This document shows positions 1-64,000 of a stretch of 64,000 nucleotides of DNA, one piece after another. How positions within the stretch are numbered: the stretch's first letter is position 1; every line of letters starts with the position of its first letter. The position numbers were made by a program, and so were the translations under genes. The notes beneath the pieces are model-generated. The model saw only the letters and a list, made by a program, of their open reading frames with translations. It searched no databases and was not told the DNA's origin. The DNA is from Cristatella mucedo (taxonomy: Eukaryota > Bryozoa > Phylactolaemata > Cristatellidae): contig WPIO01000015.1 of the NCBI GenBank assembly GCA_009760855.2, forward strand, positions 3,732,001 to 3,796,000, given 5' to 3'.

Positions 1-1034
1 TATTCATTGAAAGTCTAGGACCCGCATCCGGCCTCTAACAGCCTGTATTGAATTTGCACCATTTGAGTTTGAGCTAAAGACGCATCCGATACGCTCATCT
101 TTCCCAACGCCCAGCGAACCTGTCTTTTTCGGATTACTCTGTGCTTCGCATGCTTGCATGTGCGTGATTCGGTAAATGTCACTCAAGAGAGATCAGACTA
201 ACCAGTGACCCTAAGCGTCTTCTGGTTTGCTTTTGCACGCTTGCCTAAGAAAGATAACTTGCATTGTCATGGAATCTTAGTTGTTGGTTCTCATGCAGTG
301 AGTTACATTGCGCCGAATGGTAATTTTTTCTGAGAGTGATTAATACAAGATTTACTATAATTATCATTATGTTTATTATTATTAAAGGGAAGCCATTTTT
401 TGGGGTTTAGAAGAGCTTTATGCTTGGGCGAGTGTCTCTGATCGGCACACAAACCCACTCAACCGGAATGTAAGGGTCGCGGGCTATGAAAGATAGATGG
501 AGATGAACCGAAGCCTCAAGAGCGACCGAGTATCCGCTTTATACCCTGCACGTATTATATCTGCGCTGAATTACTGCCTCTTATATCGATTCCTAATTGC
601 TGATGAATTCTCTGTCGAAAGCGACGTACTATTGCATGGAAGAATCGCTGCCTGCCGAAAAACTACTGGCACTACATGAGAGGATGCCGAGAGAGATATT
701 TAGCAAACCATTAATAATCTTGCAGCTCTTAACGGTTGTCTAAGGATTAATTCGATAGAGAGGTTATTCCAACGTCATTCAAAATCGGTCTTTGTCGGGG
801 CTATGCTTACATGGCATGTATAGGATTAGTGGTAGCTAATTTGAGTTCCACTTCCCTTCCTCCGTTTTGCATGAGCACTCTCAAAACATTTCTCGAAGAA
901 ACTCGGTGGAAAATGGGAGTAATTATTACTGGTAGTAGAAACTACTTTTGTAAGAAACTTAAGTCTAGAACCAGTCGATACCATTATATTGAAATTGAGC
1001 TCGTTTTGTGACTAATACCCTATCAAGTGGCATT
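1..1034. other. No gene recognised
   Basis: AT-rich, unique-looking sequence with only short chance reading frames and a few ATT-rich patches near 360-390. I see no splice-flanked coding-like segment, no LINE motif and no RNA gene here. Confidence 0.5.
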
Positions 1035-1215
1035 AAACCATATTAAGCTGATTTAACAGCTTCGCTTGTATAGCGGCAGAAGAGCCTTAGTGGCTATCGC
1101 CACCGCTTGCAGTTAGCATTAATGAATCGCCTTCTGTCAGATTCGAACCCACGACCTCAGCCGTGAAGAGCGAGCACATCATCTCTGTCGCCGCTGCAGT
1201 CGCGCTCATCTTGTC
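1035..1215 (-). mobile_element. tRNA-derived SINE, family B (decayed)
   Basis: Read on the minus strand, the right end is a tRNA-like head: the plus strand shows GATTCGAACCCACGACCTC, the complement of a Pol III B box (GGTTCGAATC). The left part carries the family-B body, 'tagcggcagaagagcc' followed by 'ggctatcgccaccgcttgca'. The same order recurs near 6.8, 7.1, 31.4, 41.7 and 60.9 kb. The copy is diverged and non-coding. Confidence 0.6.
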
Positions 1216-1699
1216 ATAACTTTCAACACCGCCAATCACATAACTATTCTCTAGAGGTTAGGAAAAACTATCGGCGTGGCCGAAAGCTTTGAGGCCGTCT
1301 GAATCATTACTGTTTGACTTTGATTTCAATCCATGTCGTTGGGGGAACTTTGGAGATTTCGTCCGTTGGACGATCAACCGTTTTACTTTCACGTGCCCAT
1401 CTAGCGGGTCTGTCTCCCCCACCCCGGTTCCACTCACTCATCTTTACTCGATTTATTGCTGATACCCTTCTGCAGGTGTTTACACTGGTGCTATTTAAGA
1501 AGGTGACACTGACCATTAAACGAGGTTGTTGAATCAACTAACCTCAAAGTTTTCTAACCATTGGCAGCGGCCATGATTTCTATGGTGATGGAACCTCGAC
1601 GGGTCAATCAGCTCAGGAAAATCTCGTAAAATCAGCTCAGGAAAATGCATTAGCTGTCCATTTCTTTTGCTTAAAGACAGCGGTGACAACAGAAGCTAT

Positions 1700-3440
<1,741 letters not shown>

Positions 3441-3446
3441 TGAAGT

Positions 3447-3545
3447 GTATGACCGATGTCTGGCTGAGGTCATGGGCTCTAGCCCCCGAGGCGTATGTGA
3501 AGCGCCTGAATAGAGATTAAGTTTTCTTGGGGCACTATACAAATT
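3447..3545 (+). mobile_element. Family-A SINE fragment
   Basis: Contains the second half of the tRNA-like head ('tgaggtcatgggctctagcc') and the L2-like tail ('gcgcctgaatagagattaag' then 'ggggcactatacaaa'), almost identical in layout to the copy at 1.7 kb. The A-box end is missing or too diverged. It is followed at once by CT and TA repeats. Confidence 0.6.
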
Positions 3546-3592
3546 AATTCTCTCTCTCTCTCTCTCTCTCTGTCTATATATATATATATGTA
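3546..3592. repeat. (CT)n(TA)n microsatellite at SINE tail
   Basis: About 24 bp of CT and then about 14 bp of TA directly abut the 3' end of the SINE fragment, repeating the SINE-plus-microsatellite pattern seen at 1.8 kb. Confidence 0.9.
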
Positions 3593-5279
3593 TATGAGCA
3601 GTGGCTATTGACGTCTGGTGATGTGCTCCTGCATTTATTCTCTGAGCTTTAACCAGCCAGGTAGATTCGTAGCACACCGAGCCATGTTCACTCCCCAAGG
3701 CACAGACGCGAGAAGCTGGTGAAATTTAGGGGTTCGCAAACAGGGGTAGAGTACGGTGCGGCTGCGTTGTTGATGGCGGGGAAAGACTTGACATAGGTGG
3801 CGCTGTCCGAATCCTCTCTGTACTGAAAAGTAATCTCTGATGCAATCTGATGCCAGCGTGAAGAGCGCAGCTTGCTTCCTTAAATACCTTCGTGATATAA
3901 TTCATGTTATATCAGCTGAACGAAGAGTTCCCAGGTAGCCAGCCGAGTAGGCGCCCGGCCGCTAGGCTAATTTTCTGACGTCAGAGAGGGTGTGGGAACC
4001 GCCAGAGCGTGATCTGATTCGCCGGCCTGGCGCGGCTTGGACTGCTGTGGAGCCGCCGGCTCTTTTAATTTCTTATGTTCGCGAGGATGCTGCTGTATGA
4101 CCTAACCACCACTCGTTTTAACGATCGTGCATCGCTATCCATCCGAATGTTTTTTAGAGGCAGGCTGATGTCTCGAGGAAGGCTACGCGGGTACTATTTT
4201 CTGCCCCACTCCACCCGCGAGCTCATACCGAGTTAAAATATCGTGTTCGCTTGAACTGCAGGCTGGTAACCGCTGACTGTGATGACTGGGCTGTTATGCT
4301 AATGCTACCGTACAGGTTCGCTAGATTTAGCTGGCGACTGAGTTGAAGATTCAGTCGGCTGGACTGCCGGGCTCGATTTTCCAATACGATCTACCTCTTC
4401 GAAGCCCAGATTGGTGAATGAATGACCAAGACTGGCTGGTAAAATGTACAGTGCTGAGCTTTTATTTTGTTCGTGCTCTGCTAAGCTGCTTGGTATGTTA
4501 GTGCAGCCTCTCGAGATGAGGTAAGCGCCCGCGCTGTACTGCAGGCGGTGCAAACATCGGAAGCCGATATAGTGTCACAGCATTCTGAAACAAAAGGCTG
4601 CCTATGCAGCTGACGTGTAGAAGGCCGTATAATTTAAATCGGCGGTGCCACCCAAGTTAGATTAGGCCCAATTGTTTGTCTGAAGGAATCTTCGCGTGGA
4701 TTTAGCTGCGCAGTCCTCAAGTAATGATCACCATCTAGAAACACTGACCCACCGCTTCTGAACAGGACGGAATTATCAAATCGTTACTCACAACTCACTA
4801 CAGTGCTACTTAGCTAATCAGCAAGCCGATGAGAAAGTAGCAGGAGCACAGGGATCCAATAAATTAATTCTTTTCTTGGTCTTAGTCCAGAGTTAAGGAT
4901 TAGTCCCATTCGTTTGATTGACGAATTCCACTAAAGTAGGAGATTCCAGAATTACAGAAATGCTGATATACTTTTGCATCGGTTTTGCGTTGGTCAGTAG
5001 GAGTGTTAACTTAACGTGGACTGACTGTCTTATATTGAAGCACAACGGATAGCTGATTAGACTAACTGACACGATACTTATTTATGTCATTGTTCGGAGA
5101 GATCGGCTGGTGCTGATCGTGTGATATTGGAGCTCACCCAAGGCATGCCTTGCACTGTTCTCTACTAAACTCCAACGAAAGATGCATTTATTCACAGTTA
5201 CCTGGATTATGTGACAGCCAATCACAAATGCAGAGAACCCATCTACCTGTATAGCAGATTGTCATGCCCATGCAGCACT
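3593..5279. other. No gene confirmed
   Basis: No repeat family recognised. A minus-strand open frame at 4305-4553 has a Ser/Pro/Thr-rich, protein-like composition, but it lacks an ATG start and a partner exon, so I do not call it a gene. Confidence 0.4.
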
Positions 5280-5434
5280 GTCAATCACTTAGCTTTGCTT
5301 GTAGACATTGTGCATGTTACCATTTTCATTTGTTCATGCTTTCTTTACAGTATATGTAAAGTGCCCAGAAAGACATTAAGTTCTCCGAGGGTGCTATACA
5401 AACATGTTATGGTTATTATTATTATTATTATTAT
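5280..5434 (+). mobile_element. L2 LINE 3' end fragment
   Basis: Carries the L2 terminal segment of this genome, 'atgtaaagtgcccagaaaga' ... 'ttaagttctccgagggtgct', ending in an (ATT)n run. Only 3' untranslated sequence survives. Confidence 0.75.
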
Positions 5435-5825
5435 ATTTGCATGCGTGCTTTAGGACAATTGAGCGGGCTAAGCAGTGATGCTCGATTCCCAGACCGGACG
5501 TGCGTGACTGAGCTCCATTCACTAGTGTTGAGGTAGGACATCCACTGCCACTGTGTGGAAGTGTCTCGATTTATGAGGCTCCTTGCAGGATCTTAGTTAT
5601 GAACCTGCGGTACCAGTTGCAGGAGGTCAAGAAATTTAGCTGGAACCAGCAGACTGCAGCAGAGTGTCCGGAATGTCAGCCACAACCATACACACAGCAA
5701 CCATATAGCTATAGTTACCAGCACTAATGCTTTCAAACAAAATGTGCCACGACAGTTTTTGTCTTTATTTTTGTGGAACACCTTTTCGGTCCCTAAATAT
5801 AGTTTGTGCCGAGGTGTTCCTGGTC

Positions 5826-5942
5826 TGTGTGTGTGTGTTTGTGAGTGAGTGTGTGTGTATGTTTGTGTGTTCCTGATCTGGGTGTGTGTGTGTGTGTGAG
5901 TGTGTGTGTTTGTGTGCGTGTGTGTGTGCGCACCTGCACGTA
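5826..5942. repeat. Imperfect (TG)n microsatellite
   Basis: Over 100 bp of TG units interrupted by TGAG, TTTG and a 'cctgatctgg' spacer. A minus-strand open frame of His-Thr repeats across it is an artefact. Confidence 0.9.
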
Positions 5943-6799
5943 TGTGCATCTGTTAGTGCCCACGTATAGATGAGTTTCTGTGAACTTATCGAATATCCAA
6001 GTAATTTGCCAATAATGTCATCATTATGTGTGTGATGACATCTGGTTTGATTTTTGCCTTAGACTACCTGTGTCTCGAAGAAAAGGCTTTATTTGTCCAA
6101 CTTTGCCAACTCGGCTCTGTCTGGTTGTGCTGATGGTGTATCACCAGCTGAATGCTTTGTCCGATGGATTTGGGTTGTCTTGTGAGCATTGCAGTCTGCA
6201 CAGGCTACTTCGTTCCACTAGCTCTGCTGCAAGACGTCTGACGTTCTTATTGGTCTTGTCATGGTCAAGCTACTAATACGGTTGCATTCTGTCAATCTGC
6301 CCATGACTGATCACCAACTGCTCAGCACTGATGAATTTGCTGCAGCAAATGGGATTGAAGAGAACGATGTCTCACATGTCATGCCACTGCTGTTGCGATA
6401 GACGTGCTGCAAAGTGTTTGTCATCTAGCTTCCACATGAAATCGGAGCATCTCGTGTTTGAAAGCACGTGCAGTGCACTCGACCTTGCACTCGGGCTGAC
6501 CAAAGTTAAGGTTAAAAGTTACGCTCTTTTCCCCCTTGAATGTGGGCCTGCCTGGACGCTACTTGCTATGGTGGCTGAGCTCGAAAATTGTGGGAGCAGA
6601 ACTAGTTGCATCAGGCAGTGTACACAATCCATCGCCCAACGTGAAACCTCAGAGCGTGACTCGGGACCTCAGCGGTGATACAAGTGCATGTCCAGGTTTG
6701 AGCATGGAACCGTGCCATGACTCACGCCGATGGATTCCCTGTTGCTCTTTTGCTGTTGTTGCTGCTTAAGTCGAGTGGTGGGCACACGATCGTTAGTAG
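5943..6799. other. No gene recognised
   Basis: Overlapping plus-strand open frames of 74-115 codons at 6028-6941 are Cys/Ser-rich and have no splice context. I see no family signature. Confidence 0.4.
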
Positions 6800-6985
6800 A
6801 AGAGCTGTGCTGCACCCCTTGAGCTCCCGAGTTTTAGCCCAGGAGGTGAGGTGTTTTCTCTTAACCATCCAGGTTGTGGATTCGAGACTTGCAGCGGGCG
6901 ATCCTTTATTGCTTGTTGCAAGTAATGGTGATAGCCGTTAAGGCTCTCCGCCTATATAAATGAGGCTTTTGAATCAGCCGGCCTT
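6800..6985 (+). mobile_element. Family-B SINE
   Basis: A tRNA-like head ends in 'aggttgtggattcgagactt' (B box close to GGTTCGAGTC). The family-B body follows: 'gcgggcgatcctttattgc', 'ggtgatagccgttaaggctc', then 'tatataaatgaggct'. An inverted copy lies 120 bp downstream. Confidence 0.65.
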
Positions 6986-7105
6986 TAGCTTTAGCATGCT
7001 ACTCCACCGACACGAGGCTCTGCTGGAGCAACCCCATCAAGTTCTCCTTTTAGGTCGAGCATCTAGTTTTTCGTCAGTCATATCGCAAGTAATACTTTTT
7101 TGTAG

Positions 7106-7265
7106 CTAGTTTAGCAGCGTCTTTTGTATAGCGACAGAAGAGCCTAGGCGGCTACCACGGCCGCATGCAGTTGGCGATTGAGGATCGCCCACAGCAGGAA
7201 TCGAACCCACGACCTCGGTCATGAAGAGCGAGCACATTAACTCCTGGGCTATCAAGTCAAGAGTG
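7106..7265 (-). mobile_element. Family-B SINE, inverted neighbour of the 6.8-kb copy
   Basis: The plus strand shows the complement of the B box (GAATCGAACCCACGACCTC) at 7198-7216 and the family-B body to its left ('tagcgacagaagagcc'). With the copy at 6800-6985 it forms a head-out inverted pair about 120 bp apart that could pair as a long imperfect hairpin in RNA. Confidence 0.65.
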
Positions 7266-7574
7266 CTGCTAAATAAATCGTTTGCTGTTTCGTAATAGAA
7301 TTGAAGACAGCTGTTCATAGGTGGTAGGTTTGTAATTTCAGTAAGTCAAGAGGATTATACAATACGTGCTTTCACTGTTTTTTAGAGTGCTTTCAAACCC
7401 TATACAGACCCCGTGTGGCTACTGGTGCCTGTGCTGGTGTACTTTGTGGCCCTGAGTTGTGCTCTGAGCTCAGTCTGACTTATCTAAATAAATGAATAAA
7501 TAAATCTTAATGCTGCAACAATGCTGCTTATTTGAAAAACATAAACTACCTGGAAGGAAAATCTTTAGTTTCAT

Positions 7575-8300
7575 AATAATAATAATAATCTCAATAGTAG
7601 TGTTAATACAAATAAACTGCTTATGCAGAATCCTAATTGACCTACATATCTTTCTAGGCACTTTAAATATACTAGAAAAAGAAGCATGTCAATTGACTGG
7701 TGATTACAGCATGCACAATTTCAGCAGCTATAAGATGGATGAAGCAAACGCAGTGAGAAACACGGTGGATTTTGTTTTAGCTCCCTTTTAAATGTTGAGT
7801 CATGGGATGTTTTAATATCAGTTGGTACTTAATTCCACATGGGAGCCGTCTCGAAAAGATCTGAGTTTTGAAACACTGCTAAACGATCAGAGTTAGACTA
7901 GATGGGTCGAAAATAGGAAGCCTAAGGAGTGGGTATGTTGTGATATAGAAGCCACAGCAAGAGAGTGAATAGATTTCACTGTGAGTGGCAGAACTTGAAG
8001 TCGATACAGGGCTGGATGGGCACAGTTCTGTGAGAAATGGTGTAATGTAGCAGTGTTGACATACCCGACAGACAAGCCGAAGAGTTTCTGACCAACTGTA
8101 TGCTTGGTAGGAAGACCAGCAAGTAGCATGTTACATAGGTCTAGATACGATGTCACAGATGCATGGATCAGGATGGCTGTGGTTTCTTCATCTGAGCGAG
8201 TCCAAGTATTTGCTATGGTCTGTAGCTGCCAGTAGGCAGACTTGACTGTGAGGCAAATGTGGTCGCCCAGTGAAAGGTCATTTGGAACAGAGCACCCAGA
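7575..8300 (-). mobile_element. Decayed L2 LINE, 3' part
   Basis: Begins (in plus coordinates) with the complement of the (ATT)n tail and then the 3' UTR. The minus-strand frame at 7893-8306 keeps the L2 C-terminal pattern, for example 'DHICLTVKSAYWQLQTIA' matching the 'DHISSTVKSAYFQLHNIA' block of the 53.9-kb copy. Several stops and indels mark it as dead. Confidence 0.75.
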
Positions 8301-8334
8301 TTGCACGTAGTGGTTATAGAAAGTATGTTGGCTG

Positions 8335-8615
8335 AGTCCTTTGTGTTAGTTACGCTTTCCAACCTCTGGTTTACACAGCATTTAGTGGGTCCCTGTGATT
8401 TGTCCTTGATGTGCATATGCGTGCTGACACTGCATGCTGCCACTAACCATATTTGCATGCTGACCCTTTGCATGTCAACCCTAAACAAGTTATTCTTGTT
8501 GTTTATTGAGCGTGCTACCACGAGCCATTCGACCATGCTTCCTTTGCAGCATATGTAAATGCTAGAAAGAGATTAAGCTCTCTTAGTATGCTATATCAAA
8601 CGTATTATTATTATA
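8335..8615 (+). mobile_element. L2 LINE 3' UTR fragment
   Basis: Shows 'catttagtgggtccctgtga', the 'tgcgtgctgacactg' block and the terminal 'gctagaaagagattaagctc' followed by ATT units. Its position directly after an inverted L2 copy suggests nested or back-to-back insertion. Confidence 0.75.
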
Positions 8616-9044
8616 ATTATTAAGACGGTTTATTCATCTTTCAATCTGAGAAAGTTTGATGCCATCCAAGTGCAAATGTCACTGCATGTTACCAGAGATT
8701 AGCTGGTCTGCCCCATTCGTTCTAGCATTGGGAACAGCCGGAGGGAGACTGAGGAGATGTTGGTTCATGATCCACCCGCTGACTTCCAGTTTTTTAAATG
8801 ATGTCCAACTATTAAGGCATTTGAATGTTGCATTCCAAGAATAGGGGTTTTGCATATGATGTCGAACATAATCGACCTGCTTAACTGCACCCTGGTCCCA
8901 GCAATACATATCGATCCTTGCTTTGCTCTAGCAGGTAGTTATTCTACCTTCTTTGTCAGCAAGATAGGTACAATACGAGAGTCCACCCCTTAAGTAACGG
9001 AGCCTGCTCGGCTCTTCAATAAAATTGTTTAGCTACACCTCGAA
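8616..9044. other. No gene recognised
   Basis: A minus-strand open frame at 8679-8909 has no splice context and no recognised motif. No clear repeat was identified. Confidence 0.4.
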
Positions 9045-9432
9045 CGAACCTCAAATCCTTAGGAGATTTTGGCTCAATTGCACTTGCTTAAAGTCTGGAA
9101 CTCACTCCTGACTGACATCACGACACCCGCTGACTTGACAATATTAAAAAATGCTAAAAATGCACATATTTGTAACAGCTTTTAGTGGGTTCTTGTGATT
9201 CGTCCTATGTATGCTTATGCATGCTGACAGTGTGAATGCTGCCACTAACCATCCTTGCACAGTGACCCTGTGTGTGTCACCTGTAACCACGGTATCCTTG
9301 TTGACATTGTACATGGTATTACTAACCAGAGGATCATACTTCCTTGACAGTCTATGTAAATGCATAGAAAGAGATTAAGTTTTCTGAGGATGCTATTCAA
9401 GTGTATTATTATTATTCCTATTATTATTATTA
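9045..9432 (+). mobile_element. L2 LINE 3' fragment
   Basis: Starts in the last codons of the L2 protein ('acctcaaatccttaggagat', matching the NLKSFGDRAF block), continues through the 3' UTR ('cttttagtgggttcttgtga') and ends in the AGAAAGAGATTAAG tail with ATT repeats. Confidence 0.75.
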
Positions 9433-9849
9433 CTAACCTTCGTTCACTGCTCAGCCTCAATGTCTACCTTCAAGCCTACCCCTGATTACCTCATCTGCAA
9501 GTTCATTTCCTGGTGATTGTTTTAAGACGACTGCTAGCCCATAATTAATGTTCTCCTTCTAAAATGCTTACATTTTCTGCTTTCCTGAATGTCAATAGGC
9601 GATAGTAAAATGGCTATGGCATGAATGGCAACAGTAAAAATGTCTTTAGCTTTTTTAAGTCTTATTCCTGCAGTCTCAAAGAGGCTGCTGTTGGGCCACT
9701 CATGAGGAAGTCAAGATTGGACGTGGAGAATGTAAGTAATTTCTGCCCAATCTCCCTTTTGCAATAATTCTTATTAAAGACACTGGATTGAATAGTGGTA
9801 GAAAAACTAAGATCTTTCTGCAAAGCTTCAATCTAGCAAGTATGTTAAA

Positions 9850-10480
9850 CTAAGCTGTCCACAGTCACTGTCGTGAGCGTTGCAGTTGCCACATTACTCC
9901 ACTTCTCGCCGACCTGCACTGGCTACCAGTGAGGCAACGGATTGACTTCAAGGTTTTGTCGCTCACTGTTAGGTCTCTTCATTCTATGGCTCCGGCCTAT
10001 CTTTCAAATATACTACCCCATCAGGCCAAGAATCGTACCACCCGCTTTTCAGAATCCAGCAGTCTGGAAATACCTCGTTACAAACCTTAAATCCTTTGGA
10101 GACCGTGCATTTAGCTCGTACGCTCCCAAAGCCTGGAACTCCCTCCCGACCTGTGTCAGAACATCCCATGACCTGACCACATTTAGAAGAAACTTAAAAA
10201 CACACCTATTTAGGACAGCATTCAGTGGGTCCCTGTGATTCGTCCTTCATGTGCTAATGCGTGCTGACACTGTGCATGCTGCCACTAACCACATTGGCAT
10301 GCTGACCCTGTGCATGTCACCCCTAACCATATTATTTATTTCGTTTGTTTTTCAAGCATAATTTTACTTACCATTCAATTGCATATCCCTTTGCAGCAAA
10401 TGTAAAGCGCCTAGAAATAGATTAAGTTCTCTGAGGGTGCTTTATCAAGTGCAATAATAATATTATTATTATTATAAGTT
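9850..10480 (+). mobile_element. L2 LINE 3' fragment, well preserved
   Basis: Encodes the C-terminal L2 protein from about the 'CHITPLLADLHWLP' region to the terminal 'FRTAFSGSL' stop near 10,238, then a complete 3' UTR and (AAT/ATT)n tail. Identity to the 53.9-kb copy is high by eye, so this is one of the younger insertions. The 5' part, including the RT catalytic core, is missing. Confidence 0.85.
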
Positions 10481-10554
10481 ATAAGAGCAGTACTGACTCA
10501 ATAGAGTCAGTGCTGCTGCAAGAGTATTTCAACTTTTACTCAGTCATGCTCCTT

Positions 10555-11915
10555 AAGTAGAGTCTCTATGCTACCTCAGCTGGGTCTCTCAGCAGCTTGT
10601 GATATCTTTAATCACAAATTTCGTCTGGGGCACCCATTATCTCGCCTTGGTATCACTAAAACCGAACTGCAATGGTGTACTGTATCTCAGTAGAATATCT
10701 CCGAATGTAGAAGTCAAATGCCAACTGTCATTCAGTGAACCTTTAATGCATGTGGTACCCCAAGGAGTAATATTCTCCCTCTCCTGATGTCAGCACAAAG
10801 CACAATCTAGGCTTTCATTTGTATTCAGATGACTCACAGCTGTCTATCGCTTTGATCACAACAAGCCATCGCCACCCGTAAAAGTCTCTAAACTCATGAG
10901 CAGCATTGTTGTATTGCAGCAGTATTGCCTACTTTTTGCTAAATTACCTTTCTCTAAACTCATTTACATTTCTCTAAACTCATGAGCAGCATGTATTGCT
11001 ACATTTTGCACGCGGATGGCAGAAATATTTCTCTAATTGAAATATTATATAGCAACTTACTAGATATGGGAAAAACCTAGCATTACTCAGATAATGGAAA
11101 CTTGAGCCCTCAAAATTGGCTCGGCCACAATTTTTTGTAGCCTCCGCTCTGAATCTGGGTGTCCGATTCCAAAATGAGCTTTTACAAGATGATTAGATCT
11201 GCTCTACTGTCAAGTCTTCCTAACTTCAGCTACGTCGCACATCAATTTAGATTCGTTTAAGTAAAAATAGCACAGGCAAGCTAGTTTATGCACTTGTTAC
11301 ACGTCCATGTGAATTGTCCTTTGTGTGCTTATGCTGTGCATGTTATCGCTAACCATGTTGTCAGGTACTTCACTTACGGTATATGTGAAGTGTATAGAAA
11401 TGGAATAAGTCATTTGAGCAGTACTCACCACTGCCAGGTCCTTCTGCCTGTCCAATAAGGCGCTCACAGTTGCTTCAGAGCTCTTCAGCTAGGCCTACCT
11501 GCAGTGAGCATTGCAAATGCCACATTACCTAATTTCTCACTGACTCGAACTTGCTCTCCATCAAGCAGTCATTTTTCTGAGTTTTTTTTTTACTCACGTT
11601 TAGGCCCTTTTACTCTCTTGCTCTGGTGCTCGTATAAGAATTACTTGATAATTCTGCCTCGGATCATGACCAACCACTCCTCTAACAACTTGTTTAGTTG
11701 TGACCCTACCTAACCTAAAACAATTGCACTGCCACGTCTGAAACTCTCTACTAACTGATGTCCCACCCTCCCATGACATGACATTTCAAAAGAAAAACTA
11801 TCCCTTCTCATTGCATTTGCTCCATCTGTGTGAATTGTCCTTTATGTGCTAGTGTGTGCTGAAATTGGTTGTGCACGTTATCACAAAATAAATTGACATG
11901 GCTTCATTTTTGGTA
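10555..11915 (+). mobile_element. Old L2 LINE remnants
   Basis: Scattered matches to the L2 RT and downstream regions ('tgatatctttaatcacaaat' for DTIDHK, 'taccccaaggagtaatattc' for the VPQGSVL motif, then 3' UTR traces near 11,300-11,420 and again at 11,830-11,900). Stops in every frame and internal deletions show it is long dead; probably two fused fragments. Confidence 0.6.
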
Positions 11916-11919
11916 TATA

Positions 11920-12735
11920 TAATAATTATGATAAGGTATTTATATAGGGCCCTTAAAGAACTTAATCTCTTTCTTGGCATTTTATGTATGCAGTAGAGGA
12001 AGCATGATCAAATGATTAGTAGTAAAACGCACAAAGTTAACAAGCATAACAGAAGTTGAGAAATTTCGACCTACTTGAGTGTTGGGAGGAATCGAAGCCA
12101 GAGGTACAACTGAGCATCATCTGCACAGAAGGGAAACCCTAGAGTGGGCTTGGTGATCACATCGGCAAGAATGAGAGTATAAGGGGTGAAAAGAAGGTGA
12201 CCAAGCACGGAGCCCTAAGGTACCGCTTAAGTCATACGTCAGTGATTCCTCAGATGATTTTTTCCATTCACGTCAATACTCTGGAGTCTTCCACCGAGGT
12301 CTAAACCACTGGAGTGCCTAAACCACTGGAGTGCAGCGCTAGTGATGCCCAGACGAGATGAGAGGCGCTCGAAAAGGACTTGATGCTCAATGGTATCAAC
12401 CGCTGCCAAAAGATCAATCAAAGCAAGCAGAAAGACGTTACCTAATCTTGCATTGCTGAGGTCATTATACATCCTAAGCAATGCTGACTCTGTCGAGTAA
12501 TTAGCTCTAAAACTAGACTGGAACTTGCTTGCTAGGTTTGAAGTTTCAATATAAGGCTTCAGCCGGTCTGCCACAATTCGGTCTAGTGTCTTTCATAGGA
12601 ACAATAGGCGGGAGGCTGGGCGGAAGCTGCTCAAGTTCTCTTGGTCTAGTGTCACTTCCATAATTAATGTCCTAGCTAAAGTTTCCTTGAAAGATGCAGA
12701 AGCATGAACTGACGTTAAGGACATAATTATTATGT
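11920..12735 (-). mobile_element. L2 LINE RT fragment, inverted
   Basis: The minus-strand frame at 12239-12574 carries RT blocks such as 'SNLASKFQSSFRANYSTES' and 'VDTIEHQVLFERLSSRLGI', where the usual AFDTIDH motif A has become AVDTIEH. The L2 tail complement lies at the low-coordinate end. It is an internal-deletion copy with frameshifts. Confidence 0.75.
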
Positions 12736-12819
12736 TAGTTTTATATGGCAGCAGCAGATCTATGCATCGTAGAAGTCGGACAATGGGAATAGTCCTAGAG
12801 GACTAGTAGTCATCCTCTG

Positions 12820-13110
12820 ACTTGATCACATTTAAAAAGAGGTTAGCAACGCATCAATCATTTAGTGGGTCCATGTGATTCGTCCTGTGTGTGGTTATGC
12901 GTGCTGACACTGTTGCATGCTGCCACTAACCACACTTGCATGCTCACCCTGTGCATGTCACCCCTAACCATGTTATTCATGCTGTTTATCAAGCATGAAA
13001 CCACTCACCATTCGGTCGTGTTTCCTTTCCATCAAATGTAAAGGGCCTTTAAAGAGATCGAGTTCTCCGATGGCGCTTTATCAAGTGTATTATTATTATT
13101 GTTATTTAAA
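12820..13110 (+). mobile_element. L2 LINE 3' fragment
   Basis: Last codons ('gacttgatcacatttaaaaa'), the 3' UTR ('tttagtgggtccatgtgatt') and the terminal stem-like segment ending in ATT units. A plus-strand copy abuts the inverted copy above. Confidence 0.75.
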
Positions 13111-13884
13111 TGAAATCGGCTGCTTGGCAGCCAGTTAGAACTCGTTCCACGACTCTCTCATCAGCACTAGCTCTCTTCATTCAGATGAAATACTAATTAA
13201 TAATAATTATTAAATATAATAATTATTAATAATAATTCTCTCATTAGCTCTCTTCATTCAGATGAAATACTCATTTTAAAATTTACTACTTTTTTTGGCC
13301 TTTATTGAAGTTGTTTTTCAAGATTGCACCCCTTCCACATTGTGACATTTTCGTTGTAAACAGGCTGTGGCAGTATAGCCGTGAAGCATCAACCACAGAT
13401 TTGTAGTGCACTTGAATACTATATTGGTGTCCTTTCACCGTGGCACGAAATGTGGTTACAATGAAACTGCAGTCGCTAGAGATGGCAGCTTCGTTCTTGC
13501 CAAATGACTTAGCCTGCAGATCTTACATGAAAGGTGACTGATTCTCGGTGCCATTCTCAATTCGGCAGCCTATAAGTTGCTTTACAACTGATCATGGCAA
13601 CCATGTTGCTTGCAGACAGTTGAATGAACACCTTTTTCATTTCCATTTCGGTGTCACTTGACTACGATTGACTTACGATTGACTACGATTGATACGTCAC
13701 TTGACTGTTTCGCATGAATTTTTTCTCTCAAGGCCTGCCTGTGGCAGCAGTCGGTGCATCTCACTTTTAGGAAAGTGGCTCTGCTAGACCCACTGCTGGA
13801 TGAGGGGGTAGGTTAAGCTTTAGTGCATCATTTGCTGAGACGCACACTGATGCTGCCACTCCTCCTCCTGGGTCTTCGTCGAGT
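13111..13884. other. No gene recognised
   Basis: AT-rich sequence with short local duplications ('cgattgactacgattga' near 13,668-13,695; TAATAATTATTAA palindromes near 13,200). No coding signal seen. Confidence 0.45.
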
Positions 13885-14215
13885 GGCGTATTGACTTCAA
13901 GGTCAATGTCACTCGAAGTTACTAACAAACCTCAATTTTTTGGAGACTGTGCCTTTTAGTTTTTATTGTCCCAAAGCACGGAACTCACTCCTGAATGACG
14001 TCCGACATCCCCTGATTTGAGAGCATTTAAAAAGAATCCAAAGACACGCTTGTTCCTCTCAGCAGTGTTCTTGTGAATCATCATTTGTTTACTTATGGCT
14101 GATGGCACTGTGCATGCTATCACTAACCGTATGTACAGTGCCTAGTAAGAGATTTAGTTCTCCGAGGATGCTATGTAAATGTTTTCTTATTAACATTAAT
14201 ATCATTTTACTTATC
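13885..14215 (+). mobile_element. L2 LINE 3' fragment
   Basis: Matches the L2 C-terminal codons ('gtattgacttcaaggt', 'ggagactgtgccttttag') and the terminal segment 'cctagtaagagatttagttc'. The 3' UTR is shortened. Confidence 0.6.
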
Positions 14216-14611
14216 ACACACATGACAGTGAGTCAGCTGTGCGGTGAGCTTCAGAGTGACGTTTACTCTATGGATGGTACTGCACGCAGCAGCAGCTCTC
14301 TTTTGGCATGGACTACAAACTGGGAAACGTTCAACACGGACTTATTATAACAAGGTATGGGTTTTTATTTATTAATGTATTTTATTTATTTATTTAAACG
14401 AGGTACGAGTATGCTCTTTATTGCAGCCATGGTCGGCTACCGATGGCACTTATTCCTGTGCGTTGGCAGTGTGAGTGACTAGCTAGCCATGCTTTGAGGT
14501 GCCAGCTATACGACTATTTTCTTTTGAAAGTGGAAGAACTAGCACCGTTATTTGCACTGCACTGGCTCAGGACTTTAGTGTAGTAACTGCTTCACAGCGT
14601 GTTTTTAGTAA

Positions 14612-14848
14612 CCCAGAGAAAGATTGGCTAGGGCCCTCCAATGTCCAGAAAAGCATTTTGGTTTCCTTGCCCTCACGTCGTCTGCTGTCATACAGCAGAC
14701 GACGTGGAGGCTCGGCATTTTCAAATCTGCTGATACGATCTGGAAGGGGCTCAACGATCTTGCTGTGCAATACCCGAGACTCGAACAGGCCGAAGAAAAT
14801 CTGCTGAGTGATCAAGTGCTGACCAATTGCCTTCGTATTTTTGTGTAG
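14612..14848 (+). CDS. Unidentified coding-like fragment
   Basis: An open frame of about 79 codons ending at TAG 14,846-14,848 has protein-like composition with helical, acidic stretches ('WKGLNDLAVQYPRLEQAEEN'). It matches neither the L2 protein nor the SINEs. An acceptor-like 'acccag' precedes it. A second protein-like frame lies just upstream at about 14,500-14,576 in another phase, so this may be a decayed gene or two exons of an unknown gene. I do not recognise the family. A strong hairpin (14,671-14,709) lies inside it. Confidence 0.25.
   Translation, partial: PRERLARALQCPEKHFGFLALTSSAVIQQTTWRLGIFKSADTIWKGLNDLAVQYPRLEQAEENLLSDQVLTNCLRIFV
14671..14709. repeat. Near-perfect hairpin, 18-bp arms
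   Basis: CACGTCGTCTGCTGT at 14,674-14,688 is followed by a 3-nt spacer (CAT) and its exact reverse complement at 14,692-14,706. Allowing one bulged base the arms extend to 18 bp. Confidence 0.9.
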
Positions 14849-14964
14849 CTTACTATCCAGTTAAGGTGAAGACACTGATCCGGCTGGTGGAGTAGATCAA
14901 TAATGGTGGTCATGGCGCGAGTACAGGAAAGTGGCAGCTGCATGCTGCCGATGCCCCAAGCAGT

Positions 14965-15060
14965 TAAATAATAATAATAATAATGATGCACTTGATAAAG
15001 CGCCCTCAGAGAACTCAATCTCTTTCTAGGCGCTTTACATTTGCTGAAGAGTATTTTTGT
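14965..15060 (-). mobile_element. L2 LINE terminal tail, inverted
   Basis: (AAT)n followed by 'gcacttgataaagcgccctc' and 'ctctttctaggcgctttaca', the exact complement of the L2 3' terminus. Only the tail is present. Confidence 0.75.
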
Positions 15061-16084
15061 GGTCATTAGGCTTTTCTTTTACATCTCTACTATAGATTGT
15101 ATGCCTTTTTCATTTCCTTACAGCTTCCTTGCATATTTCAGGAGCTGTCCGTAAAATCTGGGTGTTGTAACGCAGCTCTACTATGAATCGATTGGCACCG
15201 AACTGCCAGTGAGTGTGCAGCTCACTGAGAGCGGCGGCTCAGCGAGTGCTTCGGCTCGGGCTCGCCCTTATTCGCCACATCTTATTTTCGTATGTAGGAG
15301 TCGGAGAACAGAGACGTGTAGCTCAACGTCAAGTCGGGAGTAAAAATTAAATTTTGGCAAAATGAAGATTTAAAAGAATATGAATAAGGTATTGAAAGAT
15401 GGTCGAAAACTCTTAACTCATTAATTTTTGTACCCTCTATTTTCAGAGATCGTGAGTAGATTTTGGGTTTCTATCAGATTAGGCCCCCTTGATAATTATG
15501 TAGCATGAACCTAACAAATCGTGATCGACTTATCCTTTGCGGTCTAGGGGTAATTTCATTTAGCACAAAAATATTTTGGTTGACACGCCAAAAAAAGTTC
15601 CCCGAGCCGCCCTCCGAAAAAATGCTGCTGCATCAACGGCTTAACCTCTTTAAAGCCAGAAGATTAATCGATCATGAAGCTTGACGGGTTGCTTTAGCAA
15701 TAGACATTAGAAGCGGATGGCTAGTGTAGTACATAAATATATGTCTCATGCCGATTTGTAGAATTGATCTTGCCTGCTGTAGAAAATGTATTGAGGAAGT
15801 GAGTAGCATTGCAGAAATTGGTCATGGACCACAGGAATATAAGAAGTAGCATTATATATCCATTATATTCATTATATATATCCAGCATATATATTCATGG
15901 ACCACAGGAATATAACTGCCAGAAGTAGCATTAGTTCTGGCATAGTCGGCATAGCTGTGCAGAAATTGTGGCTAGGGGTTTAATAGACGTTGGCATCCTG
16001 CTGAAGAAGAAAGTTTCTGTCGTGTCTAACGTGCACATTTCTTACGAATCCTCTCACAAGGCTTGCAAGACTAGACGGTTTGGG
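15061..16084. other. No gene confirmed
   Basis: A strong acceptor-like sequence ('tttttcatttccttacag' ending at about 15,122) and a donor-like CCA|GTGAGT near 15,212 are present, but no open frame links them. The rest is AT-rich with a short duplicated 'ggaccacaggaatata' (about 15,827 and 15,899). Confidence 0.4.
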
Positions 16085-16178
16085 AAGGCATCAGCAAATG
16101 TAAAGCGCCTAGAAAGAGATTGAGTTCTCCGAGGGCGCTTTATCAAGTGCATTATTATTATTATTATTATTATTATTA
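16085..16178 (+). mobile_element. L2 LINE terminal tail
   Basis: 'agcaaatgtaaagcgcctag', 'agattgagttctccgaggg' and (ATT)n. It is a near-consensus tail with nothing of the protein region. Confidence 0.75.
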
Positions 16179-16196
16179 GCTTTATGTCATGGCCAG

Positions 16197-16361
16197 CTTG
16201 ATGTATGCCTGCTTGAACTGCTCAGCATCGAGGATACTATTGCAGCCAAATTGGCGGCGTGCTGCTTGATTGTGCAGCAGCAGCTTAAGAAGGGGCAGAA
16301 GCAGCAGGAGGAGGAGCGAAGAATCGTGTTCAGCATTTCAGGAAGCCGGCCTGTCCATCTT
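16197..16361 (+). CDS. Possible 5' exon, coiled-coil-like
   Basis: An open frame closed by TAG at 16,362 translates to leucine-rich and then Gln/Lys/Glu-rich sequence ('LLELLSIEDTIAAKLAACC', then 'QQQLKKGQKQQEEERR'), which looks like a short coiled coil. It is preceded by a 'ggccag' acceptor-like site directly after an L2 tail. Only weak donors are visible (GT at 16,327 or 16,353), so membership in the downstream gene is unproven. No family recognised. Confidence 0.25.
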
Positions 16362-16440
16362 TAGGACAAACGATTCCAATCTGGTCAGAACAGCAGTACA
16401 GTTCGCTCCGAGTGCTACAATATAGCCTACACTTTGTCAG

Positions 16441-16475
16441 CGATTGGATGAGAGCTACAAACTCGATGGACTCAG
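16441..16475 (+). CDS. Candidate micro-exon (5' cluster, exon A)
   Basis: 35 nt between 'actttgtcag' (acceptor) and G|GTATGT (donor), phase 0 to 2, encoding RLDESYKLDGL plus two bases of the next codon. It joins in frame to the exon at 16,713. Short length makes it uncertain; support comes from the matching phases of the next two candidates. Confidence 0.35.
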
Positions 16476-16712
16476 GTATGTGCACGATGGTGCTGCTGGC
16501 ACGTGCATCAAGAACGCCTCATTGTCCAATTCTTAATGGGAGCCTTTGTGAAGGCTGCACATACTGGAGCACAACGTGACAGCGAAAGCAGCGACTTTTG
16601 GCAGGCAAGCTGCACAGCAGCGAGGCTTCGTCACGCTCCTGCTGCCCGGCAGCAGGATTGGGCAAAGAGCGGGCTTTTTATGAAAACATTTTTATTGAAG
16701 TGGCTCCTCTAG

Positions 16713-16775
16713 GAGGCAATCAAGTATAGCTGAATGGCTGATGGATGATCACGGTCATGGCTGGTCTTCAATTCG
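16713..16775 (+). CDS. Candidate exon (5' cluster, exon B)
   Basis: Bounded by 'ggctcctctag' (acceptor with pyrimidine tract) and CG|GTAAGA (strong donor). In phase 2 it reads RQSSIAEWLMDDHGHGWSSI with no stop; the other two frames contain stops. Phase 2 in and 2 out matches its neighbours. No family recognised. Confidence 0.4.
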
Positions 16776-16854
16776 GTAAGAAGCCGATACTGGAACGGTC
16801 TGTTTGTTATTCGGCTACTCATATATTAATGGCATCCCATTTGCATCTTTATAG

Positions 16855-16894
16855 TTGCATAGTAGGCTGCCGAAATAGGAACGACCTTGACCCT
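16855..16894 (+). CDS. Candidate exon (5' cluster, exon C)
   Basis: Preceded by an excellent acceptor ('catttgcatctttatag'). In phase 2 it reads CIVGCRNRNDLDP. A weak donor (CCT|GTGCTC) would give a 60-nt intron with a CTGAAT branch-like site before the next exon; without it the frame stops at TGA 16,928-16,930, which would make this a terminal exon of a short transcript. Confidence 0.3.
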
Positions 16895-16954
16895 GTGCTC
16901 GGCCACAGGGGCAATTGTCGAAACTGCTGAATGGATCTATTGTTCTCCTTATAG

Positions 16955-17201
16955 ATTGTTGCAATCCTTGTGTCCAAGCGTATCTGCCTGGCTGCTACCA
17001 GCAAGCGATGGCTAGCAACTGAGGCTTTTGACCCGAGGCAACGCCAGAGACAGACATACCGAGGGAGCTATCCCGTTTGGACTCATGGCTCTTCCCCTGC
17101 TACCTTGACTGCCAAGCCGACTGCCACAGTGCCAATCGATCATGCTGCCATAACCTCAACTGGTGTCACTTGCAGTGATGACTGCTGGCCAAGACTGTCG
17201 G
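16955..17201 (+). CDS. Candidate exon (5' cluster, exon D)
   Basis: Strong acceptor 'tgttctccttatag' and strong donor G|GTAAGA, phase 0 to 1. The 82-codon frame starts IVAILVSKRICLAATSKRW and becomes Thr/Ala/Pro-rich ('SSPATLTAKPTATVPIDHAA'), similar in flavour to the downstream low-complexity exons. Its phase-1 end is compatible with the phase-1 exon at 24,498, 7.3 kb downstream across L2 debris. It may be the 5' part of the large gene or a separate small gene. Confidence 0.4.
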
Positions 17202-17289
17202 GTAAGACTTTTTTTAAGACGCTCAGCGATGAAGAGCTGTCAATAAGTAACTGAGAATGCTGTCAGATCTTGGCTGCTTATCGTGTCTG

Positions 17290-17317
17290 ATGTGTGTGTG
17301 TGTGTGTGTGTGTGTGC
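17290..17317. repeat. (GT)n microsatellite
   Basis: About 14 uninterrupted GT units 90 bp after the exon D donor. Confidence 0.9.
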
Positions 17318-17877
17318 TGCATGCTTGCACCCACCCATCTAGCAGATGCTCAATGTACCTGGTTGAGCAGACTTTCTTGTAGGCTGCTCAAATTCGTGCC
17401 CGCACACTTGCAGTAAGCTGGCAGAGTGGCTTTACGGACCTTAGGACCTCAATGGACACACTTTGGCCCATGGGGATTAGGACGGCGCAGCATTGAGCAG
17501 ACTTAATTTTGCCAGACCTTTAGATCTGCTGCGATTCGTTCTCAGTCACGTAATCGTATGCTGATTTATTTTTCTTTGCGCCCCTTTTGTTGATCTCCGT
17601 GGTTAGGCAAGGCATGCACTGGGCCGTGGCTACTAGGTGATCGGTTTTTCTGCTGGAGACTGCCATCTCCTGCAGGTTGTCAGGTGTTACCAACAGCTCC
17701 TTCATGTTTCCTGTTGATCGGCAATTGATGGTATGAATGTCTGCTGTGTATCGCAACGAATCTGAAGTTGTTTACGCAGCGGTTACGCAAGAAATGGTTG
17801 CATCATCAAGCCAAAGTGATAGTCTAAAAATGAATTCCCTGCGAACCCTGCAAAATTGTATCAGTCCTTGACCCAAC
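17318..17877. other. No gene confirmed
   Basis: A minus-strand open frame at 17,520-17,756 (78 codons) has balanced composition but no supporting splice sites or motif. No repeat recognised. Confidence 0.35.
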
Positions 17878-17950
17878 CATGGTAATAATACATTTGCGTA
17901 GCACACTCAGAGAACTTAATCTCTTTCTGGCATGTTACATTTGCTGCAAA
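17878..17950 (-). mobile_element. L2 LINE terminal tail, inverted
   Basis: Complement of the L2 terminus: 'gcacactcagagaacttaat' then 'ctctttctggcatgttacat'. Confidence 0.6.
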
Positions 17951-18374
17951 GGATGCATGCAAAGCAGGGAGGTATTCATTTGTTTAAATATAATTTATTC
18001 GCATATAATCACAATAGAACTAAATTTCCAACCAGGGGCTTTGCGTATTCTACTTTTCTCGAGAATACAATCTTGTTCATCGTTAAAGGTGAGCCGAGCC
18101 AGAGCGGCATATTGGCTCCTGTCGAGCCGCCTGCTTTATTTCAGCCTGAGAGTTATCCGTGGAGCAAGGCTGTGCCAGAAGGCTAGAAGAATGTTTGTTC
18201 CATTCTGAGGTGCTTTTTCAAAACTACTAACGTCGATGGTGGGAGTATAAATTTTACCTAAATAGCGGTTACTTATTACTACAAGTGCAGATGATTTTAA
18301 TTTCGACAAAGATTTTTTGTGCTTGCACCTGATTCGTGCATTGGTTGCACTAAAAAATAGCAACTGTAAAATAC

Positions 18375-18770
18375 TAACAATAATAATAAGAAATTTGCAT
18401 AGCATCCTAAGAGAACTAAATACCTTTCTAGGTGCTTTACATGTACCTGAAAAGAAGCATTTATTAAAACATACACAATCTCCTCACAATTTCAAGCGCT
18501 ATGTGGGCACGATGCATACTAGCGGAGCAAATGCTCTGTGTGTAACAGCTGGGTTTGTAGCCTCTTTTTAGATTCCCCATAAGTCAGGTGATTTGGTGCC
18601 GTCAGTTACAAGTGAGTAAACCTGATTGGGGGAGTATCTCTGATAGTTAGAACAGAGGAGGAAATAGAAGGGAACGGAGAGTGAGTTGCAACACCTTCTA
18701 GTCAACTTGCTTCGTGATGGTGAGCCGGTGCAGGTAGATGAGAAGCAGGATTTCAAGTTTACTTACTGCG
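18375..18770 (-). mobile_element. L2 LINE 3' fragment, inverted
   Basis: (AAT)n and tail complement ('catcctaagagaactaaata'), 3' UTR, and traces of the protein end ('gtgatttggtgccgtcagtt', 'ggggagtatctctgatag', the complement of the LSDILP block). Heavily decayed. Confidence 0.6.
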
Positions 18771-19654
18771 TTATTCTGTGAGGAGCACGGCATGACAGCA
18801 TGCCGCCGGCTGTGGCTGCTCCAGGCTTTAGTGGACAATACCCGGGTCCCCATTTCAAAATACAGCGCCAAAGGAGGCCGTCATCTGTGAGACTGAGACA
18901 GGATTTTGCCTTGAGGGCAGACTGATTCCACATCTGCTGAGTGACCGGTCTACTGCTCTAATCGACTGAGCAATCAGGACTATTCTTCCGACCGCATTCA
19001 ATGCAGGGCCATGAAGCACTGGCTATACATTTCCAGTGACGTGCACGAGGTGAATCTTGGGAAACCTGAAACTAATCCATAGTGCCCACAGGGCTGACAG
19101 CAAGATGTCTTCGAACATTAGTCCGCTAGTACAAGGATGTTTCTGACTGTGCATGCAAGTAAGTTGAGCATTTTTGTTTTACACCAATCTTTCAGGCCCT
19201 AGCTGCATAGGTAGGCAGTGCACTTTGGCCTGACAGATGCAGCTTAGATGAAGGCAGACTCCTCTGTCGAGGCCCCAAAGCAACCTCTCAGATCATGGTC
19301 TATATTTTAAAACCTTTATTGGCAAAGTTATTGTGCAGCTTCTGCATCACTTCGGTGGCACATCCTAGTTTTCTGTAAGCAGAGCAAGTGACAAAACACC
19401 CATTTGTAAACACACTGCTTTAATAGGTGCCAGGTGTAGCCCTTTCTGAATGATGCCAATCTCCTAAAAAGCATGACCGGCTGTGCTACACGTTACAAAA
19501 AAGCATGACCGGCTGTGCTACACGTTACAACGAGAGAGTGGTAATCTCTTCGAGGTCTTTTACAGGAGCAGCTTGGCAAATTAAACTCCGAGACAATAAC
19601 AATAGTCACAATAGTTTTGTTGAAAGGAAGAACGTCAACTAATTCGTGATAGCG
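18771..19654. other. No gene recognised
   Basis: Contains a 31-bp near-perfect tandem duplication ('aagcatgaccggctgtgcta' repeated at about 19,470-19,530). No coding signal or known repeat seen. Confidence 0.45.
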
Positions 19655-20130
19655 CACACAGTTTCAGCCCGCTGAAGCTCATAGAGATTAGTTTCACTGA
19701 TGGAGAGAGTGCCTTGCAGAAAAGATGGTCTTTAGCTGTCTTTTAAATGTCATCGAGTCTGTGATGTCAGTCGGTAGTGAGTTAAAGCTTGGGAAGTAGG
19801 CTATCTGAAGGTACTGTCTCCGAAGGATTTGAGGTTGGTTAGAGGTATGGCTAAACTTAAAAAGAGTCAGAAGATCAAGTGGTATGCTGTGTGTAGCCTA
19901 ACGAAGTATTTCTATTGGGTAAGCCGGAGCTACAGAACGTAGGGACCTATGCTACTTGATTAGTAGCCGAAGTTTGATGGGCAGCCAGTGCTCCTGTTAT
20001 GTGAGAAGTGGTGCAATATGGCAATCGCGATAAACTGACAAAGCTACAGGGTTTTGAATAACTGATATCTTTCTGCCTTATTGCACACTTCAGGCAGAAA
20101 GACCTGCGAGAAACGAGTTGCAGAAGTCTG
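19655..20130 (-). mobile_element. L2 LINE 3' fragment, inverted
   Basis: Complement of the protein end ('ccgaaggatttgaggttggt' for NLKSFGD; 'gtgagaagtggtgcaatatg' for the HHTTSR-type block). No intact frame. Confidence 0.65.
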
Positions 20131-20804
20131 ATTGATATGTCACAAATACGTCGACCAACGTGGCTGGACCTACAAGCTCATTCATATTGCTCGTGGGCAC
20201 CAGTGGCGACCAGTTTGCTGTTTTGCTCTGCTTGCGAAATTTATTGTTTCTTATCCCTCGGTCTAGTGCACACGCTAGCACATGTTTCGAAGTGCGAGGT
20301 GCATTCGATTAACCCAGCCTTCCTACATGGATGACTAGATATGTTGCGAGTGCAGAGGCATGAGGGGGGAGGTTATCTGGTCATTTGTTATTAACGTCCC
20401 AACTGTAACACCACTGAGGCAAGTGATGCAGGCGCATGATGTATCGAGGCAGCTCCTCAAAAGACTCGCAACTCGCTGGCTGTTGACTAGTGCAAGGTGG
20501 GTCATAGATTTGCCGCTAGGCAAGCGCTTGTCTATTTTTTGGCCAACAGTCAGTGGTTGAACATGGTCAGAATTCTTCTCCTCAAATTGCCTGCTAGGCA
20601 CCCGAGATGGAACAGCATCTGACGGCTTCACCTTTCTCTAATTGCACCACGAAGTGGTTTGCGATCTAGCAAGCTCATGCATGGACAGAGTTCAGAACTT
20701 CTTGGTCTGGGTTTTCATCAATGCCGCGATTTCAACTCCCTAACGATAGGTCACTTGTAGGGCCACTACGTGAGCATGCACAGGCTCGCTGGCAGCGAGT
20801 GCAG

Positions 20805-20837
<33 letters not shown>

Positions 20838-21429
20838 GGAGCAGGGGGAGGGGAGATACGCTGGCATGTACACACAATATTACATGTGCTTGAGCACGTG
20901 CATACCATACAGATCGATCGTTTCAACATATTTATTTGCTTAGCATCAGAAGAACTTTAGAGGTTTTCTCTCCCTCCCCCTGCTTGCAGTTGATAATACT
21001 GGTGGCCTAGGTCGTGAAGTATAAGCACATACCCGCCAGGCACAGTGTGGCGCATGTTTACTTAGAGACGTGGACTGGCATGTACACAAATCAGTGCTTA
21101 AATTAAATCCCAAAATTAAAAGCTATTTTGTCTTCAAATAAGAATGGGTATATCAGATGAATGTATTGGGCTATGCAGTGCAACAAGTCTAACGATTCGG
21201 ACTGCTAAAGTCTCGGTAATCTCGAACATTTGACCCGGGCTGATTGCTAGCCCAGCATAAAAATGAGCAATCCTAAATACAATATCGGTCGTGGTTAACT
21301 CTCGCAGCTGTACTTACATCATTGCTGCAGCTATACATGCAGTTTCTGCTTTAGTCAACTTGGAGTACAAAGTAAAATTAAAGTTAGGCTGATCTAGGAG
21401 CACAATGAACATAGCAGTAGAAGAACCTT
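20131..21429. other. No gene recognised
   Basis: Unassigned DNA with a 30-bp (CA)n run at 20,805-20,834. Several 60-98-codon frames occur on both strands without splice context. Confidence 0.45.
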
Positions 21430-21540
21430 AACCAGCTGCACCTACTTGGAGTGAGATATAGCCAGATGCAGGATTTGAACCCACGACCTGGATCCTGAAG
21501 TGTGAGCATCCAACCCATGACTGGTTTTGTTTACAAGGTG
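21430..21540 (-). mobile_element. Family-B SINE head fragment
   Basis: The plus strand shows 'ggatttgaacccacgacctg', the complement of a Pol III B box in the family-B context, followed by a degraded tRNA-like head. The body is mostly missing. Confidence 0.45.
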
Positions 21541-21639
21541 CTTGGCCAAGTCTCGAGCCCTTGCAACACAGTCCTAGCGATCCTTTTGGCAATTGAGTGG
21601 GTCTTTTTTTCTAACTTTTCTGTTAAAAAGATAAATAGG

Positions 21640-22075
21640 ACCAGAGAATGTACTCTCGATGTAGAATCCCTGCCGAACTTTTTGGCCTTAATTCCTTGCT
21701 TCATCTCTCTGTTCACCTTTAAGTCTGCCACTGCTGACCACATCTTGGAAATACTCCTGTTTATTACAGCATTCGGTGGGTCTTTGTTATTCGTCCTTCG
21801 TGTGCATGAACCAGCTTACACTATGCCTGCTGCTGCTTGTGGATGTTACCACCAAACAGTGGTAATGCTTGCTATGCAGCATCTGCATAGGGCCTAGAAA
21901 GAGATTCAGTTCTCTGACGGTGCTATGCAAATTTATTGTTATTATTATTATGCTTGTTGTCACTGAGCATGCTACCGCAAAGCATTTGGTTGTGCTTCCT
22001 TTGCAGCAAATGTAAAGTGCATATACAGATATTGAGTTCTCTGAGGGCGCTATATCAAATGTATTATTATTACTA
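21640..22075 (+). mobile_element. Two L2 LINE 3' fragments in tandem
   Basis: First fragment: last protein codons ('ttacagcattcggtgggtct') and a tail ending near 21,945. A second 3' UTR piece ('gctaccgcaaagcatttggt') ends with its own tail and ATT run at about 22,070. Confidence 0.65.
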
Positions 22076-22174
22076 TCACCATCAAGAAGACTGTTAGCCT
22101 TAGATATGGACATACTTAGTGTTCCCTTTTCCTTTCGAGATGTCTAGATTTGCTGCTGCAATAGATATAAGCAA

Positions 22175-22265
22175 TTGTATTATATATATATATATATATA
22201 TATTGTATTATATATATATATATACATAATACAATATATATATATATATATACATATAATATGCG
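22175..22265. repeat. (TA)n microsatellite with TTGTATTA interruptions
   Basis: Three TA blocks separated by GTAT-type interruptions; locally self-complementary. Confidence 0.9.
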
Positions 22266-22374
22266 ATATATTTTTTACTACTATGAATGTGTCTTTTAAA
22301 ATAATGCCTTCTGGCAAGTACATGCATCCTTCAAAGAGGTCGTTGTCAGGCTGTTTTTTGAGAAGGCCACATTA

Positions 22375-23670
22375 GACCAAGAGAACTTACACAGCTCCCG
22401 AACAGCTCTTCCCTATTGATGATATTGACCACAGAGTCCGTGTTGGGCATCTATGATGTCGCCTATGCCTCGCTGGCAAGGCACTGACTTTGATTGTGTT
22501 CCCATCTGAGTTTGAAATTTGGCAGTGTTGCTTGGAACAGCCAATGGTCATCCCGAAAGCCTCGAGTATGGGATGCCCATACGATCGGTTCTTGGTGTGC
22601 TTTCTCTTTTTAACATTTATGCTCTCCTTCTGTCTTGCCGATGTAATCACCAAACTTAATCTAAGCTTTCATTTTTATGCAGACTCTTTTGTACTTGTGC
22701 TTAGATCACTTTCCCGTCCAGCATGGCGAACTCTTAACTCCCTTGCAGCGTCTATTGCTGACATTCGCACTTGAATGGCAGCAAACTTTCTCAGATTGAA
22801 TGGCGATAAGATCTTGATCATAGCAATAGCTATGGGTGAACCTAATGTTGCTCGCACATTATAAAACCTTACCTTCAAAATAGGCATGGCCAGCACATTT
22901 CCTGTACCGTCTGCACCAAGTCTGCTCTTCTTGTTCCAAAATAATCGTTCAGTAGATGGCCCCATTAGATCAACTGTAAAGTCTGCATACTTAAAGCTAC
23001 ACAAGATCGCATACATTCGGGCTTGCTTAATGAATCTCCGTCCATAACTCACTCGAAGTCATAAAGACTATGTGGATGTTACGCAGGAGAGTTTTGTATA
23101 GCGCACTCACAGCCTAAGCGGCTTTCGGGTAACAGATACCCCTGTCAAGCTGACCCTTTCATTGTTTTACATCGTGTGTAGACTCCTATATTGCTGGCCT
23201 TCCTGTCTGTGCCTGTGTCCTGTAAGATGCTTTCATTTGTTAAAAATCGCTCCATCTAGATATATCTGTCGTTAGTGTCAGAAACTGCCATACTATGCTG
23301 CATCTCACCGAGCACTACCCACACAAAACATCTGTTTGACTACACAATTTTTTCAATCACTTTGGGTCCCGTCGTACTCTCACACCAATCGGATATACTT
23401 CCTTTACAGGATCGAATTGCACTACCAGGTCTTCAGGCTCTGATCGTGTAGTATCGTGTGATCGTGATCGGTGTGGCTCTAACCAAAAATGCCTTTATTC
23501 ATATGCTCTCGAAGCCTGGCCCTCACCACCGACTAGCAGCACGTTATCCTCTGAATCGCCGACGTCTTGGGAACAATCCAGAAACCCGCCCGTTCCTCAC
23601 ATAATCAGGTTCACTTTTGTGAATCGTCCTTGGCGCTTTTATTTACGCATGCTAAAATTTTGCTTATTAT
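22375..23670 (+). mobile_element. Old L2 LINE remnants
   Basis: RT-region traces: 'agaccaagagaacttacaca' (the DQENL block), 'gatgatattgaccacagagt' (DTIDHKV, motif A decayed), and later C-terminal and 3' UTR traces up to 23,660 ('tcaggttcacttttgtgaat'). Many stops. A short block at 23,085-23,140 resembles the SINE body ('gcctaagcggctttcgggta'). Confidence 0.55.
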
Positions 23671-23838
23671 CATACTATATTTGCATATCGCCGACGGAGA
23701 CGGCCGGTCTCTTCCCCCGACTGCTGGCCTGCTCCGGTGGCACTGCCACAAAAAAGGAAACCGTCTCGAGAGTTTCAGCCGTTTCCAATCTCGCCTCCTC
23801 TGTGGCCGCCCTTCTACCTGCTTGCGAGGCTCTGCTTT

Positions 23839-23874
23839 AGCCTCGAGCAGCCCAAGCGTGTGCTGCTCGAGGCT
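23839..23874. repeat. Hairpin, 13-bp perfect arms
   Basis: AGCCTCGAGCAGC (23,839-23,851), a 10-nt loop, then its exact reverse complement GCTGCTCGAGGCT (23,862-23,874). Confidence 0.9.
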
Positions 23875-23968
23875 CGAGGCGTCTCGCGAGACGAGAGAGC
23901 TCGAGACGAGAGAGCGAGCCTCTGCACTTGACTGATGACATTCACGGATTTGCAGATGCAGCAGCGAA

Positions 23969-23995
23969 GATGCTGCAGCTCATAGCTGCAGCATC
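23969..23995. repeat. Hairpin, 12-bp perfect arms, CAT loop
   Basis: GATGCTGCAGCT, CAT, AGCTGCAGCATC. It has the same 3-nt CAT loop as the hairpin at 14.67 kb. Confidence 0.9.
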
Positions 23996-24497
23996 AAAAA
24001 GAACGGATTTGCCGACGTTCACGGAACGAGTCATCGGAAGGCACGCAGCTGCAGCAACGCAGCAGCTGCTGCGGCGGCTAGCAGCCAGCGCACTCCGGTA
24101 GCCAAGGACTCCAGCTAAAAATAGTGAGTAGTGAGGGCTTGCTCGGGCTTGGGCTTCAAAATGATGCAATGCCCAATTAGGTAGCATCTCATCGCGGCTC
24201 TCAGCGGAGGAGTCGGCTGGCGCTTGCATGACTCTAGCTTCTTGGTGTCCATGCTCCGTGCTGGCGAACAATGCCGCCGTGCAATTGCGCACATCGGCAG
24301 CTACCTTGCTGAACCGTTGCCGCGGAGTGGCCGGAGTCATCTTCTGCCGCTCTGCTGCCCAAGTGCTGCACCGTCTTTCTTTTCAGCCGCCTTGTTATTA
24401 CTGCCCTGCGCTGTCCTTTCTGCCGCATTGTCACGACCGTGCAATTATCGCCTGCAGTCAATTGAAGCTTAGTTTAGGCGCACGCGTTCCATTGTAG

Positions 24498-24554
24498 TGA
24501 GCGGAGAAGCCGGTCAGATCAATGCGGAGCAGACGAGAGATGCTGGCACAAAAG
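24498..24554 (+). CDS. Large gene, exon 1 of chain 1 (candidate)
   Basis: 57 nt after 'ccattgtag' and before G|GTGACA, phase 1 to 1. It reads (V)SGEAGQINAEQTRDAGTK and joins in frame to the next exon as ...DAGTK-E-LTAQEEL. No ATG is present in frame, so it must be internal. The acceptor is mediocre, hence moderate confidence. Confidence 0.4.
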
Positions 24555-24786
24555 GTGACAGTGGCAGCCCCTCACTTCCCTCCATGCTGCAGCTGGCTAT
24601 GCAGGCACTGCAGCTAGCTTGCACTCACGCATGTGTAGAGCCCACTCGTGCCTCGCCGCCGCGCCCCCTCCCCACCACCCGCACCACCACATTGACAACA
24701 CAAGCAGCGCTCTGGTTCTGGCGGCGCGCTCATTCTCCTCCCGCTCGGTCTTGCTCTCCACTCTCTCTTCTTGCCGACTCTTGCAG

Positions 24787-25827
24787 AACTCACTGCGCAG
24801 GAGGAGCTGCGCCTGCTGCTTCAAAGCTGCAAGACGCGTGAAGAGGCTCAGCGGCTCACCGCCGAGTTCCTAAAGAAAAGACGAGAAAAGGAAAAGGGTG
24901 GCGACAAGGCCTCGGCTCAGCCGCCGGCAGCAGCAGCCGAGCCTGCGGCCGACGGTGCCGGCATCGGAGAGGCAGTCCAAGATGGCCGGAGCGGCCAGAG
25001 AGCCAAAGTGCCGTTGGGCGCGGCAGATCGCCAGAGCGAAGGCGGAAGCGGCTCAGCTTCCGGGGCCGCTGCCGCTGCCAGCGGCGACGGCGCCGACGTC
25101 GGCGCACAGAATCGACCTAAGCAAGAGGGTGCAACCAAGACGCCCGAGGGGGTGGCTGGTGGGCAAGATGGAAGTGGGCAGCCCGAATCCGAGACCGCTC
25201 CCCAGGAGGAGAGCGCAGCCACGCTCGAAGCTGAGTCGACAGGTCCGCCGAAGCCGGGCGCGGCTGCGGCGGCCGCTGCCGCTTCCAGGAATGCTGTCGG
25301 TGCCGGCGTGCGGAGGCTTCAGTCGCGGCAGCCGTTGCGGCGGTCGATGCAGCCAGCTGCCGGCAAGGGCGTCGGGGCTGTGGACGCGGTTGGTGTGGTT
25401 GTCGAGGAGGCGAAGGCTTCGGCCGAGGCCTCTGGCAGCGAGGGCGCGACCGAGGCTGCAGCCGCCAGCGACGTGGCTGCCGGTCCGGTTGGCGCTGTGA
25501 AAGTGGTGCCCAAGCTAGCCTCGCTTGTCAACAGTCCATATGCCTTAGCTCTGCGCTGGGGTGCGAGCAATGCCAAAGCCGGCAGGCAGGCTGCAGCTGC
25601 AGTCAAGAGGGTGGGCGATAAGGCTCATAAGGACGACAACGACGCCACCTCGGCTGCAGCCGGTACTGCCGACATCTCAGCAGCGGTCGCCGATGCCGAT
25701 GGCAGCACTTCCGGCACTGCGGGGACGGACGAACCGTCTCCAGCTGGAGCAGCAATGGAGACTGCCGAACAGCCGAATGCAGCAGCAGCAGCAGCAGCAG
25801 GCCTGGAAGCAATTAGCGAGGCTCCTG
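24787..25827 (+). CDS. Large gene, exon 2: helical module plus Ala/Gly-rich sequence
   Basis: Acceptor 'ctctcttcttgccgactcttgcag', donor G|GTGAGC, phase 1 to 1, 347 codons. The N-terminal 35 residues form a charged amphipathic helix (LTAQEELRLLLQSCKTREEA, then an EFLKKRREKEK tail) that is duplicated in the exon at 43,105. The rest is low-complexity Ala/Gly/Ser/Gln-rich, with basic patches ('RRLQSRQPLRRSMQ'), a hydrophobic/basic stretch (PKLASLVNSPYALALRWG, about 25,509-25,562) and a GCA-encoded Ala run near 25,780. No signal peptide or membrane segment and no recognised domain; likely a mostly disordered scaffold-type protein. The reverse strand is open only because the codons are GC-rich. 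Confidence 0.8.
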
Positions 25828-26059
25828 GTGAGCAGAGTTTGTTTTTGTGTTGCTGTTCTTGCTCTTCTGTTAAGTTTACTTGGCAGGCCGGTGTTGTCAC
25901 TCGATTCCAGATCGTCAAAAACTAGACAGATTGCGTATGTCAGCGGCTGTTAAAGATGTGCCCGGCGTTGCGCAGCAACCGACCGATAGAAGGCAGTGTT
26001 TGGAGAGAAAATGAACGGCGCCTACCTGTGCAAGCCTACGATGCCGTATTTGGGAGTAA

Positions 26060-26800
26060 TAATACTTTTCATGCTAGGACGTTTGCATAGCACCCCGAAA
26101 GAAATAAATCTCTTCCCAGGAACTTGGCACAAGCTAGAAAGTAGGCCTGGCCATCGCTTTGATATTGCAAGCACAGTATCAGTACGTAAAAGCACACAGA
26201 GGACACATCGAGTTAGTGTTTATATTTTTTTTCATGTCGTCAAGTAAGGGGATGGCGTGACATCAGTAAGGAGTGAGTTCCAGGCTTTGGGAGCATGTCA
26301 GATCAATTCAAGACACGATGGTCTCCAAAGGATTTGACACTGGGTAGAGGCACAGCCAAACGATTTGAGTCAGATGAACTGGTAGAGCATAGTCCGATTT
26401 CACGGCATTTTACATAGGCAAGCCTGGCCAAGAAAATGAAGGGACCTAAAAGTGAGCCACTGATCGAATAATTTGATCTTATTTTGACTGAAGTGTTAGT
26501 GCTGCATGTCTGTGGCAGTGGTTTAATGTGACAGTCAAGACAATTACGCCTGACAAGCAGCACTGCAGAGTTTTCCACCGGCTTCGCGAGTCTATTTGCT
26601 AAAAGGCAGTAAGATCTGTTGGTAGTAAGTCGCAGAAGTCTAGCGGTAAGTAGCAAATGTAAGGACCAGATTCGTAGCGTTATCATTGTCTAAGGAAGCC
26701 TGAATCTTTGAAATGCTACTTAGCTGAAAGTAGGCCGACTTGAACGTGAAGCTGATATAGTCATCTAGTGAATAGTCATTTTGAAGCAGAACACCGAGAT
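26060..26800 (-). mobile_element. L2 LINE 3' part, inverted, in intron 2
   Basis: Complement of the tail ('catagcaccccgaaagaaat'), the 3' UTR, and the protein end up to about 'TVKSAYFQL' ('ctgaaagtaggccgacttga' near 26,725). It lies wholly inside an intron of the large gene, in antisense orientation. Confidence 0.65.
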
Positions 26801-27239
26801 TAAAAATGCTTATTTTACCTTATGATTTTTTACCTTGTGATTTTTCAGCTGTTTCTGCTTTACAAAAAAGTGTTTTTTCAGGAGCCTACATTTGCAGGCA
26901 TGTAGTGCTGCAATGGGAGCTCGTCGGTAGACGTGTAGGCGTTTTATTCGCTCACACTGTAGGAGTCAGCAAAAAAATTTCTTCATATCCTCCAGGTGAT
27001 GCTTCTTTATCCCGATTGGGGGAATAATTGACGTTGCTCGTCTTTCTAGCTTGATTGCTGTGCTATATTTGTTGATCTGTGGTATCCTGCAAAAGCTAAA
27101 ACCTACAAATCGGCAGCATTCTACAAGGCTTCTACTGTCTGCTCCAAGTTATGTATGTGCCTTACAATCTATTTAGTCGCAGCATTGGTGAAAAGCTGGC
27201 CGACAGCTGTTTAAATCAGGAACTGACTTTCGACAGTGA

Positions 27240-27583
27240 TAGTGAACTCTTGTAATGATTCTAGTGTTAGGAAACCTCAAAACCGTCGGTGACCGTGCCT
27301 TTAGTTCATATGCTCCCAAATCTTGGAACTCACTACCGATACACGTCATAACGTCCTCTGACATGACGACATTTAAAAAGAAGCTTAAAACGCACCTTTT
27401 TGTTACAGCATTTGGTGGTCTTTGGGACTCGTTTTTCGTGTGCATGTACCTAATTACACTGTGTTTGCTGCTTGCGGATTTTAAAAGCAATAACTTTGTA
27501 AGGCTTTCTATACAGCATCTGTAAAGTGCATAGAAAGAGATTCAGTTCAAAGAGGGCACCGTGCAAATGTATTATTATTATTA
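27240..27583 (+). mobile_element. L2 LINE 3' fragment in intron 2
   Basis: Last protein codons ('ggtgaccgtgcctttagttc', 'ccaaatcttggaactcacta', giving a DRAFSSYAPKSWNSL block), then the 3' UTR and the tail 'gcatagaaagagattcagtt' with ATT units. Confidence 0.75.
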
Positions 27584-27816
27584 AACTAATTCTTGAGATG
27601 CTCTGGATGGCTGCAGTCCAATTAGATGATAATTTATTCAGTATGACCCTTGTGTATTATTCGAGTATTTCTTTGGAGCCAGTTCGTTCTGATTTAGTGC
27701 CTAATTCATGCTATGTCAGCTGTCGATTCAGGCACGGTGCTGTATCGGATGATTTCAAGTGATTATACGAGATAGTGCAGCTGTTGCATTGTCTGCCTGT
27801 ACCTTTATTAAAACAG

Positions 27817-28287
27817 AAGCAGCTGAAAATTCACCGAAAGCAGAGGCTGCAATTGAATCTGTACAGTTTGCCACCATCGGCCAAAGTAAAGATGATGCGC
27901 CGTCTTTGCGGCTGAGCGTTCAGGACCGCACTGCCCCTGCTGCTGGTCCTGTGGTGATCGACGAAACCAAAGGGAGCAATGCTGCCACGGAAGCCAAAGC
28001 TGTCCGCAACTCCAAACGGGCATCTACCGTTAGTAGTAATGCTCCATCGAAAGCTCCGATCACGAGAGTGCCGCCTAAAGCGCTTGTCGTTGCTGGCAGC
28101 AAGGACACTCGTCGGGGACCCAGTCAAGGAGGCTCAACCCTGAAGCTCGACCTCGCGACAAAGTTAGCAGAAGTGAACGAGAACGTTGCCGAGTCAACCA
28201 CCAACAAAAGTAGTGATAAAGACGTTCATGTTGAAGAAAACTTTGCCTCGGATCGTGAAGAGTCAGCTGCAAGAGAAGGGACAACAA
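27817..28287 (+). CDS. Large gene, exon 3
   Basis: Acceptor 'acctttattaaaacag', donor ACAA|GTGAGT, phase 1 to 1, 157 codons. Junction with exon 2 reads ...EAISEAP-E-AAENSPKAEAAI. The sequence is less Ala-rich than its neighbours, rich in Lys/Ser/Thr, and has a short helical stretch (TLKLDLATKLAEVNENVAE). An in-frame TAG at 28,293 lies just past the donor, so splicing or termination must happen here. Confidence 0.7.
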
Positions 28288-28329
28288 GTGAGTAGCGCTA
28301 CGGGCGATTTGTCTCTTTGCTTGCCCCAG

Positions 28330-28472
28330 GTAGCCAAGAATTCACCGAGAGGACCGAACGGTTCAAGGAGACTGCAGTGTGCCCAGCCGGCCAGCCAAAG
28401 CAGGCGGCACGCATCAACGTCAAAGTTAAGCGGGACTGCAGCCTGCTCGCTTCCTTGTTAGACCCTTTTGCG
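28330..28472 (+). CDS. Large gene, optional exon after a 42-nt intron
   Basis: Acceptor 'tctctttgcttgccccag' and phase 1 entry give an open, non-low-complexity frame (SQEFTERTERFKETAVCPAG ... RINVKVKRDCSLLASLLDPF). If real, the intron 28,288-28,329 is only 42 nt. It ends either at a donor GCG|GTGTGT (phase 0, which could join a phase-0 acceptor at 30,330) or runs to TAA at 28,485-28,487 as an alternative terminal exon. Confidence 0.4.
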
Positions 28473-28834
28473 GTGTGTCTTACTTAACTAGTGGTATCGT
28501 CCTTTAAATCAATCTACTGAAGCTTACCACTAGTTGTGCGTGACCTGCTGTGCATTTGTGGTAACTAGTTCAAGGCATCAGTGGAGTCGATTACGGTGAT
28601 TTATTGTGACTTATCCTAAAATCTGTAAGTAATGGCGCGAGGCTGTTACGGTCGTTAGATGCCGTATGGTCTCTCCATGCCGACCTCGGCAGTCGCCATA
28701 TGCTGCCAAACGGTGCAGCCTTTAGATTTCTGCTCTAACTTTTTTGCCATTTCTTAACTTCTCTGCAACGAGCTCTCTGGACCGCTGACCTGACCAAACT
28801 CCTACCATTCTTTGTTCGGTTTTTCATACTACAA

Positions 28835-28905
28835 ATAATGTTAATAAGAGATTTATGTAGCACCTTCAGAGAAATAAATCTGCTTCTCGCACTTTGCATA
28901 TTCCA
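28835..28905 (-). mobile_element. L2 LINE terminal tail, inverted
   Basis: 'gtagcaccttcagagaaata' and 'ctgcttctcgcactttgcat' match the complement of the L2 terminus. Confidence 0.55.
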
Positions 28906-29329
28906 TGCATTCTTTAGTCCAAACTTTTCTGAACCAGTGTCGATGGTTACATCTGGGTTTAGTACGCACATGAAAGTCCAGAAGGGTTTAGTATGCACAT
29001 CAAAGTTAAGAAACTTAAAAATAACTCCCATCACTGTTTCTGTGTTCACGGGTTCAGCTCCTATGGACAGTATGAGGCATTCTTTTTTCTGCCCGTATGG
29101 TACGATAATCGCTTACGGTGTTCAATTTTACTGAAATAACAATTAAATAAAAGCATGCACTCTTTTTTCTACATCTGCAATTTCAAAATACCCCGGGATC
29201 AAAGGGTGCCTATCATGTGACTTGTTGCCGAAATATTTCGCCTCGAGCAGGGCTCGATTCCACAACAGCTGGGTTTCCGGCTCAGTTGTCTATCGATTGA
29301 GTAGATTAAAATGAAAGCTAATAATTCAT

Positions 29330-29470
29330 CTGTATATCTGTACCCCAAGAGAACTTGATCGCTTATTCAGGTGCTTTGCATATTCGCCACGGGACTCGAG
29401 CCCAAGCCCAAGACTTCGGCAAGACCGCAAGGTTGGGGCAGCGAGCACCTTAAGAAGTGGGCGAAACCAG
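29330..29470 (-). mobile_element. Family-A SINE, inverted
   Basis: Tail complement 'ccccaagagaacttgatcgc', then 'gggactcgagcccaagccca' (B box complement), then the head ending near 29,465 ('aagtgggcgaaaccagt'). A degraded family-B body fragment ('gccttaggggctgccgctac') follows near 29,690-29,775. Confidence 0.55.
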
Positions 29471-30214
29471 TGCGACGAGCCCAGGTGTTGAACTGCCACT
29501 TTTAAGGGCCCCGAGCCACATGCTGTTTTATGCTGCCTGATTGCATGCTCACAGTTTTCAATGAGGTCAGGACTCGGTTTTGAGCGCAACCGTTACGTGT
29601 TCTGTGACGGGACAACCAGAGACTCTGTCTGCTGGGCCGAAGTCCATGCATGCTCAGGCAGCAACAAAAAGCGAAACAAAATCAAACTTCGGCTGATGTA
29701 GCAGCCTCGTTTAGCTAATGGCAAAATAGCCTTAGGGGCTGCCGCTACCGCATTCATCGGGCAAGAGAGGTTTGCCAGCTGCACGATGCAGTCCCTCGAC
29801 CGTGAGTCGCTAGAGGTGCGAGCATCTCTCCCCCTCCCCCCCCTGTGCGGTACCAATTCCGTGCGAGTACAACTTTCGGTGCAACTTCCGCTGCAGCGTG
29901 AGCGCTCGGCTTCCACCCTTAAAAGCTGAATACATGCCTGGTCTTTATTGGCACTTGCAAGTGAAGCCGTTATTTCAGAATATACAGCGGCAACCGTTGC
30001 CCGACGGGAGCCAAAAATAATCGCAATACGTGTACACGTCGGCGTGTAGCCGTCTTTAAGTACCTGCATTGGTGTACCATTGCTATTTGCTTGGCGATTC
30101 TCTCAACTAAACAAAGCCAAATTCTCTCAACTAAACAAAGTCCAACAAAAACATGCAGCAATTGATTTCAACGTTTGAGGCTGTAAAGGTCGCTTCGCTT
30201 TGCTGTTGGGATAG
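29471..30214. other. Intron sequence, no exon recognised
   Basis: Contains a partial family-B SINE near 29,690 and a 27-bp tandem duplication ('attctctcaactaaacaaag' at about 30,096 and 30,121). A 158-codon minus-strand frame covers it but includes SINE sequence and lacks any motif. Confidence 0.45.
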
Positions 30215-30856
30215 ATGCTGGCGAAAATACGGAGCCGACAGCAGCCACCAGCAACCGGCTGGCACCTATCGCGAAGGAGACGCTCGATGGAAGCCGAGCC
30301 TTAGCGGATGGCAGAGGCACCCACTTGCAGACGATGCCTGACGCTGGATTTGGTGCTGCGACGGAACCTGCTGCCGCTGCTGCCGATACCGCTCCAGCCG
30401 TATTGAGCGAGGCGATCGACGGACAGTTGACTTCAGTTGACGCCACCATTCTACTGGCCGCTGGCAATGCTTCTAAAGAAGAAGGTGCAGGACAGGCGCC
30501 AGTAGCAACAGCTCCAGGCGGAGCGCAGGCGGCGGTTGCTGCTGCTGCTTCGCGACCGGCCGCCAGAGCTCCGAAAGCGGCGAGGCCAAGCGGAGAAGCC
30601 AAAGTGTCGCTGGCCAAGCTAGTCAGTCGCCGGGAAGGCCGCAAAGACAACGAGCCACCCGGAACGGAAGCCGCACCACTGCAGCCAGTGCAACAGGAAG
30701 GAGCCAGCAATAGAATGACCGGCATAGTGAGAGTCGCCGACGCGCCGAAGACTGCCAACAAGGTGGCGATTGCCACTGGCAGGCAGCAGCTACAGCCGGC
30801 CAACGCTAGCTTAGTCGGACCGACCGCCGACGCTGCCAGTGGATCTAGCCCAGCAG
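30215..30856 (+). CDS. Large gene, exon 4
   Basis: Acceptor 'cgctttgctgttgggatag', donor GCAG|GTAGTG, phase 1 to 1, about 214 codons; an alternative phase-0 acceptor exists at 30,330 ('acttgcag'). Ala/Thr/Gly-rich with the short motif AKVSLAKLVSRREGRK (about 30,598-30,645), which recurs almost unchanged in the next exon. Junction to exon 5 reads ...SGSSPA-G-ASDGEPKP. No domain recognised. Confidence 0.7.
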
Positions 30857-31334
30857 GTAGTGACACAGCGTGGCGACGAACGTGCTCTCGCTTCAGAAAA
30901 AAGCCCTGTGCGTGCATTGGCGGCAGCTTCGCGAAAGTTGGTCAGACTGCTTCGCCTACGCTTAGGTCTATGAATCCGAACTTCGTTCATTGGGCAAAGC
31001 TAGCTGCGCGAGGCCAGACCACTAGCCTTGTACTGTGTCGCATGCCCGAAATTAGGAGAAGCATACAAGTTCGTTGTCCAGAAACCGGAATTTTCCTGCT
31101 TAATACGCGAACAGTAACGTCCGTTGCCAGCGCGCTTGCCTTTTCCGCACAGCACAGTGTGTCGTAGAACGGCACATTCGCACTTATGGCGTCGAGTGAA
31201 GGCGCCGGATAAACAACGCGAGCCTCGTTCGTCGCACCGGCCTGTACTATTGGCCCCGTGTTGCTCAATGCCGGCGACCTATGGATCTGAAAGGGATCTT
31301 ACGACTTTGCCTCCGTTCCCAGCGGACTGGGTGG

Positions 31335-31515
31335 TTAGGTGGGTAGGGTGGTTGCTCCTGGGTCTTGGTCCAGGAGGCAGAGTGGTCGCTCTCCACGACC
31401 CAGGTCGAGGGTTCGAGTCCAGAAGTGGGCAGTTCTTTATTGCCCCCCTGCAACCGGTGGCGATAGCCGCAAAGGCTGTTCTCTTGCTATATAAATGAGG
31501 CTACTATATCAGCCA
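31335..31515 (+). mobile_element. Family-B SINE, best preserved copy, in intron 4
   Basis: A tRNA-like head with an intact B box GGTTCGAGTCC (31,410-31,420), then 'gtgggcagttctttattg', 'ggcgatagccgcaaaggctg' and 'tatataaatgaggct'. It is inserted in sense orientation in an intron. Confidence 0.7.
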
Positions 31516-31589
31516 AGCATTTTTTAAGTGGATGGAGGCTAGGTGTGCTTACGTGTTAGCATGCACTCTAAACTGCAGCTGCCTCGGCC

Positions 31590-31740
31590 ATTGGCCATGC
31601 CGTGCTTAAGCTGTGCTCATGCCGTCCATGCTGCCACCAAGCACATTTGCATGCTGATCCTGTGCATGTCACCTCTAACCGTGTGATTATGGTTGTAATT
31701 GAGCATGCTACCACTAACCATTTATTACTAACTACTAACC
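31590..31740 (+). mobile_element. L2 LINE 3' UTR fragment in intron 4
   Basis: Matches 'catgctgccaccaagcacat', 'gcatgctgatcctgtgcatg' and 'gagcatgctaccactaacca' of the L2 3' UTR, followed by local CTAACCAA repeats (31,733-31,780) instead of the usual tail. Confidence 0.6.
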
Positions 31741-32041
31741 AACTAACCAACTGACCACTAACCAACTAACCACTAACCAAGTAGCGATTTTCAGTTTGAA
31801 GCCAAACGAACGAGGTGAATGTTACTCAATTCAGCATGCCACGAGACCGAGGTCTCGCTAGAAAGCTGCGCTGAAACTGTGGTTGGCAATCATCCCGCTA
31901 ATTTCTCAAGTCCGGCCTCTTTTTTGTTTTACCTAGTTCTGGTTGATCTGGAAACAGCTGCAGCACGATACGTCTGATGCGCTCTCGTTCAGGCACGATT
32001 TAGCATTACGCCTAGCTGCCGCCAAATCTTTACTTGAACAG

Positions 32042-32608
32042 GAGCAAGCGATGGTGAGCCGAAACCGCTTGCCGTTGACGTTTCCCGGACCTTGCCGCTG
32101 CCTCTATCTCAAAGTGTCGAGTCGCCAGACAGCATCAGCACGAACTCGCCTCAAAATCAAGTCGGCTCCTCAACCGTTGCCGCTGGCCCCGCCTTGCCAC
32201 CAGCTCACACTGCTGCCACGGCGCCTAAGGGAGATGCAGAGAATGCTGGTCTCAAAGAGAGCGAAGCCGGCAAAGTTGTGCATTCGGCAGCCCCCGCCGC
32301 AACTGCAAATGCTTCCCGCCCCAAAGCGCCGGCAGCGAAGCGTGCACCCAAAGTCTCGCTGGCCGGGCTCGTCGGCATCAAGGGCGCGTTCAAAGCTGGC
32401 GTGCCAGTAGCCGGAGGAGAACTGCTGCCGCCACCTGGTGACAAGGCTCGACTGGCTGTCGTCATTGAAACCGGTGGCGACGCACCGACGACCGCTCAGC
32501 AGGCGGCGGACGCTCGCCAGAAAATCAGCTCCCAGGGTCACGACCTGGCTAAGAATGCAGATATGGCATCAAGTGTGCCAGCGACTAGTCCCAGACCAGC
32601 ACCGGAAG
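32042..32608 (+). CDS. Large gene, exon 5
   Basis: Acceptor 'gccaaatctttacttgaacag', donor GAAG|GTGAGT, phase 1 to 1, 189 codons. Ala/Pro/Gly-rich with the conserved motif PKVSLAGLVGIKGAFK (about 32,347-32,397), clearly related to the motif in exon 4. Ends SPRPAPE and joins V-KLASATAG of exon 6. A long GA microsatellite begins about 20 nt into the following intron. Confidence 0.75.
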
Positions 32609-32625
32609 GTGAGTGAGAAAGTGAG

Positions 32626-32694
32626 GGGGAAGAGAGAAAGAGACAGTGAGAGTGAGACAGAGAGAGTGGGTGAAAGAGACAGACAGACAGACAG

Positions 32695-32785
<91 letters not shown>

Positions 32786-32857
32786 GGGAGAGAGAGAGAG
32801 AGAGTGAGAGAGAGACAGAGAGAGGGAGAGAGAGAGAGAGAGAGACAGAGAGAGGAG
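32626..32857. repeat. (GA)n tract next to a splice donor
   Basis: About 230 bp of purine repeat (GA with ACAG and GGGA variants) starting just inside intron 5. It gives an artefactual Glu-Arg reading frame. Confidence 0.95.
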
Positions 32858-32934
32858 GCAGTGCTTCACTGTTGTGTCGTCGGTTTCATCTACTGCTGTG
32901 GTACCCTAACAAGGCGTTATAAACTTTCCTGGGC

Positions 32935-33890
32935 ATGACTGGTATTGCTCTGCAATGAATCAGGTCGTATCTCAGTGGAAGACTCCAGAGTATAGATGTG
33001 AATGGACAAAGATCATCGGAGGAACCTCCGAAAAATGTTGGATACCTCAGGGCTCCGTGCTAGGTCCGGTTCTTTTCACGATTTATACTGTCCCTCTTGC
33101 CGGTGTGATTGCCAAGCACAGTGTAGGCTTTCACATCTATGCGGATGACGCTCAGTGTACCTTTGCTTAGATCTCTCCCAGCCCTCGAGCACGTCGAATT
33201 CTCTCAATACTTTTTCTGCATGTATTGATGACATCCAAACATGGATGGCTGCACATTTTCTTAAACTAATCGATGATAAAACTTGCTTACTAGTTATGGG
33301 AAAACCAAGTGTGATTCAGAAATGGGAAAGGCTAACGCCCAAAATTGGCTCTGCCAGCATTTATCTTGTTGAATCTTTTCGAAATCTATGTGTCATGTTC
33401 AAAAGCAAGCTTTAGATAGATGACCACATCAGCTCCACCATCAAGTCTACCTCTTTTCTGCTACAATAAATTGCTAAAATTCGGGCTTGTTTTGGCAGGG
33501 ATACAGGGACATAGCCCAGTTGATCCATGCATTTGTAACATCCCGTCTGGACTTCTGTAGCTCACTGCTTGCTGGTCTCCGGCCCTGTGCAATCAGGCGA
33601 TAACAGCTGGTGCAAAACCTTGCAGCTAGGCTCGTCTGTCGTGAGCTTCGCAGTTGCCTCATCACACCACTTCTCGCCGACCTGCACTGGCTAACACCAG
33701 TCAAGCAACAGAGTGACTTCAAGCTTCTGTCGCTCACTTTTAAGTCACTTCATTCTTTGGCTCCAGCCTACAGCTATCAGATTTAGTGCCCCACCCAGCT
33801 AAGCGTCGTACCACCCACTTTTCGGAATCTGTTTACCAATACCTCATACAAAACCTCAAATCCTTTGGATACCTGTACCTTTAGTTCGTA
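32935..33890 (+). mobile_element. L2 LINE RT-to-C-terminus fragment in intron 5
   Basis: Frames at 32,955-33,170 and 33,155-33,415 keep motif B (PQGSVLGPVLFTIYTVPL) and the YADD catalytic box (HIYADDAQ), split by frameshifts. The C-terminal blocks continue to about 33,890. No tail, so the 3' end is truncated. Confidence 0.8.
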
Positions 33891-34283
33891 TGCATCCACA
33901 GCCCGGAACTGTGAAAGTGCATCGAGACAGTGGACTGGCGGTACTGAATGTGCTGTTTGGCATCGCCGACTCTCGTCTACTTTACACTTAGTGCTGCTTA
34001 GTGCAGCTGACGCTTTCTCTTCTGTTCCTTGCACCGAAGCAGAAGCCGCCATTGTAGCTGTGGCTAGCCAGTTTCTCCGAGGCAATAGTTTGAGCACGGT
34101 GAAGTTAAGATGCAGTCTTGAACAGACAGGATCCAATTTCCGTTGGTGGCACGCTGCATTATTTCGTTATTCGCTTCACATACGACGATTCAGGGCTAAA
34201 CAATAGCATGCCACAGTGTTCGATCAGATTTTGTCTGCTAAGCATGTGGCTTTGCCGATGGAAATATTAGTTGCTCTGCCAAA

Positions 34284-34550
34284 GTGGATGTGTGCAGTGC
34301 TCCTGGTCGCCAGGTGCGGCTGCCGCTCGCGGCTTCGCTCCTTCCGGTGCGCCTGCTTGGTTCGTCAGTCGATGTCGCATGCCAGCGTCGCCTGGGCAGC
34401 GACGAACGGACAGCGAATCACTTCGCCTCGGATGCACTGCTCACGACCTGGCTGGACGCTGCGATGCTCCCCGTGTTAGAGGCCCGCAGCCGACCGGATA
34501 TTGCCAAGCGGCGAGCAGCACTCGGCTTGCCCGCTTGCATTGCCCAGTGA
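34284..34550 (+). CDS. Unassigned coding-like frame, 88 codons
   Basis: GC-rich open frame ending in TGA, with balanced, non-repetitive composition (for example HFASDALLTTWLDAAMLPVL and EARSRPDIAKRRAALGLPA). It lies between the L2 fragment and exon 6, where the DNA is already CpG-rich. An acceptor-like 'atgtgtgcag' lies at its start, but no clear donor or phase match to exons 5 and 6 was found. It may be an alternative terminal exon or chance. No family recognised. Confidence 0.25.
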   Translation: MDVCSAPGRQVRLPLAASLLPVRLLGSSVDVACQRRLGSDERTANHFASDALLTTWLDAAMLPVLEARSRPDIAKRRAALGLPACIAQ

Positions 34551-34648
34551 TCCGCACACGCTCTGTCGCGAACGTACACTGTCGTGCGATGGCTGCCTAG
34601 TCGTCATCGTGCGCTCACTGACCGACCGCTCTCTTTCTGTCGCTGCAG

Positions 34649-35098
34649 TCAAGCTAGCCAGCGCCACAGCCGGCGTGGCTGTCGTCGGCTCTGCCCAGGC
34701 GGCCTCCCCGGCGAGGGCGCCTCCGGTTGTGACGCAGAGCGTTGGGCCTTCGGGTGGCCATGGCCAGCGCACTGCTCAGTTATCTGACGGAAGTGCGAAA
34801 TCGTCAGAAGCCGCTGCTGCTGCCGGTGCAGTGCTCTCAGCTCCAACCAGAGCAGGGCCTCCGGGACCTGGAGTGGCAAGCCAGGCCGGTGTGACATCGG
34901 TGGCTAACCGTCCAGCGAGTGCCTCCGTCTTGCCATCTGCTGCAGCCACGGCTGCCGCTGCTTCCGGCAGAAACTTGCATGGCGGAGCAGAGCAAGCAGC
35001 CGTTGAGCAGAAGGAAAATGGTGGCCATGGCTCGAAAGCAGGAGATCTGGCAGAGATTGAGGAAGTGTCCCTAGCGGACACTTCGACTTTCAGCACTG
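34649..35098 (+). CDS. Large gene, exon 6
   Basis: Acceptor 'ctctctttctgtcgctgcag', donor ACTG|GTACGC, phase 1 to 1, 150 codons. Ala/Ser/Gly/Val-rich, ending in an acidic stretch (DLAEIEEVSLADTSTFST). The following 132-nt intron has no stop in frame, so intron retention would also give protein. Confidence 0.65.
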
Positions 35099-35230
35099 GT
35101 ACGCCGCAGCTATGGCTGCTGCCACCGCTGCCGCTAGTGGAGTGGTTTCGGTCGGCGGCAGGGACCTCGACTGCAGCTCGTGGGCTGACCGCTGATTGCC
35201 CGCCGGCCTCACGCTCACCTTCCGTTGCAG

Positions 35231-35530
35231 CTCGGGTCTCGAGGCTGCTCAGCAAGCCTAGCGTCGCCTCTGGATCAGTCCGGGGCATCAGTCCCGTTAG
35301 GAAGTCGCCACAGCAGCAGCAGTCGCGCGAGGATGCAGGTGGCGTCAGACTGCCTCCGCCACCACCGCCAGTCGAGCCCGACAGCGTGAGCACCACCGCC
35401 AAGCGATCTGCCTGGGGATCGCAGTCCAGCCTTGCTGCCGCCAGCGTCGCTGGCTCGGCATTGGTGACAGTGCCACCTGCGAGTGGACACACTGCCGCAG
35501 CGGCAGCCGTGGCAGCAATCGACGGACAGA
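35231..35530 (+). CDS. Large gene, exon 7
   Basis: Acceptor 'cacgctcaccttccgttgcag', donor CAGA|GTAGTG (alternatively GCAG|GTTGGG at 35,539), phase 1 to 1, 100 codons. Starts with a basic/hydrophobic motif (RVSRLLSKPSVASGSVRG), then four consecutive Gln codons, a seven-proline run (RLPPPPPPPVEPDS) that could bind SH3/WW-type domains, and an Ala-rich end. Confidence 0.65.
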
Positions 35531-35640
35531 GTAGTGCAGGTTGGGCTCGACTGGCCATGCATCGGGCTGCTTTTGAACTAGTCGATTTCGCTTTCAGTGG
35601 CTCTCACCGGCACCTTGCTGCAGCAATCTTTCCTACGCTG

Positions 35641-35677
35641 CGGAGGGGGGAGGGGGAAGGGGGAGGGGCGGGCAGGT
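35641..35677 (+). repeat. G-quadruplex-type G tract
   Basis: Five runs of 3-6 G separated by one or two bases, on the sense strand of intron 7 about 110 nt after the donor. Confidence 0.8.
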
Positions 35678-36067
35678 ATTCTTGCTGTCACGTGGAATTT
35701 CGTGCGTGTAGAGTACTCTCGGTCTGCTACTTTAGACTAGTGCATCTTTCGCGACCGCTCGGCTTCTCGTGCGATGAGCATGCTCCGTGATTCCTGTCAT
35801 TGGCGCTTGTCGCCCCCTCTCTCATTTCATCTTCATCTGTGCCTGCCATGTCAAATGGATTCATTGATTGATTCATCAATTCACTGACGGCTGATTTGAT
35901 AGCCTATTGTAGGTAGGAGCAGAAAAGCTGCCGTAGCTCCAATCACGGTCCGATTGCCGTCGACACTAAAGAATAGCGAACAGCAGGACTCAAACCCATC
36001 ACACTGTTCATCAAGTGCAAGCCTAGTTTCCTCTTTCTTTCTCTCCGTCTCTCTCTGCCTGTTTGTA

Positions 36068-36560
36068 ATAATAGTAATAATGCACTTGATAAAGTGCCCT
36101 CAGAGAACTCAGTCTCTCTGTAGGCGCTTTACATTTGCTGCTAATGGAAATGCAATTGAATGGTGAGTAAAGTCATGCTTGACAAACAAACAAAATGAAT
36201 GACATGGTTAAGGGTGACATGCACAGGGTCAGCATGCAAATGTGGTTAGTGGCAGCATGCACAGTGTCAGCACGCATAAGCACATCAAGGACGAATCACA
36301 GGGACCCACCAAATGCTGTGCTAAATAGGTGTGTTTTTAAGGTCTTTTTAAATGTGGTCAAGTCAGAGGATGTTCTGACGCAGGTCGGGAGGGAGTTCCA
36401 GTCTTTGGGAGTATACGAACTAAATGCACGGTCTCCAAAGGATTTGAGGTTTGTACGAGGTATTTGTAGACTGTTGGATTCCGAAAAGTGGGTGGTACGA
36501 TGATTGTCCAGATGGGGGAGTATATCTGAGAGATAGTCTGTCTGTCTCTGTCTGTCTGAG
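36068..36560 (-). mobile_element. L2 LINE 3' part, inverted, in intron 7
   Basis: Near-consensus tail complement, a full 3' UTR, and a minus-strand frame (36,296-36,661) with the C-terminal blocks NLKSFGDRAFSSYTPKDW and the final FGGSL stop. One of the younger copies. Confidence 0.8.
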
Positions 36561-36952
36561 CAAAGTCTGCCAGAATAGCTTGCATCGTTCACTGAGGCAG
36601 ATGCTGAATAGCAGTAGCTAAGTTGTCTGTCGAGACGAGTGGCAAGGCTTGTGGAGTGCACAAGTGCAGCAGCAGCAGCAGCTCTCTTGGGTGCTTTCCT
36701 TTCATCAACTGTCTGACATTTACTTGCCCGGTGCCGACCATCGTCTGCTCAAAGCGACATAGACAATGATTCGGCTTGCTGAGGCTAGTTTGCATTTGCA
36801 TTTTAATTCTGTATTTCGATCGAGTCCAATTGGCTAGCAGCCCCAGCCTTCGTCAGCCGAACTGGGAAGTCCATGCTGTCGTCTGACCTGCGTGGACATT
36901 GCCCTTTGCGCGATCGACCTTACCTTATGTCAAGCTCGATCGCGGGTTCCAG

Positions 36953-38182
36953 GTCTCTCGACGACGGCCGCGACGTCGCCGAGGGTAGCCGAAGGGAGCT
37001 CACTCGAGCTCCGGCAGGATGCGAAGGGAGCCGCCGTCGACGCCCGGTCGAGTCGCCGTGCGAGCGACGCCGACCGAGGCGCTCCTCTGCAGCATCGTCG
37101 GCCGAGCGACGGATCCGTGCCACGTCCGGATGTAGCGGCCTCCGTGGCAGTCTCTGCTGTCAATGCTGCTGCTGTCAGCAAAGACGAAGTGTCGACTGTT
37201 GCGACCGGCAGACCTGGTGGCGAGCCGCCGCCGGAGGCAGGCGCTACGGAGATAGCTGCGTCAGTGGTTGCGGTGGCTTCGGCAGACGTCAGCGTGGGCT
37301 TGCGCGATGTGCCGCCACCGAAGCAGCAGCCGGAGGAGGATACGCAAGATGCCCAGCCGCTTCCGGGAAGGCAGGGCAAGGTGGCGCGCAAGAGCCTCCG
37401 AGTTATAGCGGGCAACCTGAACGCCTTTCGGCGCCTCAGCCTGGCTCCCCCACCGGCGACGGCAGTCGATCAGGCAGCTCCGTCCGGGTCCAGAGTCGTG
37501 GCCGCTGCCGCCGGCAGTACCAAGGACAGGAGCGGGGGCGCAAACATCTCCGAGAATGCTGTCGCTGACCCGAAAAACGCCGAAACAGCGGGGCAAGCTT
37601 TGCAGCGAGCCAGTCTCGGAGCCGGAGGCAGCCGAGGCGATCTGAGCCCGGCTGACCGGGGTTCAGTCGTCGGCCGAGATATGCTACGCCCCGGAAATGA
37701 CGAGGCAAAGCCGCCAGGAGCAGACAGCAAGGCCGACGGCGCTGGCGCAAGCGTGCAGCTCAGCGGCGGGACAACGGCCGCCGGTGAATCTGATCGAGTA
37801 GGAGCGGCGAAGCCGCTTGGCTCAGAAGACGGGGCCTATGACAGCCATGAGACAGCTGAGCTCGGCGTGCCGCATACGGCCGCCGCGGAGGCTTCCGACG
37901 GTGGTGTCGCCAACAAGGGCAAGGATGTCCCCGCAGCGGCCGCCACCGGTAAGACGTCGGCGGCGGCCGGCCCGAAGAAGATGGGCAGATTCCAAGCGGC
38001 AGTCAAAGCTGCCTCTGAAGCTTCAACCACGGCGCCGGATCGGAAGCAGCAGCAGCAGCAGCAGGCTGGCGACGGCTCGAAGGCGGATATAGCAGAGGTC
38101 GCGGCTGGCCGAGCTCAGCCGGCGCGCCGACCATCGCGGGCCACTGCGAGGAATCAGCTTGCTGGAAACTCGACGGCTGCCG
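36953..38182 (+). CDS. Large gene, exon 8, the largest exon of chain 1
   Basis: Acceptor 'atcgcgggttccag', donor GCCG|GTAAGC, phase 1 to 1, 410 codons. Ala/Gly/Asp/Ser-rich and low complexity. Recognisable points: a basic cluster near the start (SSRRASDADRG), the motif VARKSLRVIAGNLNAFRR (37,381-37,434), PKKMGRFQAAVKAASE (about 37,972-38,020), a run of seven Gln codons (38,045-38,065) and a basic end (ARRPSRATARNQ). No domain or membrane segment seen. Overlapping long frames on the opposite strand and in frame 3 are GC shadows. Confidence 0.75.
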
Positions 38183-38690
38183 GTAAGCGAAAGCCACCGT
38201 CGCCGGCTTTCTTCTCACGGCTTCGAAAGAAATGCTATCACTTCGTCTCGTTGGATGTGAGCTAAATTATTTGCTTTAATTAGTAGCTTAGCTAGTTGAA
38301 GCTTTTTTCCTTTGCTTAGCTAGTTAAAGCTTAGCAGCCGACGGTTCTCGGATTTGCGCGCCAGTCGCGCCATACCATACGCGCAAGTTCGTCAAGGCGT
38401 AGAGCGGTACCATCGAGAACCTTTTGGCACTGAGCTGCTGTGGAAAAAGCTTAAGCTGCCATTTCCTGTGCGGCATGTTACACAATTTGCTGGTTCACGG
38501 CTATGCTGAGAGCACTGAGTGAGACCAATGTGAAGATCTGTCGAGACAACTGTGAGACGCACAGCTAACTTGTTTTTAGTTTTCCGAATGGCTAAGGACT
38601 CGTAGCTTCATACGTTTCGAGCATGAACGCACATATGATCTTGCGTTCCAGTTGGGGGCAGAGAGCAATAAAAAGGTAGAGAAGAAGGAT

Positions 38691-38710
38691 GAGAGAGAGA
38701 GGGAGAGAGG

Positions 38711-38798
<88 letters not shown>

Positions 38799-38801
38799 TA
38801 G
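38691..38801. repeat. (GA)n microsatellite
   Basis: About 110 bp of nearly pure GA with GATA at the end. Confidence 0.95.
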
Positions 38802-39469
38802 AGGGAGGAGAGTGGGAGGGAGAGTCAGGTAGAAAGCAAAAGCGTGGCTGTGGTAGGGAAACTCTGATGGGCTATAGCTTAAAATATGGGTGTTTTTGGA
38901 ATTCCAGTTGTATCCTACCTATGTAGTTGTAAGTTAGCGCTTCGGCAGCAATTTAACCACAGTAAAACGTATTCTTTTTAATGTGTAGGCCGCCTTTCAG
39001 CTAGCACAGGCACTTTCGAGAGGCCACCCAGATGAGCAGCTGCACTTAATAGTTTGCCGATGGCTCGGTTCTCGTGAACTTTCAGCCTGCGATCGGTGAA
39101 GTTATCAGCCTTGAGCCGCTGCTCAGTTGTTGCCACATGCAGTAGCCCTTGCAGTCTTTTAGCTATTTTACTGGTTGCGGCCTAAGAGTCACTTGTAAGC
39201 TCACTGTAAATCGGGCGCTTTTAGTTCATGCACTTGGCCAATATGAGACAAACGCTACAGGGTTTGGTTTTGACTCGGCTGCTGGTCCGAAAAAGGTGCA
39301 GACTTTGACATGGAGCTCCTTTTTGTCGTAGTGCAATGCATATACGGTCTTAGGCTCGGCCTGAACATGTAAGTGTAATCTCAAAAATCCATAGGACAAA
39401 TTATCTCACGTCATGCAGGTAACGTCTGGTACCGGTACACAGGTAACGGTATACTGGTATGCACATGAA

Positions 39470-39496
39470 TTATATATATATATATCTCTCTCTCTC

Positions 39497-39546
<50 letters not shown>
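39470..39546. repeat. Compound (TA)n(CT)n(TA)n(TG)n microsatellite at SINE tail
   Basis: Directly adjoins the 3' end of the inverted family-A SINE at 39.55 kb, as at 1.8 and 3.5 kb. Confidence 0.95.
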
Positions 39547-39547
<1 letters not shown>

Positions 39548-39552
39548 TTAAT

Positions 39553-39670
39553 TTGTATAGTGCCCTAAGAGAACTTAGTTCTCTTCAGGCGCTTTACATA
39601 CTTCACGAGGCTCGAGCCCACGACCTAGGTCAAACCTTGGTCGAGGCGAGCACCTCGGCCAAGCCAGCAT
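39553..39670 (-). mobile_element. Family-A SINE, inverted, in intron 8
   Basis: 'tagtgccctaagagaactta' and 'ctcttcaggcgctttacata' (tail complement), then 'ggctcgagcccacgaccta' (B box complement) and the head complement 'ggtcgaggcgagcacctcgg'. Confidence 0.7.
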
Positions 39671-40088
39671 GCAATTGATTCAGTACAGGGTGATAATCAA
39701 TGTTCCGAGTGTTTGCTTTTTGTGCTTTGCCATGCTTGCTTAAGCGTGATACATTGCTTAGGCAGGATGTCTTGGTTGCCTATTGCGAAGTGAGTCGTTA
39801 AACACCTGTATAGAGACTTGGCAATTTCCGTGCACTGTTTAAAAGAAATTTTTCCCCATACTGCAGTCATTTCTGATTCGTTTTGTTCATGGCATTATTT
39901 TTTGTACGAGTGCGATAGTGTTTCACACTTCCTAATCCTGGTTCGCGACCAACGCTGCTGAGCGCTTTAGCTGTGCGTGAGCTTGGTTTAGAAAGCCTCT
40001 TCTAGAAGCTGCATTGCATACCTACATACTGCACTCGTTGTGGAAATAGCGTTTGACCAATTGCCTACTCGATATGTCTTAGGCACAG

Positions 40089-40235
40089 AGGTCAAAACGC
40101 TCAAAGAGAGGGAATTGCAGCGGCTTAACAATCGAAACGCCGTAGATGGTCTAGCGGAAATGGCAGCAGAGGAAGAGGACCAAGAGCAGAAGCAGTCGAC
40201 GTCTGCCGTGGAGGCGATATCGATTTCTGCTGGTG
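40089..40235 (+). CDS. Large gene, exon 9: charged coiled-coil segment
   Basis: Acceptor 'gtcttaggcacag', donor GGTG|GTAACC (or three bases earlier), phase 1 to 1, 49 codons. Reads EVKTLKERELQRLNNRNAVD then an acidic stretch (MAAEEEDQEQKQ). The heptad-like spacing of Leu and charged residues suggests a short coiled coil. Confidence 0.6.
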
Positions 40236-40388
40236 GTAACCGCTCGTCAGCTGATGTTCACGCTACTGTCCGAGTCGCCTCTTCTCTTGCCACCAGAGCA
40301 TGGCCTTCACATGCTGCCGTCACTCGCCTTTTTCCGTCAGCTTTTCTCTGCTTGTATTCCTCGTACCTTTTTCTCTCGACTATCTCTT

Positions 40389-40447
40389 CTTTATATATAA
40401 ATATATACATATACATGTATACACACACATATATATACACACTATGC

Positions 40448-40498
<51 letters not shown>

Positions 40499-40604
40499 CA
40501 TAAACATACTGAACACCCTTCGCACCCACGCCTGCACGCACGCACCCACGCCTGCACGCACGCACCCAGGCACGCACGCACGCACCCAGGCACGCGTGCA
40601 CAAT
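40389..40604. repeat. (TA)n microsatellite followed by a CGCACCCACGCCTGCA minisatellite
   Basis: 40,389-40,496 is TA/CA repeat; 40,516-40,604 holds about four 20-bp units of 'cgcacccacgcctgcacgca' and its 'cgcacccaggcacgca' variant. All within intron 9. Confidence 0.9.
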
Positions 40605-40769
40605 CTCTTTCTCGTCCCCTTGCTCTTCTTGTTATGCTAACGTGCTTCTTTTTAACCTCAGTGCCTATCTTCCGGATCAATAATGAGGTCGATCTCTTTA
40701 TTTCAGCTGCATCCTGTAGTATGGTTTTTAAATTTCAGATGTGCTCAGTGTACAATCGCTGGTTCATAG

Positions 40770-40890
40770 CACCACCAAAAGAACACTGAGGGTTGTGGGT
40801 TCGAGTCTTGTAGCTAGATCCTTCCTTTATGCTCCTCTGCAAGTGGGTAGAGAGATAGTCGTCAAGGCTCATCTGCTGCTACATGACTGA
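40770..40890 (+). mobile_element. Family-B SINE, partial
   Basis: 'gggttgtgggttcgagtctt' (B box) followed by 'gtcgtcaaggctcatctgct' of the family-B body. Confidence 0.55.
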
Positions 40891-40977
40891 GGCTGCCCAA
40901 TCATCGGGTCTTTACTGTTCTATTTCGTGGGTGTGCGCTTGCAATGGCTCCAATGCAGTGTACAATCTATGTTGCAG

Positions 40978-41346
40978 GAACGTCGCCGGACGTCGCCGCC
41001 ACCATGCTAGCCGAGCATGCCGCCGAGACTCGCCCTCAGCCTTCGACTTCGCTTGCCGCCACTGCCTCGGATATGCAGCAACAGGAGGCGGACGACGAGT
41101 TTGACCTCAAAGCGCTTCCGGCGCCGTCGACGCAGAAGCAGCAGCCGGCGCTGCAGCAGTCGGCTTCATCATTCGTTACCAGCCAGACCTCCCTCTCGTC
41201 GTCTGCCACGTCGAAATCCAAATTCGGCCTGTTCGGCTTCCTGCGCCGTCGCAAGGAAGCCGAAGAGCAGCGCAAGCTGGAGGAAGCAACGAAGAAGGCG
41301 GAAGAGGAGGAGCGTCGCCGAGCAGCCGAGGCCGCCGCCAAAGCCG
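40978..41346 (+). CDS. Large gene, exon 10: motif plus long charged helix
   Basis: Acceptor 'caatctatgttgcag', donor GCCG|GTGAGC, phase 1 to 1, 123 codons. The first half is Ala/Gln/Ser-rich. The second half has the motif KSKFGLFGFLRRRKEAEE followed by about 30 residues of alternating Lys/Arg and Glu (RKLEEATKKAEEEERRRAAE), predicted to be a continuous charged alpha helix or coiled coil. The junction with exon 11 gives ...AAAKA-G-LSPQEEL, so the charged helix leads straight into the duplicated helical module. Confidence 0.75.
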
Positions 41347-41654
41347 GTGAGCTGCCGTCATATTGACCTGCTTCCGGCCCCGCTTTAATGGCTCGCATCG
41401 GCGGCAGCTGCCCGCAGTCGAGCAGGGAGGGCGAGGGTGTGCGGTGGGGCTTCACGGCAGAGGCCGGAGGCCGGAGGATGTGGCAACTGAGACGCTCACG
41501 ACAGACAAGCCTAGCTGGGGATTTTTGCACCAGCTGGAATCGCGTTTACATCCTCTCCCAGCAGTCCTTCTTATGGGTGGGGATGGTGGGCAAAACCTAT
41601 GGCTGCCCACCGTAGCATTTATTGTAAACATGTGCCTGACTAATGGTAAAATAC

Positions 41655-41828
41655 GGTGAGCCGTGATGGCACACTAGGTAAGACGGTTGCTTTCATGACC
41701 TCTGTCCAGAGGTTGTGGGTTCGATTTCGGCGGTGGGCGATCCTTTATCACCATTGCAAGCGGTGGTGATAGCCATCAAGGCTCATCTGTCGCTATACAA
41801 AAACAGGCTGTTTAAACAGCTAGGATTC
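41655..41828 (+). mobile_element. Family-B SINE in intron 10
   Basis: 'ggttgtgggttcgatttcgg' (B box), 'ggcggtgggcgatcctttat', 'gtggtgatagccatcaaggc', then 'tcgctatacaaaaacaggct'. It ends in the perfect palindrome GCTGTTTAAACAGC. Confidence 0.7.
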
Positions 41829-41829
41829 C

Positions 41830-42835
41830 TTTACCCTCCTTTCTAAAAACGGCAGCTGTTCTCAGAGGCTGTTTAACGAGCGGCTAAATAAGTCGTTAGA
41901 CTGTAACCGAGTTCCTGGGGTCAAAGGCTATTTCCCGCCAAACCCCGCCATACTCCGGCCATGCTGCCGCTCGCCATGCCACCGAGCTAGGGTAAGACGA
42001 GCGGCCGTCCGGTTAAACCTCTATATTAACGCATGCGCCAAAAACAACAGGTGAACTAAACAAGTCTACAGGGAGGGTCCTATACACAGTACACTACGGG
42101 GGCGCAAGACGACGCAGCAAGCGCGAACAAACGTGTTAGTTGGGGTCAGTCGGCTTCTGCAGTCCTGTCGTTGTACCGACTCCGAATCCAACAGTACGAG
42201 CGTACGCCGTCCAAAACCCGGCTGGCTGAGTAACTGCTTGGCTAGTCCGAGTCGACAACTACCACAGCCGTAAGCTTCCACCGAAAGACGCCAACACACG
42301 GGGGGGGGGGTCACGAACACACTACACGGGGGGGGGGGACACAGTACAAACAAGTCAACAACGAGCGAGCTATCCAGCTCCGCTCGGGCCTTGGGTACTA
42401 GTTCCCTTGCGTGCGTGGCAGCATCGCCGGAGCACGCCTGCACGAATCCAGGTGCATAACTCGGCGAGACCGGGAGCCTCCAACACCACGACTTACTTGG
42501 CCAACTTCTCGTACCCAAGAGCCCCGGTGACTTAACGTCACCGCATACATCCGGCCGTGCCGTAGGTCCGACCCCGGCCTAGCCGGTGACCCTAACCCTC
42601 ACTAAAGCCGTCCGGTCCCAGCCAACCGAACCCAGCATGGGTACAAGACTACTCGTTAAAAGGCCTGCTCAAGTAAATGTAATTAGCTTTCGTCCAGTCT
42701 CTATTCTTCCAACATTTCTTTCAAAGAAACTTGAATGAAGGGGGCCTTTCAGCTGCGCGATTCGATCAGTTCATCAGAGCTTTCAAGCAAATTCAAATCA
42801 GGATTTAGCAGCGGCTATTCCCGTAAACTGCGCTG
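41830..42835 (+). mobile_element. L2 remnant split by a 789-bp insertion
   Basis: The left part (about 41,830-41,871) resembles the L2 'FKEAVVRPLL' codons; the right part (42,661-42,835) resumes at the same place and continues with 'tcgtccagtctctattcttc' (RPVSILP) and 'caaatcaggatttagcagcg'. The L2 sequence is interrupted at 41,872-42,660. Confidence 0.5.
41872..42660. mobile_element. Possible non-autonomous DNA element with TTTAACGAG terminal repeats
   Basis: The insert starts TTTAACGAG and ends CTCGTTAAA, a perfect 9-bp terminal inverted repeat. It is flanked by AGGCTG on the left and AGGCCTG on the right, which may be an imperfect target-site duplication made from the L2 sequence. Composition is unlike the surroundings: GC-rich, with two G11 runs (42,300-42,310 and 42,328-42,338). 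A 150-codon minus-strand frame inside has no recognisable motif. Confidence 0.4.
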
Positions 42836-43104
42836 CTTCAGGTTTACGGATACGTGGTAACGGCCACGCACGAAGTAAAAACAAAGGTCCGCAGCAGCGG
42901 AATTCGCCACCGAAATTCACTCAGTCGAGCAGCGATCGAGTTGTCCGATCGAGTTGACACCGGCTCTTTCTTCGACGGCTGCTCCTCCTTGCTGCTTGCT
43001 CGCTCGCTCACTGGTTCGGGGAAAGAGAGGTGGCGGATGGGGGAGGGCCCGAACTTGTGCGGCTCACGTGCATTTGCACGTCCGGCGCCGTCGCGTCGCT
43101 GCAG

Positions 43105-43292
43105 GCCTGAGCCCGCAGGAGGAGCTGCGGCTTCTCCTGCGCAATGCGAAATCCAAGGAGGACGCTCAGAAGATCGCTCAGGAGTTTCTCCTCCGGAAAA
43201 AGGTAGAAGAAGAGGCAAAGTTGAAGGGAGCCGCCGCAAAGTCTCAGCCGCAGGTGGACATGTTCCTGAAAGTGCAGCGGGCGCAGCAGCTG
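43105..43292 (+). CDS. Large gene, exon 11: second copy of the helical module
   Basis: Acceptor 'cgtcgcgtcgctgcag', donor CTG|GTAAGT, phase 1 to 0, 62 codons. Opens with LSPQEELRLLLRNAKSKEDA followed by QKIAQEFLLRKKVEEEAKL. Aligned to exon 2, 16 of the first 28 residues are identical, and in both exons the QEEL codons start exactly 11 nt after a phase-1 acceptor, which indicates duplication of an exon or its 5' part. Ends in VDMFLKVQRAQQL. Confidence 0.8.
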
Positions 43293-43673
43293 GTAAGTCC
43301 GTCTTCGCTCGCCGGCGCTCGCTTGCCCGCCGCGTCAGCGAGCGCCTAGCGCAAGCTTCAAATTTCCGGCCCGGCGTGAAGCAGTTGTGGCAGCATGAGC
43401 AGCCCATGTTGTTCTGCTCAGCTGCCACTGGGGAGCTGCGGTGCGCTGAGAGAACTGCAGTCAGTGCCGAGCCGGCAGTATTACCAGCTGCGACTGCAGC
43501 AGCAGTGGCGGCCATGGAATCGGCTAAGATCGCGCTCCTTCCGCGTTAGCACTCGCGTGCCTCAGCGGCGAGGTAGGCGCCCGCCGAGTTGCAGAGTCGG
43601 CCGCTGCCGGCCATTGCCATGCTGGCGCTGCCGCCTTGACCTGCTGCTACGAAATGCGTGTCCGCGCTTGCAG

Positions 43674-43784
43674 GCGTTGATGGAGGAGCAGAAAGTGATC
43701 CTGGCTGCTCGGCGAGACAAGGAGAACGAAGAAAGAGTCAAGGCGGGCTTGCTGCCGCTACCTCAGATCGATCTCAATGCCCCG
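43674..43784 (+). CDS. Large gene, exon 12: helical linker
   Basis: Acceptor 'tgtccgcgcttgcag', donor CCG|GTGAGA, phase 0 to 0, 37 codons. Reads ALMEEQKVILAARRDKENEE then RVKAGLLPLPQIDLNAP. The charged helix continues from exon 11, so exons 10-12 together could form one extended helix of more than 100 residues. Confidence 0.75.
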
Positions 43785-44021
43785 GTGAGATGTGCACAAA
43801 GCCGGCGGCGATCTGAACTTGCGAACGCTCAGCGTGAGGTGCGGCGCTCAGTTCGGCCACTTCTGATCGTGGGGTAGGGGTCGGGTAGGGCTGGGCAGCC
43901 GTGGCGGGTAGCAAATCTGCAGCTATTCGTCTTGGACACTCATCCTGAGCGTGTGTTGACGCGTCTGTGTCCTTGTGAGGAGGAAGGAATCGACAGCGAC
44001 GGTGCTTGCATCCTGTTTTAG

Positions 44022-44052
44022 ATCCCGTCTCTCGACACCGCATTCGACGCAG
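44022..44052 (+). CDS. Large gene, exon 13 (31-nt micro-exon)
   Basis: Acceptor 'ttgcatcctgttttag', donor GCAG|GTGAGA, phase 0 to 1, encoding IPSLDTAFDA. It exactly corrects the phase between exon 12 (ends phase 0) and exon 14 (starts phase 1), which supports it despite its size. Confidence 0.55.
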
Positions 44053-44142
44053 GTGAGAGCTCAGCAGAAGAGAGCTGAGGAATTGGCTTCAGCGCTGTGC
44101 AATAAATCCGGCATTCGCTATTCTTCGACTGATGGGCGGCAG

Positions 44143-44313
44143 TGGGGCTCGGCACATTTCGAGTCTTTGCGAGCCCTGTCTTTCGGCACTACAAGTGCAA
44201 AGACTCGGTTCGCTGCCTGGAGAGCGATCTCGTTATTTACCAGAAAAAAACCGGTCCTCGTGCTTGCGACGCACGAGCCAATCTGTACAATCTAGAGCAG
44301 GAGGTTGGCCCAC
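44143..44313 (+). CDS. Possible alternative exon
   Basis: Frame reading HYKCKDSVRCLESDLVIYQK then PRACDARANLYNLEQEVGPL, followed by a good donor CTG|GTGAGC. Composition is protein-like and Cys-containing, unlike the rest of the gene. Entry in phase 1 fits exon 13, but the phase-0 exit does not fit exon 14 (phase 1), so it would need another partner. Could be a decayed or foreign exon. Confidence 0.25.
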
Positions 44314-44696
44314 TGGTGAGCTGGGCACAAGTTGCCTGGCTCGACGTATGGGAATCATCCACACTGTGAGAAGCTGGGAAATCGATGACACATGATCTTG
44401 GCGGCAATTCCATGTCAGCTAAAAAGGAGAGAATATTCATTTAGAGCCGTGAGAAGGGGACTGATAATTTCAAGCAAACGGAGTTTTTTGACAGTGGCGA
44501 CACGGGCGTATTCGAAGCTTAGAGGGACTGAACCGAAGAATCCAGTGGGGTGTGGTACAATCTCCAGTAGCTGTGCTGTTGCTGACTGCAACATGGGTAC
44601 AATCTAAAATATCTACACGAGACACGTGTACAGATTTATGTACACAATAAGATGATTTATTCAGCATACATGTGTGTGTATATACATATGAGCAGA

Positions 44697-44746
44697 GAGT
44701 AGGGAGAGAGAGAGAGAGTAGGGAGAGAGAGAGAGAGAGACACACA
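44697..44746. repeat. (GA)n(CA)n microsatellite
   Basis: Short purine repeat with a local duplication 'gtagggagagagagagag', within intron 13. Confidence 0.9.
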
Positions 44747-45037
44747 CATTCAGACCAACAGACAGACAGAGTGAGGGAGAGAGGCTGAAAGCGAAGGAAA
44801 ATGGAGGATAGAGAGCAGGTGTGTTAATCTGAACTTAGCTGGTGGTAAGTTGACTGCATGTACAATTTTACTGTGTACGTGACTCTTGATTGTGCCGGAA
44901 TTTATGGTCGCAGATGACGGTGGCAGAGGCTGCTGGAGGCTCCAAGAAAGCGCCGCCACTGTCTGTTGGCTCCGGCGCTCGAACATGGCCTTCGCGCGCA
45001 CGAGCGCACACACACATATATTAATATGTATCTTCAG

Positions 45038-45320
45038 GTAAAAAATCCTCGCAGCCGAGTAAAGGTGGCAGCAAGGGTGCGCAGCCGCTGGCCGTCATCC
45101 TTCAGCAGAAGAAACAGGAGGAGCAGGCGCAGGCCGAGGCCGCCGCAGCTGCTGCGGCAGCGGCGGCTAAGGCCGCCGCACCTCCGCCGGTCGTCTATGG
45201 TGCAGGCTACACGGACGAGGACCTGCTGATCATGGGCAACGCGTGGCTGGACGGCGAAGGCGCTCAGCAGGCAGCCGGCACCGAGAGCCGGGCCTCGCTC
45301 AACTCTGTCAGCTGGGACGA
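45038..45320 (+). CDS. Large gene, exon 14
   Basis: Acceptor 'ttaatatgtatcttcag', donor ACGA|GTGAGA, phase 1 to 2, 94 codons. Gly/Ser-rich start (KKSSQPSKGGSKGAQPLAVI), a Gln/Glu helix into a run of 11 Ala codons with one Glu-Ala lead-in, then a well-defined, probably folded or binding segment VVYGAGYTDEDLLIMGNAWL. Ends NSVSWD and joins D-FLDRLMSRR of exon 15 across the phase-2 junction. The next stop would otherwise come immediately (TGA at 45,322). Confidence 0.75.
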
Positions 45321-45592
45321 GTGAGACGCCGCTCTGCGCTGTGGCCGCCAGCACTGCCTCCGCTGCCAGTGCTGCTGCCTCAGTAGCCGGCGCGGTCTAG
45401 TTACGACTCACATCGCTAGTGGCCCAAGGCTGGCGCACCCTCTCGAGGCGTCGCGGACGGCGGCCAACTCATTTAGCTTTGCTCGGTCCCCTCGGTCAGC
45501 ACAGCTCTGCCGACTCTGTAGGAGGAGCGCGAGACAGCTCCAGCGAGGCAGCAGCAGCATCAGCAGCAGCAGTGCACACGTTCTGCTTTCAG

Positions 45593-45861
45593 CTTCCTCG
45601 ATAGACTCATGTCAAGGCGGCCACCTCCGGCGCCCAAGGTGTCCATGAAGGAGTTTACAGAAAAGATGCTGGGTCTCCGGCCTCCTACATTTTTCCCCTC
45701 CTACAGCAACCTCAGCACGGACAGCGCGTTCTTCCCGCGCGACCTCTCCGACCTGGATAGGGACACCACCCCGGATGTGGCGACCCCGGTGCCACTCAAG
45801 ACGCCCACGCCGCCGCCGACTCCTCCGCCAAAGCCGGCAACGCCTCCGCCGGCTACTGTGG
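45593..45861 (+). CDS. Large gene, exon 15: Pro-rich segment
   Basis: Acceptor 'cacgttctgctttcag', donor TGTGG|GTACGT, phase 2 to 1, 90 codons. After FLDRLMSRRPPPAPKVSMKE comes a low-repeat, conserved-looking stretch (EKMLGLRPPTFFPSYSNLST, DSAFFPRDLSDLDRDTTPD) and a TP-rich tail (TPTPPPTPPPKPATPPPA), candidate SH3/WW or profilin ligands. Confidence 0.75.
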
Positions 45862-46073
45862 GTACGTGTGCCGGCGCTTCCGGCTGGGTGCTATGGACCG
45901 CTGTGTCGGCGAGTGTTGGCTTCTCTTCTTGGGGAGTTCTCTTTTTTTTTTCGTTTGCCTGCCTTTACCGTCTGTCCGCTCGTCAGGGCTGCTATCCGGA
46001 TTCGCCACAGCTGGTTGGCAGCAATCTTCTGTTTTGCTTGTTGTCTCCCCCCTCTCTCTCTCTCTCTCTTCAG

Positions 46074-46174
46074 ACCTGTTGAAAGCCATAAGGAATCGCC
46101 TGCTGAATAACAACGCGGCAGCAAACCAGAATGCGGAAAAATTGCCCGGCACTGAGGTTCCAGCCGTCAATGTG
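46074..46174 (+). CDS. Large gene, exon 16
   Basis: Acceptor with a long CT tract ('ctctctctctctcttcag'). Reads DLLKAIRNRLLNNNAAANQN then AEKLPGTEVPAVNV. Donor used here is GTG|GTCAGT (phase 0), the same GTCAGT type as at 52,908. A stronger-looking GTAAGC four bases later would put exon 17 out of frame. Confidence 0.6.
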
Positions 46175-46429
46175 GTCAGTAAGCTTCTGAGAAACTTTCG
46201 CTGTGATGCCTCCCTATTTTAGCCTTTTTGTGCATGCTCGTTTTTCACGTGGACGTTTCTAGTTGTTGTCTTGCGACTCACACTGGCTTAGTCGTGCACA
46301 TCGACTGTGCTTGGACGATGGATTTCTGTAGTTTTTGATTGGCCCAGCGGTTTCAAGGTCGAGAATTGCAGATATTAACCGTTAACTCTAAACAGCTTCA
46401 TTAAATAGCTCCATATCCAGATTTGTTGT

Positions 46430-47260
46430 TCAACGTGGCTCGTCAAGATAACCAAAATAGGAGCCTACGAGCTGAAGGCACGGTCTCCATAGGATTTGAG
46501 GTTCGTACGAGGTTGGCTGTAGGCAAAGAATGTAGGGACCTAAAGGTGAGTGACAGAACCTTGAAGCCAATGTATGGGAGCTCTGGGTGCCAGAGCGCAG
46601 ACGTGGTCGGCGAGAAGTGGTGTGATGTGGCAACTGTACCGCTCAGGACAGACAGGCCTAGCTGCCGAGTTTCTTACAAACTGTAAGCATTGAGTGATTT
46701 TGGCATGGTGGAGGACTGCGTGGGATCAACGCAAGTGTACAACTGAGTATCATCTGCATAGAAGGGAAATCTTAGGTTGTGCCTGACAATCTAATTGGCA
46801 AGAGGGAGTGTATAAACCGTGAAAAGAACCGGACCCAATGCAGAGCCCCGAGGTACCCCATACTTTAGTGGTACCTCGGACTCTTTTTTTGTTCACATCA
46901 ATACTTTGGAGTCTCCCACTGACAAAAGACTTAAGCCACTGTACAGGCGAGATGAGAGGCACTCAAGAAGGGCTTTACGATCGACAGTCTAAAAAGCTGC
47001 CGAAAGATAGAGCAAAATAAGCAGACATGCTCTACTTAAGTCTGCATTCCTTTGTAGGTCGTTATACACTCGAAGCAATGCCAACTCTGTGGAGTGATTA
47101 GCTCTAAATTCAGACTGGAACTTAGTAGCTAGGTGTGAAGTTTCAGTACACGAGTTCAGCTGGGTTGCCACGATTCGCTCCAGTGTCTTCGATACAAACG
47201 GTAGAAGGGAGACTGGGCGGTGACCTTTGAGCAAGGGTGGCAAGGTGAAATTTGGCATTT
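46430..47260 (-). mobile_element. L2 LINE RT-to-C-terminal fragment, inverted, in intron 16
   Basis: Complement of RT blocks: 'SHLATKFQSEFRANHSTELA' and 'GHRPVSLLPFVSKTLERIVA' on the minus strand (46,989-47,258), then the C-terminal region toward 46,430. No terminal tail. Confidence 0.75.
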
Positions 47261-47749
47261 AGCAAAGTGTAGGCTGTAAGGTGCTGGCAACCCTAAGCAA
47301 TCGCCCCTGAAAAAGTTCGGCCGGCAAGTTAAATATCGCAGCAGCTCGGTGGCTTGGTAAGCAGCGAATCTGACAGCCAAAACGATCCTCTCTGGCTGCC
47401 GGCCATGCCAGCTGCTCTCTGCTGCTCGCGGGGAAGCAGCCGGCGGCCTATCGGTGAGCGGCCGTACTGCCGGCTGCTGTTCAAATGCGTCACTGGCCAC
47501 GTGTCTCGAGCACGCGAAGCTTCGCCCGTCGGGGCCGTCTGCGCAGCGAAACTACTCGCGGAAAGAAGCTTTCTTACTATTTCGCTGCTCACCGCTCGAC
47601 CTCGCTTTCGCTTCTCCGAACCGATAGAGCGCCAGCCTGGCATCGATCCTTCGGCTGCTGCAAATTGGTCGCTCTCTTGCGCCAGCTCGTGCCACCTTTT
47701 AAGAAGGCGCCGGCTAAGCTACGGCCCCTAATATTTCGCTCGTTTGCAG

Positions 47750-47813
47750 CAGTCCGACGTCGCGCCACCGATGACCGTCTCTCAAGTTGCTGCGGTGCAA
47801 ACGGCCGCTGCAG
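47750..47813 (+). CDS. Large gene, exon 17
   Basis: Acceptor 'tatttcgctcgtttgcag', donor GCAG|GTAAGC, phase 0 to 1, 21 codons: QSDVAPPMTVSQVAAVQTAA. Joins exon 18 as A-LKKKRKK. Confidence 0.55.
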
Positions 47814-48111
47814 GTAAGCCGCTACTTCGACCGCACCCTGGGACAGACTGCATTACTGCTTGCACGTTACCCGTTACGTTACGTTACGTCACTCGAAACC
47901 AAGCGCACGCATGCGAACCGCTTGCATTGCGAGTGCATGCCGATAGCTTGCTGGAGTCGGCTCCGTCTGCGCCGTGCGGTCTGGCCGGGGCGGAGCTGCA
48001 GGGCAGAGCTGCTCTCGCTTGGCGCCTCGCTCCTGCTCATTCGGGAGAGCGGCGCTTGTCGCTGCGCCGGAGCAGCGACAAGCGCTGAGCGAGTTAGCTC
48101 TCGCGTTTCAG

Positions 48112-48254
48112 CTTTGAAGAAGAAGCGCAAGAAGAAGCGCAAGAAGCCGGAAGCGGAAGCGGCGGCTGCTGGCCAGAGCGGTAGCGAGGCGAGTCGGCAT
48201 GACCGAAGTCGCGCAGCCGCCCCTGTTGGCCTAAGAAACTGTCTCGATGCTTGA
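48112..48254 (+). CDS. Large gene, exon 18 with basic C-terminus and stop
   Basis: Acceptor 'gttagctctcgcgtttcag', phase 1 entry, stop TGA at 48,252. Starts with a dense Lys/Arg cluster (LKKKRKKKRKKPEAEAAAAG), a likely nuclear-localisation or nucleic-acid/acidic-surface binding element, and ends SRAAAPVGLRNCLDA. A weak donor AGCG|GTAGCG (48,180) in phase 1 could instead link onward to chain 2, so the stop may not be used in all transcripts. Confidence 0.55.
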
Positions 48255-48414
48255 GGCGACGGGTCGATTCACTCCTTCTCCTCCCCCTCCACCGAGAGTG
48301 CAATAATTCCACGATACTTCGGTGGTTTTCCCTACGGGTTGTCGTCTGCTGCCGAGCTGCCCATTGCACCTAGCCGGTCGTGGGCTGCTGGGCTAGCTTC
48401 ACCGTGCGCTGTCG

Positions 48415-48420
48415 ATTAAA
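48415..48420 (+). promoter_or_regulatory. Candidate poly(A) signal ATTAAA
   Basis: ATTAAA 160 bp after the chain 1 stop. Suitable spacing for a short 3' UTR, but the hexamer is common by chance. Confidence 0.25.
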
Positions 48421-49219
48421 GCTTGCTTAGCGCCGGTTTCGCCGCTTTCCGTTGGCTAGCCCACATCGTCCTGATATAGTTTTATTTTCATCTGGCTCAC
48501 ATGGGTGCTAAGCCCAGTTTGCAGCCGTGTTAAGTATTTTATAATTATTATTACTATTTTCATAAAAAGCCGGCAGACAAATTTCGAACTTGGAATCGTT
48601 AAATAATTAGGTAGGGATCGGTATGAGCTGCGTGTCTTCGGATTTGCAAACATTTTCTTGCACTTTGGATAACCTAATTTGCTAAATCCATGCATCTGCA
48701 CGATAAATTTACCACGACAATGAAGAAGCAGCGAGCTTAGACGGTGTGCATATACTTTTTCTGTAGCAACGGTGACCTTTTGTGATCCACGAGTGCAAGC
48801 AGCTCAGCTCCAGTCATAGCGTGCCCATGCTATTTACCCAATGATCACTCACACACATGTGCAATTGGTCGAATACCAACGATCGTGCGAATTGTTTTCT
48901 CAGAATGGGCCCAGTTGGGTGGCGTTCGGGTGGTAATTGCAAAAGTGCTACAATGCCAATTTTGGCGAACAGTTACGGAATATTTACACGGTACAATTGA
49001 AAATTATTGTGCAGAATACGCGTAAGCAATGCTTCTGCAGTGAATTGGCCTCAACATTTTTTTCAATCCTAACATTTCCTCTCTGGTTTGGCATCAGGGC
49101 TGTTGGCTACCGATTTCGCATTCACGATTGCATATGTTTTGAGCACACTATAGAACAGTGCCTCCCCCCCCACCCGCCTGACTACAACTTTTCTGTCACG
49201 ACATTGCGATGCCGCTGAT
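48421..49219. other. No gene recognised
   Basis: AT-rich gap between the two chains. A minus-strand frame at 48,456-48,701 has no motif or splice context. Confidence 0.4.
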
Positions 49220-50175
49220 ACCTTATCATACCTGCTTAGACAGGGATACCACGTCCAAGTGTGTCCATGCATTTGTGACATCCCGCCTCGACTTCTGTAA
49301 GTCACAGCTTGAACGTCATCCACCTTGTACTTAAAGGTGTTAATAGCTGGATGCAAAACTCCACTGCCGTGCTTGTCGATCGTGAATGTCACAATCGAAC
49401 TATTTCACCGTTTCTTCTCATCTGATCTGCACTGACTAGGCATCAAGCCAGCGTATTGGCTTCTAGGTTCTGTCACTCACTTTTAGACCTGTACGTACTC
49501 TGGCTCCAGCCTACCTGTCAAAGCTACCTCCCAATCAGGCTTTGCTGTGCCCACGAACCAACGTGCTAAAATTCGGGCTTGTTTAGATAAGGATACCACG
49601 TCTAAGTTGGTCCATGCATTTGTGACATCCCGTCTTGACTTCTGTAACTCACTGCTTGCTGGCACACCGGCATGTGCAATCAGGCGATTACAGCTGGTGC
49701 AAAACCCACATTTGCATGCTGACCCTATGCATGTCACCCCCTAACCATGTTATTCATGTTGTTTATCAAGCATGATATTACTCACCCTTCAGTCGAGTTT
49801 CCCTTTGCAGCAAATGTAAAACACCTAGAAAGAGATTGAGTTCTCTGAGCGTGCTTTATCAAGCGCATTCGTATTATTATTATTAACATCAGATCCTTTG
49901 AAGAGCCAGACTTAAGATTGCATGCTTACAAATACCGGAAGTTTATCCTGAATGACATCATGACATCCGCTGACTTGACGACTTTTGAACAGTAGCTCCA
50001 AGCCCACCTGTTTCTCACAGCATTCAGTTAGGTCCATGTTGATTGTCTTTTGTGTGGTTGTGGGTGTTAATGCTGTTCATATTATTGCTAACCGTTTTGA
50101 CCTGCTTCCTTTACATAAATGATATGATAGGAGATTAGTTCTCCGATGGTGCTATTCAAATGTCTTCTTATTATT
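49220..50175 (+). mobile_element. Several L2 LINE 3' fragments
   Basis: 49,220-49,540 and 49,558-49,710 both contain the 'gataccacgtc(c/t)aagt' to 'gacatcccg' block (DKDTTSKLVHAFVTSRLD), so two copies are joined. A 3' UTR and tail follow to 49,885, and a third degraded 3' end runs to about 50,175. Confidence 0.7.
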
Positions 50176-50350
50176 AGTACAGATTGAGATATATTATGCT
50201 AAATTTGAATTTGTACTGGCTTAGCAGCAGGGTTGAAAAATAGTCTTCCCTGATCGAGAACATGCAGTTGTCACCACCGTTTCAGTACTAAGCAGTCTCA
50301 ACTGCCCAAGAGCATTGTTCATAGTAAGCCAGCATTGTGGGACCTAGTTT

Positions 50351-50415
50351 TTGCATGCACACATGCATGCACTGTGTGCATGCTTGCACTGTGTGCATGC
50401 ACTGTGTGCCTTGGC
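50351..50415. repeat. Local 'gcatgcactgtgtgcatgc' repeat
   Basis: Three to four overlapping units of a TGCATGCACTGTG motif, partly palindromic. Confidence 0.7.
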
Positions 50416-50532
50416 AGTGGAGGCGATTGACTCCACTGCGATTCTAAATCCTTGCTCTAGACGTCGAGATTATGATAAAATCTCTCTTGCGAGAATTCAA
50501 AGATATCATCTAAAACTGCACTCCTACCACAG

Positions 50533-51877
50533 GTTGCTAAAGAAGCAGAGGAGAAAATGACTGAGAGGAAAAGCAATACCAACATTGAACAAAGCTCATT
50601 TGCTATCACAGAAACTGTGGCAGCAACTAGTGCAGGACTAGCAGCTTCTACTGCACCCTTACAGCCAGCAGCATTAGCCATGGCACAGGCAGCAACTGTA
50701 CCACCAGGAGCCCCTGCGGTCGCAGTGGCCGCAGCTGTCACATTGGCCGCAGCTGTCACAGAGTCAGAAACGATCAGCGCGGCAACCACCACTGTACCAG
50801 CAACAGGTGTTTTGCAAGCAACAATGGTTTTGCCTGCATCTACTCTTGTGGTAGCAGCAAATGACGGGACAGTGAAAACAGTCACTCCAGCAGCAGCTGC
50901 AGCGACTGTCACATTATCAAATGCTGCCGTGCCAGCAGCAGCAGCTGCGTCATCAGTGACTCCTGCTCCAGCAAATGCTATCGTATCGTCGACATCCGCC
51001 ATCTCGGCTACAACAGACGTCCCAGCAGCAGGTCAAGCAGTGGCTGTCGTCCCTGAAGCAGGTGTCGTGCAGCCAGCGGCTGTCGTCACACCTGCAACAG
51101 CAGCCATAGCGGCAGCCACTGTCGTTTTGGCGCCGGCTGCCACTTCACCTGCAACCAACGTCTCACCAGTAACCAGCGTCTCAGTAGTCGCAGCTTCAGC
51201 TGCTCCTGATCCACTGCACGAGAAAGGGAAGCAGGCTGCTGCTGCTGCTGCTGCAGCGAAGGTACCTCCGAGCAACGCTGCATCAAGAGCCTCAAGCGTT
51301 GCAGCGCTGCCCCGGGCCGAATCGCGCGGCCCGCTCGCTGCGCCGGAAGCGGCCGCTGCCGGCGCAGCGACAGCAGCTGCCCGGACAGACGGCGTGCTGC
51401 CGGCGACTGGCAGCCAGTCGCCGACCATGCAAGGCAGCAAGCCGCCGTCGGCGAGGCTCAGTACACCCGAGCCTGCCGCTAGCAGCGTGCAGGCAGCCGC
51501 TGCTGCTGTCATCCGAGAGTCGCCACCGAGCTCGTCGGCAGTGGTGGCAGCAGCGGCAGCCTCAGGTGCGCTTCGGCCGACCGCTACGACCGCTTCGAAC
51601 GGACGAAAAGACGGAGGAGGAGGAGGAGGAGCAGCAGCAGCAGCAGCAGCAGCGGTTGGCTCGCCTGACAACCGGACTGAGCCGGCGGCGGCTGCCGCTG
51701 CTGCCTCGGCAGGCATTGCCCGACCCGAGCCTGAGGCTTCGGCGGCTCCGGCTAGCCGCTCGTCGACGGAAAAGATTTTGCTGCTGCACAGCGAGGTAGC
51801 CACCGGCGCCTCAGCAGAGCGAGCATCGAGCGCAGACCGAGGTGACGACAGCGCCACGGGGCCACGTGCCAAGTCTG
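50533..51877 (+). CDS. Large gene or tandem partner, chain 2 exon 1
   Basis: Acceptor 'ctgcactcctaccacag', donor TCTG|GTAAGT, phase 0 to 1, 448 codons. After VAKEAEEKMTERKSNTNIEQ it is almost wholly Ala/Val/Thr/Ser/Pro, then Ala/Gly/Ser-rich with Gly6-Ala runs (about 51,612-51,652). An ATG at 50,557 with a good context (AAAATGA) could instead start a separate protein. An 18-bp in-frame duplication (AAAVTL repeat) lies at about 50,726-50,761. No signal peptide or domain. The 301-codon minus-strand frame is a GC shadow. Confidence 0.7.
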
Positions 51878-52011
51878 GTAAGTCGGCTCGCCCGAAGCTA
51901 GTGCGCCGGCCGCCTTGTAGCCGCTTTGTAGACCGCACGTTCGCTAGGGGCGGCTAGTCCCGTGTGAATACGTGCAACTTTCAATCCGAATTCACTCTCG
52001 GCTTCCTGCAG

Positions 52012-52907
52012 GCTCCCGATCAGCCAAAGTCAGCTTTCACGGATCGACCACTTTCTCCCATGCCGAGGAGACGCTTGGAGATCGGATCTCGAGCGACGTC
52101 GCCTGGCCCCAAGCGCCGTCCAAGGACGTCGCCGTGCTCCACGACTCGCATGCGCCGCCATCGGTTACGCACGAGACCGAGGCTCAACAGGACGGCAAGC
52201 AGACGAGCAGCAGGGCTATGGCTGCAGCCGCCTCGACGTCGCCTACCACTGCGGTTGAGCCCCCTTCAGCGTCGTCTCACTCGTCAACTGTCGTCTCGGC
52301 AGCGGCTTTGCCGTCGGTGGCTGCTGCCACTGGAGTGGCAGCAGCCACTGCGGCAGCTCGCACCACTTCGGAGGCCGAGCTGCAGGCGGCAGTGGCAGCG
52401 CCGGCCAAGCGCAAGGGCTTGCTCGGCCTGTTCCGCCGGTCCAAGCAGCCGGAGCCGGTGCCCACACCCATCCTCGAGGAGCCGACGCCGGGGCCGTCTC
52501 GCGCCACTGCTCACAGTGACGACGGAGCGGTCAGAGAGGTGCCGCCCCCGGTCGTGCCCTCGCTGCAGGCGTCCGTCAGTGGCGGCGTGAAGCCGTCAGC
52601 AGGCCAGGCTGCTGCCGTCAACGGCAGCAGCAAGCCGGCGCCCGTCGGGGCGTCGACGGCGACGCTGGACACGAGCGTTAGTGGTAGCATTGCAAACAGC
52701 AAGGGCCGGTCGCGCTTTGCGTCTCTCCTGTTTGGCTCCCGCCGAGACAACAAGGCTCCGGAAGCAGACGGCGGCAGCAAGCAGGCTGCCGCCGAGGCTG
52801 CCGCCGCCAAGGCGCCCAACACGATCATCATCAAACGAGGCGACAAGGTGGCTCTCGTTGACACCATCAAGCTGCGGCGTTTGCTTGCCAATCTCGACGA
52901 GGGCCAG
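52012..52907 (+). CDS. Chain 2 exon 2: two basic/hydrophobic motifs and a structured end
   Basis: Acceptor 'cactctcggcttcctgcag', donor CAG|GTCAGT, phase 1 to 0, 299 codons. Junction reads ...RAKS-G-SRSAKVSFHG. Contains KRKGLLGLFRRSKQPEPVP (about 52,408-52,464) and RSRFASLLFGSRRDNK (about 52,708-52,755), both like the motif of exon 10. The last about 30 residues (TIIIKRGDKVALVDTIKLRR, LLANLDEGQ) are not low complexity and look folded or helical. Confidence 0.75.
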
Positions 52908-53954
52908 GTCAGTCTGGTGATATCGGGCTGCCCTTTGCCCTTGGCTGTAGTCCCTGCGCGACTCACTGTCCTCACGCATATCCTCTGCCCAGCCTATGCT
53001 GTGCAGGGCTGTCCAGCATGCGCCCCTGGATAAATGCGCCGAGAATTGAGGGCAGGGTACACGCTAGCATTTGGCATCCCAACCCTACAGTGCAATCCAA
53101 GCCGCATGACTGTACTGGCCGTGCCACACGCCACGACCGTGTGGCACGCGACTGGGCTCGTCGTGCCAAGGTGGTGCAAAGAGCTGTGAGCCGTTTTGTT
53201 CTCGGCAGAAGATTCGAGCATTACCTTGGGGGATGGTGATGCTTGGGCAAGCAGTGGTGTGTGCAAAACGAGGGAGAGCACTTCGATAATCAACCGCCAT
53301 GCCGCCCCCACCGTCGCCGCCCGGTCGCCGGTGCGAACTGGCTGCCCCAGGCCGGTCACGGAGAGAGGGGCTTCACGGTGTGACAGCCCGATGGCAATTG
53401 GCTAGAGAAGGGTGGACGTGTTGGGCAACAGTTTCCTTCCACCTACCTTCCCTTGTTGGCCTGCGTCTCCTCAGCCAGGGCCAAAGCTGAGTGACCCAGG
53501 ATAAAGTTCCGTGGCAGAGAACGTCCAGGTCTCGTGGCTTAACTTGTGGGCACGTGCCTGCTGTAGCATGAGGTTACAGCAGCTCTGCTGCTGTGTTTGT
53601 AAACTGACAAGCTTTGGTCGCCTGGGGTCTATCGACCTATCTATCTATCTATGCGCCCTTTGCTGTTGTCTCTGTCGCTGATCGATCGGCGCTATGCTAG
53701 ACGGGCTGCTTTGAGCTCCTGGAATTATCTGGGAGCACACGGGACCAAGAATCCAACGATCTTGGTGGCTCTCTGGTTCTCAGTAGGCTAAACATGGGCA
53801 GGACTGTGCGAAAACAGCCTGTGAGCTATGCACAGTTGGTGCTAAAAATGGCTGCTCGATTAGAAATTGAAAAACGTTCGGCTGTAATTTGTCTTAGGGG
53901 AAATACCCGTGGTGGCTTCTGCTTGATCTACAGGTAGGAGGTATCATCTGACTG
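52908..53954. other. 5' part of the 8.4-kb chain 2 intron
   Basis: GC-rich, with a 10-bp-arm hairpin (53,121-53,147) and a CTAT repeat (53,637-53,653). Frames at 53,018-53,490 lack splice and phase support, so I see no exon here. Confidence 0.45.
53121..53147. repeat. Hairpin, 10-bp perfect arms
   Basis: GTGCCACACG, 7-nt loop, CGTGTGGCAC. Confidence 0.9.
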
Positions 53955-56640
53955 ACCAGCAACGCTGCTCATGGCTGTTTCGTTCCTGAGCGAGCTGCTT
54001 CACTTTGATAACTTATCTGACGCTTTCAGCACCGAATTTCGTACATTGACAGACTCATTATCTCTTGTGACTCATGTGCATGGCCCTACCCACATCAAGG
54101 GTCACACACTCGACCAAATTTTCTCATATAACTGCACTTTGTCATCACCAGTTATCACCAAATCCTGCTTATCTGACCACATGCAGATCTCATTCAATCT
54201 ACAGTGTGTGCCCACATTCTCCTCTAAAATAACCTGTGAATCGCGAAACCTCAAGACCCTTGACATCGATGCTGTCCGTGCGAGCATATCTGCTTCACCT
54301 TTGCTGCTCAGTCCTCCCTCCGATCTGTCATCACTGGTAGATTGCTACAACACGACACTAGCTGACACGCTCGACGAGTTTGCACCTTTGACAAAGCGCA
54401 CTGTGCGCCCCCGCCCAGACGGCCTATGGTTTACCACAGACATTAAACTAGCCAAGTCTACTAAACGAAAGCTTGAAAAGGCATACAAAAGATCCGGACT
54501 AACTGTCCATCGACAGGCATATGAAGACTACTGTAGGTCGTACCAATCGATCCTAGCAAAGGCTAAGTCTAGCTTCTATAGAAACATTGTTGAATCACAG
54601 ATGCACAATCCAAAAATGCTGATGTCGACAATAAACCATCTCCTCAACCGTTCCCAGGTTAGCTCCTTACCTGATGATCCTTGTGATGATCTAGCCGATC
54701 GCTTCTCTCGATTCTTTGTGCAGAAGATAGACAAAATCAGGGAATCCATCCCTGCGATGACAACCTTCCCACTAGAATGCTGTTCCTCGGTTCCTGGCTG
54801 CGCCTCAATGTCTGCATTTAAACAGGTCACTAGTGATGTAGTCCTAAAGCTCGTATCTCAATCAAAGAAGACAACAAGTCCACTGGACCCTATTCTCACT
54901 GTCCTGCTCCTACGTTGCATTGATCTGCTGCTGCCATGCATAACCAACATCATTAATATGTCATTAGCCTCAGGTCAGGTCCCAGCACCTTTCAAAGAAG
55001 CTGTAGTCAGGCCACTTCTCAAGAAAGCTACACTAGACCAAGAGAACTTAAGCAACTACCGCCCAGTCTCCCTTCTACCATTCCTATCAAAGACACTGGA
55101 ACGGGTCGTGGCAGACCAGCTGAACTCGTATATCGAAACCTCACACCTTGCTAGTAAGTTCCAGTCTGGCTTTAGAGCTAATCACTCCACAGAGTCAGCA
55201 TTGCTTCGGGTATACAACGACCTACTTAGGAATGCAGACATGGGTAGAGTGTCTCTTCTTGTTTTGCTCGATCTTTCGGCAGCTTTTGATACCATCGATC
55301 ACAAAGTACTTCTAGAGCGCCTCTCATCTCGCCTGGGCATCACTGGCACTGCTCTGCAGTGGTTCAGGTCCTATCTCAGTAAGAGACTCCAGAGTGTTGA
55401 CGTGAATGGACAAAGATCATCTGAAGTACCTCTAAAATATGGAGTACCTCAGGGCTCTGTGCTAGGTCCGGTCCTTTTCACCGTTTATACTCTCCCTCTC
55501 GCTGATGTGATTGCCAAGCACAATCTAGGCTTTCACTTCTATGCGGATGACACTCAGTTGTATCTTTGCTTTGATCCCTCCCAGCCTTCGAGCACCTCAA
55601 ATTCTCTCAACTCACTTGCTGCATGCATTGATGACATCCGATCATGGATGGCAGCAAATTTTTTCTAAAACTAAACGATGATAAAACTAACTTACTAGTT
55701 ATGGGCAAACCTAGTGTTATTCAGAAATTGGAAAGGCTGACTTTCAAAATTGGCTCTGCCAGCATATCTCCAGTTGCATCAGCTCGAAATCTAGGTGTCA
55801 TATTCCAAAGCGACCTCTGGTTAGACGACCACATCAGCTCCACAGTCAAATCAGCCTATTTTCAGCTTCATAACATTGCTAAAATTAGGGCTTGTTTAGA
55901 TAAGGATACCACGTCCAAGTTGGTCCATGCATTCGTGACATCTCGTCTCGACGTCTGCAACTCACTGCTTACAGGCCTACCAGCATGTGCGATCAGGCGA
56001 TTGCAGCTGGTGCAAAACTCTGCAGCTAGGCTTGTCTGTCGTGAGCGTCGCAGTTGCCACATTACTCCACTTCTCGCCGACCTGCACTGGCTACCAGTCA
56101 AGCAACGGATTGACTTCAAGGTTTTGTCGCTCACTTTTAGGTCTCTTCATTCTATGGCTCCAGCCTACCTTTCAGATATACTACCCCATCAGGCAAAGCA
56201 TCGTACCACTCGCTTTTCGGAATCCAACAGTCTAGAAATACCTCGTACAAACCTTAAATCCTTTGGAGACCGTGCATTTAGCTCGTATGCTCCCACAGCC
56301 TGGAACTCCCTCCCGACCTGCATCAGAACATCCCCTGACCTGACCACATTTAAAAGAAACTTAAAAACATACCTATTTAGGACAGCATTTAGTGGGTCCT
56401 TGTGATTCGTCCTCGATGTGCTTATGCGTGCTGACACTGTTCATGCTGCCACTAACCACATTTGCATGCTGACCCAGTGCATGTAACCCCTAACCATGTT
56501 ATTCATTTTGTTTGTTTTTCAAGCATGATTTTACTTACTATTCTATTGCGTATCACTTTGCAGCAAATGTAAAGCGCCTAGAAAGAGATTAAGTTCTCTG
56601 AGGGCGCTTTATCGAGTGCAATATTATTATTATTATTATT
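53955..56640 (+). mobile_element. L2-clade LINE, 5'-truncated, one frameshift
   Basis: The best L2 copy in the window and the reference for the other fragments. The first frame (53,971-55,668, 565 codons) starts inside the C-terminal part of an apurinic-type endonuclease (GHTLDQIF, then LSDHM) and holds the reverse transcriptase: AAFDTIDHK (motif A Asp, about residue 440), PQGSVLGPVLF (motif B) and FYADDTQLY (catalytic YADD, about residue 523). A T6 run at 55,659-55,664 shifts the frame; the rest (55,644-56,405, 253 codons) carries the usual L2 C-terminal region to FRTAFSGSL. The 3' UTR and an (ATT)n tail follow. The missing 5' end and the shift make it inactive, but few other lesions suggest it is young. 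Confidence 0.9.
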
Positions 56641-57730
56641 ACACTAGTTTCAGTCTCCTCCTACGACCACGTCTGTTCACCACAATCGATTGGCTGTTCC
56701 CATCTATCAACTGATGGCTTTTTTTCGACAGAAGGCGTGGATTTACTCACTGAAACTCAGTTTCAAATCCACGCGCAAGGAAGATCAGTATTCGTTCTCG
56801 TTCGCGAGGAAGATCCTAAGATCCGGTCTCCGTTCTCAAATCCTAAGACTTCTATTTCAGCCAGATAATATTGCTGCTGTTTTGATGCTAATTACGACGT
56901 ACTTTCTGATTCAGCCATGCTTCACTGTTGTTTCCAGCAGGCATACTGAAAGCCGAATAAGCTTATAGTACACCCGAGATAACTCTCCAGCACAGCACCT
57001 GCTTGTTTTTAAGGCTTTGCAGAATTGCACAAGGATATTCACAAACTCACACGTGCGGCATCGAAATGTGCACTCCTGCTCTTCAACCAATGGGTCGCAA
57101 GTCTCAGCCAAGACTTGTTGAGGGGCCTACAAGCATGTACGGCCTTCAGCTTGTTGAATTAGGTTGAAGGGCTTACACTCTTGCCACTGATTGGACAACA
57201 CAACCCTCTCAGTGGTCTTAGCCGTTGTTTCAGTCCTTGTTTTTGGCTACATGCGCTTTTCATTGCTTTTTTAAAGTCAGATATGATGTTGCCTGTTTCA
57301 CTTGCATAACCGGCATGTCTTCTTCGATAACCTTTGTTCGTTCATGCTATTTCTCCTTACATTTATTGCCTTTGTTGAAAGCTGTGTGCTGTATTTATAT
57401 TAACTCGGCGTCTACGGTGCAGTCAGTGCCCACCATGTTCTTGTTCAAATAGGACTGCCAATCAGCCTTATGATCGTAACAGGAAGCCATGCCCTGTTTT
57501 TCCTAAAGAAGTGAATATTTCTTGTGGTAATGCTGCAGTCAGTCCGGGTTTTATCAAATAAGTGGGTAAATCACCGTCTTTGACTGTAAGCACGAGGTTG
57601 TTGGGGGATATAATAATCGAGCATATGAAAAACAGTTTCTTCTCGATAATTCGGCTGACCACTTACATTTAGATGCTTTATTAGGTCAGGGTGAATAAGA
57701 GGGCTCAAAATTGGATCTAGTAAAAGATAT
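56641..57730. other. Intron sequence, no exon recognised
   Basis: Has an inverted repeat GCGTGGATTT...AAATCCACGC (56,735-56,774) and several 60-90-codon frames without splice context. No repeat family assigned. Confidence 0.4.
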
Positions 57731-57988
57731 ATGGCTCACGATGGTGTGGGTATTTGTTTCTGCGATTTGAGCAGAATAAATGACGACATGCAAGTTAAAC
57801 TGTTCGAGTGCACAAACCAAACTAACACGGCAGTAATATATCTGCCTACTCACATTTATGCACTTCAATGTATTTTTGGTGAGGCACAAAATGCTGAGAA
57901 CCCAGTTTTCATGTGTACTGAATTTTCAAGTGTACTGAATTGTTTTCACATACCATTGAAAATAGTGATTTGGGAGATACAAATTTAA
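57731..57988 (+). other. 85-codon ATG frame, significance unknown
   Basis: An ATG-to-TAA frame with mixed composition (MAHDGVGICFCDLSRINDDM...). A short internal duplication 'gtgtactgaatt' is present. AT-rich context, no splice or family evidence; could be chance. Confidence 0.15.
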
Positions 57989-58756
57989 GACTCATTCAAT
58001 TTAAAGTAGAAAAGCTGGCAGATGATAAGGTCCTACTATATAAGCTATAATAAGATAAGCTCCTAGATGAATGGGTTCCTACGGTCGATTGTCAAGCACA
58101 TAAAGGCTGCATTTCTGTCAAAAACTCAAAGCTGAAGTGTGTGATCAGCTGATGATTGTATGACAGTGTCAGATGACTGTCTTGGGGTGCTCACTTCTTA
58201 TAAGTCCAAGCACGCGATGGTAATATTTTGACCACTGCACGAGCTCATGTCATGCCCGTATTTAAAAATGGCAGACAAAGGTTTGGCATGTTCCATTCAC
58301 CACTCTCTGCGTTTTCTTTCGGTGGTTGAAGAAACATGCCTTCGGCCTATTATGGCTTATTTATTGAGCTTAAATCTTAAAGCTTAATCAAAGCTGTCCC
58401 ATGATTTTAGGCTTTGTGTCTTTAAATATTTGCTATTTTTTATAGCAAATGATAAAGTACATGAATAGTCATCCAGTTCTACTCGGGGGGGATACGCAAA
58501 AGACATCGGTATTATTACTAGTGTAGTGAAAGCAGTTACAAGGCGACCTAGCATGTTGCAAGTGCTCGAGGGCTGCATCGATGTCATGCTTTATTCAAGC
58601 TCAGTATAATGCTTAAGGTATCCATATGAGCAGTCAATATGCATCCGGATCGAGTTTACATCAGCCAGTACATTGCCTTCACGATGCTTGCTTTTTCTAA
58701 GCAACACGGAGACAGCAGGTTGATGTCATACCGGGATTGTAAGCATATCAGAGTGA

Positions 58757-58790
<34 letters not shown>

Positions 58791-59214
58791 GGAGGAAAGA
58801 AAGAGAGAGAGAGAGAGGGAGAGGGGGAGAGACAGAGACAGAAAGGAGCATGTAAGTTTGGGCTGGATTTCTACTTATACTTTCTTATATTGTTAGATAA
58901 GTTGAAGCTCTAGCTTGCGTTTGGCAAATCGCTTGCTGTCACTGTGTTGATCAATCTTTACCGGTCACGTTTTACTGAATGAACGCACAAGTCTGCTTGT
59001 ATATGTATTGCATGGCTTTTTTTGGCTATTTGGCGAAGGTCTCTTTCTGTGCAATACCAAAGCAAGATAAATGCCCAATTTTTGCTGCCGTCACAGACAG
59101 GCAAAATAAAAGCTCTTCGCCATGTTTCAAAGCTCAAATTCATTAGGACATCCCAAGCTTTGGCATAAAATCAAGCATCACTTTGACAAAAATGTTTTGT
59201 CCTCACTTTTAAGT
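57989..59214. other. Intron sequence, no exon recognised
   Basis: AT-rich; includes an impure (GA)n block at 58,756-58,842. No coding signal. Confidence 0.45.
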
Positions 59215-59335
59215 TAATAAAGGCTAGAGGTTATTTAACAGCCTCAGTTTGCCCTCTTGCAGGACTTGAACCCACGACCTTAGTGGGAAAAGGCAAGCAC
59301 TTTACCTCTGGGCTAAGACCCAGGGACTTCGTTGG
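59215..59335 (-). mobile_element. Family-B SINE head fragment
   Basis: 'caggacttgaacccacgacc' (B box complement) and 'ctctgggctaagacccaggg' (head complement), preceded by 'ttatttaacagcctcagttt' of the body end. Confidence 0.55.
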
Positions 59336-60700
59336 CTTACTCCTGCCTACCTATCCAAATTGCTACTCCCCAATCAGGCTAGTACTCATACAACCCACTG
59401 GTCTGACACAAGTCGTTTAGCTGTTGTAGCTCGAGCAATCTCAAATCGATTGGGTACCGTGCCTTTAGTGTTAGTGCTTCTAAAGCCTAGTAGTCATTCT
59501 CTACTGATCCGTGACATTCCCTGACTTGTCGGTATTTAAGAAGATGCTAAAAACGCACCTGTTTCTCCCAACATTAGCTGAGTCCATGTGTGCATTGTCG
59601 TTCTTGTGCTTGTGCTGGCTGAAACTGTGTGATCACTAATTAATTGATTCGCTTCTTATAAAAAGTACGTAGACATTTTTTTAATTCTAGAAATATCATG
59701 AAATGTCTATTTTATTGCTATATTGATTCGGGCTAGTAGCTCATGATATGACTGCTATATTCCAGCAGGCATAGAAATACTGAGACAACACGTACACTGT
59801 TTGAATTGGAAAAATACTAATCAAAAACCACACCAGTAATCAAGGAAAATTTGAATTATGGCAAGCCTCACTGATCAGTTTTATGTTCCACCTTTTCACA
59901 ATTATAAATATATAATGTCATCTCCAAGCACAATTTTTTTAGTCTTTCATACATATATATATAAGCACAATGTAGTCTTTCATTTTTATGCAGATGACAA
60001 GCAGCTGTCTTTGAACTTCTATCATTCTCTGCCTTCTAGGATCTAAAACTCTGTCAGCTCCCGTTCAGGATGTATTTATGACACTGGCACTTACACAGCA
60101 GCAAACATTCTCAAATTGAATGAAAGTAACAGCAACTTACTAGTTGAGGTCGAACCACGTGTTACCTAGTGGCTAGAAAATCAACCCAACCATTTTATTT
60201 CAACCAGCTCTACTCGTAGGTTTTTTGTCTTCCTAATAAGACGATTGCAATATATTAACAAATTTGCTAGGTAGAATTTATTTGTTATAGAAGTTGTAAC
60301 TGCACCATTACAACACTGCTCACCAATCTGCATTGGCTACCTATCAAGCACGATATTGACTTCAAGTTTCTATCACTGGCGTCAGATCACCAATCTGCAG
60401 TCCAATCCAGTGATTGTCTTGCTAAGGCCCACCTATCCGAATCAGTTTCACATCAGACCTTCTGCCTCATCACCAAATAGTCTGACTCTGGTCGATTGCT
60501 TTGGCCCCCATTATTTTAAATCCTGTAAATACCTTGCCTGCAGCTCCTATGCTCCCAAAGCCCGGAGCTCACTGCCGACTTACATTGCCTCAGCTTCTGA
60601 TGGGACGACATTTAAAAAAGATGTGAAAAAACCTACTGATTCCTAACTGCCATATCTCTTTTAGAGTGGATTTCTTTTTGTGTTTTTGTGTGTTCAGAAA
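59336..60700 (+). mobile_element. Two old L2 LINE fragments
   Basis: 59,336-59,660: C-terminal codons and 3' UTR ('gcacctgtttctcccaacat'). 59,930-60,700: RT-region traces ('catttttatgcagatgacaa' for HFYADD), then C-terminal blocks ending about 60,640 ('tcctatgctcccaaagcccg'). Confidence 0.65.
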
Positions 60701-60854
60701 CTGTGCGAGTCGTGTCCAAGGGTAAGAGAGCGAGCGATATGCTTTTGTATAGTGCACATTCTCGCGAACATATCTTTTTCCTGTGCTATTTGAGTGCTCA
60801 CCTTACTTTCATGATTCAGTCTATGCCACTACCAAGGGTTCTACTTAAAAAAGG

Positions 60855-61020
60855 TTAGCTGATTTAAAAGCCTCATTTATATAGCTGCAGAGAAGCCGTA
60901 ACGGCTATCGCCACCGCTTGCAGTGGGCAGTATAGAATCGCCCACTGTAGGAACCGAATCCACGACCCGGGACATGAAGGGCAAACACCTTACATCACGG
61001 GGCCAAGATCCAGGGGCACC
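60855..61020 (-). mobile_element. Family-B SINE, inverted
   Basis: 'gccgtaacggctatcgccac', 'gggcagtatagaatcgccca', 'ggaaccgaatccacgacccg' (B box complement) and the head complement to about 61,020. A 25-bp tandem duplication of the flank ('cccagtggtcgtgaggattg') follows. Confidence 0.65.
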
Positions 61021-61263
61021 CAGTGGTCGTGAGGATTGTCCTACCCAGTGGTCGTGAGGATTGTCCTATGTGCTTTTGCTAATTTGTCTATGCATGATTC
61101 TTGAATGCTTTTGCATGCTTGTCAAAGCATGCCACCTTGCTTGTCATCGACCCTTTGCTTATTTATTTTCATGCAAAGTCATATGACGCCAGGATGAAGA
61201 TCTAGATCTCTTAGAGTGCTATGCAAACTTTATTATTGGTATCGTCATGCGCTGAACTTGCAG

Positions 61264-61393
61264 GTGACGTCCACGGCAGTTGTTCGAGACGGGCCGAGGG
61301 CCACAGTCGGTGCCGCCGTGACCGACAGTGGCGCCAGCTTGACGAACATTTCGCGGTCCTTACAGATTGGCAAACAGTGGCGAACGAAAAGCG
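61264..61393 (+). CDS. Chain 2 exon 3
   Basis: Acceptor 'tcatgcgctgaacttgcag', donor AGCG|GTACGA, phase 0 to 1, 43 codons. Entry phase fits the end of the 52,012 exon across the 8.4-kb LINE-bearing intron: ...LANLDEGQ-VTSTAVVRDG. Reads TDSGASLTNISRSLQIGKQW and ends WRTKS. A second open frame overlaps but would not fit exon 4. Confidence 0.55.
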
Positions 61394-61718
61394 GTACGAC
61401 CCCGTGTTCTCCGGCTCGGCCAGTGCATGCTGCTTTATTTAGCCCACGCGGGAATGACACCTCAAGTTGTGTGACCGGCTTAAACTGGTGACGTTGTCGA
61501 GCCTTTGGTTTCTGATTTGCTCACTTTCGTAAGGCCGGCCTGATTCTCAATTATCCTGATCCTCACCCTGCTCGGGTGCCTGACACCCCGATTTCGTGCA
61601 TCCTTACTCACTGGCTTCATTTTCTGAGCCATCTGAGCTTAGGGTGATCTGTTGGGCAACTGCTCTGTGTCAACTGATGTGTTGTGTTGTTGTTGCTGTC
61701 ACTCGTTCCCGAATGCAG

Positions 61719-61830
61719 CCGAAAAAAGGGAGGAGAGACTTCGGCTGCAGGATGCTCACAAGCAGGTCACGGACAAGCTTTTCAGTGCCAACAACCCGTT
61801 CTCGGAGTACAGGAACCTGGAGACGGACAG
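61719..61830 (+). CDS. Chain 2 exon 4: charged helix
   Basis: Acceptor 'cgttcccgaatgcag', donor ACAG|GTGGGT, phase 1 to 2, 37 codons. Reads (A)EKREERLRLQDAHKQVTDKL then FSANNPFSEYRNLETD. Non-repetitive and probably conserved; the first half is coiled-coil-like. Confidence 0.7.
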
Positions 61831-62117
61831 GTGGGTGCCTACAGGCTGTCTCGGGTGCTGGCCAGGCCGCAGAAGCTAAGTACGAGTGCCGGACAATGGC
61901 CGTGCCTTGTCGAGCCGGGCGGTTTTCCCAGACGACTGGGCTCAGATTGGCCAATGATCAATGCTGCTGACAGCAAGGCGATAATCTCTTGGGAAATTTT
62001 GTCGTGCTGTTTTCGAGCCGCTACTTGAATTATCTGAATTGAATTATCTAATGTCTAGCGTTCATTTGCGTGTACGCAGCTCCGGTTAAAAATTAAATTG
62101 CTCCCTTTTTATTGCAG

Positions 62118-62208
62118 CAAATTCTTCTACGACACCAAGTCGTCAAGAGCATCGTCAGTGGCTTCAATTCTTTCCGAAAGTACGGCGGAGCCGACAGCTC
62201 AGCTCAAA
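62118..62208 (+). CDS. Chain 2 exon 5, gene continues beyond window
   Basis: Acceptor 'gctccctttttattgcag', donor AAA|GTAAGA, phase 2 to 0, 30 codons: (S)KFFYDTKSSRASSVASILSE, STAEPTAQLK. No stop before the donor; the remaining exons must lie past the right edge, or the read-through frame ends at 62,346. Confidence 0.65.
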
Positions 62209-62382
62209 GTAAGAGGATTGAAGGATATTTGTCCACGCGATAGACTCGAGTGCTTGATCATTCCTACAAACGGTGCTGACATTCAATACACAATGAGCTG
62301 TCATTTCGTCTTAGAAAATTCGGTTCAACACTCAAGCTTAATGTAGTTAAATAGCGCTATCGTTAAATAAAAAAAATTCCTT

Positions 62383-62520
62383 TGTATAGCATCCTAAGAG
62401 AACTTAATCTGTATTCAGGTGCTTCGTTAGTGCCCCGTGGCTCGAGTCAATGACGTCGGTCATGCACACCTTGACCTTGGTCGAGGCGAGCATACCTCAA
62501 CCACTTAGCCAAACCAGTCA
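62383..62520 (-). mobile_element. Family-A SINE, inverted
   Basis: 'gcatcctaagagaacttaat' (tail complement), 'gtggctcgagtcaatgacgt' (B box complement), 'accttggtcgaggcgagcat' and the head complement 'caaccacttagccaaaccag' (A box complement). Confidence 0.7.
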
Positions 62521-63040
62521 TTGTTGCATGATGACGATCGGGGCTACTTGTCAAAAGACATAAGACTTGTTTTGCGCATCAAAGGTTCAGTGCAAAATGT
62601 AGAGACCATTTAGTTCACGTCCCAAGGTCAGCAGATGCGTTCGCGCTCGAGACCGTTCTTATTCAAGCACTCATGCGCATGCTCACACTCACTCACACAT
62701 GCGCACACGCGCGAGCACACACACACAAACCTGCATCGCTCATGCTAGTCCAGTAGCTTAGCGTGGCTGCAGGCCTAAGATTTTCTCTAGCATCCACCGG
62801 ACGTCACTCTCTAATGCCGTCGAACACTGAGCGATGCGCTGCATCCTCGATTCGGCGCCCGGAAGCCTGCTGACGTCCGCGAAATGCGAGGCTTTCATTT
62901 TCTGCACATGTCGCCCAGTTGTACCAGTGCTGCGATCTCACCCTGCCTTCTAGCGACTCAAATTCTTATAACTCTCTCGCTGCATGTATTGTAAGGTAAT
63001 GCATCTCTAGCAGTAACTCCAAAAATCCACAAAGGCTAAG
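62521..63040. other. No gene recognised
   Basis: Includes a CA/CG-rich simple stretch at about 62,660-62,730. No exon signal in phase 0 with good splice sites was seen. Confidence 0.4.
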
Positions 63041-63049
63041 TGAATGTTA

Positions 63050-64000
63050 AGCTGGAGAGTTTTCCATTGTATACCCAAAAGCCTAAACGGCTTTTGGTGC
63101 GCCGACGGTAGCTAACCAATTTTATCTTATGAAACAATAAAGATAGTGAGAAGCATGGCTGAGTCAGAAGGGCAATCGAGGAAGTGACGCAGAGTGGGAG
63201 CAGTAGCTCAGGACGGCTGGAAATAATGCTCCACAGTTGGCAGCAAAAAAGTAGTTGTTGTTACTGCCTGCATTCGTGCTTCAATGGCAGCAAGAAAACT
63301 TCCTCAAATTGAATGCCGATATGAGCTACTCTACAGTTATGGGCAAACCTAGTGTTAGCCTGGAAATGGAAAGCACGATCCTAAAATGGGCTCTGCCAGC
63401 ATATCTCCTGTAGCATATCGATTCGACGTCTGGATGTCCTGCTCGAATGCAACCTTTCGCTAGATCATCCCATTATAGCTCCTCGGCCAAGCCTGCCTCG
63501 GTCAAGCCGGCATCTGCATGCGATTGCACAAAATTTGGGCTTGTGTAGAAATCCTTACCTTGGGCAAGCTGTTTTATGCATTTGTCGACATCCCATCAAG
63601 AAACATGTCTTTTGCTACTCTCAGGCTTTGAGGCACCAGGAAGCATGTGCACCACTTTTATCGAAAAAGGTTTGCTGCTCAGCTTATTTGCCGTGAACGT
63701 CGCAACTGCCACATGACAGCGTTTCACAAACTGCAATGACCCCCGCATCAAAAGGCTCTGACATACGCTTTTCGTTTATTAAAACTCTCGCTCTCGCTTA
63801 ACTATTCGATGGAAACACTTCATCACCAGGCTTTGTGCCGTACCATCCCGGTCTTCCTATTCAAATCGTTTTGCTCTAATCGTCTAGCTGTGCCTCTAAC
63901 TAACCTCAAATGCATTGGAGGCCGAGCCATCAGTTCGCATGCTCTACGCTCAATGGCTCTATGCCTGACTGACGGTTGGGCACCTGACTTGACATTCAAA
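63050..64000 (+). mobile_element. Old L2 LINE remnants
   Basis: RT-end and C-terminal blocks in order: 'gttatgggcaaacctagtgt' (MGKPSV), 'gctctgccagcatatctcct', 'gtcgacatcccatcaagaaa', 'gtgaacgtcgcaactgccac', 'caaatgcattggaggccgag'. Starts with a SINE-body-like 'gcctaaacggcttttggtgc' at about 63,082. Runs off the window edge. Confidence 0.65.

What the first reader, a model, noticed from the sequence alone, without database searches (positions are those of the whole stretch)
24498..62208. A giant, undescribed-looking Ala-rich gene assembled by splice phase
From sequence: 23 splice-bounded segments on the + strand join without breaking the frame within each chain (18 in chain 1, 5 in chain 2; about 9 kb of coding sequence). 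Most of the first 11 exons are symmetric phase 1-1. The protein alternates long low-complexity Ala/Gly/Pro/Ser stretches with short conserved-looking helical or motif islands. From knowledge: symmetric phase classes are typical of modular proteins built by exon duplication and alternative splicing. No known domain was recognised. Inference: a large, disordered scaffold with docking motifs.
Basis: partly seen in the sequence, partly recalled or inferred. Interest (0 to 1): 0.9.

Follow-up and report, generated by a model that had tools for sequence, protein, structure and literature searches.

The report
Giant charge-striped disordered scaffold gene
This stretch of a likely invertebrate genome holds about half of a predicted gene for a giant, almost cysteine-free floppy protein whose electric charge flips sign at regular steps, a pattern that likely lets it gather other molecules into droplets, as some human nuclear proteins do.

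Summary
On the + strand 34 splice-bounded open segments, 24,787 to 101,335 (20 in the window, 14 in flanking DNA fetched from the same contig), join in one frame to a stop codon: 16,742 nt, about 5,580 residues, 2 cysteines. The first 8 exons are all phase 1-1. LINE relics in the span touch no exon (0 of 15; about 6 expected). No Pfam family passes its cut-off in any exon, and three protein searches found no relative. A predicted helical hairpin occurs twice in the gene (exons 1 and 9) and nowhere else found in the genome. The main new result lies outside the window: a 4.3-kb exon and its neighbour encode 29 charge blocks, 27 of 28 neighbours opposite in sign, with basic clusters about 112 residues apart in its second half. 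Treacle and Ki-67 repeats condense by this kind of pattern, but nothing here shows membership of either family. Best reading: a giant block-polyampholyte scaffold, probably nuclear. No transcript, relative or experiment supports this yet, the single-gene join is inferred, and the 5' end is missing.

The parts
24787..25827 (+). Exon 1 found (phase 1-1); starts with the first copy of the predicted helical hairpin (24,789-24,911). An upstream exon is needed but not found.
   Evidence: hairpin match
27817..28287 (+). Exon 2 (phase 1-1)
30215..30856 (+). Exon 3 (phase 1-1)
32042..32608 (+). Exon 4 (phase 1-1)
34649..35539 (+). Exon 5 (phase 1-1)
36953..38182 (+). Exon 6 (phase 1-1)
40083..40235 (+). 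Exon 7 (phase 1-1)
40978..41346 (+). Exon 8 (phase 1-1); Phe-rich basic cluster from 41,211
43105..43292 (+). Exon 9 (1-0); second copy of the helical hairpin
   Evidence: model of 62 residues, mean pLDDT 80
43674..43784 (+). Exon 10 (0-0)
44022..44052 (+). Exon 11 (0-1)
45038..45320 (+). Exon 12 (1-2); island near 45,200
45593..45861 (+). Exon 13 (2-1); island at 45,593. Acceptor 45,707 is an in-frame alternative with a better score.
   Evidence: single copy
46074..46174 (+). Exon 14 (1-0)
47750..48224 (+). Exons 15 (47,750-47,813) and 16 (48,112-48,224): doubtful or skippable in-frame pair; exon 16 carries a polybasic run from 48,117 and a weak donor
50533..51877 (+). Exon 17 (0-1)
52012..52907 (+). 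Exon 18 (1-0); island near 52,812
61751..61830 (+). Exon 19 (0-2) after an 8.8-kb intron; weak acceptor. Alternatives 61,719 (needs a further exon) and 61,766.
62118..62208 (+). Exon 20 (2-0), last exon in the window. The 14 further exons lie downstream of the window and are listed in the full report.

Best explanation
Thirty-four splice-bounded open segments (24,787-101,335; 20 in the window) join in one frame and are predicted to make one protein of about 5,600 residues with only two cysteines, whose largest exon alternates positive and negative charge blocks, about 112 residues apart in its second half; it likely works as a block-polyampholyte scaffold, probably nuclear, that would condense with itself and with charged partners through these blocks. 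Shown from sequence: the open frame and its phases, the charge alternation, the hairpin motif that recurs in exons 1 and 9, two polybasic runs, and that the three islands searched have no second gene in the genome. Predicted: the joining of all exons into one transcript, the hairpin fold. Inferred: nuclear location (from the polybasic runs), condensation (by analogy with treacle and Ki-67 repeats), and docking of clients by the ordered islands.
For: Open frame, phases and composition; LINEs avoid the exons. Exons 25-26: 29 charge blocks by the published definition, 27 of 28 neighbours of opposite sign (shuffles: 20.7 sign changes among 33.3 blocks on average), mean block area 256 against 110, spread of 35-residue charge 5.01 against 2.86 +/- 0.24. 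Net-charge lag of 114 residues in exon 25, r 0.48, reached by 0 of 2,000 block shuffles; 113 over exons 25-26, 0 of 1,000. Basic motif [KR]S[KR][DE][KRG] 7 times, all in exons 25-26, shuffle maximum 3 in 2,000. Positive blocks more alike than shuffles (1 of 300 reach it), negative blocks not (66 of 300). Polybasic runs [KR]5: 7 overlapping hits in 2 runs, shuffle mean 0.10. The same physical pattern makes treacle and Ki-67 repeats condense (PMC11996177, PMC9106583; passages).
Against: No transcript, no relative, no experiment. Left alone the finder cut the span into three genes plus two doubtful ones downstream, and the in-window part into three genes when trained outside the window; with costlier starts and stops it ran through, and beyond 101,335. 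Weak sites: donor 48,224 (-4.1), acceptor 61,751 (-1.8), donor 68,368 (-0.9). The 5' end is missing. The strong charge pattern is outside the window; inside it exons 1-6 show z 2.9, exons 17-18 z -1.0, exons 1-20 z 2.4. The first half of exon 25 is less regular (best lag 280). CDK-type sites (6 against 8.7 by chance) and RRxS sites (12 against 11.9) are not enriched, so phospho-control as in Ki-67 is not supported. Polybasic runs are not proof of nuclear location, and one of the two lies in a doubtful exon.
Confidence: 0.42

Rival explanations
1. A membrane-associated signalling scaffold that works like gravin (AKAP12) or MARCKS: Phe-rich basic clusters likely bind acidic lipids or calmodulin, and the C-terminal exons likely dock PP1 and perhaps PKA.
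For: Three clusters with 3 or more Phe in 10 residues, each flanked by Lys/Arg (41,211; 84,590; 92,487), shuffle mean 0.17, maximum 2 in 2,000. One strict RVxF-like site in exon 33, 0.07 expected.
Against: Basic-hydrophobic windows are only mildly enriched, 13 against 8.2 +/- 2.3, 14 of 300 block shuffles reach it. The PKA-anchoring consensus fits 41 places against 24.7 by chance and is useless in so Ala-rich a protein. No Pfam match to such families. The strict RVxF-like site is reached by 7% of shuffles.
Confidence: 0.2
2. A long cytoskeletal spacer or microtubule-binding protein: regularly spaced basic blocks would bind the acidic microtubule or filament surface and the acidic Ala-rich stretches would act as bristles.
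For: Regular basic clusters in an acidic Ala-rich background; giant neuronal and cytoskeletal genes often have giant exons (recalled).
Against: No Pfam match to microtubule-binding or other cytoskeletal families; polybasic runs that look like nuclear signals.
Confidence: 0.17
3. Two or three neighbouring genes rather than one: the in-window exons likely form one or two genes and the charge-striped exons another.
For: The finder splits the span; weak junctions at 48,224-50,533 and 52,907-61,751; long introns of 8.8 kb and 11.0 kb.
Against: All 34 exons join in one frame and exon 14 also joins exon 17 directly; the same very low Cys and high Ala run through both parts; exon 13 may share a motif with exons 19/20.
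Confidence: 0.16
4. Not coding: Ala-rich open frames could be an artefact of G+C-rich trinucleotide-like sequence.
For: An Ala-rich reading also appears on the other strand (reverse-complement score 456; 61 stops in the most open antisense frame).
Against: No internal stop against 61-138 in the other frames, Cys 0.06% against 2.7-6.7%; LINEs avoid the exons; sites chosen in one frame are mostly strong, 31 of 34 acceptors and 29 of 33 donors in the best tenth of all AG and GT sites, though the finder selects for this.
Confidence: 0.03

Closest known systems
Treacle (TCOF1), central repeat domain
   Same: Fully disordered, a row of diblocks in which a positive block is followed by a negative one (PMC11996177, passages; here).
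   Different: Treacle's acidic blocks are Ser/Glu-rich and its C-terminus holds a Lys-rich stretch; here the last exons are nearly neutral (exons 32-34 net +2, +2, +1). No match to the Treacle family model. This protein is nearly four times as long.
Ki-67 (MKI67), repeat domain
   Same: Repeats of similar length (122 residues, PMC10562473, passages) that become charge diblocks and condense (PMC9106583); many units in one giant exon (recalled for Ki-67; exon 25 here).
   Different: No Ki-67 repeat, FHA or PP1-binding family match in the exons; units here share only a short basic motif; CDK-type sites are not enriched.
NOLC1 (Nopp140)
   Same: Alternating basic and acidic disordered stretches (recalled).
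   Different: Its SRP40_C domain lies on another contig of this genome, and no such match is in this gene.
AKAP12 (gravin) and MARCKS
   Same: Large or Ala/Glu-rich, Cys-poor, with basic Phe-containing effector clusters (recalled).
   Different: No family match; the anchoring helix is not shown.

Membership tests
Treacle | Match to the Treacle family model (PF03546) | tested here: not met
   No match in the exons at E <= 1 nor in the genome; that genome search rang in no control either, so it does not show absence.
Treacle | Row of positive-then-negative charge diblocks in a disordered chain | tested here: met
   29 blocks, 27 of 28 neighbours of opposite sign in exons 25-26
Treacle | N-terminal LisH motif | tested here: inconclusive
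   No Pfam match in the exons found, but the 5' end is missing
Treacle | Lys-rich, strongly positive C-terminus | tested here: not met
   Exons 32-34 have net charge +2, +2, +1 over 86, 24 and 70 residues
Treacle | Ser/Glu-rich acidic blocks | not tested
   No count of Ser/Glu in the negative blocks was made
Ki-67 | Ki-67 repeat family match | tested here: not met
   No Pfam match in exons 25-26
Ki-67 | N-terminal FHA domain | tested here: inconclusive
   No Pfam match in the exons found; 5' end missing
Ki-67 | PP1-binding domain | tested here: inconclusive
   No Pfam match in the C-terminal 286 residues; one strict RVxF-like site, reached by 7% of shuffles; genome search for PF15276 did not complete
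Ki-67 | Repeat units of about 120 residues with charge diblocks | tested here: met
   Basic peaks 105-124 residues apart from residue 3990 to 4885; first half of the exon less regular
NOLC1/Nopp140 | SRP40_C domain in the gene | tested here: not met
   The genome's one match is on contig C634
AKAP12/MARCKS | Family match to WSK, MARCKS or RII-binding models | tested here: not met
   No Pfam match
AKAP12/MARCKS | Binding of PKA, calmodulin or acidic lipids | not testable with these tools
   Consensus for PKA anchoring does not discriminate here

The most novel reading that the evidence does not exclude
An invertebrate lineage evolved its own giant condensate organiser, unrelated by descent to treacle or Ki-67, in which selection holds the order, sign and roughly 112-residue spacing of charge blocks while the sequence inside them drifts, and a skippable exon pair with a polybasic run switches the protein's address.
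Probability: 0.22. Interest if true: 0.78.

Novelty: new variant of a known kind. Interest (0 to 1): 0.58.

Why it matters
Charge-block work on Ki-67 and treacle says that the pattern of charge, rather than particular residues, makes such proteins condense. An array of 29 blocks whose positive members share only a short motif and whose negative members share only composition is a natural test: if relatives keep order and spacing and swap residues, pattern itself is selected. It would also add a non-vertebrate case with no detected relationship to either family, and it shows that a giant disordered gene without domains can stay invisible to annotation by homology.

Tried and rejected
Basic-hydrophobic windows as a repeated membrane motif: 13 against 8.2 +/- 2.3 in block shuffles, 14 of 300 reach it; dropped as the main reading. 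PKA-anchoring helix in the last exon: the consensus fits 41 places against 24.7 by chance, and the PDB search gave weak, unrelated matches (best E 0.028). One basic peak per exon in exons 1-6: 1.1% by simulation at net charge 6 or more, but at 5 or more exons 1 and 6 have three each, so it depends on the threshold. A regular charge lag in exons 1-6: 10% of shuffles reach it. Upstream start: only one poor ATG exon ending in the right phase in 18.0-24.78 kb. First-pass boundaries 45,707, 61,719, 65,651/65,726 and 67,678 were replaced after inspection. An early joined model gave 52 stops after exon 18; the cause was the junction after 52,907, resolved. Motif tests were chosen after seeing the sequence, so their shuffle counts flatter them. 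Pfam matches below their cut-offs, taken as chance: SR-25, SAP130_C, HemY_N, TBPIP_N, FNIP_N, eIF3h_C, GFD1, LcrV, DUF5401 (E 7.8e-4, 18.1 bits against 25, in the coiled exons 22-24), AhpC-TSA_2, SCP_3. NCBIfam: one chance match in six proteins. tRNA and Rfam scans of the window: none. The two-helix model was not searched against structures: too small to tell. Literature listings showed no description of this gene; these are few searches of a partial library.
Full report
WHAT IS THERE. The window lies on contig C66 of an unnamed 572-Mb genome. Its first 24 kb show no coding signal and many LINE relics; from 24 to 54 kb G+C is 0.48-0.62 in 14 of 15 two-kb windows. Left to itself it cut the span into three genes and added two doubtful ones downstream. 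After inspection of the uncertain junctions my final model has 34 exons from 24,787 to 101,335, no internal stop, and a stop codon at the end: 16,742 nt, 8,936 nt of it in 20 exons inside the window. The first eight exons are all phase 1-1; 11 of 34 are.

EXONS BEYOND THE WINDOW (window numbering continued). Exons 21-24: 64,866-65,535; 67,805-67,944; 68,203-68,368; 71,867-72,060 (locus L005). Exon 25: 83,084-87,359 (L006, L007). Exon 26: 91,564-92,565 (L007). Exons 27-34: 96,155-96,431; 96,620-96,728; 97,818-97,893; 98,780-98,920; 99,551-99,763; 99,971-100,227; 100,795-100,866; 101,123-101,335 with the stop codon (L008).

IS IT MORE THAN CHANCE. In modelled exons above 140 nt (5,277 codons) the coding frame has one stop (the last) and 0.06% Cys; the other frames have 61-138 stops and 2.7-6.7% Cys (counted before the last boundary corrections). 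The final model has 2 Cys, 9 Trp and 18 Tyr in about 5,580 residues. The span scores 1,596, eight block shuffles 67-117, the reverse complement 456, the 64 kb upstream 3.7 and 52 kb downstream 4.0. The codon model was trained on these exons, so I retrained it on exons outside the window with a background from upstream: 12 of 20 in-window exons came back with both boundaries, 6 with one, 2 not at all, and the region was cut into three genes. LINE insertions give a test without a codon model: of 15 in the span (39 tblastn pieces in 104 kb; those in the span merged by hand) none overlaps an exon, 5.9 expected, none in 0.04% of random placements. It is not fully independent, since an interrupted exon might not have been called.

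ONE GENE OR TWO CHAINS. Exon 18 ends in phase 0. Two acceptors inside the same island, 61,751 and 61,766, fit phase 0. They are weak (-1.8, -2.1; 61,719 scores -0.4), so either one of them is used or a small exon of length 1 mod 3 lies in between (a 130-nt candidate at 61,264-61,393). Exons 15-16 hang on a weak donor; exon 14 also joins exon 17 in frame, which leaves 32 exons without an internal stop. The 5' end is not found: exon 1 needs an upstream exon ending in phase 1, and only a poor candidate exists in 18.0-24.78 kb.

WHAT THE PROTEIN LOOKS LIKE. Ala 22%, Ser 10%, Pro 9%, Gly 8%; 71% disorder-promoting residues, 42% low complexity. No Pfam family reaches its cut-off in any of the 34 exons, scanned whole or in part. 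Solved structures: two parts of the protein searched, only weak matches. Three protein searches found no relative: the first two scored the 7,995 and 7,982 candidates that share most words, where low-complexity words compete, and the third had one candidate. I take that collection to hold few animal proteins (inference), so absence there says little. In the own genome the exon 9-10 island matches only itself and exon 1 (E 4.6e-4); the C-terminal 286 residues match only this gene, in five places; the exon 13 island matches itself and one chance place (E 0.96). The shared start of exons 1 and 9 (44% identity; 57% of 28 residues, E 1.9e-5 in self-comparison) is predicted as two helices (mean pLDDT 80, two-row alignment). 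A weaker internal match links exon 13 to exons 19/20 (45% of 29 residues, E 0.018).

THE CHARGE STRIPES. Exon 25 (1,425 residues) and exon 26 (334) were tested with the block definition of PMC9106583 (35-residue window, area above 20; passages): 29 blocks, 27 of 28 neighbours of opposite sign, 14 positive, mean area 256; residue shuffles give 33.3 blocks, 20.7 sign changes and mean area 110 (maximum 187). The spread of window charge is 5.01 against 2.86 +/- 0.24. The net-charge autocorrelation of exon 25 peaks at lag 114 with 0.48; the highest value over lags 60-199 in 2,000 block shuffles averages 0.135, and none reaches 0.48. Basic peaks from residue 3990 to 4885 are spaced 116, 108, 124, 114, 105, 110, 111 and 107. 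The first half of the exon is less regular (best lag 280; second half 225, twice 112). A short basic motif, [KR]S[KR][DE][KRG], recurs 7 times, all in exons 25-26. Positive blocks are more alike than shuffles (z 2.8), negative blocks are not (z 0.76). So order and spacing of charge are kept better than sequence. Inside the window the pattern is weak (exons 1-6 z 2.9) or absent (exons 17-18 z -1.0).

HOW IT LIKELY WORKS. Treacle's central domain is a row of +/- diblocks that stabilise its condensates (PMC11996177, passages). Mitotic phosphorylation turns Ki-67 repeats into such diblocks and promotes condensation (PMC9106583, passages). PMC10562473 (passages) gives the Ki-67 repeat as 122 residues and finds that full phosphorylation of a single synthetic repeat abolishes droplets, so the sign of phospho-control depends on context. 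I infer that this protein condenses in the same physical way, with the ordered islands as client docks. Two polybasic runs (from 48,117 in the optional exon 16, and from 71,899) suggest the nucleus. CDK-type and basophilic sites are not enriched, so I claim no phospho-switch.

MEMBERSHIP. It is not filed under treacle, Ki-67 or NOLC1: family models do not match the exons, and the genome's SRP40_C domain lies on another contig. The resemblance is in how it would work. The missing 5' end leaves LisH and FHA open, and the genome search for the Ki-67 PP1-binding model did not complete.

ORGANISM. COI on contig C688 reads well with AGA/AGG as Ser and TGA as Trp. From recalled knowledge of mitochondrial codes and COI sequences this points to a protostome invertebrate, probably a lophotrochozoan; no call names it.

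Noticed in passing
53956-56402: A LINE with reverse transcriptase (RVT_1, E 7.8e-28) sits in the 8.8-kb intron 18, same strand as the gene; its frame is in two overlapping open pieces.
   Followed up: partly
7938-63994, and on to 102831 outside the window: Some 39 tblastn pieces related to this LINE lie across 104 kb, many of them in the gene-free first 24 kb.
   Followed up: partly
45593 and 45707: Two in-frame acceptors 114 nt apart for exon 13; the longer form adds an ordered-looking island of 38 residues.
   Followed up: partly
47750-48224: A 177-nt in-frame exon pair that carries a ten-residue polybasic run: possible skippable nuclear signal.
   Followed up: no
L008:6795-6866 (outside the window): A 72-nt phase 0-0 exon of 24 residues with an RVxF-like PP1 docking site (motif recalled).
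   Followed up: partly
L026 and L027 (contig C688); contigs C166, C83, C549, C299: A mitochondrial contig of 21,008 bases, 44.6% G+C in the 18,000 read, with COI; five further COI pieces on other contigs look like nuclear copies.
   Followed up: no
L009:5101-5817 (outside the window): A 0.7-kb simple repeat open in several frames, which the gene finder took as coding; not counted as part of this gene.
   Followed up: no
30168-30941, 34776-35603, 51033-51953 on the minus strand: Long antisense open frames opposite exons 3, 5 and 17: shadows of the Ala-rich coding frame.
   Followed up: partly
1827-2047, 32631-32854, 40392-40496: Long dinucleotide repeats: AC then AT, GA, TA.
   Followed up: no
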